DNA of 38,323 bases, taken from positions 1 through 38,323 of the forward strand of contig CAIZLM010000280.1 in assembly GCA_903933805.1 (NCBI GenBank), in the 5' to 3' direction. Below are positions 1 to 38,323 of the stretch, one piece after another. The translations under genes were made by a program, and so were the position numbers. A model generated the notes under the pieces. That model ran no database searches and was not told the origin of the DNA. It saw only the letters and a list, made by a program, of their open reading frames with translations. The stretch comes from an uncultured Bacteroidota bacterium (lineage in GTDB: Bacteria > Bacteroidota > Bacteroidia > Chitinophagales > Saprospiraceae). Position 1 is the first letter of the stretch. Each line of letters begins with the position of its first letter.

Positions 1-127
1 AATCAGTTGCGAAATATCACCATTCCTCATGAAAACATATACACCAACAATCCGGCGAAACCTCCAAACAAACCCGTGAAGGCTTTTTTCATGTGCTCAA
101 ATGATGTCCCAATTTCTTTGCCAAATC

Positions 128-159
128 GTTGAATTCTCTCCAGAATAACATTACATTTG
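128..159 (+). promoter_or_regulatory. Candidate Bacteroidota-type promoter for the receiver-Crp gene
   Basis: A GTTG at 128-131 lies 20 nt before TACATTTG at 152-159, which fits the Bacteroidota sigma-ABfr pattern (TTTG/TTG, 19-21 nt, TAnnTTTG). Transcription would start about 30 nt before the ATG at 194. The match is by eye; positions 1-127 show no convincing gene. Confidence 0.45.
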
Positions 160-193
160 CATAAAACCAAACCATTACATTTCCCCAATTCAA

Positions 194-1237
194 ATGAATA
201 TATTGAAAATTCTCCTGATTGAAGATTCTCCTGAACACCGCGACAACCTCTCTGATATACTTACGTTAAAGGGATATACCGTTGGTACTGCTGAAAATGG
301 AAAAATTGGCGTCGAAAAAGCATTGAAAGAAAAACCGGACTTGATAATTTGTGACGTAATGATGCCCGAGTTGGATGGATATGGCGTCTTACAAATATTG
401 GGTAACAATCAAAAAACCGCAGACATCCCTTTTATCTATCTTACTGCACTGTCAGACCGGGACGACTTTAGACGCGGAATGTCGCTGGGGGCGGATGACT
501 ATATTACCAAGCCATTTGACGTGACACAATTACTCCAAACCATTGAAAGGAGGCTTCATAAAAGTGAGCGATTGCGAAAAGTATCAACCCTCAACGCCCC
601 TTTTGAAGGCTTTGTGAATGAAGCCAAAGCGCTCGAGATGATGGAAAATCTATCGTCAGACCGGGAACTTCGCCATTTCCAAAAAAAAGATATTGTTTAC
701 GCCGAAGGAGAGCATCCCAGGTATTTATACTACTTGGAAAAAGGGACCGTAAAATTGTTCAAAAGTAACGAAGAAGGGCGCGAGTATATCATTAACATAG
801 CCGGTCCCGGAACTTTTTTAGGTTACCTCTGCCTACACAAAAACGATAAACACACCGAAAGTGTGACCGTATTGGAGCCCTCAGATATCAGGCTCATTCC
901 AATGGCTGAATTCCATTCACTGGTATTCAGTAATCGGGATGTCAATGCCCGATTCATCAAATTACTGGCCAATCACGTCGCCGAACAGGAACAAATGCTG
1001 CTAGAATTGGCTTACAACTCCGTTCGAAAGCGCGTAGCATCGGCGCTCATACTACTCCATGATCAGGGTATAAACAACATACATTTTCAACGTGATGACT
1101 TGGCTGCAATCGTTGGCACAGCAAAAGAAACGCTGGTCCGTACCCTCTCAGGGTTTAAACTTGAAGGACTTATTGACATTTCAAATGGTCAAATTATCAT
1201 TTTGAAGCCTGATAAACTCCGGCAAATGCCAAACTAA
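194..1237 (+). CDS. Response regulator with receiver domain fused to Crp/Fnr-type cyclic-nucleotide-binding and HTH output
   Basis: This 347-aa protein should be a cytoplasmic transcription factor controlled by phosphorylation. Residues 4-120 form a receiver domain with all key positions visible: acidic residues E10 and D11, phosphoacceptor D54 (ICDVMMPE), T84 and K106 (KPF). Residues about 150-265 look like a cNMP_binding beta-roll of the Crp/Fnr family (FLGYLCLHK, then a long dimerisation helix). Residues about 300-335 form the winged helix (DLAAIVGTAKETLVRTLSGFK). Most Crp/Fnr proteins lack a receiver, so the order receiver, effector domain, HTH is less common but known in Bacteroidota. 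The usual cAMP-binding RxS signature is not clear, so the ligand is unknown. No histidine kinase is adjacent, so the partner is probably encoded elsewhere. A candidate promoter lies at 128-159. Confidence 0.9.
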   Translation: MNILKILLIEDSPEHRDNLSDILTLKGYTVGTAENGKIGVEKALKEKPDLIICDVMMPELDGYGVLQILGNNQKTADIPFIYLTALSDRDDFRRGMSLGADDYITKPFDVTQLLQTIERRLHKSERLRKVSTLNAPFEGFVNEAKALEMMENLSSDRELRHFQKKDIVYAEGEHPRYLYYLEKGTVKLFKSNEEGREYIINIAGPGTFLGYLCLHKNDKHTESVTVLEPSDIRLIPMAEFHSLVFSNRDVNARFIKLLANHVAEQEQMLLELAYNSVRKRVASALILLHDQGINNIHFQRDDLAAIVGTAKETLVRTLSGFKLEGLIDISNGQIIILKPDKLRQMPN

Positions 1238-1487
1238 CCCATCCAACAACTTACCGCGCAGCAACACCGCTTCTTTACGTATAGGAATTCATACAAGCAA
1301 AGGCACCCCCACCTTGGTAAAACCTGAAGGCCCCGGGAAACAAAAGACCTTTGCAGGCGAGTAACACAGCAGAAGTACAGACGCTCTGTATGTTTGCACA
1401 ACTATACGCAACAAACGCCACCAATCCCAAAACTGGGAAAATGCCCTGTACCACTAAAAGCGAAAACAGAAGCCCCTTTCATGGTAT

Positions 1488-1889
1488 TTACCATATTTTG
1501 ACGTGCCCATACTGAGATTTGCCTTGGAAAAACGTCAACTTAAGTTTGTTCAAACTTTGATCAAAAAAGTAGAATAAATCGCGTAAATCAGCCTTCGCCT
1601 GCTGCCACCGCCTAAAGTTTGAACGAACTGCTGTACTCTGAACGAGCTTCATTTTTTCTTTCATTAAAGGCAGCTCCAATTCTGTCAAACCTTTTAATTG
1701 CGCCATCATACCCTCTATCGCAGGTTGCTCCTCTTCTTCACAACCAAGTAGCCACCACGACAACAGTCGGTTGTAAAAACTGACCTCGTCTTCCCACATA
1801 GATACCTGTACTTCCGGAGCGTACACAATCAACTTTTGTTGAAAAAATGATGCCTCAACCTGAGCGCTTGTTAAGAAGGCCGTTTCCAT
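1488..1889 (-). CDS. Hypothetical helical protein, 133 aa
   Basis: I do not recognise this protein. It is acidic in the middle, rich in Leu, Trp and Phe, with no signal peptide or membrane segment, and reads as an all-helical cytoplasmic protein. I chose the ATG at 1889 (METAFLTS). The frame stays open to a further upstream start at 1961, but those 24 extra codons run through a decayed copy of the dispersed GTAACTGG element, so they are unlikely to belong to the gene. It lies on the same strand as the DUF2267 gene, 178 nt downstream of it, with the decayed element between. The two may once have been a closer pair. Confidence 0.6.
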   Translation of the reverse strand: METAFLTSAQVEASFFQQKLIVYAPEVQVSMWEDEVSFYNRLLSWWLLGCEEEEQPAIEGMMAQLKGLTELELPLMKEKMKLVQSTAVRSNFRRWQQAKADLRDLFYFFDQSLNKLKLTFFQGKSQYGHVKIW

Positions 1890-1929
1890 AGTTTTAACTT
1901 TGTTTGGTTTTGGGATATTACACTTATTA

Positions 1930-1975
1930 GTAACTCGTCGGGCGATTGCGTCTGAGACCACCTACCCTTTTACAC
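1930..1975. mobile_element. Decayed, internally deleted copy of the GTAACTGG inverted-repeat element
   Basis: The stretch begins GTAACTCGTCGGGCGATTGC and continues GTCTGAGAC, matching the A-side end of the family (GTAACTGGTTAGGGTGGTCGCGTCTGAGAC) with several changes. It then runs straight into CCACCTACCC, like the opposite end, so the centre seems deleted. No target duplication was found. Confidence 0.5.
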
Positions 1976-2067
1976 GCACTTTAATCTCGGTATTACAACG
2001 AAATTAGGGTTTTGCTGAAACCTCAATTTCAATATACAAAACACCCAACCTTTCAAATCATTGTTTG

Positions 2068-2511
2068 TCAGGCATCTACCATCAAATTTTTCAATTCAGA
2101 CGGTAACGTCGCCAAGACATCCTTGATCTCACCTTCGGAAACATGCTGCTTTAAAACACTGAACACTGCACGTATCGCCTGGGTCACCTCATAATCTGTC
2201 ACAAAATCATTGGAAAGGCCAACACCACCCTCTTCGCGCACCAACTCAATAAAATCACCCAAGTGGCGCACAGGATTAGCACTGCCCGTGGACCTCCAAC
2301 CGTCCACATAAATCGCCTTGATCAACATGGGAAGCTGCGAAATCAATTGTAAAGACGTCGCCACTGTCAATCGATTTCTCAAAGCATGCAACACAGCCCT
2401 CAATATTCTGACAGCTTTGATCGTGTCCCAAGGAACACCCATTTCTGTTGCCACTGCTCGGACAAACTGTTCTCCCTCGTGTACGTACTTGTTAAAATTA
2501 AGCATCTTCAT
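2068..2511 (-). CDS. DUF2267 family protein
   Basis: This 147-aa protein matches the DUF2267 pattern: an early segment (YVHEGEQFVRAVATEMG), then the characteristic ALRAVLHALRNRL-like helix (here RILRAVLHALRNRL), then QLPMLIKAIYVDGW, which is the most conserved part of the family. A C-terminal helical half (residues 80-147) resembles a second copy of the fold. The biochemical role of DUF2267 proteins is not established. It is small, soluble and without a signal peptide. The start at 2511 is followed by a second in-frame ATG two codons on, so either could be used. Upstream at 2527 begins a fragment resembling the dispersed element, so its native promoter may have been altered. Confidence 0.85.
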   Translation of the reverse strand: MKMLNFNKYVHEGEQFVRAVATEMGVPWDTIKAVRILRAVLHALRNRLTVATSLQLISQLPMLIKAIYVDGWRSTGSANPVRHLGDFIELVREEGGVGLSNDFVTDYEVTQAIRAVFSVLKQHVSEGEIKDVLATLPSELKNLMVDA

Positions 2512-2878
2512 TTCTTTTTTGTGATTGTAACTGGTTAAGTAGTAATACCCAAACTCAGTGAGACAAAGTTGCGGGCTAGGTGCGTCGAAATATATGACCT
2601 ATATCAACAATTGGGTTGATATGGAAGAATGGTTGAAATAGTACTAAAGAAAGGCCTGTATATATGCAATTCATACCGCATTTGAGGAAAGACGCTGTTC
2701 TGATGGTGCTAATTGGTGTTTTGTAACTGGTTGGCGTGCGGGTATTTTACCCGGTTTTACCCAACAAGCACAACAGGATACTGGAAATTGGGTGGTCACA
2801 TTGCGCAATCAAACAAGGGAGCGCATGTTACTAACAAGTGTTGCGCAGCGAGGGCAATTTTTCCGTATTTTTGCCTGC
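2512..2878. other. Divergent intergenic region with two element-end fragments
   Basis: No gene is seen. The region separates the divergent DUF2267 and ROK genes. It holds two isolated matches to the dispersed element end: GTAACTGGTTAAGT at 2527 and GTAACTGGTTGG at 2723. The second is followed by a short GC-rich hairpin (CGGGT, loop ATTTT, ACCCG at 2739-2753). Neither can be extended to a full element, so they are probably decayed insertions or solo ends. Confidence 0.45.
2841..2873 (+). promoter_or_regulatory. Candidate promoter for the ROK gene with very short or absent leader
   Basis: TTG at 2841-2843 and TATTTTTG at 2866-2873 fit the Bacteroidota -33/-7 pattern with a 22-nt spacer. The ATG at 2879 begins only five bases after the -7 box, so a transcript from here would be leaderless or nearly so. 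This also supports 2879 rather than an upstream start. Confidence 0.4.
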
Positions 2879-3808
2879 ATGAAAAAAGCAATTGCCATTG
2901 GCGTTGACATCGGTGGTACGCACATTACGTGTTGCGCCGTCAACATTTTGGAGGGTGTTTTGCTCCAAGCCACCCTGTCTCGGGAATCCTACGACCATGA
3001 AGAGCCCGCACACCTAATTTTTCAACGCTGGGCAACAGCATTGAACCATACGCTCCTACAAGTAGATGAAAAAGCGTTGCTGGGAATAGGCTTCGCGATT
3101 CCTGGCCCCTTTGACTACCGGAATGGCATTTCTATGATGCTGCACAAATTCAAACATTTGTACAACATGCACATTCCCACCTGCCTAAATACCTTGTTGA
3201 TGGAGGAGCGGGATTTACCCATGCGTTTTTTAAATGACGCGACGGCTTTTGCGGTGGGAGAAGCATGGCAAGGAGCTGGCCGAAACCATGAAAGGGTGGT
3301 TGTTATCACATTGGGGACAGGATTTGGGTCTGCTTTTTTGAACGGTGGGATTCCGGTCGTATCCGGAGCAGACGTGCCCAAAGAAGGTTGTTTGTGGCAC
3401 CTGCCATTTAAAAACGGCATTGCTGACGACTATTTTTCCACCCGTTGGTTTGTAGAAACCTATAAAAAACAGACCGGAGAAACGATTTCAGGCGTAAAAG
3501 CACTGCTGGATAAGGCTGAAAACGAGCCATTCGTAAAAAGTATGTTTGAAATATTTGGACAGCACTTAGCCGAATGTATGGCACCTTGGTTGCGGCAATT
3601 TGGGGCAGAAATATTGGTCGTCGGTGGAAACATTGTACACGCGTTGCCACTGCTTAAAACAGCCTATGAAGAGCACCTTCAAAAACTGGGCGTTTCAGTA
3701 CCCCTTGTAGCGTCAAAAATGATGGAAAACGCGGCACTCATCGGCAGTGCTCGCTTGATGGAGGATACTTTTTGGGAAAAAGTATCGGCAGATTTACCCA
3801 CATTATAA
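2879..3808 (+). CDS. ROK-family sugar kinase-like protein
   Basis: This 309-aa protein belongs to the ROK family (ASKHA fold), whose members phosphorylate hexoses or N-acyl hexosamines, or act as sugar-responsive repressors. No N-terminal HTH is present, so a kinase is the better guess. Seen are the phosphate-1 loop (VDIGGTHI, residues 9-16), GFAIPGPFD (71-79), the catalytic-base segment FLNDATAFAVGEA with D120, the phosphate-2 loop TLGTGFGSA (144-152) and the adenosine-site segment VVGGNIV near 245. The usual ROK zinc signature (CxCGxxGCxE) is absent: the corresponding stretch reads SGADVPKEGCLWHLPF, so the His/Cys metal site may be lost and the substrate cannot be named. I chose ATG 2879 because it starts exactly at the conserved beta strand; a frame open from 2792 adds 29 unrelated residues. 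Confidence 0.85.
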   Translation: MKKAIAIGVDIGGTHITCCAVNILEGVLLQATLSRESYDHEEPAHLIFQRWATALNHTLLQVDEKALLGIGFAIPGPFDYRNGISMMLHKFKHLYNMHIPTCLNTLLMEERDLPMRFLNDATAFAVGEAWQGAGRNHERVVVITLGTGFGSAFLNGGIPVVSGADVPKEGCLWHLPFKNGIADDYFSTRWFVETYKKQTGETISGVKALLDKAENEPFVKSMFEIFGQHLAECMAPWLRQFGAEILVVGGNIVHALPLLKTAYEEHLQKLGVSVPLVASKMMENAALIGSARLMEDTFWEKVSADLPTL

Positions 3809-3809
3809 G

Positions 3810-3880
3810 GTAACTGGTTGTGGTGTATAGCAGCGTTATTGGCGTGGACAATGGATGCTATACACCACGTAGCTGGTTAC
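3810..3880. terminator. Large hairpin between convergent genes, with element-like tips
   Basis: A perfect 13-bp stem pairs 3820-3832 with 3856-3868 (GTGGTGTATAGCA / TGCTATACACCAC) around a loop of about 23 nt. The outer flanks read GTAACTGGTT and AGCTGGTTAC. It sits between the stop of the ROK gene (3808) and the stop of the convergent membrane-hydrolase gene (3892), as a bidirectional terminator would. The GTAACTGGTT tip matches the dispersed element, so this may be an exapted or divergent member of that family. Confidence 0.6.
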
Positions 3881-3891
3881 TGCACCAAAAC

Positions 3892-4902
3892 CTAGTCTCC
3901 ATAGATTCTCCGCGCCAAACCCTTGGCAACGCCCCAATCCCATTTGGCAAACCGTCCGCGTTGTACCACCAACCGGTTCCCTTCCGGATGTTCCAGAAAG
4001 AAATGGAATACAAATTTTTCGCGCGGATCCTGCCACCCTATGATCTGGCCGAAACGCAAGTCGTTGAGCACCAAGGTGTCAGACCACTTTTCTACGGTGT
4101 AAAACTGTTGTGAAAATCGAATCAGTCGTTGCACACTTTCGTGGTCATGAACAGGCGACAGCAAAGAATCATTGCGGGGAAAATACTCAAATCGAATACT
4201 GTCTCCCCGGTCAAACACCGACCTGAAACCAACATGATAACCCGCATCGTCGCCTGCAACCACGTACCAAAGCCAGTTTTGAAGCGGTGCCGGTGTGGTA
4301 AAATATCGGCTATACGCAATCTTTTGCTTCGAGAAAATTTTTCGAACGTCCGAGTCTGTCTTTATTTTATTGGCCGTGCAGTAAAACAAATACAAAGCAG
4401 CCGTCACCAAACCAAATTGCCACCAAAAAGGCCGATTACGGTGTTTCTTTCTCAAATATATCAGGGCCAAACAAGCCAGTCCAGGTCCTATCGAAAAAAA
4501 AGGATCGGCTACATAAATGGCGTTGAAAGAAATCCTCTGCTGACTAAAAGGCTCAAACCAGCCCACACCGTAGTTGTTGAATGCATCCAACAATAGATGT
4601 ACGAAAATAACAAGACCAAAAAACAGCACCCATCGAGACAGCGAGATATTGTGTGGTCGATGCCAACGCTCCGCCACCAGCGCCATAAACGGGGTAATCA
4701 ATAGGGCAAACAACAAGGAATGCGTAAAACCCCTGTGTGCCAGTAAACTAGTTGGTGTGTCCATCCAAAAAGATGTCACAAAATCAATGTCTGGCACACT
4801 CTGCGCCAATACACCCCACAACATGGCTTTTCTACCCACTGTTTTGCCGGCAAAAGCCTCTCCCATGCAGGCGCCAATGGCTATGTGTGTAAGTGAATCC
4901 AT
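3892..4902 (-). CDS. Membrane-bound metal-dependent hydrolase, YbcI/DUF457 (YdjM-like) family
   Basis: This 336-aa integral membrane protein starts MDSLTHIAIGACMGEA, with H6 in the first helix. It continues with PDID (37-40) and HRGFTHS (56-62), the conserved His/Asp motifs of the DUF457/YdjM family of predicted membrane metal-dependent hydrolases. Several hydrophobic segments follow up to about residue 190 (LLFALLITPFMALVA, WVLFFGLVIFVHLLLDA, FGLVTAALYLFY). The C-terminal third (about 200-336) is soluble and ends in aromatic-rich strands. The substrate is not established for the family. It converges on the ROK gene across the hairpin at 3810-3880, and lies downstream of the hydrolase gene and phosphoribosyltransferase remnant on the same strand, so co-transcription is possible. 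Confidence 0.85.
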   Translation of the reverse strand: MDSLTHIAIGACMGEAFAGKTVGRKAMLWGVLAQSVPDIDFVTSFWMDTPTSLLAHRGFTHSLLFALLITPFMALVAERWHRPHNISLSRWVLFFGLVIFVHLLLDAFNNYGVGWFEPFSQQRISFNAIYVADPFFSIGPGLACLALIYLRKKHRNRPFWWQFGLVTAALYLFYCTANKIKTDSDVRKIFSKQKIAYSRYFTTPAPLQNWLWYVVAGDDAGYHVGFRSVFDRGDSIRFEYFPRNDSLLSPVHDHESVQRLIRFSQQFYTVEKWSDTLVLNDLRFGQIIGWQDPREKFVFHFFLEHPEGNRLVVQRGRFAKWDWGVAKGLARRIYGD

Positions 4903-4932
4903 ACGAGCAAAATTTTATTGAATACACAACCT

Positions 4933-5111
4933 TTACCGGTGCTCGTTTCGATATTTTTCCAAGTAAAACAATATTTCATCGTCCGAGACATACGGGTAGT
5001 TGTTATAGTAAGAAGCAATGCGGAACATCTCCCGTGGATTGGTTACAAAAGAAACTTCATCGGCCTCTGTCGCCAATTTCACGACTACACCTTGGGTGGC
5101 GCCAACACCAT
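4933..5111 (-). pseudogene. C-terminal remnant of a phosphoribosyltransferase gene
   Basis: Reading the minus strand just after the hydrolase stop codon, the stretch down to a TAA at 4933-4935 encodes a recognisable phosphoribosyltransferase tail: LATEADEVSFVTNP, then a segment like FRIASYYNNYPYVSDDE, ending in a short helix. These resemble the EADEVV / FxAVGxxYxDFxQxSDEEV end of the PRTases commonly found next to or fused with dienelactone-hydrolase-like proteins. In another frame immediately before, MVLAPPKV (5111-5088) resembles the preceding VAVPVAPPE strand and then hits TAG, suggesting a frameshift. The PRPP-binding loop and the first two thirds of the domain are missing. No plausible start serves the fragment, so I read it as a truncated pseudogene. 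Confidence 0.6.
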
Positions 5112-5130
5112 TTTGGATGGTGATCGATGG

Positions 5131-5790
5131 CTATAAATACAATTCAAACCAGTCACACGCCAATGTTGCGACCTGTTCCATCGTACCCTGTTCTTCAAAT
5201 AAGTGGGTGGCACCTGGTATAATTTCCAGTTTTTTCACCCCGCCCACCAAACCAAATGCCTCCTCGTTGATGTCAAGCAACGCATGGTCATGCCCACCAA
5301 CCAGAAACAAGGTGGGGGCCATGACCCGAGGCAACAAGTTCAACACCAAATCAGGACGCCCCCCGCGCGAAACCACCGCGGCCACCAACGGATTGTCCAC
5401 GGCAGCAGCGAGGGCCGGACCAGCCCCGGTACTTGCACCAAAATAGCCAAATTTGCAGTCGCCCACACCAACTTGGCGCTTCAACCACTTGGTGGCTTCA
5501 ACCAACCGGTGTGTTTGTAATGCCATATCAATTTGATTGGCATATTCCACCTGCTCTTGGGGGGTTATCAGATCGAACAGCAGGGTGCCGAATTTCCGTT
5601 GGTGAAGGTGCCGAGCTACCAAGGTGTTTCGGGGACTCATTCTATTGCTTCCCGCACCATGGGAAAAGACAACCATGCCCCTCAAATTGTTGGGAATCGT
5701 CAAATCAGCGGGTAATAAATACCTGCCCACCGGAATAAAAACCGATTGTTTGTGGAGTGCTCCAGAGACCATCATACTCGTTTTTGCCAC
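5131..5790 (-). CDS. Dienelactone hydrolase-like alpha/beta hydrolase
   Basis: This 219-aa cytoplasmic protein has a complete alpha/beta-hydrolase fold. VFSHGAGSNR (41-50) gives the oxyanion region, FGASTGAG carries the nucleophile S120, GGHDHALLD carries the acid D168 and GATHLF the histidine H196. The length suits the dienelactone-hydrolase-like family that often accompanies or is fused to phosphoribosyltransferases. The substrate is unknown and ester hydrolysis is only inferred. The stop TAG (5131-5133) is followed by the PRTase remnant in the same reading frame. In known fusions the PRTase usually comes first, so this reversed order may reflect two separate genes followed by a deletion. 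ATG 5790 is used; a second in-frame Met five codons on is an alternative. Confidence 0.85.
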   Translation of the reverse strand: MAKTSMMVSGALHKQSVFIPVGRYLLPADLTIPNNLRGMVVFSHGAGSNRMSPRNTLVARHLHQRKFGTLLFDLITPQEQVEYANQIDMALQTHRLVEATKWLKRQVGVGDCKFGYFGASTGAGPALAAAVDNPLVAAVVSRGGRPDLVLNLLPRVMAPTLFLVGGHDHALLDINEEAFGLVGGVKKLEIIPGATHLFEEQGTMEQVATLACDWFELYL

Positions 5791-5897
5791 AAATATGTAC
5801 CGAATAGGGGCCTATCTCACTGACAACGATCAAAACCAACAGTGACTTTTGTCATGGCTTCAGATTTCATACGGCACACACCTTTGTAAAAAATCAA

Positions 5898-6060
5898 ATA
5901 ACTGGTTAGCGTGGTCGCGTCTGAGACAAAAAAGTGGCCATTTTTTGCCAGACGAAGCGGATTTTTGTAGGCCATAGCAGCGCTATGGTGAAAAAAATCT
6001 GCGAAGTATGGCGGAAAATGGACTTTTTTGGGCCAGACAGCGTGCCACCTAACCAGGTAC
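5898..6060 (+). mobile_element. Long-form inverted-repeat element, A side left, 7/8 target duplication
   Basis: The element runs from ATAACTGGTTAGCGTGG to CCACCTAACCAGGTAC (163 nt). The A side carries CGCGTCTGAGAC and the B side GCCAGACAGCGTGCCACC. Inside is the long-form core GAAGCGGATTTTTGTAGGCC, then a hairpin CCATAGC-AGC-GCTATGG, then CTGCGAAGTATGGCGG. The flanks are AAAATCAA (5890-5897) and AAAACCAA (6061-6068), 7 of 8 identical. The right end lies 15 nt before the barrel-protein ATG, so this gene's upstream region is largely element. Confidence 0.85.
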
Positions 6061-6075
6061 AAAACCAAAACGATT

Positions 6076-6714
6076 ATGAAAAAAATCACACTGTTTTCAC
6101 TATTTATTGTCTTGGTGCAATGGCACCTTTCTGCTCAGTTGATGGACAAGGGAAATTTCATGGTGGGCTCCACCATTGGTTTTTCGACAGCCAACTCTAA
6201 GGTAACGACAGGGGCGTTGGAAAGTCAAGGCTTAACGGCTCAACAATTTAACATTGCTCCTGTCATTGGCTATTTTTTGCTTGACAACTTGGCTGCCGGA
6301 CTCGGCGCAGATTTCACCTTGAACACGGTGACGGAGCCGAACAGCGACAAAACCGATGACAGCGACTTGCTCTTTGGTCCTTTTGCACGCTACTATCTCC
6401 AACTGGGTGACAATGTCGCTTTTTTTGTGGTTGGAAACGTGGGTTTTGGCAACTCCAGAGACGAGCAGGTAGTCAATGACACCAAGCAACGTATCCAGAC
6501 CAATGTATTGGCTGTCGGTACTGGTCCAGGTCTGACCGTTTACTCGAAGGGAGGCTTTGCATTGGAGACGATATTCAAGTACAACTATGCTCGGAGCAAT
6601 TTTGATTCGACCATTGGCGGAGTGAGTACCAAGTCTGAGACGCGCACCAATCAGTTTTCATTGTCATTAGGGCTTCAATATTACTTTGGAGGCTTTCAGC
6701 GGGCGGGGGGTTAG
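6076..6714 (+). CDS. Outer-membrane beta-barrel protein
   Basis: This 212-aa protein begins with a Sec signal peptide (MKKITLFSLFIVLVQWHLSAQ, cleavage after about residue 20). It continues with alternating amphipathic strands typical of the small Bacteroidota outer-membrane barrels: FMVGSTIGFSTANS, NIAPVIGYFLLDNLAAGLGADF, FGPFARYYLQL, and a final strand ending LSLGLQYYFGG. This suggests an eight-stranded barrel of the OmpW/OMP_b-brl type. No specific function can be given. I chose ATG 6076 because it opens the signal peptide; an upstream frame from 6028 lies in the dispersed element. Its TAG stop overlaps the stop of the convergent GMC gene by four bases. Confidence 0.85.
   Translation: MKKITLFSLFIVLVQWHLSAQLMDKGNFMVGSTIGFSTANSKVTTGALESQGLTAQQFNIAPVIGYFLLDNLAAGLGADFTLNTVTEPNSDKTDDSDLLFGPFARYYLQLGDNVAFFVVGNVGFGNSRDEQVVNDTKQRIQTNVLAVGTGPGLTVYSKGGFALETIFKYNYARSNFDSTIGGVSTKSETRTNQFSLSLGLQYYFGGFQRAGG
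6711..6714. other. Overlapping stop codons of convergent genes
   Basis: The four bases TTAG contain TAG for the plus-strand barrel gene (6712-6714) and TAA for the minus-strand GMC gene (6711-6713). No space remains for an intergenic terminator. Confidence 0.9.
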
Positions 6715-8693
6715 GTCATCATGGTTGAAACGTGAAAGGCCAGGGCTTGAATGCTCAACATGGGATTAACGCCGCTGGCTGTCGGGAATAGGCTTCCGTC
6801 TGCGACGTACAGGTTGCGCACTTCACGTGTCTCTCCATTGGGCTTTACGGGGCAATTGCTGTTGCCGCCCATTCGGCATGTTCCCATTTGGTGTGCAGAA
6901 AACAGACCGAAATCATTGGGTCGCCATTGGCGATTGGCCATCTCGGTTGTGAATTTGTCTGGTTTATCTTTTTTGGGGTAGTAGTGAATGGGCTGGTTGT
7001 GCACGATCATGATGTGTTCGGCGCCAGCCGCTTCGTGCAGCCGGACGCTTTCCGCCAGACCGCGTAAGAGATGTTTTCGATCGTAATCGCTGAGTTTGTA
7101 ATGAACGACCGGTTGTCCGGACTGTTTTCCAATTGTTATTCTTCCGCCAAATTTATCGCGGGTGATGGCGATTTGAACGGACAACCGGCGTATTTCAGCC
7201 ATTTGAGCTTTGAAAGACTCCCCGCCTTCCCAACTCAGGGCAAACGCAGCCAAACCGGGGTGCAGTGGGGGGCATTCCAACCGTATGCCCCAGTTGCCGT
7301 CCAACTGTTCGAACGATCGAACAATGACGGACATCATTGGTCCATGCCAGGGCAGGGTATCTTCTGAAGCGAAGGCTGCCGTTGCAGCTACCGGATGAAG
7401 CCACAAATTTTGACCGATTTGGGGGTGTGTAAGACCACTTTTCATCAACAATACTGGTGTATTCAGTGCCCCAGCAGCCACTACTACCTTTTTTGCTTTG
7501 ATGGTTATTTTTTGGGGGTGGCCTGTTTTGGATGACCGCGTGGTACCTTCGGCGCCAACCGCTTCACCGTTTTTAACGAGAATGCGTTGAATATCGACAT
7601 TTGAAAACACACTTGCGCCGTTGGCCACCGCATCGGGCAAAAAAGTTTGTACCGAGCCTTGTTTGATCCCAAAACGATCGCCGTAACAGGAAAATCCGAG
7701 GGCTTTCCACGCTGTTTCCTCCGAAATATCTGTTGGAAACCGAATATTCAGGGGTATAGCACCAGCGTTAAGGCCCAGTTTTTGGGCTGCTGTGAGCAAA
7801 GCCAGGTTTTGCGGATTGTGCCGGTAATCCGTGTGGACGTTGTTTCTTTTTTCAATAAAATCGAAGCCTGCTTGGTAAGATTTTTCCGTGAAGTGGGGAT
7901 TTCCGTGCTGTGCCCACTCTTCCAACACGTATTCCGGGGTGCGCAGGGTGGCTGCCCAGTTGACCGTGGTTCCACCACCAAGTGTACTGCCTGCAAGCAC
8001 TGTCATACCACCATCTGTGGAGGCCAAGAGTCCGCCTGCTTCAAAATGATGTTGGAGGGTGGGAAATTCCCGTTGATCCATGGCATGTTCCGGGGTGTAC
8101 CCACCCTTTTCGACGACGATCACGTGATTGCCGGCTGCAGCCAATTGGGCAGCTACGACACCACCTGCTGCGCCACTGCCCACCACCAAAACGTCACACT
8201 CCAATAGGGTGTGCCCATTGGGTTCTTGAACTTTTAACAATACGCTGGGAGCCCGCTGTACAGGCCCAAGGGGTTCATAACCGATTGTTTTCCAGTTCGG
8301 ATTGGTTGATTCAGGCGTAAAGGTGTCCCCGAAGTAAATTAATCCCGTGAGTTTTCGCAGCGAATTAAATCCATTGCGGAGCAGCGGCAAGGGGCTTCTA
8401 GACCAACGTTTTAGGAGTATTGCCCGCTGTGCTGCTGTAAGGCGGTGAGCAGGTTTGAGGGGCCCCATCCAAGTGATGCCAAGGAGGGGACTAGCGAGCA
8501 ATTCAAGGAGTTGGCTGAACTGAGATTGATCCTCCGCTTTTGCTTTTTGCATTGCTAAGATGATCTTTTCAGCTACACCTACGTCACTGGCGGCGCGCCG
8601 CCAATAGCCATCGGGGTCATCCTCTTTTTGAATAGCCGGGATAAAAGTATCACAGATGGCGGCAAGGGCGGCGAGTTGACGTGATTGGTTCAT
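6711..8693 (-). CDS. GMC-family FAD-dependent oxidoreductase (long-chain alcohol oxidase-like)
   Basis: This 660-aa protein has the GMC arrangement. An N-terminal helical extension of about 165 residues precedes the Rossmann motif VVGSGAAGGVV (about 171-181), followed by VVEKGGY and the second GMC signature region around STLGGGTTVNWAA. The C-terminal GMC domain contains HQMGTCRMG and ends with NLYVADGSLFPTASGVNPMLSIQALA, the FAD- and active-site segment. The long helical N-terminus and the HQMGTCRMG form resemble the fatty-alcohol-oxidase branch, so oxidation of a long-chain or complex alcohol is a reasonable inference. No signal peptide is seen. I prefer ATG 8693; a GTG at 8732 would add 13 residues. 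The small gene at 8743-9231 lies directly upstream and is probably co-transcribed. Confidence 0.9.
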   Translation of the reverse strand: MNQSRQLAALAAICDTFIPAIQKEDDPDGYWRRAASDVGVAEKIILAMQKAKAEDQSQFSQLLELLASPLLGITWMGPLKPAHRLTAAQRAILLKRWSRSPLPLLRNGFNSLRKLTGLIYFGDTFTPESTNPNWKTIGYEPLGPVQRAPSVLLKVQEPNGHTLLECDVLVVGSGAAGGVVAAQLAAAGNHVIVVEKGGYTPEHAMDQREFPTLQHHFEAGGLLASTDGGMTVLAGSTLGGGTTVNWAATLRTPEYVLEEWAQHGNPHFTEKSYQAGFDFIEKRNNVHTDYRHNPQNLALLTAAQKLGLNAGAIPLNIRFPTDISEETAWKALGFSCYGDRFGIKQGSVQTFLPDAVANGASVFSNVDIQRILVKNGEAVGAEGTTRSSKTGHPQKITIKAKKVVVAAGALNTPVLLMKSGLTHPQIGQNLWLHPVAATAAFASEDTLPWHGPMMSVIVRSFEQLDGNWGIRLECPPLHPGLAAFALSWEGGESFKAQMAEIRRLSVQIAITRDKFGGRITIGKQSGQPVVHYKLSDYDRKHLLRGLAESVRLHEAAGAEHIMIVHNQPIHYYPKKDKPDKFTTEMANRQWRPNDFGLFSAHQMGTCRMGGNSNCPVKPNGETREVRNLYVADGSLFPTASGVNPMLSIQALAFHVSTMMT

Positions 8694-8742
8694 GGGGCCA
8701 ATGTACCAAGAAGTCGTGATAACTCGTTTCACAAAACTTATT

Positions 8743-9231
8743 TTACGCCACTTCGCCGTTGATTAATATTTCCAGAAAGCGGGTATTGGAGGTGGTTGCA
8801 TCGAATAGTATATTGCCATCTGGCGACACCCCTTCTCCGATGGTAATTTCGTATTCTTCATTGATGGTGGCCACGGCCCGATACACCTTGCCATCTTCCA
8901 CCCTCGTACCAGCGATCACCTTTCTGCTGATCAATTCACCCTTGAATGAAAAAGTTGCGAGAACGTACTCATAGTTGAGCAATTCCGCTTTCCACCACAC
9001 CAGTGCAACGAATTGTGCCGTATCGGCTATGCAAAAGCAGGGAATATATTCGGTAAATTCATCGTCGGGGACAGCCGTTTCAAGTGGATGAATGAATTGA
9101 GCGATAACGGCATCAGACAGCGGGTCATTTTCAGTTCCAAAAACGTGGTGGGAATCTTCACCCAAAGTAATTGGCATGGTTACCGGCGGAAATTTTGCGA
9201 TAAAATCCGGAAACGTAATTTTTTGAACCAT
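8743..9231 (-). CDS. Hypothetical protein, 162 aa, upstream partner of the GMC oxidoreductase
   Basis: I do not recognise a named family. The protein starts MVQKITFPDFIAKFPPVTMPITLGED and has no signal peptide or membrane helix. The middle is beta-rich (YIPCFCIADTAQFVALVWWKAELLNYEYVLATFSF), followed by a regular strand series (ISRKVIAGTRVEDGKVYRAVATI, EYEITIGEGVSPDG) that reads like a small antiparallel sheet domain. It ends 49 nt before the ATG of the GMC gene on the same strand, so the two are probably an operon. A degenerate element copy begins only 18 bases upstream of its start, so its promoter may lie in or beyond that element. Confidence 0.65.
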   Translation of the reverse strand: MVQKITFPDFIAKFPPVTMPITLGEDSHHVFGTENDPLSDAVIAQFIHPLETAVPDDEFTEYIPCFCIADTAQFVALVWWKAELLNYEYVLATFSFKGELISRKVIAGTRVEDGKVYRAVATINEEYEITIGEGVSPDGNILFDATTSNTRFLEILINGEVA

Positions 9232-9248
9232 TCTTATGATAAAATATT

Positions 9249-9327
9249 GTAACTGGTTGGGTCTAAGAGAAAAAAGCGGGTCTATTTGGCGCGAAAAAGC
9301 GGCTTTTTGAGCCTGAGGTCAAAAAAA
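9249..9327. mobile_element. Degenerate element copy abutting a compact copy
   Basis: It starts GTAACTGGTTGGGTCTAAGAGAAAAAAGCGGG and has an inner inverted repeat (AAAAAGCGGCTTTTT). It stops where the next GTAACTGG begins at 9328. The end sequence and T/A-rich centre match the family, but the far end is lost, as expected if a second element inserted into an older one. Confidence 0.5.
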
Positions 9328-9404
9328 GTAACTGGTTGGGTGGCACGCTGTATGGCGAAAAATAGCCATTTTTTTGTTTCAGACGCGAACACCAAACCAG
9401 TTGC
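9328..9404 (-). mobile_element. Compact inverted-repeat element, B side left
   Basis: This 77-nt element runs from GTAACTGGTTGGGTGGCACG to CCAAACCAGTTGC, with GCTGTATGGCG on the B side and TTTCAGACGCG on the A side. Poly-A on both flanks prevents a confident target-duplication call. Confidence 0.75.
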
Positions 9405-9459
9405 AAAAAATCTGTAATAATGGGCTTCGTGTGGCTGGAACCGTGTACCACGTGGGTAG

Positions 9460-10989
9460 TTATTTTGAGATAAACAATTCGAAATCAGCCAATTGAGCAC
9501 CTTTCAGCACCCGTGGAATTTTAGCTTGACCATTCATCTTACCCCGCTGAGAAAGCCAGGCTAGAAACACATCATTGGGCAAAAACTTAACACGCACATC
9601 GCGTAGCGCGTACCGCCGTTCCACGACATAATCATCGTTAAGGCGGCCCAATTCCGTATCGACGACACGCATAAACTCTTCCGGCGTGACGGATTGATTG
9701 TCGAGGGATACGTACCATTGATGGGCCCAGAAAGAACCTTCTCTGACGGCCGATACCGTAAATTCCCGTACTCCTGCACGCAATTGTTCATCTACGGCTC
9801 GCACAGCGGCGGAAAGGTTGTCAATGGAAAGGTGTTCGCCGCAAGCAGACAGGAATTGTTTGGTGCGACCCGTAATCCTAAATTCAGCTTGTTCGCTGTT
9901 CGTAAACTGGATGGTATCACCCAAAAGATAGCGCCATGCGCCGGCAGTCGTACTCAGAAGCAGTGCGTAGTGCACGCCCTCCTCCACCTCTTCCAGTCGC
10001 AGGCTGCGGGGTTGATCGCTGAGCAGGTCCCCGTTTTCGCTAAAGTTTTCGGTATCAAAGGGCACAAATTCAAAGAACACGCCACAATCCGCCAAAAGTT
10101 TCATGGAGCGGTTGTCGGGATGTTGTTGGTAGCCCAGAAACCCCTCTGAAGTCCCGTAACTGTCCATATAATGCATGGGCTGGCCGAACAGTTGCTCCAA
10201 TGACGGAATGTATGGGTCAACCATAACACCTCCATGGACAAAAAGGCTGAAATTGGGCCAAAGTTCGTGGATGTGTTTGATTTTATGTTTTTCAATCACC
10301 CGTTCGAGGACCAGTTGCAGCCACATGGGGTTACTCACGGAGAATCCAATATCCCAGCCGGTGGCTTCTTCGGCGATCATTTCAATACGGTCGCCCCACT
10401 CAGGCACATCTGTGATATGCCGGCCAGGGCGGTAAGAGCGCTCCATGACAAAAGGTCGATTCAGGCCCATGATTCCTGACAAATCACCCCACCAGTGGTT
10501 GCCTTGTCGCTGCAGGTGGGTGCAAGAACCGATCATCAACATCTGCTTGGTGTATTGACTGGCCGGGATACCGTAGTTGTTGAGGTCAAAAAACAAGCGC
10601 CGAGACCCTCTTTTCATGCCCCGCAGTAGATCTTCGGTCACAGGAATAAACTTGGAAGCTGTTTGGCTTGTACCACTGGACAAGGCATAGTATGGCACTA
10701 CCCCAGGCCAGCAGACGTCTGGCGCATCTTCAAGGTGTGCCTTCGACCACCATCGTTCATAAATACCATCATAATCGGTGGCGGGGACTGTTTTTTTGAA
10801 CATGGCGATCGGGTCATCGGCCATCATAATATCCTGGAAGCCATATTCCAGCCCGAAAGCTGTGTGGCGGGCCTCCCGCATGAGTTCCAACAGCTGTTGT
10901 TGTTGGAGTTCTGTAGCGGGTTGGCGGGGGGTATCGACAAGCGCTCCAAGTTTGGCGCTTTTTTGAATAATGGTACCTAGAATGGACAT
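9460..10989 (-). CDS. GH3-family (auxin-responsive GH3-like) acyl-acid amido synthetase
   Basis: This 509-aa protein matches bacterial GH3 proteins, members of the adenylate-forming (ANL) superfamily. The ATP-binding motif appears as YALSSGTSQTASKFIPVT (SSGTS at 104-108), the second motif as DSYGTSEGFLGYQ, and the third as RYLLGDTIQF. The C-terminal part (about 380-509) is the mobile lid domain. Plant GH3 enzymes join amino acids to acyl acids such as auxin or jasmonate; in Bacteroidota the substrate is unknown, so acid activation and conjugation is inferred. I chose ATG 10989 (MSILGTIIQKSAKLGAL); a frame open to 11085 adds 32 unlike residues. No neighbour clarifies the pathway. Confidence 0.9.
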   Translation of the reverse strand: MSILGTIIQKSAKLGALVDTPRQPATELQQQQLLELMREARHTAFGLEYGFQDIMMADDPIAMFKKTVPATDYDGIYERWWSKAHLEDAPDVCWPGVVPYYALSSGTSQTASKFIPVTEDLLRGMKRGSRRLFFDLNNYGIPASQYTKQMLMIGSCTHLQRQGNHWWGDLSGIMGLNRPFVMERSYRPGRHITDVPEWGDRIEMIAEEATGWDIGFSVSNPMWLQLVLERVIEKHKIKHIHELWPNFSLFVHGGVMVDPYIPSLEQLFGQPMHYMDSYGTSEGFLGYQQHPDNRSMKLLADCGVFFEFVPFDTENFSENGDLLSDQPRSLRLEEVEEGVHYALLLSTTAGAWRYLLGDTIQFTNSEQAEFRITGRTKQFLSACGEHLSIDNLSAAVRAVDEQLRAGVREFTVSAVREGSFWAHQWYVSLDNQSVTPEEFMRVVDTELGRLNDDYVVERRYALRDVRVKFLPNDVFLAWLSQRGKMNGQAKIPRVLKGAQLADFELFISK

Positions 10990-11115
10990 AATTGTTACCC
11001 TTGCGTCAAATTTTATTGATGCGGGCTGCGAAGGTAATAAGAAGCCGTTGACAGGTTGAGAGCCTGATGAAAAATTATCATCCAAGCCGCATCAATTTGC
11101 ATTTCATTAAAAATC

Positions 11116-11278
11116 GCCACTGGTTGGGTGGCACGGCGTTTGGCCCAAAAAGGCCTGGTTTCCGCTATCCTTCGTCGATTTATTGACTGTTTCGATGCAA
11201 TATGCAGCAAAAATCTATTTTGTCTGGCAAAAAATGGTCACTTTTTTTGTCTCAGACGCGATCACCCTAACCAGTTAC
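11116..11278 (-). mobile_element. Long-form inverted-repeat element, B side left, decayed core
   Basis: The ends read GCCACTGGTTGGGTGGCACG and CACCCTAACCAGTTAC, with GTCTCAGACGCG on the A side and GGCGTTTGGCCCAAAAAGGCC on the B side. The 163-nt length equals the long form. The central hairpin is eroded: the expected CCGTAGC/GCTACGG pair is not visible around 11180-11205. Flanking octamers differ, so the ends may have drifted. Confidence 0.75.
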
Positions 11279-11286
11279 TTGTAATT

Positions 11287-13305
11287 TTAGTGTTCAATGA
11301 TGGTTTTTCTGGTAAATGCCCCTTTATCTGTAATGATTTTTAAAAAATAAACACCGGAAGGCAGCCCAGTGGTTGAAAAGGTCGATTCTGCTCCGGCGAG
11401 CGATTCTTGGAGGACTGTTTTTCCAAAAATATCAATCAACGCAGCGCTTTCCAGGGTGGCTCGTTTGACACGAACCGTCATTAAATCATTGGCTGGATTG
11501 GGGTGTACGCTCCACTCAACATCCGCATCAAGGGTTGACACGCCAGTGTCCGTAAAATTAACGGTGGTGCAGTACTGATCGGTACATGTGCCGGCAACAT
11601 TGCTGATTTGAAGGCACACTTGGTACATACCCGGGGCTGAATAGGTATGAAATAAGGTGTCAAAAGCACCAAAAATCACCGCTCCATCACCCAAGTTTAG
11701 CACCCATGATTCGGCGCTATCCGAGAAGTCTTGTAGCATTATCGTGCGGTTTGGCAGCGTTTGAAGGGAAAAAGTGGCCTTACATTCCAATTTGATACAA
11801 CAAGGGCCACGGGTCCAGGACGTTACGCCATACGAGAATGCACGGCATTCATTGTCATAATCTTGCCCGTTGCAGCCACAAACCGGGTCGTATGTTCCGA
11901 GGCAAGGGGTAAGGGTATCGATCCAGACAGGATTGACGCATCCGTCAGGGCAAGGACCTGGCACCCATTCCGTGACACCGTGTTTGTAGTACGCATTGCA
12001 CTCATTTTTATAGGTGATACCATCACAACCGCAAATAGGCTCATACAAGGGCGGACATTGTTTGGACAAATCTATCACAGCCGGGTTGATACAGTTTTGC
12101 CCCCCGATGTGGAATGTTTTACAAATTTTGCCACCACACTGCGTGCCATTGATGAACAACCCCGAAACGGCGAGACAAACTTCATAATCACCCGGATTGA
12201 TAAAATCAACGGTGGGGTATTGATCGAAAGAAACAATACCATTGCCAAAATCCCAATACCAACTGCTTACTTGACCACCGATAAAAGAGGTCAAATCAGC
12301 AAAATTCCATTCTGTGGGCGAATTGCCAGATACGTAACCATCAAAATCGATGGCCATATTGTTGCACACACTGCCACAAACACCTGGCGTCCAAGAGGTT
12401 ACGCCCTGGTATTTGGTAGCCTGACAATCGTTGTCATAGGTGATACCGTCACAGCCACACACCGGGAAATATAACAGTGGACAATCCGCCGACAGATCAA
12501 TTTGCGCAGGATCTATGCAAGCGCTCGACACTTCAAATGCCTTGCATACGGTACATGTTTCACCAGTAAAATCATCTTTTGGGTACGTGGCACAAAGCGT
12601 GTGAATACCCGACTCCCCAATAATCTGGTAGAACTCTAAACCGCTTCCGGTAGCCGTGCCACCGTCCAACGACCACAGCACATAAAAGAAAGCAGGCGTA
12701 TCGGGCAGTGCAGGCGACAAGGTAGCGTACATGGCCAAACCATCGACTTGCACATCAATACCGTAATTGCAATTGTCCAAACAATCATTGGGCACTGTTA
12801 CTGACAGGCAAAATGTTTTTTCACAGATGGTTCCACTGGTTGCCGCAGCACGTACCGTTAGGCAAACCAAGTGATTGCCTGCTTGCTGAAAGGTATGGGT
12901 CGGATTTTTTTCGACAGCAACATTGCCATCGCCAAAATCCCATATATATGCGATAATCTGGCCATTTTGCAGGGTTGTTTGATCAAAAAAAGAGACTGTT
13001 CTGGAATGGGGTGATATCAGTTGAAGAAAACTGACATCGAGTCCTTGGCAAAAACTGGTGCCGGGGCACACACCACTGGACCATTGGGTTACGCCGCGCG
13101 TAAGGGCGATACAACTGTTGCCGTACGTAACGTCGTCACAGCCACATACGGGTGCATACACGGCAGGACAGAATCCATCAGGGTCTATCAATGAAGAGTC
13201 AATACAAACACTCTGTGCCTGAAGATTGTTGACAATAAAAAAAGTGGACAGTAAGGTATTGACAACGAGCAGTTGAAATATGGAGAAAAAGCGAATTTGA
13301 CGCAT
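11287..13305 (-). CDS. Secreted T9SS type A protein with four Kazal-like and several PKD domains
   Basis: This 672-aa exported protein has a signal peptide (about 1-30, ending NNLQAQ), then alternating modules. Four Kazal-like Cys-rich units share a CP..Y.PVCGCDG.TY.N.C...GVT.W..G.C pattern, near residues 34-80, 262-312, 407-455 and 457-503. PKD-like domains lie between and after them: one with WDFGDGNV, one with WYWDFGNGIV, one around WVLNLGDGAV. The last 75 residues (VHPNPANDLMTVRVKR to FTRKTIIEH) form a Por/T9SS type A sorting domain, so the protein should cross the outer membrane through T9SS and be anchored or released. Kazal domains usually inhibit serine proteases, so protease-resistant display or protease control is a possible role. 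Start ATG 13305 opens the signal peptide. Confidence 0.88.
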   Translation of the reverse strand: MRQIRFFSIFQLLVVNTLLSTFFIVNNLQAQSVCIDSSLIDPDGFCPAVYAPVCGCDDVTYGNSCIALTRGVTQWSSGVCPGTSFCQGLDVSFLQLISPHSRTVSFFDQTTLQNGQIIAYIWDFGDGNVAVEKNPTHTFQQAGNHLVCLTVRAAATSGTICEKTFCLSVTVPNDCLDNCNYGIDVQVDGLAMYATLSPALPDTPAFFYVLWSLDGGTATGSGLEFYQIIGESGIHTLCATYPKDDFTGETCTVCKAFEVSSACIDPAQIDLSADCPLLYFPVCGCDGITYDNDCQATKYQGVTSWTPGVCGSVCNNMAIDFDGYVSGNSPTEWNFADLTSFIGGQVSSWYWDFGNGIVSFDQYPTVDFINPGDYEVCLAVSGLFINGTQCGGKICKTFHIGGQNCINPAVIDLSKQCPPLYEPICGCDGITYKNECNAYYKHGVTEWVPGPCPDGCVNPVWIDTLTPCLGTYDPVCGCNGQDYDNECRAFSYGVTSWTRGPCCIKLECKATFSLQTLPNRTIMLQDFSDSAESWVLNLGDGAVIFGAFDTLFHTYSAPGMYQVCLQISNVAGTCTDQYCTTVNFTDTGVSTLDADVEWSVHPNPANDLMTVRVKRATLESAALIDIFGKTVLQESLAGAESTFSTTGLPSGVYFLKIITDKGAFTRKTIIEH

Positions 13306-13379
13306 TAAAATCGATTTTAGAAACAGGTATCTTAGGTATATAGAGAATTGGCAAATCTTTACGGTGTTGTTTTATAGTC

Positions 13380-13457
13380 GTAACTGGTTTAGTGGCACGC
13401 TGTCTGGCCCCAAAAGGCCACTTTTTTGTCTCAGACGCGACCACGCTAACCAGTTAC
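13380..13457 (-). mobile_element. Compact inverted-repeat element, B side left, perfect 8-bp target duplication
   Basis: The element runs from GTAACTGGTTTAGTGGCACG to CCACGCTAACCAGTTAC (78 nt), with CTGTCTGGCC on the B side and GTCTCAGACGCG on the A side. It is flanked by TTATAGTC on both sides (13372-13379 and 13458-13465), which is direct evidence of insertion. Confidence 0.92.
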
Positions 13458-13790
13458 TTATAGTCAACACAAAGTGATTGTGCATGAATTGTCACTGCAA
13501 ACCATAAATCATCAAAACCACTTTAATCACAGTCTAATCCTCGCAGAGGCTTACCCTGTCAAGGCTAACCTGCCATTCCCGAAAGTATGTTGTACTTTAG
13601 AGGTGCACAATTACAGCATAACACGTTTAACAGTACGCAAAATAAGGTCAAAACTCCAATACAAAATGCAGTTTTTTCAAATATATGCTGTTTTATCTAA
13701 AATATTACAAATCAAGCGGGCGTTTTCGATAAAACCAACCTATTGAGCGTCTATATTTGTTGTACTATTTCATCCGCAAAAATACATACT
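13458..13790. other. Intergenic stretch without recognised gene
   Basis: After the target duplication at 13458-13465 the sequence is AT-rich with no convincing gene. The 90-codon frame at 13474-13746 has the composition of non-coding DNA. TATATTTG at 13752-13759 is a possible -7 promoter box for the gene at 13791, but no -33 box lies at the proper distance. Confidence 0.4.
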
Positions 13791-14288
13791 ATGTTCAGAT
13801 CTTTGCTCAAACTTGCTGTTGTTGCCATTTTTGCCATTCTTGCGTACAATTACTTTTTGGGCAACCGCGAAGAAAAGGAGGATTCCCGTCGTGTTTTTAG
13901 CCAAATGAGAGGGGTCATCGTATCCGTAACGCAAATTATTAAGTCTGAAAGTGCCAAATTTGACGCGGGTAAGTACGATGAGGCCCTTGATAAATTGGGT
14001 GGAGCTTACAAGGCCATCCGTCAGCAGGCTCAGCGCATGGATGAAAAAATGTTGACCCGTCTCGATGAGCTTGAGCGCCGAAAAACAGCGATGGAACAGG
14101 AGCTTGACAGCATTGAACAAGTTGATCAACAGCCGGTTATCACTGACAAAAAAAAAGGCGCCGCTGGTTCTTCGGTTGAAAAATCGAAAAAAGCTGCCGA
14201 ACAACAGCGTCGAAAAGAGTTGCTTCAAAAGAAACTGGATGATTTACTGCGTGATTCCGACACCTTGCTGCAAGACGCGCAACAATAG
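13791..14288 (+). CDS. Hypothetical membrane-anchored coiled-coil protein, 165 aa
   Basis: The protein starts MFRSLLKLAVVAIFAILAYNYF, one N-terminal membrane helix or uncleaved signal anchor. The rest is strongly charged and helical: residues about 50-110 (YDEALDKLGGAYKAIRQQAQRMDEKML, LERRKTAMEQELDSIEQ) and 130-163 (KKAAEQQRRKELLQKKLDDLLRD) have the heptad pattern of coiled coils, separated by a Gly/Ser/Lys linker. It would sit in the inner membrane with its coil in the periplasm or cytoplasm. I do not recognise a family. The TerC-family gene follows after 108 nt on the same strand and may be co-transcribed. ATG 13791 was chosen because it opens the membrane helix. Confidence 0.65.
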   Translation: MFRSLLKLAVVAIFAILAYNYFLGNREEKEDSRRVFSQMRGVIVSVTQIIKSESAKFDAGKYDEALDKLGGAYKAIRQQAQRMDEKMLTRLDELERRKTAMEQELDSIEQVDQQPVITDKKKGAAGSSVEKSKKAAEQQRRKELLQKKLDDLLRDSDTLLQDAQQ

Positions 14289-14396
14289 AATAACGTGGCG
14301 AGGGAAGCGCCCGGAGATGCTTCAACACGCAATGGCAAAGAGAACCATTCTGCTTGATTGATGTTAAGGGATTGAACCATTGCGAATTACAAATCC

Positions 14397-15167
14397 ATGA
14401 TGACAGAATTATTCCATACTATTTTTGGCGACGACTGGCAAGGATCGCTGGTGATTGTCCTCAATTTGATCTTAATTGAGAGTCTGTTGTCTGTTGACAA
14501 CGCGGCCGTAATTGCGACGATGGTGCTTGATTTACCCCCCGAAAAGCGAAAATTGGCACTTCGGTACGGGATTATTGGCGCTTATTTTTTTCGGGGTGTT
14601 TGCCTGATTTTTGCGTCTTGGCTGATCGAAATTTGGTGGCTCAAGCCACTGGGGGGCGCCTATTTGGTGTACTTGATGTGGGGATATTTCAGGGGCAAAT
14701 CAACACCCAAAAGAGATGATGACACCTTGGCAAAGGAGGAAAAGTGGTTTTACAAAGTTTCTCGGGGCGTACTGGGGTCTTTTTGGTCCACCATCGTAGC
14801 CGTGGAAATCATGGATTTGGCGTTTTCGTTGGACAATGTTTTTGCTGCGGTAGCCTTTACTGATAATATTTACCTGATCTGCATGGGTGTGTTTATCGGC
14901 ATATTGGCCATGCGGTTTGTGGCACAGTGGTTTGTTTTTCTGCTAGAAAAATACCCATTTTTGGAAACAAGCGCGTTTTTGGTGATCGGTGTTTTGGGTG
15001 TAAAACTTTTTTTATCGCTTCCCTGTCATTTTCTGGAAGGCCATGCGTGGGCGATCTGGATTGAAAGTGAGACGGCCGACTTGATCGTCAGTTTTATCAC
15101 TGCTGGCTTCTTTTTTGTCCCCATTGTGACGTCCCGTTTGTTTGGATTTCCCCGTAGCAACCCGTGA
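14397..15167 (+). CDS. TerC-family integral membrane protein
   Basis: This 256-aa protein has about seven hydrophobic segments and the two TerC repeat signatures: IESLLSVDNAAVIATMV (D34 and N35) and, after a cytoplasmic loop rich in Lys and Asp (about 100-115), EIMDLAFSLDNVFAAVAF. The acidic residues in these helices are thought to bind the transported ion. TerC/Alx/MeeF-type proteins export manganese, some feeding secreted metalloenzymes. That is family knowledge and is not shown here. Two adjacent ATG codons (14397 and 14400) could start it. It converges with the exported metallophosphoesterase gene after only 31 nt, and that enzyme type often needs Mn, though no functional link is shown. 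Confidence 0.88.
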   Translation: MMTELFHTIFGDDWQGSLVIVLNLILIESLLSVDNAAVIATMVLDLPPEKRKLALRYGIIGAYFFRGVCLIFASWLIEIWWLKPLGGAYLVYLMWGYFRGKSTPKRDDDTLAKEEKWFYKVSRGVLGSFWSTIVAVEIMDLAFSLDNVFAAVAFTDNIYLICMGVFIGILAMRFVAQWFVFLLEKYPFLETSAFLVIGVLGVKLFLSLPCHFLEGHAWAIWIESETADLIVSFITAGFFFVPIVTSRLFGFPRSNP

Positions 15168-15198
15168 ATGAGCACCACACCAATGGCTTGCAAGTAGG

Positions 15199-16353
15199 TC
15201 ACCGTTGCGAAGGTTTAACCGTATTCCTCGGTTTCGGAACGCTGAATACCTGCGATTTTTCTCCGTTGGTATGGATGGTGAAAAGCTTTTCATCTTCTAT
15301 CCACAGTGTTTGCACAAATCCTTCTCGAAGGCTTTCTTCATGGTACAAATCGATACAAATAACACGCCCATGGTAATAGGCGGTTGGAAATGGCTGTAGG
15401 GTATGCCCCACAACCATTTTTTTAGCGCCCACAAAATCCAGAATAGTTGTTACCTCTTCCTGTGAAACCATATTTTTTGCAAGGCCTCGATACCAAAAGA
15501 TGCCTGTTTTGTGGTCAAAAATTGTTTTGGCCATTGGAAGTTCGATATAATAGTCGTCTTTCCCCAAGTTATGCCGAGCAATTCTGTTGATATCAAATAA
15601 GCTGAGCCCTGTGTGTACCAAGTCCATACTGATTCCACCATGGCAAAAGACAATGTCACCAATTTTTTCCACAGCATTTTTTGTTCTTAACCAACGACCC
15701 AATTCAGCGTTTTGGTCGAACCACCGATGATAATCCTCCTGAAGGATTCGGGCATTTTGGAGGTATTTTTTTCGAACATACTCGGTATTGCCCTGAAGGT
15801 TCATTACTTCGTGGTTTCCTAGGATAAAATGCAGTTTTCCACCGGCGGCGTCTGCTTCGCCTTCTAATTTGTAGAGTAGCCAAAGACATTCCGTCACCTG
15901 AAGGCCCCGGTCAAAAAAATCGCCCAACAACACCAAGTGGCCATCTCCAAACGTCCAATTGAAATGATTGTCCATCACACCGGCGCTTTGAAGCATCATT
16001 TTCATGGCTTTGAAGTTGCCTTCGATGTCAGACAATGCCAGTAAGCGGCTTGCGGGCAGATAGTTGTCGGGTTGAATCTCCAATTTTTCCTGGAGCGAGA
16101 ACGAAAATGTGTCTCCCGTTTCAGGGATGGTGCAGTGTAACAACGCGGAGCGTTTGTCTGCGTAACATTGCGTGCTGGCAACTGGCACGGCGTCGCGCAT
16201 AACAACATATTTCACCACCAATCCATTATCGCGGTAGAAAACATGGGGGCCATCTGTACCAGCCTTGGAGTTATCGGCAGGATCCATCACTATATAGGCG
16301 CGCAAAACCAAAGGCGAAGCCAAAAAAAGAAAACACAACAGTCGGCTGGGCAT
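15199..16353 (-). CDS. Exported calcineurin-like metallophosphoesterase
   Basis: This 384-aa protein has a signal peptide (MPSRLLCFLFLASPLVLRA), so it should act in the periplasm or outside the cell. All metallophosphoesterase motifs are visible: SDIEGN (108-113, with D109), GDFFDRG (144-150), GNHE (179-182), the later FCHGG and GHT motifs. These bind a dinuclear metal centre and suggest a phosphoesterase resembling the bis(5'-nucleosyl)-tetraphosphatase/Shewanella-like phosphatase group, but the substrate is not predictable. The N-terminal 100 residues before the catalytic core include a short beta region of unknown role. ATG 16353 was chosen because it opens the signal peptide. Confidence 0.88.
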   Translation of the reverse strand: MPSRLLCFLFLASPLVLRAYIVMDPADNSKAGTDGPHVFYRDNGLVVKYVVMRDAVPVASTQCYADKRSALLHCTIPETGDTFSFSLQEKLEIQPDNYLPASRLLALSDIEGNFKAMKMMLQSAGVMDNHFNWTFGDGHLVLLGDFFDRGLQVTECLWLLYKLEGEADAAGGKLHFILGNHEVMNLQGNTEYVRKKYLQNARILQEDYHRWFDQNAELGRWLRTKNAVEKIGDIVFCHGGISMDLVHTGLSLFDINRIARHNLGKDDYYIELPMAKTIFDHKTGIFWYRGLAKNMVSQEEVTTILDFVGAKKMVVGHTLQPFPTAYYHGRVICIDLYHEESLREGFVQTLWIEDEKLFTIHTNGEKSQVFSVPKPRNTVKPSQR

Positions 16354-16534
16354 GGTATGGGTATTGAAGATTGATCCGATGGGAAATAAAACCATATTGC
16401 GCGACAATGGTTTGACGCCAGTTGTTTTTTCTCGCTACAATGGTGCCGTTGGCCATGGATCTCGCACCAAATTTGGCAATCAATACGTGGAGGGAATCAG
16501 TGTGTCCGAGATTGGACACACTGCCTGTGGTTGA

Positions 16535-18565
16535 TCAAGGTTTTGCGGCTTTTCCGAGTTTACGGACTTTAACTTCGAGTCGATTGTTTTGTTGGTGTTC
16601 CTCATCTGAGCAATCAACGCCCTCTTTACAGTGGTTTCGGGGCTCTGTTTCGCCCTTTCCAATGGCATTGATGCGGCTTTCATCAACCCCTTTGACGACC
16701 AGGTATATTTTGGCATTTTTCGAGCGCTCTTGCGTAAGTTCCATATTCAAACCGGCATCACCACGCGTATCGGTGTGCGAAACGAGGTCGATTTCCATAT
16801 CTGGATATCGTTTCATCAGCTCTAGAATAACATCTAAATGTCTGATAGCGCCCTGATTGAGCGTAGCCTTGTTGTACTCATAGAAAAACTTATCAAGAAT
16901 GAGCACGGAGCCTTCCGAGAGGCCATTGGCAAGAGGCATCGTTTCCTCTACAGAAGCCGTCAAGGTATTGGGGCGCAGGCGCACTTCTTGAAAAGCAGCA
17001 TTGTCTTTCGATGCTGTAAGGCGGTAGTTTTCCGTTTTAAAGCCGGACCGTTCGACATAGGCGACGTAATCACCGTCGAGGGGCAAGCATGCATCGAACT
17101 CTCCACTCCAGGTGGTGCGTACAGTTTCCGTGTGTCCGGAGTTTCGGTGTACAAAACGGATGGTAGCATTGGCAATGCGCGTACTAAACTCGGTGGTCAG
17201 CACGATACCGCCTGCCCGCAGGCATGGCGGTGCTTCAGACAACTTAAACTCCAGTTTTTGATCTTTTTCTGAATCGACAAATACAAATTGCTCCTTGGGG
17301 GTATAGCCTTTCACATTGACCAGCACCAAGTACTGTTTAAACCGGGTAAAACGCGCCGTAGCCCCTCCTTCCGCATTGGAGAAAAAACTCGGTTGGCCAA
17401 GTTCAGCGGCGCCTTTTCTCACCAAACTGAGGGTGAACGCATTGGGGTCACCTTGGCGTGGCACCATATCAAGCGAATAAAAATCACTTTCACCGCTGAC
17501 AAAGCCATCGTCTGTAGGCTCCAAAATCCGTATTTCGGCATCTTGGAGTGGCTCGCCTGTTTTGTTGTCTATGACCGAGATGAGCGCCGCGCTTGTTTCA
17601 GGCTTTCCGGTTCCTTCGATTCCCTTGGGGGCAAAAAACTGAAAAATATCATCTTTGCCATAGCCCATTTCCTTGCGATCGCTGGCAAAATACCCACTAT
17701 GACCATCCTCATCGATGATAAAACTGTGGTCATTGCCATCAGAATTGAATGGTTCACCCAAATTGATCACTTCCGTGGGGTTGTTCAGTGGGTTGTTGAC
17801 AAAATAGATATCCATGCCCCCAAGGGTATTCTGCCGTCCATTGGAAGCGAAATAAAGTGCGCCCGAGAAACTAATAAATGGAAACAAGTCCTGCTTATCG
17901 GTGTTGATGGCCGGTCCAAGGTTTACGGGGGTACCCCATCCTTTGTCAATTATTTCCACCACATACAAATCGAATCCGCCGAACCCGCCCGGCATATCCG
18001 AGGCAAAAAAGAGCTTTTTACCATCCGGGCTCAAGCTGGGGTGCATACACGAATACTCGTTGCTGTTGAACGGCAGATCTATGGGATTGGACCAGTCGGG
18101 ATAGCCATACTGGGCCTGGTATATTTTTTGGGTTGATTTGCCGGACTTACCGGCTTTGATGACACCGTTTTCGTTGTTGTTTCTGGAAATAAAGACGGTT
18201 TTATAGTCATTGGTAAAAGTGACGGCGCCTTCGTGGAAATCAGACTTTTTAAGGGCGTTGAATTCAAATCTTTGGGGGGGCAGTAATTTGCCGAGTGCGT
18301 CAAACGCCGCAAAAAAATGTTCCATGTAAGGCTCCTTGGTCTGCACGTCGCGGGGGCCACGTTTGGATCTGGCAGAAACAAAAATAAGCCCATTGTCGTA
18401 GTAGGCCGGTGCATAGTCTGTCCCCGGCAAGTTGAGTGTACTGGCATTTTCAAGGCGAATCGGGAAACTGCGATCATCCTTTTGGCGAAAACGATCCATT
18501 ACAGTAGTTTGGGCATCCGCGCTGAAAACCAGCACAAGCTGTAAGAGGACAATAAATCGTTTCAT
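16535..18565 (-). CDS. OmpA-family protein with PD40-like repeats (PorE/SprD-like)
   Basis: This 676-aa protein starts with a signal peptide (MKRFIVLLQLVLVFSADAQ). Residues about 40-330 carry WD40-like PD40 repeats, visible as CMHPSLSPDGKKLFFASDMPGG and SFSGALYFASNGR, likely a beta-propeller. A middle region contains carboxypeptidase-regulatory-like beta domains (KTGEPLQDAEIRI, TRIANATIRFVH). The last 130 residues are an OmpA peptidoglycan-binding domain with HTDTRGDAGLNMELTQERSK and the IGKGETEP segment. This design matches T9SS-associated OmpA proteins that link outer-membrane partners to the cell wall. It is the third gene of the minus-strand cluster, after the PorP/SprF-like gene, with a decayed element between them. 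Confidence 0.9.
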   Translation of the reverse strand: MKRFIVLLQLVLVFSADAQTTVMDRFRQKDDRSFPIRLENASTLNLPGTDYAPAYYDNGLIFVSARSKRGPRDVQTKEPYMEHFFAAFDALGKLLPPQRFEFNALKKSDFHEGAVTFTNDYKTVFISRNNNENGVIKAGKSGKSTQKIYQAQYGYPDWSNPIDLPFNSNEYSCMHPSLSPDGKKLFFASDMPGGFGGFDLYVVEIIDKGWGTPVNLGPAINTDKQDLFPFISFSGALYFASNGRQNTLGGMDIYFVNNPLNNPTEVINLGEPFNSDGNDHSFIIDEDGHSGYFASDRKEMGYGKDDIFQFFAPKGIEGTGKPETSAALISVIDNKTGEPLQDAEIRILEPTDDGFVSGESDFYSLDMVPRQGDPNAFTLSLVRKGAAELGQPSFFSNAEGGATARFTRFKQYLVLVNVKGYTPKEQFVFVDSEKDQKLEFKLSEAPPCLRAGGIVLTTEFSTRIANATIRFVHRNSGHTETVRTTWSGEFDACLPLDGDYVAYVERSGFKTENYRLTASKDNAAFQEVRLRPNTLTASVEETMPLANGLSEGSVLILDKFFYEYNKATLNQGAIRHLDVILELMKRYPDMEIDLVSHTDTRGDAGLNMELTQERSKNAKIYLVVKGVDESRINAIGKGETEPRNHCKEGVDCSDEEHQQNNRLEVKVRKLGKAAKP

Positions 18566-18603
18566 CGGTTGTTGTTCGGAGATACGGGTGATTTTGAATG
18601 ACT

Positions 18604-18716
18604 GTAACTGGTTGGGTGGTGGGAAGTATGTGGTTTTCGCAACTGGGTAGGTGGCGGGCTGCTTTTCCCAGCACGGCCATTTTTCGTGTCTGACACGACC
18701 ACCCATCTCGTTTCAC
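18604..18716 (-). mobile_element. Nested pair: solo element end (18604-18638) and degenerate compact element (18639-18716)
   Basis: GTAACTGGTTGGGTGG at 18604 is followed by a second end GCAACTGGGTAGGTGGCGGG at 18639, with GTGTCTGACACGACCACCC on the far side and a decayed terminus CATCTCGTTTCAC. It sits between the PorP/SprF-like and OmpA/PD40 genes, 38 bases upstream of the OmpA ATG, so it may alter read-through within this cluster. No target duplication is visible. Confidence 0.6.
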
Positions 18717-18725
18717 ATCAAAAGA

Positions 18726-19679
18726 TTAAAACGGCCTGTTGGTGCCCACTTCGGTTACATCATCGGGTGGACTAAACCACCAACGTGCCGTAGCCTCCAC
18801 AGCGCCATTGTTAAACTTGCGCAAAGCCGTCAACCCGATATCATAGGACAAGCAGAACAATAGATTGTTTGTCACCTGCATACCCAGCATGGCATCAACG
18901 CTTTCTCCCAGTCCTTTCGTATTTCCCCCTAGCCGATACGTGAGTCCGCCGTGTATTTTTTTTCTGAGTAAAACACTTACGTTCATTTCTGCATCAAATG
19001 GCGCCCCTGCGGCGTATCGGAAAAGCGCCTGCGGGGTAATCGTCAAAAATTCGTTTGCCTGAAAAGTAAAACCGCCCATCATATTGACATGCTGCACTTC
19101 TCTGGAAAAAACTGTTCCAAAATCAGCAAAATCTATGCTGTTGGCCACCAGCCTAGGGGCTGCCAAACCAACAAACCACTTATCCTTGTAGGCGACATAG
19201 TACACGCCAGTTCCGAAATTGGGCAACAACTTACTTTTTGGTTCGGTAGGAATGCCTTCATCCCGCTGATCAAGGGCTACGATGCGCGGGTCGGCCCAAT
19301 TCTGGCGAATACTGCGGGCACTAACCTGCAGGCCGAAGGAAAATGTGCCACGTTTCAATTTTACCCGGTAGGCGTATGCGACATCAAATGTCAGGTTGGT
19401 GCTGATGCCAATTTGCTGCCGCATAATCGTTCCTCCGAGCCCCACTCGATTGTTCAGAAAAGGTTGGGTGTACGCCAACACCTGTGCGCTGGGAGCGCCC
19501 TCCAGCCCTACCCACTGTTGTCGGTACACCGTTGTCAGGGTTGGCGAACTAAAACTACCGGCGTAACCGGGGTTATAGGCCAATTTATTGAACATAAATT
19601 GTGTGTACATCTGCTCCTGCTGTGCAGCGGCGCCCAAAGAAAGCAAGAATACTGATATCAATAAAGTAAGCGTGCGCAT
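18726..19679 (-). CDS. PorP/SprF-family T9SS outer-membrane protein
   Basis: This 317-aa protein has a signal peptide (MRTLTLLISVFLLSLGAAAQ) followed at once by the PorP/SprF family start EQMYTQFMFNKLAYNPGYAGS and YRQQWVGLEGAP. The remainder is a 12- to 14-strand-like outer-membrane barrel ending in ATARWWF. PorP/SprF proteins act in export or surface attachment of proteins carrying the gliding-motility (type B) C-terminal domain, and SprF is needed for secretion of SprB in Flavobacterium johnsoniae. The gene lies 108 nt downstream of the giant adhesin that carries just such a domain, so that adhesin is the obvious partner. The ATG at 19679 opens the signal peptide. Confidence 0.92.
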   Translation of the reverse strand: MRTLTLLISVFLLSLGAAAQQEQMYTQFMFNKLAYNPGYAGSFSSPTLTTVYRQQWVGLEGAPSAQVLAYTQPFLNNRVGLGGTIMRQQIGISTNLTFDVAYAYRVKLKRGTFSFGLQVSARSIRQNWADPRIVALDQRDEGIPTEPKSKLLPNFGTGVYYVAYKDKWFVGLAAPRLVANSIDFADFGTVFSREVQHVNMMGGFTFQANEFLTITPQALFRYAAGAPFDAEMNVSVLLRKKIHGGLTYRLGGNTKGLGESVDAMLGMQVTNNLLFCLSYDIGLTALRKFNNGAVEATARWWFSPPDDVTEVGTNRPF

Positions 19680-19787
19680 AACAATGGCTTTGGCTAAAGT
19701 GTGGATTTTGCGGCTAAGTCCAAGCAATTACTTTCGAATAGATCGGACACAAAAAGGCTATCGGTACACCGTTGGCTGGATTAAATT

Positions 19788-22700
19788 TTATCTTTGGAGG
19801 AGGATAAATCCAGCCTTGGCACTGCCGGACCCTTCAAATTTGATCACGTAATAATACGTTCCTGCCGGTAAATCAGCACCATCCCAAGCATCCGCATCCC
19901 GAACAAAAGGATTTTTATGGTACACATAATCACCCCATTGGTTAAAAATGGTCAGTTCAATGGCATCCTCCCCCTCTCCAACGTAATAACATTCGGGGGG
20001 TAATTTAAAAGTATCGTTTCGGCCGTCGGCGTTGGGCGTAATGATGGTCGGTATATAACAATCTCCTGCTTCGCCCACTTCAAACGTGACAACAGCAGCG
20101 CTACAAGCGGCAGGGCCACATCGAATGTTACAAATTCGATATACCAGCATATCGACACCTGAAAATCCGGAATTGGGCCTGTAAACATACTGCCCATTGG
20201 CGGAGTTGGCGATGATGGTTCCGTTTGTTGGTGGAACGATGATGGTTACCTCCGGCGGGTCTGTTGGCAATATATCATTGGAAAGTACTTGGAAATGTAC
20301 CGTGTCTCCAAAGGCCACCTCAAAATTGTCGGCATTGGCCTGTGGAAAAATTTCATAATTAACGGTGAAGGTATCGCGCGCTTGACCGGGACAAGCATTG
20401 TTGTTGATGGTCCAATAGACCTCGTTTGGTCCTGGAACAAGTCCACAAACGGTTGTAGAGGGGTTGTTGGGCGGCGTAAAAACCAAGTTTCCGGACTTGC
20501 TTTCCCAAGATCCAAATTCCCAACTTTGAAGCCCGAGTGTGTTCAGAATGGTACAGTCTTCTCCGGTACACACAAATTGATTGCCGGTAATGTTTGGTTT
20601 TACGCTGTAAAAATAAACACTCACGGTGTCTGCTGCTGTTGGGCAGCCGATGTTGTCCAACGTCCAAACAAAGAGGTACCGATTACCGGCATTCAAGCCG
20701 GTGATGGGCGTCGTAGGTTCCGTTGGATCGGCAATGGTCACGCCAATTTGACCCATTTGGCTCCAAGTGCCGGAAGAAGACAGGCCCTGGGTACCGTTGA
20801 GTGAGACATTGGCGCCGCTACAAATAAAAATATCATTACCAGCAAAGGCCTTTTCAGGCGCCTCGGCCGTGATGGTGAGGGTATCCACACTGAAATTTTT
20901 GCATCCACCACTTGTCAAAGACCAAGTAAATGCATACACATTGCCCGCAACCCCATTGAAACTTGCCACTGCGGCATCCGGATTAAAGATAATGACCGGA
21001 GGGCCGGCCACTTGCTGCCAGTGCCCAGATACATTGCCTGTTGGATTGATCGCGCTAAGCTCAATCGATTGGGCCGCACAAGCAGGATGATCCTCCGCTG
21101 TTTTGGCAAAATTATCTGGAATAGTATCGAATCTGACGGAAACTGCATTTGAAAAATCCGTACTGCACCCCTGCCCATTCGGATTGCCTTGTTTCCATGC
21201 TGAAACCTGAAATGAATGCCATCCCGATACCAACAAGGAGTCGGGTAGATCCACCAAATTCAAGACGGCACTTGAAGCGGGCCCAAAGAGGGTATCTCCG
21301 GTTTCTTCGTTCCGCCAGGTGTAGCGGGCGCCAAACGTTTGCGAAGACAAACTCACACTGAGAAACGCGGTGATCGGTTGATCAAGACAAACCGGGCTGG
21401 GAGACGCTGGGGTGATGATGGGAAGTTTGGGCAAGTCCATGATGTCAACCATTACTTCCCCAAACGCAGATGCACAGCCATTGACAACCACCATGACGGA
21501 ATAGATGCCTTCATGCGCCGGCAATACGGCATTGCTCCGCTCCGGATTTTTTACATTGGAACTGAACCCAGAGGGGCCAATCCAAGTATAGGAAGCCCCA
21601 GGCGTTGCCTCAACATCCAACTGCAAGGTAGTACCAACACAAATCGGCTGGTTGCTGACAGGTATGGGGGTTGGGGGCACGGCGTTGACCACCAAAGACA
21701 CCGTATTGGAGTGCGCCGAATAGCACGCGCCCTGGGATACAAACACGTAATAGTCACCGCCTTGGGTTTCCGCCACATTCGACAAAAGCAACTGCGGACC
21801 TACTGTGATCGTGGTAATACCTTCAGGGTCTATCCAATGGTATTGTGAGTTGGCATTGTAATCTCCCGGATTGTTCAATGTTAACACCACCGACTGACCG
21901 GCGCAAACGGGATTGGGAAGTATCGACAATATTGGCGTGGCTACCGCTGCTTGCACATCGATGGTCGCCGTAACTGGCAACGAAGGGCAACCATATTTAT
22001 CTTTTACAACAAACGTGTAGGGCCCATTGGCAGCGGGCGTTACATCTGGGAAAGAAAGCGTTAGTTGGCTCGAAACGTCCGTGCCGTTTCTTTTCCAACT
22101 GTAGGTAAAGGGCAAATTGACACCGCTAAAATACGGGATAAGCGCCCCATCAGATACCCCGTCCGAACAGGTTGGCGCATTGACTACAATCGAATCTATT
22201 ACCGGGGCTACACTGGCAATAACCGGAATAATGACGGTATCCGCACATCCAAAACTCGTTTTCCCCACTACCGTAAAATCACCGGTTTGTCCAGAAGTGA
22301 CGGTCGGGTTTTGTTGAAATATCTGACTGCTATCCGGCAATGTCCAGCACCAACTCAGGCCAGTCATCGACGCCGTGGCCATTAAATTCAACAGCGAATC
22401 CTGGCAAACAGGGCTGTTGGAGGAAGCGTTCAATACCGGATATGCTTGTGGACAAAGAAAAACGAGGTCAGACCAAGGCGAAAAACAATTTTCAAAATTG
22501 GCCCGAACCCTCCAGTTCCCGCAATCAGCCGTGGTGACGGCAGCTATGGTAAATGTGTTGTTGTTTGTAACGAAAACATCCAACAAAGGATTTTCCCATT
22601 GATAAGAACCAACCAACCCGGAAACAACAGCTGTTAACGGTAAATCCTCCCCTACACATTTCTCTGTATCGCCGGTGATTTGGGGCTGGGGGGGAGTATG

Positions 22701-25700
22701 TTTCACCACCACCTCAACGGTAGCCGTTGGCATTGATGCACAGCCATTTTGATAGGTCGTCAGTGTATGAAAGCCTGCTTGAGCCTGTGTAGCAGCACTG
22801 GATACCAGTGGAAACTGCGCTGTGGAAGGCGCCCAACCCGGTCCCGACCACGCATACGTAAGTCCTGATCCGCTGACACTGGTACCAAAAGCCAACGGTT
22901 GGCCCTCGCATACAATAATCTTATCATCATCAACCGTCGCCGGTGGGCGGGCGAAGACATTCACGGTGATGACGATGGAGTTGGGGGTCAAGCAATCCCC
23001 CACCCTTACTTTTACAAAGTAGTGATAGACCCCAGGGGCAGGCTGCGCGATGGAAAAAATGGGTAGGTTGGTAGATCCCAGTAAAATCGGGTTTGGTAGT
23101 GCATCTGCGTACCATTGGTAAGCAACACCTTGGCCCGGATATGTTTGAGTGCCCAAGACAATATTTTGCCCCTGACAAAAATTGCCCCCACCGGAAACGG
23201 TAATTGCCGGCACAGACAAACTGGCAAAATTCACGGTAACGGTACCCGTGGCGGTGCATCCTGTTGCGCCCGTTACTTTTACGGTGTAAAGGCCTTGAAG
23301 CGACGGTTGCGCATTTAAAATCGTCGGATCCTTGACTGTTGTCATGAACATCGGACCAGACCAGGCATAAGAAAAAGCACCCGGGACTGGAGGATTTGCA
23401 AACAATTGCAACGTATCGCCTTCGCAAACCGGGTTGTTATAGGTGGGTATAGGCGGCTCATTTTGTACCGATAAAATGGTCGTGCACGTGGCCGAATTGC
23501 CGGAGGTATCTTTCACCAACATGGTAATGGGAAAGTTATTGCCGGCCTGATTGCAACTGAAGGTGGTCTTCGACAACACAAATGTCAGGTTGGTTCCAGC
23601 GCAATTGTCAGTACTGTTGTTGTTGATTTCGCTGGATTGCAGGATGTAATCATTGACCCCCGAGGGGTTCACCCGAATGATCAGAGAAGGCTTGCAGCGT
23701 GCCGTGGGTTTCACCGTGTCCCGCACGATCAACGGAAATGTTGTTGAACCGATCAATCCCGCGTTGTCTGTCGTTGTGTATTCTATGGTGTAGCTGCCTG
23801 GCAAGAGGTTGACCAAGGTTTGACTCCCCTGCAATGCCCCGGTTGCGACCACCGTGGATGGATTTCGGATGATTTTAAAAGAAACAATGGCATAACTGTA
23901 CTCCAACATGGCCTGAATGCGACTCACACCGTCCGTTTGGTCCGGGAGCAACGGCAAAGAACAAGGGTTGATAAAATCAAAGTCGAAGGATGGGCCTGCA
24001 TCCGTGTTTGCTTCAGCACGAAAAACGGCTGTTCCTGTCGAAGCCCAGGCATTGATTTGAGCTGCCGTTACTGCGATGTTGGTGATTACCGTATCCTGGC
24101 ATTGCCCGGTGATAGAACCCAAATCGGTGGCGGCTATTTGGGTGTTGTTTTGGAAAATATTGAAATACTCCTTGGGGCCAGCATTGTCTCCTTTAAATTT
24201 GATCTGCAATACGCCATTTGCAATCGCATTGGGTATCAGGCCGGGAATACTCATCACGGTGTTGGCAGGCACAATACCCGCATCTGGGTCATTGGTAAAA
24301 GTAAGCATCTGCGCTGCGGATGCGTGCGCGATATGGCCAGACATTTCGCAGTTTTCGGCGATGACCGGGAACGGCAGGGTAACATTTGCGCTACAAGTTC
24401 CGGCTGGAACATAGGCCGTCATGGGTGCTGGAGCCGTTATTTGAGGCGGTTGTGAATCCTCCACCACCATCTCAACGGATGCCGAACTGCTGTTGCCGGA
24501 ACAGTCCGCAACGGTGTACACCAGTGTGTGCGTCCCGATACTCAAAGCAATAGAATCCAAGGGGGAAAAGGGAACTGCTACCCCACCGTCCAGCGAATAG
24601 GATATGGTAACCGCAACATCCGGGGAAGCATAAGTATAGCCTATGTGCACGCGCACCTGGCTGTTCGGACAAACTGGATTGATGGCATTTCCACCGAGCG
24701 CATTGGGCGCAAGGGTGATGGTCAGCATCCCGTCACGGGTCCATTCGTTGAATTGATCCGCAGTGAGGGATAGAATGGTGGTACTGGGGGAGGAACTGCA
24801 TTGGCTCGGGGAAGGGGTGGTATTGCCCAAAAAAACGGCTTTTTCTCCAAAAATTTTGAAAAATTCCGTCGGCCCCTCCGCATCTACCCGATCTAGAAAA
24901 ACAGCCAGGCTCACATTGGTCAGCGCTGGTTGGGTGGGTGGCAAGTTGGGGGTAAGAAATTTAAACACCATGGTATCCACCGGCGTGGAGGTAATAGGGC
25001 CGGGAGGCGCTGTTACCGGCATTGTATCTTTCAACAGCACCACTTTACTCCCTGCCGTACAACCGTCAAACACTGACAACGGCGCTGGAACTGCCATCAC
25101 AACACCACAAGCATCCACGTCGCTGGCCAAAGTGATCGTTGGCGGAGGAACGATCACTGGCGGTGTTGTGTCTTCTATTTGAATATCCTGCGTATAGGTG
25201 CGCGCATTGCCACAAGCATCCTTTGCGGTCCATTGACGCCGAACCGTATAATTTGCCCAATGCTCGCAGCTCGACAAGCTTGGGTTGCGGATTTCTGATT
25301 CCTGAAAAGTTATGACAACATTTGAGGAGCAGTTATCCTGCCCGTTAAATGTGGCAAAAACGGGCACTTCGGGTATGTTTTCACATTCTACCGTGATGGG
25401 TGGCGGAATATTGGCCAGTGTTGGCGCCACGGTATCCACCACGTGGACCACTTGTTCAAACTGCGCCTGATTGCCGCAAACATCCTGCGCGATCCAATGG
25501 ATTTTCAAGGTATAAGCACCCACACAACTGCCGGGAAGACTGTCCGTATTGACGTACACTGGCGGGTTGGTTTGCCCGCTGCAAGCGTCAAGTGCTGTTG
25601 GAGCAGGCGCGGGAAATGGCACCATTGCGCTGCACAAAGCGGTTGTATCCAACACGCCACCGGGAACTGGGGGCAAATTGTCGATCACTGAAATTAACTG

Positions 25701-27710
25701 AGTCCGTGTTTGGGTATTGCCACATTGATCCGTGGCGGTAAAAGTGCGCACAAGGTTATAGGAATAATGGCCACAAAGTGCAGGGTTTGCCTGTTGAAAT
25801 GACGCCGTTGCTGTCGTAATACTCAACACCGGACTGCACAAATCTGTTGCTTGGATGTTTACACCCTGTTGCGGAGCAGGCGGCAGGACAAAGGTGTCAC
25901 AGCGTATGAGCAGGCCATCGGGCACGAGCGTAAAAACAGGGCGCGTGGTATCACGGACAAAAATTTGCTGGGTAATCGTAGCTGTATTGCCGCAATCATC
26001 GGTGGCCTTCCAGGTTGTAAGCACCGTATAGGAGCCATCACAAATACTGTCTTGGTATAGTCGGGAAAAAGTGATGGCCGTATTTGAGTCACAATTGTCG
26101 GTAATGGTGGCTGCCGGAACGGTTGGCAGCGGATTGGGGCAGTACACGGTGATGTTGGGTGCAAGCCCTGTGAAGACAGGCGATTGGGTATCTACAATTT
26201 GAAAGCGCAGTGTTTTTGCGCTGTTGTTGCCACATTCATCGGCTGCCCGAAAGTTCACGTCAACATACCAGGTACAATTGTTGGCTGCGACCGAGGGATA
26301 GGGACCTGTATTAAACGTACCGGTACCGGCTTGGCCTTCTGAGGTCACGAAAGCAAAATTTGTCCAAGATGCGGACGAGCAATCGTCAGCGATGGTTGCA
26401 TTGCCTTTGGCATTGATCCAATTTTGAAGGATATTTTGGTCATTGTCACCCCCGCATTGTTCCGTCGTGTTACTGCCTGTGATGACCGGCGGCAGCGTAT
26501 CCACGGCTGCAAAAGTGGCCCCGCCGGCGAAAGTTTGGTTTCCGCAGGCATCCTGCACGAAGAAATCAACGCGGACAAATGCTGATACCTTATCAATTGG
26601 TTGACCTCCAATGTTTTGTGTGCCACAATTGCCGGAAAATGACGCGTTAAATGCGGCAACTACTGCTGCGGAGTCTGCGGAAACACCATTGAGTGTCATG
26701 GTGTAGGAGAGCGGTTCGGAGCAAGCGTCTGTCGCTTGTGCGTACGCGTGGGTATGTACCCAGTTGCCGAGCTTGGCGAGATGGCCACCGGTTGGGGAGC
26801 AATAGGCAATGGTATCTTTTGGCGCACTGCTGACCACCGGGCCCTGATTGTCCATGGTGGCAAAAACAGCCGTTGTAGGAATCATCAGGTTACAATTGTC
26901 GGTAGCCTTGAAGGTAACTGTCAACGGGACCTTACAACCGGGTGGAAACACCGCGGGAGCATTGTTGGTCAGAGACTTGATCCCGGAGGGGTCTTGGGCT
27001 GTAAACGCGGTCATTTGTGCCAACAACCAAGCCGGGTAAGCCGTGGCGAGCATTTCACAGGGAGCCCCCCCATTTTGCGGCGGAAACGTGATGGTTGGCG
27101 GCGTTACGTCTGCCGCAATGATGACGGTCTGCACGAAAGAGGTTGCATTGCCCGCTTGGTCTGTGGCCAACCAAGTGCGGGTAAAGACCCCGGCATCGCA
27201 GGTATCGGGACGTTGGGTTTCGACAAAGGATTGGGTGAAACCCGTACAATTGTCCATGATGACAATGATTGGGGGATCGGTCACTTGCACCACTGAGTTG
27301 AAGTACAATGTGTCGTTTATGCCCGTCAAATTAAACATTGGTGGGGCATTGTCCACGAAGAAAACAAAGAACTCAAACGTAAAGGCGTGCATCATGTTGT
27401 CTTCCACGAGCCAGAAAACATGGGCTGTTTCTCCCCCAACAAAAGCCTGGTTGAAGGGGAACCCTGATGCCGTGGCGTCGAATACAGACGTTGTGATGGT
27501 CGCTCCAATGGTAGAGGTAACCACCGGATTGGGAATGCTCCCCTGCAGTGAACGGGTACAATTGGACCCAACTGACAAGGAGTCAGGGCCATTGTAGGAA
27601 AAAGTAAAGAAACTCGACTGAGCATTCAGCCGGGAAAAGTCGGTAAGGGATAACAACAGTCCCAAACAGCATGAAATTATCCGCAGCAATTTGCGTAACC
27701 GGGTTGTCAT
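19788..27710 (-). CDS. Giant SprB-like adhesin with HYR-like and Ig-like repeats and T9SS type B C-terminal domain
   Basis: This 2640-aa secreted protein has a signal peptide (about 1-31, ending SRLNAQ). About a dozen HYR-like modules follow to about residue 1440, each opening with a DT.PP-like motif (VDTLPPVIT, RDTTRPVFT, EDTTPPVIV) and carrying a D.CS / CGN core. Next are about twelve CHU_C-type Ig-like units, each with a PVC.G..L.L start (NNPVCEGDTLQL, NQPICVGTTLQL, FICSGANVSLNG). A cadherin-like segment with QVLSNDILP precedes the end. The last 95 residues (TPNADGRNDTFKLPP, FNQWGDYVY, LPAGTYYYVIKF) are the gliding-motility-associated C-terminal domain. Size, design and the downstream PorP/SprF gene suggest a mobile surface adhesin used in gliding or attachment. 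The repeats are divergent, not near-identical. Confidence 0.93.
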   Translation of the reverse strand: MTTRLRKLLRIISCCLGLLLSLTDFSRLNAQSSFFTFSYNGPDSLSVGSNCTRSLQGSIPNPVVTSTIGATITTSVFDATASGFPFNQAFVGGETAHVFWLVEDNMMHAFTFEFFVFFVDNAPPMFNLTGINDTLYFNSVVQVTDPPIIVIMDNCTGFTQSFVETQRPDTCDAGVFTRTWLATDQAGNATSFVQTVIIAADVTPPTITFPPQNGGAPCEMLATAYPAWLLAQMTAFTAQDPSGIKSLTNNAPAVFPPGCKVPLTVTFKATDNCNLMIPTTAVFATMDNQGPVVSSAPKDTIAYCSPTGGHLAKLGNWVHTHAYAQATDACSEPLSYTMTLNGVSADSAAVVAAFNASFSGNCGTQNIGGQPIDKVSAFVRVDFFVQDACGNQTFAGGATFAAVDTLPPVITGSNTTEQCGGDNDQNILQNWINAKGNATIADDCSSASWTNFAFVTSEGQAGTGTFNTGPYPSVAANNCTWYVDVNFRAADECGNNSAKTLRFQIVDTQSPVFTGLAPNITVYCPNPLPTVPAATITDNCDSNTAITFSRLYQDSICDGSYTVLTTWKATDDCGNTATITQQIFVRDTTRPVFTLVPDGLLIRCDTFVLPPAPQQGVNIQATDLCSPVLSITTATASFQQANPALCGHYSYNLVRTFTATDQCGNTQTRTQLISVIDNLPPVPGGVLDTTALCSAMVPFPAPAPTALDACSGQTNPPVYVNTDSLPGSCVGAYTLKIHWIAQDVCGNQAQFEQVVHVVDTVAPTLANIPPPITVECENIPEVPVFATFNGQDNCSSNVVITFQESEIRNPSLSSCEHWANYTVRRQWTAKDACGNARTYTQDIQIEDTTPPVIVPPPTITLASDVDACGVVMAVPAPLSVFDGCTAGSKVVLLKDTMPVTAPPGPITSTPVDTMVFKFLTPNLPPTQPALTNVSLAVFLDRVDAEGPTEFFKIFGEKAVFLGNTTPSPSQCSSSPSTTILSLTADQFNEWTRDGMLTITLAPNALGGNAINPVCPNSQVRVHIGYTYASPDVAVTISYSLDGGVAVPFSPLDSIALSIGTHTLVYTVADCSGNSSSASVEMVVEDSQPPQITAPAPMTAYVPAGTCSANVTLPFPVIAENCEMSGHIAHASAAQMLTFTNDPDAGIVPANTVMSIPGLIPNAIANGVLQIKFKGDNAGPKEYFNIFQNNTQIAATDLGSITGQCQDTVITNIAVTAAQINAWASTGTAVFRAEANTDAGPSFDFDFINPCSLPLLPDQTDGVSRIQAMLEYSYAIVSFKIIRNPSTVVATGALQGSQTLVNLLPGSYTIEYTTTDNAGLIGSTTFPLIVRDTVKPTARCKPSLIIRVNPSGVNDYILQSSEINNNSTDNCAGTNLTFVLSKTTFSCNQAGNNFPITMLVKDTSGNSATCTTILSVQNEPPIPTYNNPVCEGDTLQLFANPPVPGAFSYAWSGPMFMTTVKDPTILNAQPSLQGLYTVKVTGATGCTATGTVTVNFASLSVPAITVSGGGNFCQGQNIVLGTQTYPGQGVAYQWYADALPNPILLGSTNLPIFSIAQPAPGVYHYFVKVRVGDCLTPNSIVITVNVFARPPATVDDDKIIVCEGQPLAFGTSVSGSGLTYAWSGPGWAPSTAQFPLVSSAATQAQAGFHTLTTYQNGCASMPTATVEVVVKHTPPQPQITGDTEKCVGEDLPLTAVVSGLVGSYQWENPLLDVFVTNNNTFTIAAVTTADCGNWRVRANFENCFSPWSDLVFLCPQAYPVLNASSNSPVCQDSLLNLMATASMTGLSWCWTLPDSSQIFQQNPTVTSGQTGDFTVVGKTSFGCADTVIIPVIASVAPVIDSIVVNAPTCSDGVSDGALIPYFSGVNLPFTYSWKRNGTDVSSQLTLSFPDVTPAANGPYTFVVKDKYGCPSLPVTATIDVQAAVATPILSILPNPVCAGQSVVLTLNNPGDYNANSQYHWIDPEGITTITVGPQLLLSNVAETQGGDYYVFVSQGACYSAHSNTVSLVVNAVPPTPIPVSNQPICVGTTLQLDVEATPGASYTWIGPSGFSSNVKNPERSNAVLPAHEGIYSVMVVVNGCASAFGEVMVDIMDLPKLPIITPASPSPVCLDQPITAFLSVSLSSQTFGARYTWRNEETGDTLFGPASSAVLNLVDLPDSLLVSGWHSFQVSAWKQGNPNGQGCSTDFSNAVSVRFDTIPDNFAKTAEDHPACAAQSIELSAINPTGNVSGHWQQVAGPPVIIFNPDAAVASFNGVAGNVYAFTWSLTSGGCKNFSVDTLTITAEAPEKAFAGNDIFICSGANVSLNGTQGLSSSGTWSQMGQIGVTIADPTEPTTPITGLNAGNRYLFVWTLDNIGCPTAADTVSVYFYSVKPNITGNQFVCTGEDCTILNTLGLQSWEFGSWESKSGNLVFTPPNNPSTTVCGLVPGPNEVYWTINNNACPGQARDTFTVNYEIFPQANADNFEVAFGDTVHFQVLSNDILPTDPPEVTIIVPPTNGTIIANSANGQYVYRPNSGFSGVDMLVYRICNIRCGPAACSAAVVTFEVGEAGDCYIPTIITPNADGRNDTFKLPPECYYVGEGEDAIELTIFNQWGDYVYHKNPFVRDADAWDGADLPAGTYYYVIKFEGSGSAKAGFILLQR

Positions 27711-27794
27711 ATAGGTGCGGTTGGCATTTTCGGTCGTAGGGGTTCAACCGAATTGTTCAATAGATAACGTGACAAATCAGGATTATTGAAGATC

Positions 27795-27867
27795 ATAACG
27801 GGTTATACAGCATATTGTCTGACCCCAAAAACTGATTTTACACAGTTTCGAGTCTCTAACGCGTTAC
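27795..27867 (-). mobile_element. Compact element at the 3' end of gltX, perfect 8-bp target duplication
   Basis: The 73-nt element runs from ATAACGGGTTATACAGC to CTAACGCGTTAC, with TTGTCTGACCCC on the B side and GAGTCT on the A side. It is more diverged than other copies, but the flanks TGAAGATC (27787-27794 and 27868-27875) are identical. Its end supplies the gltX TAA stop (27864-27866). Confidence 0.85.
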
Positions 27868-29381
27868 TGAAGATCAACAACATATTGTAAAAATGTTTGC
27901 AAGCGCTGGATCGTTTCATCCCTGCCCAACACAACGGCAGTGTCAAAAACGGCAGGTCCTTTCATCGTTCCCACCAAAGCAATACGTAAAAGTGGCATCA
28001 CATCGCCCGGTTTGAGACCTTTTTCTTGCATAATTTTTTTCACCATTTCTTCCAATGGCAATGTCAAAAAGGGTTCAAAATCATGCAAAACTTGGATAAG
28101 CTCAGCCATAAAGGGAGCCATAGCAGCGTTCCACTTTTTTTGAACGGCATCCGCCTCGTACGATTTTACGGGTTCAAACAGGTAATAACCCGTTTCCACG
28201 AAATCAGGCAAAACGGTCGCTCTTTCCTGCATCAATCCTACTGCTTTCTCCAAGTACTCAGCATTGGTCCGATATCCTTTGGCTGCTACGAGCGGACGTA
28301 CGCGCGCGGCGAGGGCCTCCGTGTCCAAGGCTTGGATGTACTTTTGATTGAACCATTTTGCTTTTTCAAAATCAAATCGCGCGCCACTTTTTCCAATGTT
28401 TTCTATGGTAAATGCCTCCATGAGTGCTTCCATGGAAAATATTTCTTGGTCATTTCCGGGATGCCAGCCCAGCAGGGCAAGGAAGTTGACCACCGCTTCG
28501 GGCAAGAAACCGGCCTCCCTAAAGCCTTCAAAACTGTCTTCATCCGTTTCGCCTTTCCAATTCAGTGGAAACACCGGCATGCCGAATTTCGCGCCATCCC
28601 GCTTGCTTAATTTTCCATTGCCCACCGGTTTCATGATGAGCGGCAGGTGGGCAAACTGAGGCATGGTATCTGACCATCCAAAACCCTCATAGAGCAACAC
28701 GTGGTGGGCCGTACTCGGAAGCCACTCTTCCCCACGGATCACATGGGTGATGTTCATCAAATGGTCGTCCACGATATTTGCCAAGTGATAGGTTGGCATG
28801 CCATCTGCTTTAAGGAGCACTTTGTCATCGAGTTCGCTGCTTTGAAACACTACTGACCCCCGAATCAGGTCCTGAATATGAATTTCACGGCCAGGTAGCA
28901 CTTTCAGTCGGATGACAAAAGGCTCCCCTGCATCCACGCGCTGCTGGGATGCTGCATCACCCAGGGTCAAGCTGTTGGACAAGCCATCGCGTGTCGTGTG
29001 GTTATAGGTAAAATTATCTATTGATTGTCTTTGTGCATCCAGGGCTTCTGGCGTATCAAACGCATAATAGGCGTGGCCACTTTGCACCAAGGCATGTGCG
29101 TATTGTTGGTAAGTATCTTTGCGGTCACTTTGGCGGTAGGGACCGTTTTGCCCACCAAATCCAACGCCTTCATCCGGAACCAGTCCGGTCCATTTCAAGG
29201 CTTCTATGATATAATCCTCTGCCCCGGGTACATATCGGCCCTGATCGGTATCTTCAATGCGCAAGATAAACGTGCCGCCATGTTTGCGGGCAAACAAGTA
29301 GTTGTACAATGCTGTGCGCAAACCTCCAATGTGAAGGGCGCCGGTTGGGGAAGGAGCAAATCTTACGCGTGGTTTCATCAT
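27864..29381 (-). CDS. gltX: Glutamyl-tRNA synthetase
   Basis: This 505-aa class I aminoacyl-tRNA synthetase attaches glutamate to tRNA-Glu in the cytoplasm. The N-terminus RVRFAPSPTGALHIGG carries the HIGH-type motif (HIGG, 17-20), IEDTDQGR follows at about 42-49, and the KMSKS-type loop is KLSKRDG (257-263). The C-terminal anticodon-binding domain is of normal length. Two adjacent ATG codons at 29381 and 29378 fit the family start; the frame is open further upstream to 29519, but that part is encoded by the compact element at 29454. The gene is bracketed by two such elements, one overlapping its stop codon and one just upstream, and the protein itself appears intact. Confidence 0.96.
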   Translation of the reverse strand: MMKPRVRFAPSPTGALHIGGLRTALYNYLFARKHGGTFILRIEDTDQGRYVPGAEDYIIEALKWTGLVPDEGVGFGGQNGPYRQSDRKDTYQQYAHALVQSGHAYYAFDTPEALDAQRQSIDNFTYNHTTRDGLSNSLTLGDAASQQRVDAGEPFVIRLKVLPGREIHIQDLIRGSVVFQSSELDDKVLLKADGMPTYHLANIVDDHLMNITHVIRGEEWLPSTAHHVLLYEGFGWSDTMPQFAHLPLIMKPVGNGKLSKRDGAKFGMPVFPLNWKGETDEDSFEGFREAGFLPEAVVNFLALLGWHPGNDQEIFSMEALMEAFTIENIGKSGARFDFEKAKWFNQKYIQALDTEALAARVRPLVAAKGYRTNAEYLEKAVGLMQERATVLPDFVETGYYLFEPVKSYEADAVQKKWNAAMAPFMAELIQVLHDFEPFLTLPLEEMVKKIMQEKGLKPGDVMPLLRIALVGTMKGPAVFDTAVVLGRDETIQRLQTFLQYVVDLQ

Positions 29382-29434
29382 GTTATTATCAATGCCATTG
29401 GCGGGACATTCAGTCTTCGCGTTTGTTTGTGGGA

Positions 29435-29553
29435 CAAAAATAGGTGTTTTATGGTAACTGGTTAGGGTGGTCGCGTCTGAGACAAAAAAGTGGCCATTAT
29501 TTGCCAGACAGCGTGCCACCTAACCAGTTACGTTTTATGTTTGCTGCGTCAAA
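29435..29553 (-). promoter_or_regulatory. Candidate gltX promoter split by an element insertion
   Basis: On the minus strand a -7-like TATTTTTG lies at 29442-29435. If the element (29454-29531) and one copy of its target duplication are removed, a -33-like TTTG (29553-29550) lies exactly 21 nt upstream, a good Bacteroidota promoter spacing. In the present sequence the two boxes are 107 nt apart. Confidence 0.45.
29454..29531 (+). mobile_element. Compact inverted-repeat element, A side left, perfect 8-bp target duplication
   Basis: This is the best-preserved compact copy (78 nt): GTAACTGGTTAGGGTGG, then TCGCGTCTGAGAC, then an A/T-rich centre, then GCCAGACAGCGTGCCACC and TAACCAGTTAC. The flanks GTTTTATG (29446-29453 and 29532-29539) are identical. 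It lies upstream of gltX, in the opposite orientation to the copy at the gltX stop. Confidence 0.93.
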
Positions 29554-29645
29554 TGGGGGGCAACAGGTTTATTGGGCGCCGGCTTTATCAGTAGTTTGTG
29601 CAAAGGAAGTGTACTACTCAACGTCATAAATTGCTATCTTTAGAA

Positions 29646-29783
29646 GTAACTGGTTAGATGGTCACTTTTTTGTTTCAGACGAAGCGGGTATTTACAGGTC
29701 GAAGCCGCAACGGTCAAAAAAATGGGCGACGTATGGCAAAAATGGGCCTTTTCGGGCAGGCCTTGTGTCGCCTAAGCGTTTCC
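29646..29783 (+). mobile_element. Decayed long-form element, A side left
   Basis: It starts GTAACTGGTTAGATGG and holds TTTCAGACGAAGCGGG, TTTACAGGTCGAAGCCGC, AACGGTCAAAAAAATGGGCGACGTATGGC and a B end TCGCCTAAGCGTTTCC. The long-form core is recognisable, but the A side is shortened (138 nt) and the central hairpin is lost. No target duplication is seen. Confidence 0.65.
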
Positions 29784-29839
29784 AGATATTAAAAGGAATC
29801 TTAAACCATTCAAATCACTTTCTATCAGCGTATTAGGTT

Positions 29840-30472
29840 ATGTTTTTCGCAAAAGTACCCAATTTTGTACAGTTATTAATGCCTTCCTACACTTGGCGCG
29901 TTCCAACATCCGAAAAAAGACTGTTTCTGACGTTTGATGACGGACCAATTCCGGAAGTAACACCTTGGGTACTCGAAACCCTGCATCATTACGGTGCTAA
30001 GGCAACTTTCTTTTGTGTGGGCGATAATGCCCGGAAAAACCCTGCTGTTTTTCAAGCAATCCTTCAGAATGGTCACGCGGTTGGAAACCATACCTTTAAC
30101 CACCTCAACGGATGGAAAACTGACGCGAGTACTTACTGCCAAAATGTGGCAAAATGCGGTGAAATGTTTGACACTACCCTCTTTCGTCCGCCTTATGGCC
30201 GCCTGACCGCGTTGCAGAAAAAATCCCTGCTCAAAGACTTTCGCATCATCCTGTGGGACGTATTGAGCGGTGACTTTTCCCATAAAATACCGCCAGAAAC
30301 GTGCTTGAAACACGTGCTAACCAATGCTCGACGCGGTTCTATCATTGTATTACACGACAGTCTTAAAGCTGAGCGGAATCTTCGTTATGTTTTACCCAAA
30401 ATATTGACACATTTCAGCAATCTCGGCTATAGGTTTGATGCAATAGTCCAGGATCCGAGGGCTATAATTTGA
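29840..30472 (+). CDS. Polysaccharide deacetylase (NodB homology) family protein
   Basis: This 210-aa protein is a compact NodB-homology domain. TFDDGP (31-36) carries the catalytic base and a metal-binding Asp (D33 and D34), HTFNH carries the two metal-binding histidines (H84 and H88), RPPYGR is the third motif, WDVLSGDF the fourth and IVLHDS the fifth. Such enzymes remove N- or O-acetyl groups from chitin oligomers, peptidoglycan or exopolysaccharide. No signal peptide is obvious, although the N-terminal 15 residues (FFAKVPNFVQLLMPSY) are hydrophobic, so its location is uncertain. It lies alone on the plus strand between gltX and truB and has no partner gene that would reveal the substrate. 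Confidence 0.9.
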   Translation: MFFAKVPNFVQLLMPSYTWRVPTSEKRLFLTFDDGPIPEVTPWVLETLHHYGAKATFFCVGDNARKNPAVFQAILQNGHAVGNHTFNHLNGWKTDASTYCQNVAKCGEMFDTTLFRPPYGRLTALQKKSLLKDFRIILWDVLSGDFSHKIPPETCLKHVLTNARRGSIIVLHDSLKAERNLRYVLPKILTHFSNLGYRFDAIVQDPRAII

Positions 30473-30513
30473 ATAGGCGCAGGGACTAATTTCACCGTGA
30501 CAGGTTGCGTTTT

Positions 30514-30540
30514 ACAACTGGTTAGGTGGTACGTTTCATC
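30514..30540. mobile_element. Solo element-end fragment
   Basis: ACAACTGGTTAGGTGGTACG matches the B-side end of the dispersed element closely, but the similarity is lost within about 27 nt and no opposite end was found. It lies in the short gap between convergent genes. Confidence 0.4.
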
Positions 30541-30618
30541 AGCAACTCAGGGGGCTAAATGCGGAATATTTACCGATTCACAACACGGCGATAAACAATT
30601 TGAGAGCCCTTGGTACGG

Positions 30619-31461
30619 TTATTCACTGAATGCTGTCACCGATGGCGGCACCGAAGCACCTTGCACCCACGCTTCAAACGCTTCAATCTGCCAGGCATCT
30701 GCCACGGAAAAACCACCTGTTGCAGTTCGCCGTAAATTGCTGAGATAGGCTCCACTGCCAACGGCCTGGCCCAAATCGTTGGCCAAAGAACGAATATAAG
30801 TTCCTTTGCCACACGTTATGGTGAAATCAATTTGTTTGCCATCAGGGTAGTCGGGGTGCAACATGATTTGGGCAGCCTTTTTTCCGATCATGGTTGGTGG
30901 CTGGGCGTCAGCCGTTGACACCAGTCGCAATGGCCCCACCTCAAACGAGTCCACCCGAACCGACCGAAAAGGCATTTCAACCGCTTCACCAGTGCGCGCA
31001 TTTTTATAAAGTCGTTTACCGTCCACTTTCACGGCAGAGAAAACCGGTGGCAGTTGAAGTATATCGCCCAAAAACTGTTGGATTTCAGTTTGAACCATTT
31101 CATCTGTGAGATGATCGGTGGGGAAGGTCGCTTCCACCGCTTTTTCAAGGTCGAAAGAAGGCGTTGTGGCGCCAAAGGTGAAGACCCCCGTGTATGTTTT
31201 GGTCATCCCCTGTAGCAGGTCAATTTTCTTTGTGTCATCCCCGATACAAAGCACCAGGAGCCCTGTGGCCAAGGGGTCAAGGGTGCCGGCGTGACCGACT
31301 TTGCATTTTTTGGGTTTGATACCCAATCGTTGTGCCAGTAGATAGCGTACTTTGTTGACCACATCGAAGGACGTCCACGCAAAAGGCTTATCAATCAATA
31401 CAATGGCGCCTTTCGGGAATGGATCCGGGAATTCGTTGTTTTTTAGGAGGACGTTGAACAT
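30619..31461 (-). CDS. truB: tRNA pseudouridine synthase B
   Basis: This 280-aa enzyme makes pseudouridine at position 55 in the T-loop of tRNAs. The TruB signature is clear: GAIVLIDKPFAWTSFDVVNKVR near 18-39, then KVGHAGTLDPLATGLLVLC with the catalytic D62. Later segments QLPPVFSAVKVDGKRLYKNAR and GTYIRSLANDLGQAVG are also diagnostic. The length suits the shorter Bacteroidota form that lacks a C-terminal PUA domain. ATG 31461 starts it. The divergent small gene at 31555 shares a 93-nt intergenic region with it. Confidence 0.95.
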   Translation of the reverse strand: MFNVLLKNNEFPDPFPKGAIVLIDKPFAWTSFDVVNKVRYLLAQRLGIKPKKCKVGHAGTLDPLATGLLVLCIGDDTKKIDLLQGMTKTYTGVFTFGATTPSFDLEKAVEATFPTDHLTDEMVQTEIQQFLGDILQLPPVFSAVKVDGKRLYKNARTGEAVEMPFRSVRVDSFEVGPLRLVSTADAQPPTMIGKKAAQIMLHPDYPDGKQIDFTITCGKGTYIRSLANDLGQAVGSGAYLSNLRRTATGGFSVADAWQIEAFEAWVQGASVPPSVTAFSE

Positions 31462-31554
31462 GGCACAAGGTACCTCGAATCAACTATTCCGTGCTGCAAT
31501 TAATTGCGACATGAATTACCTTTGCCCTTCGAAAAAAGCAACAATCAACACAAT

Positions 31555-32085
31555 ATGATAGAATTTCTTGGTATTGGTTCCCGCGTAAAGCACCCTGCGT
31601 TTGGCGATGGTGTCATTGTACGCCTGCACCTTGCAGCTTACGAAGTTTGTTTTGTTCAATTTGGTTTAAAAATGGTTGGCAAAGACTATTCCAACTGGCA
31701 GGTGGTTGAGCGTATTCCCACAGAAGACGCTGTATCTTATTCCGAAGCGGAACAATCCCTGATCAAGATTTTGCGCTCTTGGGCGGGCGTGTCCTTGGAA
31801 AAAATAGAACTGGGTGATCGATGGCGTAACGGCAAAATGGTGCTACAAGCAGATGGCGTACAGCCCAAAGAAATACCCGTAGATACTTTTTTTCACAAGA
31901 TCGTCATGATGCGCGATCGACTCCGGGTACTGGAGCAAGCCGTCAATGCACACAAAAAGCTCACCGATGAAGACAAGGTAAATCTTCAACAATACATCAC
32001 ACGGTGCTATGGTAGCATGACGACCTTCAATGTGCTGTTTAAAAACAAAGAAGATTATTTCGTGGGCGAAGGCGGAAAAGAATAA
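31555..32085 (+). CDS. Conserved hypothetical protein, 176 aa, with N-terminal SH3-like barrel segment
   Basis: The protein begins MIEFLGIGSRVKHPAFGDGVIVRL, and its first 50 residues resemble the DUF3553/UvrD-tail type of small beta barrel (RVKHPAFGDGVIV, then VCFVQFG). The rest is helical (SYSEAEQSLIKILRSWAG; residues about 110-165), without signal or membrane segments. Such a fold may bind nucleic acid or protein, but I cannot name a function. ATG 31555 was chosen because it directly opens the barrel; a TTG frame start at 31504 is less likely. TACCTTTG at 31517-31524 is a possible -7 box. It converges with the large T9SS gene at 32237 across the hairpin at 32160-32187. Confidence 0.7.
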   Translation: MIEFLGIGSRVKHPAFGDGVIVRLHLAAYEVCFVQFGLKMVGKDYSNWQVVERIPTEDAVSYSEAEQSLIKILRSWAGVSLEKIELGDRWRNGKMVLQADGVQPKEIPVDTFFHKIVMMRDRLRVLEQAVNAHKKLTDEDKVNLQQYITRCYGSMTTFNVLFKNKEDYFVGEGGKE

Positions 32086-32159
32086 AAGCCACCGCAGTAT
32101 CCTGCATTGATCGCGGTGTTCACAACCACGTTCCATGGTCTTGACCCTGTATCAATAGG

Positions 32160-32187
32160 CAGGGGCTTCTGTTTCCAGAAACCCCTG
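32160..32187. terminator. Bidirectional terminator-like hairpin
   Basis: A 12-bp stem with one mismatch pairs CAGGGGCTTCTG (32160-32171) with CAGAAACCCCTG (32176-32187) around the loop TTTC. It lies between the convergent genes ending at 32085 and 32237. The T-tract is weak (TTTT at 32199), so efficiency is uncertain. Confidence 0.6.
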
Positions 32188-32236
32188 CATTGGCATAGTT
32201 TTGTGTTTATCGTTGGATGCCAATCATTTATTGAAA

Positions 32237-35209
32237 CTACTTAATCAATATTTTTCCTGTAAAGGGAACATCATTTCCTGCGTGGATAGCAAAGAAGTAG
32301 ATGCCCGCTGGCATTCCGCTCCGTTCAAACAGGAACTGGATTCCATTAATTTTTTCCTGGCGAACAACCTGTCCCATTTGGTTTGTCAGTTCAAAAGATC
32401 CTTCTTTCACCGATTTTTCAAATTTGAACATGGCCACATCAGCCGTGGGGTTTGGAAATACTTGTACGCTGTTTCCTGCGAGCGTCGGATTGACTATGCC
32501 AACATTCAACGCGTGGTTGTTGATGGTGTGGAACGTCGTATTGGTCACAACAGGTTCGTTGAAATCAAAATAGATGGCCGCACTGTTTTCGATACGGGTA
32601 TCTTCTTGGTTGTCTAGCCGCTGCGATACCCGGAATTTCAGAAAGCCATTGGACGCCTGCGTATTCACATTGCTGTCGGGAAGCAAAATGTTGTTGAACA
32701 AAAATTGCAAAACCCCTCCTCCCAATATGGTGAATTCCATGGGATGGCTTGACGCGAGCACTCTAACCGTTGCCGGCAACAAGTGTTGAGAAAGCGTGTC
32801 CAGTACTTTCACCGTGAACGCCGTATCTGTACCGGTATTTTGAAACCGGATGAGATATTCGAGATCCGTATTGGATTTCAGGAAGTGATTTACACCGAAC
32901 CCAACTGGGAAAGCCTGTTTGTCGTTGGGGTCAAATGATCCTACGTTTTGCTGACAGTCTGTTCCTTCAAATGGATTTGTATCACTCAGTGGCCACAAAT
33001 TAACCAATCCAGGCTGGTTCAGGCCACCACAGCCTTCCAGGGCCACAGCTTGCACACCACCAAATGGGTGTAGGGGTTCCTCTTCAGCTTCGAGGCGCCA
33101 GGTGCCGCCATCTGCGGGATAACTCAGGTCGATGTGTTCCCCGACACCGAGTTGAAAACCGCCTGTCTGACGCATAATAATGTCTTCTACCACCACAAAA
33201 TCAAGTATCTGGGCCATAGAACCGACCCCAATGTTGGCCACCTGAAGTCTGACGGAGTCTCCGTCACAAATAGCGGTCACGTCAACATCGGCACCAGACC
33301 AATTTGCATTCCTACGACAGTCATCAACGGGGAATATTTTTGCTTCTGAACAGTGTGTGTATCCGATTGGGGCCGCGCAATTCACGACCACGTCCAAATA
33401 AAACCGGTTACAATCACCCGCTTGTAAGTCACCCAGCTGAAATTTATACAAATTACCGCTGAGGAGTGTTCCGGGTATCGAACTGGCAATAAAATCAATA
33501 TAGGAATCTAGTTCAACTTCCACATAAGCACCGGGCACCGTTTCGCCGCTCAGGTTGCAAGCATCTACATAGTAACGGCTTGGCAAACAGCGGCGAAGCA
33601 CGGGCGAAGCGATACCGACAGAAAGCAGTGCACACCGTTGCTCCAGGTGTACCGGGATATGCTGGCTCACCGCTTGGCCAACTACGGTTTGAACATGGTA
33701 GTTTGTTTGGCAATTTTGACCAAAATTGCCGGCACTGACCAAGGTAATGTTCACCAGGGTATCGATACCATCAAGTACCATCGAATATTGGCCATTGGCA
33801 TCCGTTTGCACTTCTTTGACCTGGCCACTGATGAGACCTGTCGCCCTGACGGTCCATTGGGCAAGCAGCGGTTCACCGGCATCGTAGCTACAATTGACCA
33901 GGGTGTCTGAAAAAACACTCCCCTGAACGGTTACATAAAAGGTATCCACCACATTGATAAGCTGGAGAAAGGTATAACCGTTGGCGTCGGCATTCCAGAA
34001 AGTAGAGAAGTCGGTGGGTATTGGGTCTGTGGGGGTGATTTTTGAAATCGTCGATTTCCAAGGACTGGCTGTTCCCGGGGCGCTGACAATCGGGCCTGGC
34101 AAATTGGCCGGATGCCCGCTGATTGCACTGGGGTTGGGGTTGGGAATAGCAATCATAGGCAGCGTCGGATTGTACGTGCACCAATTGATGACTGTCCAGG
34201 TACGCTCAATGCGGAGATTTGTATTCGAACCAACGGTGAAAACCTGATCAGAATAGGACAGCCCCAACAATTCACAATCTTCCCCAAAGAAGGTTGGTTG
34301 GCCGTAAGCACCTGTAGGACTCAAGTTCCCCCCTTCAACATCATTTGGAAATCTGACAAAATAATTTTGTTCGTAATTCACCACAATCTTCTGGGAACAT
34401 TGGCTGGAGTTGGCACTACAATCCAGCGCTTTAAAGGTGCGGGTGATGGTACCTTTGCTACACAGGGTGTCGAACAAGGCATAGTTTACAGCCGTAACAG
34501 CAGGCTGCAGACAAGCGTTGTCTGATAGCACTGCATTTCCATAAGCGGCGAAAGACGGATCGAACTGTGCGCAGGTAACAGTAATATCTGCCGGCGCCAC
34601 ACAGACCGGTTTGATTTTGTCTTCCACCTCAACCAATACCTGACACTCATTGTAAATAGGATAGCCGGTTACGGGGTGAATGGCAATAGTTCCTCCTGCT
34701 GTCAATTTATAGGTGCGCAATAGGACAGTTTGTGTAGTACCTACTTCTTCGGCATAAAACTTAATGGAGTCCTGCTCCGAAATCGCGCGTTCAAATTCGC
34801 TGGGGAAATCGGGAAAAACGTCATTGCAGGGCGTATGTCCATTGGTGCTATTCAAATTAAGAACCGTGTTGGAAAATGGCGCAGCCCTGCGAATGGTCAG
34901 TCGAAGATTGTTGCCACAAGGGTCGTATGAACCTCCATCAAAAGCAGAAGCCTTTACCCAAATTGTTCCTGCGCCCCTGTCTGAAGCAATGGCCGCGGGA
35001 GCATTGTTCGGACCTGCCGGTCCATAGCAATCATTCAAATTGTCTGTGCCAATTGCGACTTTGACGAGCGCCTTACAAACGGCGACCGGCGCGATGGTAT
35101 CGGGGTCACAGTTCTGGGCGCGCATGGTTGTTTGAGCGGCAAACAGTAGCGCAAGTAAACCTAGCAACCCGCGCTTTGCTGAGAGATAACTGTAAAAAAA
35201 TTGTACCAT
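32237..35209 (-). CDS. Large secreted T9SS type A protein with conserved-repeat domain
   Basis: This 990-aa protein has a signal peptide (about 1-31, ending TTMRAQ). Its N-terminal third contains HYR/Ig-like beta domains (VEDKIKPVCVAPADITVTC, FKALDCSANSSQC). The middle includes carboxypeptidase-like and cell-surface beta segments (TDANGQYSMVLDGID). Near 735-885 it carries a DUF11-type conserved-repeat domain (SFDPNDKQAFP, LEYLIRFQNTGTDTAFTVKVLDTLS, NSAAIYFDFNEPVVTNT). The last 75 residues (VFPNPTADVAMFKFEK to FTGKILIK) are a Por/T9SS type A sorting domain. It should be exported through T9SS and anchored at the surface or released. A specific ligand or activity is not visible. It has no same-strand partner gene close by. 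Confidence 0.9.
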   Translation of the reverse strand: MVQFFYSYLSAKRGLLGLLALLFAAQTTMRAQNCDPDTIAPVAVCKALVKVAIGTDNLNDCYGPAGPNNAPAAIASDRGAGTIWVKASAFDGGSYDPCGNNLRLTIRRAAPFSNTVLNLNSTNGHTPCNDVFPDFPSEFERAISEQDSIKFYAEEVGTTQTVLLRTYKLTAGGTIAIHPVTGYPIYNECQVLVEVEDKIKPVCVAPADITVTCAQFDPSFAAYGNAVLSDNACLQPAVTAVNYALFDTLCSKGTITRTFKALDCSANSSQCSQKIVVNYEQNYFVRFPNDVEGGNLSPTGAYGQPTFFGEDCELLGLSYSDQVFTVGSNTNLRIERTWTVINWCTYNPTLPMIAIPNPNPSAISGHPANLPGPIVSAPGTASPWKSTISKITPTDPIPTDFSTFWNADANGYTFLQLINVVDTFYVTVQGSVFSDTLVNCSYDAGEPLLAQWTVRATGLISGQVKEVQTDANGQYSMVLDGIDTLVNITLVSAGNFGQNCQTNYHVQTVVGQAVSQHIPVHLEQRCALLSVGIASPVLRRCLPSRYYVDACNLSGETVPGAYVEVELDSYIDFIASSIPGTLLSGNLYKFQLGDLQAGDCNRFYLDVVVNCAAPIGYTHCSEAKIFPVDDCRRNANWSGADVDVTAICDGDSVRLQVANIGVGSMAQILDFVVVEDIIMRQTGGFQLGVGEHIDLSYPADGGTWRLEAEEEPLHPFGGVQAVALEGCGGLNQPGLVNLWPLSDTNPFEGTDCQQNVGSFDPNDKQAFPVGFGVNHFLKSNTDLEYLIRFQNTGTDTAFTVKVLDTLSQHLLPATVRVLASSHPMEFTILGGGVLQFLFNNILLPDSNVNTQASNGFLKFRVSQRLDNQEDTRIENSAAIYFDFNEPVVTNTTFHTINNHALNVGIVNPTLAGNSVQVFPNPTADVAMFKFEKSVKEGSFELTNQMGQVVRQEKINGIQFLFERSGMPAGIYFFAIHAGNDVPFTGKILIK

Positions 35210-35472
35210 AAAGATTAGTTTTTTTTGTTGGTGAGCTTTTATTACTTGTTTTGGCAGCTTGGAATGCTTTTTTGACCTGCTATTATTTCTGATGATACAA
35301 AAGTCCGCTATCGTTGGGGATTAACCAAAATCATTTTTTTTACATTGTAGAGTATTTTTTTGTTAATTTATTTTTTAAAACCTTTACAATCAAACAGTTG
35401 AAAAAATATTAAAAATTAAAAATCTGTTTTTTTACGTAAATATTTTTGAAATTATTTATTTTGGGTTCAAAT

Positions 35473-36864
35473 ATGGACCAAACGAATCTTTGCCAACTGA
35501 TACACACCTTTTCAACCGTTGAATTGCGGGATGTACGCCGTTTTCTACATTCACCTTTTTTCAACCAACGAAAGGACCTGATGCTGCTATTTGACTGGCT
35601 CTGTGCGATGCCCTCAGCGACCAAAGAAAGCACCTGGCGCCATCTTTTTGGCGATATCGCTTTTGATTCTCAAAAGTTTCGGCTTCACCTGAGTTATTTA
35701 CACCGATTGTTGGAACAGTATCTTATCGTCAAAGAAGCGACCGGCAACCAGCTTACCAATCAGGTAACGTTGGCCGTGGCGTATCGAAAAAGAAACAACC
35801 AGACGGCATTTGAACGCGTGCGTAAAACCCTTGAAAAATCACTGGAGAGCCAACCTTTGCGCAACGCCTACTACCATCAAAATCACTACCATCTTTTGTG
35901 GGAATCCCACCAACACAACTACACCCTGAACCCCACCGACGTATCACAGTTGCGGGAGCTTTCCAACGCGGCAGATGTCGTTTACCTCTGCCAAAAATTG
36001 CGGGTGGTGTGTTTACTGGCAGCGCATCAATCTGTTTACCAAGCTGACATTGAGCACGACCAAGAGAAAGAACTAATGGTCATGGCTGAAAGAGCGGCGT
36101 ACGCCGATGAACCAGCCATTGCAGTATATATGGTGTGTTATCGGATGCTTCGAAAACCCGACGAGGCGGAATACTTCCAACAGTTTAAAGCGATCCTCAT
36201 GGAACGATCCTCTAATTTTTCGGAAGAAGAAGTGCATGGCTTATTTATTTTGGCCATCAACTACTGCGTTCGCAAAATAAATTCCGGTCAAGACAAGTAT
36301 TCCAGCGAAGTGCTTGCGCTGTACAAGACCGGCTTGTCGAATGGTTATTTGTTTGAGAACGGCATTCTTCGTCGCTTCACGTATTACAACATCGTAGCGG
36401 CGGGACTCCAGTCAAACGAATTGGAATGGGTTCGCTACTTTATCCATGAATACAAAAACAGACTGGAGAAAAAATATCGGGAGAGTCTGTTTGGCTTCAA
36501 CTTGGCCAGGCTGGAGTACGCGCATCAGAATTATGGCTATGTACTAGATCTCCTGCAGAAAGTCAATTACCGGGATATTCTGCTCAACCTTTCCTCAAAG
36601 ACACTGCTGTTGAAAACCTATTTGGCCTTGGGCGAAGAGCAGATGCTGCGGTCTCACTTAGACGCCATGCGCAACTATATTCACCGAAAACACGTCATTG
36701 GATACCATCGCACCAACTACCTCAACGTGGTTCGGTACATGGAAAAATACATGGGACTCCAGCTATCCGATAAACTCGCGGTCGGAGCGTTCCGGGATTT
36801 GTTGGAAAGAGAAGAGACGCTGTCTGAAAAAAACTTTTTCCTTGGTTTGTTGCCCTCCGTTTAA
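35473..36864 (+). CDS. Conserved helical protein of unknown function, 463 aa
   Basis: I do not know a name for this family. The start MDQTNLCQLIHTFSTVELRDVRRFLHSPFFNQRKDLM resembles the N-terminus of uncharacterised Bacteroidota proteins, with the ELRD...FL.SPFFN.R pattern. The remainder is almost wholly alpha-helical with Leu/Tyr-rich repeats spaced like TPR or other solenoid helices (for example LYKTGLSNGYLFENGILRRFTYYNIVAAGLQ). No signal peptide or membrane segment. The 5' region is extremely AT-rich; TATTTTTG at 35441-35448 is a possible -7 box. ATG 35473 is preferred to a TTG at 35446. A terminator follows at 36896-36923, and a partly deleted second copy of part of this gene lies at 37156-37389. 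Confidence 0.75.
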   Translation: MDQTNLCQLIHTFSTVELRDVRRFLHSPFFNQRKDLMLLFDWLCAMPSATKESTWRHLFGDIAFDSQKFRLHLSYLHRLLEQYLIVKEATGNQLTNQVTLAVAYRKRNNQTAFERVRKTLEKSLESQPLRNAYYHQNHYHLLWESHQHNYTLNPTDVSQLRELSNAADVVYLCQKLRVVCLLAAHQSVYQADIEHDQEKELMVMAERAAYADEPAIAVYMVCYRMLRKPDEAEYFQQFKAILMERSSNFSEEEVHGLFILAINYCVRKINSGQDKYSSEVLALYKTGLSNGYLFENGILRRFTYYNIVAAGLQSNELEWVRYFIHEYKNRLEKKYRESLFGFNLARLEYAHQNYGYVLDLLQKVNYRDILLNLSSKTLLLKTYLALGEEQMLRSHLDAMRNYIHRKHVIGYHRTNYLNVVRYMEKYMGLQLSDKLAVGAFRDLLEREETLSEKNFFLGLLPSV

Positions 36865-36895
36865 TTCATCTCCACAATCCTTCGTTAAATGAGAA

Positions 36896-36923
36896 GGGGC
36901 GCTACAGCTTTCTGTAGCACCCC
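36896..36923 (+). terminator. Rho-independent terminator of the 463-aa protein gene
   Basis: GGGGCGCTACAG (36896-36907) pairs with CTGTAGCACCCC (36912-36923) at 11 of 12 positions around the loop CTTT. TTTTT follows at 36930-36934. It lies 31 nt after the stop codon. An identical copy lies at 37476-37503. Confidence 0.85.
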
Positions 36924-37155
36924 CAGCCCTTTTTAACACGTTATATCTTAGAAGGATTGATGTTGTCTTTTGTTCGGTGGTCCTAATTTAAGTATGAACC
37001 TGCGCAATGGTCATTGTAATCGACGTTTTGAAACAAAACAGTTAATTAATGGACCAAAATTGAGAATAACATGGAATATTAGCAAATTTAGTTGCACGAA
37101 CTGTACAAATTACCACTTGAATTGAACAATACACGGTATTTCCCAAGTGTTTTCA

Positions 37156-37389
37156 TTGTGTGTTATCGGATATCTGATGCTTCGAGAACACGACATGGCG
37201 GAATACTTCCAACAGATTAAAGCGATCCTCACGGAACGATCCACTAATTTTTCGGAAGTAGAAGTGCATGGCTTATTTATTTTGGCCATCAACCGCTCGT
37301 CCGCAAAATATATTCCGGTCAAGACAAGTATTCAAGCGCAGTACTAGCGCTGTAGAAGACCGGCTTGTCGAATGGATATTTGTTTGAAA
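37156..37389 (+). pseudogene. Truncated duplicate of the 463-aa protein gene
   Basis: The segment repeats the parent gene around 36131-36360 at high identity (for example GCGGAATACTTCCAACAG and GGCTTATTTATTTTGGCC occur in both). It has no 5' half, a short in-frame insertion (TATCTG, near 37171), and a one-base deletion near 37293 that breaks the frame: parent AACTACTGCGTTCGC, copy AACCGCTCGTCCGC. An in-frame TAG appears in the shifted frame near 37345. The similarity ends at 37389, where a compact element begins. After that element, sequence matching the parent's 3' flank resumes, so about 527 nt of parent sequence (36360-36886) is absent. Confidence 0.85.
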
Positions 37390-37466
37390 GCAACTGGTTA
37401 ACGTGGTCGCGGCTGAGACAAAAAATGCCCATTTTTTGCCAGACAGCGTGCCGCCCAACCAGTTAC
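37390..37466 (+). mobile_element. Compact element at a deletion junction, A side left
   Basis: GCAACTGGTTAACGTGG, GTCGCGGCTGAGAC, an A/T centre, GCCAGACAGCGTGCCGCCC and CAACCAGTTAC make a 77-nt element. The flanks GTTTGAAA and AAATGAGA are different, so no target duplication is present, as expected if recombination between two nearby copies, or an adjacent deletion, removed the DNA between. Confidence 0.88.
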
Positions 37467-37690
37467 AAATGAGAAGGGGCGCTACAGCTTTCTGTAGCAC
37501 CCCCAGCCCTTTTTAACACGTTATATCTTACAAGGATTGATGTTGTCTTTTGTTTGGTGGTCTTAATTTCATTATGGACCTATTGCCGTATCCAGTTAAT
37601 GTAGGACTCAAAAGTGGGTATAGCATCCAATATTAACAAAATTAATTATATGAACTGTTCAAATTAAGCGTTGAATTGAACACTACCGCT
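37467..37690 (+). repeat. Tandem duplicate of the 3' flank of the 463-aa protein gene
   Basis: From AAATGAGAAGGGGCGCTACAG on, this repeats 36887-37141. The first 95 nt are nearly identical (single changes near 37532 and 37555) and the rest is recognisable but diverged (parent GAACTGTACAAATTACCACTTGAATTG, copy GAACTGTTCAAATTAAGCGTTGAATTG, aligned in pieces). This sets the boundaries of a tandem duplication. Confidence 0.8.
37476..37503 (+). terminator. Duplicated copy of the rho-independent terminator
   Basis: Identical stem-loop to the one at 36896-36923, with the same TTTTT tract. It would end any transcript from the pseudogene. Confidence 0.75.
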
Positions 37691-37892
37691 TGATGTCTCT
37701 TTTCTCAGGTATTTGTCCGGCGCCATTAATTTTTTTGTTCGCTAGCCATTCTATCAAAATGAATGCAACGCACTGGAGCCAAACACACGTAACAAAATCC
37801 ATACCAAAAACCGAACCGAACTTTTCTATCACTTCCACCCACCATCTTTTTTGATGCTGAAGTAGGACACAAAAATGCGGTCTTAGCAGCAT
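37683..37892 (-). CDS. Possible small hypothetical protein, 69 aa
   Basis: This frame has one hydrophobic segment (FVTCVWLQCVAFILIEWLA) and a basic tail. I do not recognise it. It ends within or beside the duplicated flank and begins 15 nt from the iteron array at 37907-37960, a position that would suit an autoregulated gene. No promoter motif was found, and it could equally be chance. Confidence 0.22.
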   Translation of the reverse strand: MLLRPHFCVLLQHQKRWWVEVIEKFGSVFGMDFVTCVWLQCVAFILIEWLANKKINGAGQIPEKRDIKR

Positions 37893-37906
37893 ATTTCAGT
37901 CGATTT

Positions 37907-37977
37907 ATCGGTTACAAATTGTCAAAATCGGTTACAAATTGTCAATAGTGGTTACAAATTCATTCATTGTTGTAACC
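37907..37977. repeat. Iteron-like direct repeats with 20-bp spacing
   Basis: Two complete 20-bp units, ATCGGTTACAAATTGTCAAA (37907-37926) and ATCGGTTACAAATTGTCAAT (37927-37946), are followed by a partial third, AGTGGTTACAAATT (37947-37960). An inverted TTGTAACC (37970-37977) lies 9 nt on. The 20-bp period puts GGTTACAA on the same DNA face each time, as for an operator or a replication/partition iteron. Confidence 0.75.
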
Positions 37978-38040
37978 ATTATGTCGCAGACCCTTCATAA
38001 ACCCCGCTAACACATTACAACATGGAAGTTATTTGATTTT

Positions 38041-38200
38041 GTAACTGGTTAGGTGGCACGCTGTCTGGCCCCAAAAGGCCCATTTTCCGCCATACTTCGC
38101 AGGTTTTTTTGACCGTAGCGCTGCTACGGCCTACAAAAATCCGCTTCGTCTGGAAAAAACGGTCGCTTTTTTTTCATCTCAGACGCGACCACCCAATAAT
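38041..38200 (-). mobile_element. Long-form inverted-repeat element, B side left
   Basis: It begins GTAACTGGTTAGGTGGCACG and CTGTCTGGCC, then CCGCCATACTTCGCAGG, the central hairpin CCGTAGC-GCT-GCTACGG (38107-38123), AAAATCCGCTTCGTC, and the A side CATCTCAGACGCGACCACCC. The A terminus is decayed (AATAATTTTAG instead of TAACCAGTTAC). Both long-form halves are well preserved. Confidence 0.85.
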
Positions 38201-38212
38201 TTTAGTTTGATA

Positions 38213-38323
38213 GTAACTGGTTAGGTGGCACGCTGTCTGGCCAAAAAAGGCCTATTATCCGCCATACTTAGCATATTTTTTTGACCGTAGCGCTGCTACG
38301 GCCTGCAAAAATCTGCTTCTTCT
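38213..38323 (-). mobile_element. Second long-form element in direct tandem, cut by the window end
   Basis: It begins GTAACTGGTTAGGTGGCACG 172 nt after the preceding copy, in the same orientation, with the same central hairpin (CCGTAGC-GCT-GCTACGG) and TGCAAAAATCTGCTTCTTCT at the window edge. Point differences from the first copy show they are not a recent duplicate. Confidence 0.85.

Follow-up and report, generated by a model that had tools for sequence, protein, structure and literature searches.

A gene-less, probably IS66-linked MITE family in a Bacteroidota genome with a hairpin core also found between unrelated ends

Results

Repeat copies in the window

The window, the whole 38,323-nt stretch of DNA analysed here, belongs to a 4.2 Mb Bacteroidota assembly (G000; 97% complete, 336 contigs). 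It contains 24 matches to the motif GTAACTGGTTAG at up to two mismatches, versus 2.07 expected, a number reached by none of 100 shuffled windows. An nhmmer profile search (cut-off E ≤ 1e-3) defined ten loci, starting at 5899, 9250, 11118, 13380, 18640, 29454, 29647, 37391, 38041 and 38213; the locus at 9250 consists of the compact copy 9328-9404 joined to a degenerate left fragment. The features are as follows.

5898-6060, minus strand (B-to-A reading): long form, intact; nhmmer 185.2 bits; flanks 7/8
5922-6036, minus strand: conserved hairpin core of the 5898-6060 copy (element positions 25-139); range of model R1 placed by element coordinates; covariation
9249-9327, plus strand: degenerate fragment with one GTAACTGGTTGG end, adjoining a compact copy; end motif with 1 mismatch, no profile locus of its own
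9328-9404, plus strand: compact form; nhmmer 73.8 bits; flanks 5/8
11116-11278, plus strand: long form, diverged; nhmmer 124.5 bits; flanks 4/8
13380-13457, plus strand: compact form; nhmmer 86.6 bits; flanks 8/8
13372-13379 (left) and 13458-13465 (right), no strand: target duplication TTATAGTC of the 13380 copy; flank comparison
18639-18704, plus strand: compact form, degenerate; nhmmer 21.4 bits, E 1e-4, match 18640-18704
29454-29531, minus strand: compact form; nhmmer 86.7 bits; flanks 8/8
29446-29453 (left) and 29532-29539 (right), no strand: target duplication GTTTTATG of the 29454 copy; flank comparison
29646-29778, minus strand: long form, degenerate; nhmmer 62.3 bits, match 29647-29778
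37390-37466, minus strand: compact form within a rearranged segmental duplication (repeats D4, D6, D12); nhmmer 70.1 bits; flanks 4/8
38041-38195, plus strand: long form without its right end; nhmmer 158.7 bits over model positions 1-152 of 163
38213-38323, plus strand: long form truncated where the contig stops; nhmmer 111.3 bits over model positions 1-110

An earlier note on this DNA had listed eleven copies and six fragments. Ten of the copies correspond to profile loci, but the one at 27795 fell below the threshold, with a single end, at 27856, bearing the end motif with two mismatches. None of the fragments forms a separate profile locus, although five carry the end motif (one mismatch at 2527, 2723, 9249 and 18604, two at 30514); the fragment at 1930 was absent from the GTAACTGGTTAG matches at up to two mismatches. 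The note's description of the forms was confirmed: a compact form of about 78 nt and a long form of about 163 nt, with distinguishable sides A and B, two orientations, a central hairpin in the long form and no gene inside.

Copy number and placement in the genome

Exact GTAACTGGTTAG ends were found 597 times genome-wide, versus 2 for the control, and 129 repeat loci were counted in a 574-kb sample of the genome, which scales up to about 800-1000 copies; the hundreds of copies predicted from the window are thus present. As judged with a home-made gene caller, 112 of the 129 sampled loci were wholly intergenic, versus 16 at random placement, but in 4 cases the overlap with a called gene exceeded a quarter. 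Gene context could be assigned as tandem (70), divergent (27) or convergent (14) for 111 loci; as the intergenic space available amounted to 48.3, 20.9 and 8.9 kb, respectively, context simply tracks that space. Orientation relative to tandem genes was nearly neutral (40 versus 30). The sequence is not confined to the window: its ends are spread genome-wide and occur in two of the four relatives examined for ends (G014 and G025), and the core described below is distributed more widely still. The earlier reading is supported: the repeats are a family of dispersed inverted repeats that contain no gene, lie mostly between genes and are present in very many copies.

Target duplications and IS66-family partners

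The flanks of 83 full-length copies were compared, and the duplication was found to measure exactly 8 bp: 26 of the 83 pairs were perfect and 43 matched at 7 or more of the 8 positions, versus approximately 0.7 expected, with a signal peaking at 8 bp only. Such duplications surround compact and long forms alike. The repeats combine terminal inverted repeats (GTAACTGGTTAG at both ends), a target duplication of constant size (8 bp) and short, gene-less bodies (about 78 and 163 nt).

IS66-family elements have GTAA ends, and some bearing the ends of the repeats were detected in two genomes of the same genus, G009 and G025. The G009 element (L198:594-3723) ends in perfect inverted repeats of 15 bp, GTAACTGGTTAGCCT, encodes a PF03050 transposase and is flanked on both sides by TTTTCAGA, a perfect 8-bp duplication. 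The G025 element (L199:350-1399) is 1050 bp long and of IS66 type, with the same 15-bp ends, flanks matching at 6/8 and 69-78% protein identity to that of G009. Both partners are disabled, being interrupted or deleted, and no intact element with exactly these ends was encountered. A parallel case is given by hairpins with GTAAAAACTTAG ends, 6 of 17 of which show perfect 8-bp duplications (0.37 expected): in G007, IS66 elements bear the same GTAAAAACTTAG ends, and several are flanked by perfect 8-bp duplications, which L202 and L203 lack. An open frame of 475 aa is present in G007 copies. Among the three PF03050 matches of the window's own genome, no IS66 element with GTAACTGGTTAG ends was found; two have other ends, and the third (L010) is partial and has no readable ends.

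On the strength of the 8-bp target duplications and of the IS66-family elements with the same ends, we identify the repeats as non-autonomous MITEs, a point that goes beyond the earlier note. The enzyme that moves them would be an IS66-family DDE transposase acting in trans, recognizing the GTAACTGGTTAG ends and generating 8-bp duplications of AT-rich target DNA. The long form is a 163-nt imperfect hairpin. Its middle is missing from compact copies, which probably arose by recurrent internal deletion between short repeats. Because compact copies carry target duplications too, this middle is probably dispensable for movement.

An origin of the MITE as a deletion derivative of its helper IS found no support: within the IS loci that were scanned, the core matched nowhere apart from a weak hit in L184 (E 0.042). 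A core match at L010 proved to be a separate MITE copy.

The hairpin core and its spread

The core, i.e. the inner ~115 nt of the hairpin of the long form, was present in 58 of 148 relatives (59 of 149 genomes with the window's own) and, among 295 further genomes sampled from the phylum Bacteroidota, in 4. The inner hairpin is spread more widely than the ends, a second observation beyond the earlier note. Searches of Rfam with the window and 17 loci of relatives gave no match at gathering scores, and plasmid records gave none to the long form.

Pairing in an alignment of 34 cores was strongly maintained, with 92.7% of cells paired versus 73.7, 145 double changes versus 39, and a covariation score of 0.501 versus 0.161 (at most 0.113 in slid controls). 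Four helices covary and an internal loop is conserved: from family to family, most loop positions (CTTCG / GCCTTG) stay the same, while the two sides of a pair change together. In families with clean ends, core-bearing elements are mostly near 160 bp in total length, with exceptions at L116 (185 bp) and L270 (199 bp); in many families, a symmetric search for boundaries extended past the ends.

In other Bacteroidota, the core sits within unrelated terminal repeats, and the elements that bear it show three or more classes of target duplication (8 bp, TA and TTA/TAA). Same core, unrelated ends and differing target duplications: apparently, one conserved hairpin module has travelled with elements that depend on transposases of at least three specificities. 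In genomes with elements of the TA or TNA class, searches for IS630 (PF13358) and IS5 (PF01609) transposases yielded no IS with exactly matching ends, so we can only infer the helpers of these classes; similar ends, GACTTGTT / GAGTTGTT, adjoin TA at IS5-type loci in G027 and G042. A pattern search with AGTACC ends returned no pair at IS distance. The tree required six changes of duplication class, against a minimum of two, but a single clade for each class was compatible with the data in AU tests (p = 0.42, 0.12 and 0.29), which leaves repeated switching of ends unproven.

Strand asymmetry of wobble pairs

More would-be G-U pairs were located on the A-to-B strand in 60 of 76 elements, and the reverse was observed in 8. 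In outer stems, the counts were 94 versus 29 toward that strand, and of the 16 terminal-repeat clusters without a tie, 15 leaned the same way (p = 0.0005; 13 of 14 without two clusters based on weak secondary matches), some unlike ends being lumped in one cluster of 25. Core pairs numbered 247 versus 150, with no significant difference by cluster (8 versus 6). We regard this asymmetry as suggestive only.

Discussion

Taken as a whole, a MITE moved by IS66 transposases, with a module carried by several transposase specificities and a hairpin that is probably under selection, is a model in which we have considerable confidence. We favour the view that the core is a selected single-strand hairpin, of RNA or single-stranded DNA. 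Formed by one strand, it would most likely aid the persistence or multiplication of the element, which is the weakest step of the model; the near-neutral orientation lends no support to an RNA role at the insertion site. A bolder version, the chance of which we put slightly below even, is that an old ~115-nt hairpin is an independent selfish unit of Bacteroidota that repeatedly swapped ends to parasitize IS66-like, TA- and TNA-duplicating transposases, with the fold of one strand under selection.

The main competitor is an ordinary MITE without hairpin function, whose core was kept by descent while its ends drifted with its helpers, pairing being maintained by arm-to-arm correction (templated repair in hairpins). 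This account may be correct, though we think it somewhat improbable: duplications around compact copies that lack the core, neutral orientation and a tree compatible with a single origin of each duplication class all agree with it, but internal loops should tend to disappear under arm correction, whereas the CTTCG / GCCTTG loops are largely kept, and the 8-bp, TA and TTA/TAA classes are hard to reach by the drift of one transposase.

We consider it unlikely that the core serves as an insulator or terminates transcription in both directions. The order of A-tract, GC-rich segment and T-tract is seen on both strands, and a scan of window positions 1-20000 gave 36 terminator-like sites (25.5 ± 5.5 in shuffles), some of them within the compact copies at 13380 and 9328. 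However, pairing beside the outer T-runs is poor, with several pairs formed in a third of sequences at most, and is missing from the consensus structure; the best-kept helices run T-run first and A-run last, the wrong polarity; and the gene context of the loci follows available space. Spread of a palindrome of REP/BIME type through the action of a single-strand transposase (RAYT, Y1) would account for short, mainly intergenic palindromes in high copy number and for wobble pairs favouring one strand, but is very improbable given the exact 8-bp target duplications of the family, which REPs are not known to have, and the IS66 elements that bear its ends.

MITEs are usually viewed as passive leftovers of a single IS. 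If a conserved, covarying hairpin does persist in many Bacteroidota as ends and duplications change, then an element without genes is able to change helpers and to bring along a structure under selection. The family also offers a natural test case for the benefit of a hairpin to a genomic parasite, with a genome of ~1000 copies available as a testing ground.

The statement that no named family has these ends has stood so far, in Rfam as in the open-licence literature, where we found no description of the family; an earlier description elsewhere is possible. Among short palindromic repeats, REPs are described as 20-40 bp long (PMC3733652). The Correia/NEMIS repeats of Neisseria are, according to PMC2229807, gene-less MITEs of ~107 and 155 bp that differ by 50 bp internally, yield stem-loop transcripts and have a target duplication. 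Our family resembles this account in its gene-less, related lengths and its target duplication, but differs in the 8-bp size of the latter, in its IS66-family ends and in an inner hairpin common to elements with unrelated ends. RUP of Streptococcus pneumoniae, which the same source ties to the helper IS630-Spn1 through common ends and a TA target (PMC2229807), is likewise assigned to a helper IS by its ends; the IS family is another one, and its passages on RUP describe no such shared core.

Within Bacteroidota, MITECca01 of Cardinium is reported as an IS-derived MITE of 169 copies, assigned to IS982 and not found by its authors in other Cardinium strains (PMC9769881). Both are IS-linked MITEs of Bacteroidota genomes, with IS982 as the partner there and probably IS66 here; the word 'hairpin' is absent from the main text of PMC9769881. 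QMITE2 of Coxiella burnetii, with direct repeats of 7-9 bp, ends of 23-29 bp, a core of 113-145 bp and a stable predicted fold (PMC10969869), is comparable by description alone, as a MITE with repeats and core of similar size and a predicted fold; 'IS66', 'chimeric' and 'Bacteroid' do not appear in the main text of that paper. Finally, whereas the MITE has no transposase and its core was not found in the scanned IS elements, it shares with IS66-family insertion sequences the GTAA ends and the 8-bp duplication, the latter on the basis of the value of 8 given for two Paracoccus IS66 elements in a table column that we take as repeat length (PMC3281130).

Copies in the window and its genome

In the window, there are 24 occurrences of the end motif GTAACTGGTTAG with at most two mismatches, versus 2.07 expected, and a profile search returned 10 window loci at E ≤ 1e-3. 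These loci recovered 10 of the 11 copies listed in an earlier note, the one at 27795 being unsupported; none of the six fragments listed there gave its own locus. The window corresponds to contig C280 of its genome (4.2 Mb, 336 contigs, 97% complete); PorP/SprF and Por secretion tails among its proteins point to a Bacteroidota. This genome holds 597 exact ends, with 2 in the control. A sample of 573,721 bases, made up of the window, contigs C1-C20 and parts of long contigs that had mostly been picked for copies already detected there, contained 77 exact ends and 129 merged loci, at densities of 0.26 (window), 0.19 (C1-C20) and 0.23 (long contigs) per kb. Together, these counts give about 800-1000 copies per genome, in line with the hundreds previously proposed.

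Several contigs of this genome start or stop within a copy, and many of the hairpin matches, here and in two compared genomes (G042 and G071), are located at the ends of contigs. Such hairpin repeats therefore probably limit the assembly of these genomes and conceal further copies. Tandem elements, about 8 to 20 bp apart, were observed at window positions 38041-38323 and at two fetched loci (L005:1145-1478 and L130), as if one had inserted next to another.

Target duplications and mobility

Flanks on both sides were present for 83 of the 84 full-length copies, which comprise 42 of each form. Flank identity peaked at a length of exactly 8 bp, averaging 0.727 versus 0.326 when shuffled; 26 of the 83 pairs were perfect and 43 matched at 7 or more of 8 positions (shuffle, about 0.7), with no perfect matches at 7 or 9 bp. 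Target sites were AT-rich. Since perfect 8-bp duplications flanked both long (17 out of 41) and compact copies (9 out of 42), both forms are transposed elements, and the family is very likely a MITE, a gene-less transposed element. The duplication is not retained by every copy, as flanks agreed at 3 or fewer positions in 15 of 83 copies and at 4 in 11.

Folding and the two forms

A single hairpin spans the entire long form (z of -8.95 and -10.71 on the two strands), and the compact form likewise folds from one end to the other (z of -6.90). Junctions in the 42 compact copies with flanks were GTCTGGC|AAAAAATGG (10 copies), GGCC.AAAAAGGCC (13) or other (19). As GTCTGGC is present twice in the long form, we infer from these sequences that compact copies arose by several separate internal deletions. 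Shortened versions with other ends were also observed (L171, L173, L175 and L289).

Gene context and strand

Gene overlap was at most 25% for 125 of the 129 loci, including 112 wholly intergenic loci versus 16 expected, and larger for the remaining 4. Two neighbours were available for 111 of these 125 loci. Their contexts (70 tandem, 27 divergent, 14 convergent) followed the amount of intergenic space of each kind; in tandem contexts, orientation was split 40 versus 30. Copies lay closer to 3' ends (median 32 bp) than to 5' ends (median 126 bp), which fits the expectation if harmful insertions are lost.

Wobble pairs of the outer stem leaned to the A-to-B strand (94 versus 29; 15 of 16 clusters). 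Those of the core, the inner part of the hairpin, numbered 247 versus 150, yet clusters were only 8 versus 6. Together with the internal loop, CGAAG on the A-to-B strand, this asymmetry suggests that the selected form is the A-to-B strand hairpin, as RNA or single-stranded DNA.

A duplication of about 1 kb (window 36139-37132 and 37171-37686) comprises the 3' part of the gene at 35446-36864 and downstream sequence; in its copy, a stretch like 36357-36886 is absent and a compact element (37390-37466) stands in its stead.

A shared, covarying core

With the long form as query, blastn gave matches in 15 of 149 genomes (own included), which in relatives other than G014 and G025 were limited to parts of positions 24-148; loci of relatives carried hairpins of like build within different ends. 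R1, a covariance model built for the interior (115 positions; 20 elements from 12 genomes), matched 59 of the 149 genomes (own included) and 24 of 93 genera, although its calibration was brief, so that E-values are rough and weak matches near 1e-3 are possibly chance. Genomes outside model building were nevertheless matched strongly, at 6.7e-17 (G029), 2.4e-16 (G061), 3.6e-15 (G369), 1.1e-13 (G247) and 1.3e-10 (G397). In a draw across the phylum, 5 of 296 genomes matched (own included), the 291 negatives serving as control. A closely related long copy was also seen from about position 306 of L013 (CAJAVU010000005.1), a contig of 5 kb in a MAG labelled Flavobacteriales, reflecting either wrong binning or transfer.

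For covariation, 34 cores from 32 genomes, 11 of them also in the R1 building set, were aligned with MAFFT without structure. They were drawn from 76 searched loci (111 matches, including weaker reverse-strand ones), leaving aside G025 (degenerate), G089 (partial), extra copies of the same genomes, L065 of G016 (no match) and matching genomes without a fetched locus. In the RNAalifold structure, 92.7% of cells were paired versus 73.7 ± 1.0 when shuffled, a percentage favoured by deriving the structure from the same alignment. Double changes occurred in 18 of 23 pairs (145 cells versus 39.4 in shuffles, cell counts being inflated by related rows), and the covariation score was 0.501 versus 0.161, falling to 0.042 to 0.113 when slid by 1-3 columns. 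The structure of the window family only was poorer (62% paired; slightly higher score when slid by -1), because the outer register varies among families. The apical stem differs by family (GTAGC/GCTAC, GATGC/GCATC, GTACC/GGTAC, ATAGC/GCTAT), and the internal loop, CTTCG and GCCTTG, is mostly retained. A covarying hairpin module with several end types in many Bacteroidota is well supported.

Differing ends

In the end-class counts, which contain a few nested or doubtful pairings, perfect 8-bp duplications flanked 6 of 17 elements of the GTAAAAACTTAG class (0.37 expected), and in the GTGC/GAGC..TGTTTGGAGG class (G071, G061 and G042), 12 of 15 had perfect 3-bp duplications, with either TTA or TAA on both sides (7.2 expected). 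TA flanked both ends in 12 of 14 elements of the AGTACC class and 8 of 12 of the GACTTGTTGCGG class, a constant TA that shuffling cannot tell as duplication or portion of the end. Elements with clean ends were mostly 157-164 bp long, except L116 (185 bp) and L270 (199 bp). The core tree required 6 changes of duplication class versus a minimum of 2, and a single clade for each class remained acceptable in AU tests (p = 0.42, 0.12 and 0.29). At least two switches are therefore needed, and more than two are likely.

Candidate IS66-family helper

IS66 ends generally start with GTAA. The window's genome has three PF03050 (IS66-family) matches: one element starts with GTAAGCCTCCC (flanks 8/8), one with GTAACTATCCAG (3/8), and the third is partial. 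The repeat's own ends were found on IS66-family elements in two genomes of the same genus. In G009 (L198:594-3723), the element has a 15-bp perfect inverted repeat with TTTTCAGA flanking both sides, and its transposase gene is broken by two copies of another element (L198:697-1532 and 2833-3659), whose proteins are presumably IS1-like. In G025 (L199:350-1399), the element is 1050 bp long with a shortened transposase; the two transposases share 69-78% identity across two blocks. In G007, IS66 elements carry GTAAAAACTTAG at their ends, and several of them, L202 and L203 excepted, are flanked by perfect 8-bp duplications; ends of this type, with small variations, occur on hairpin elements of G003, G059 and G012. 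Hairpins of G012 also have their first 12-16 bases in common with L011, an IS66 element of the window's genome. A 71-bp inverted repeat between two genes (window 3810-3880) combines GTAACTGGTTGTGGTGTATAGCA ends with an unlike interior and may be a further type of MITE whose ends resemble those of IS66.

An IS66-type helper is likely for the ends of the window's repeat family. In a column taken as repeat length, PMC3281130 lists two IS66 elements with 8 and IS427-group elements with 2.
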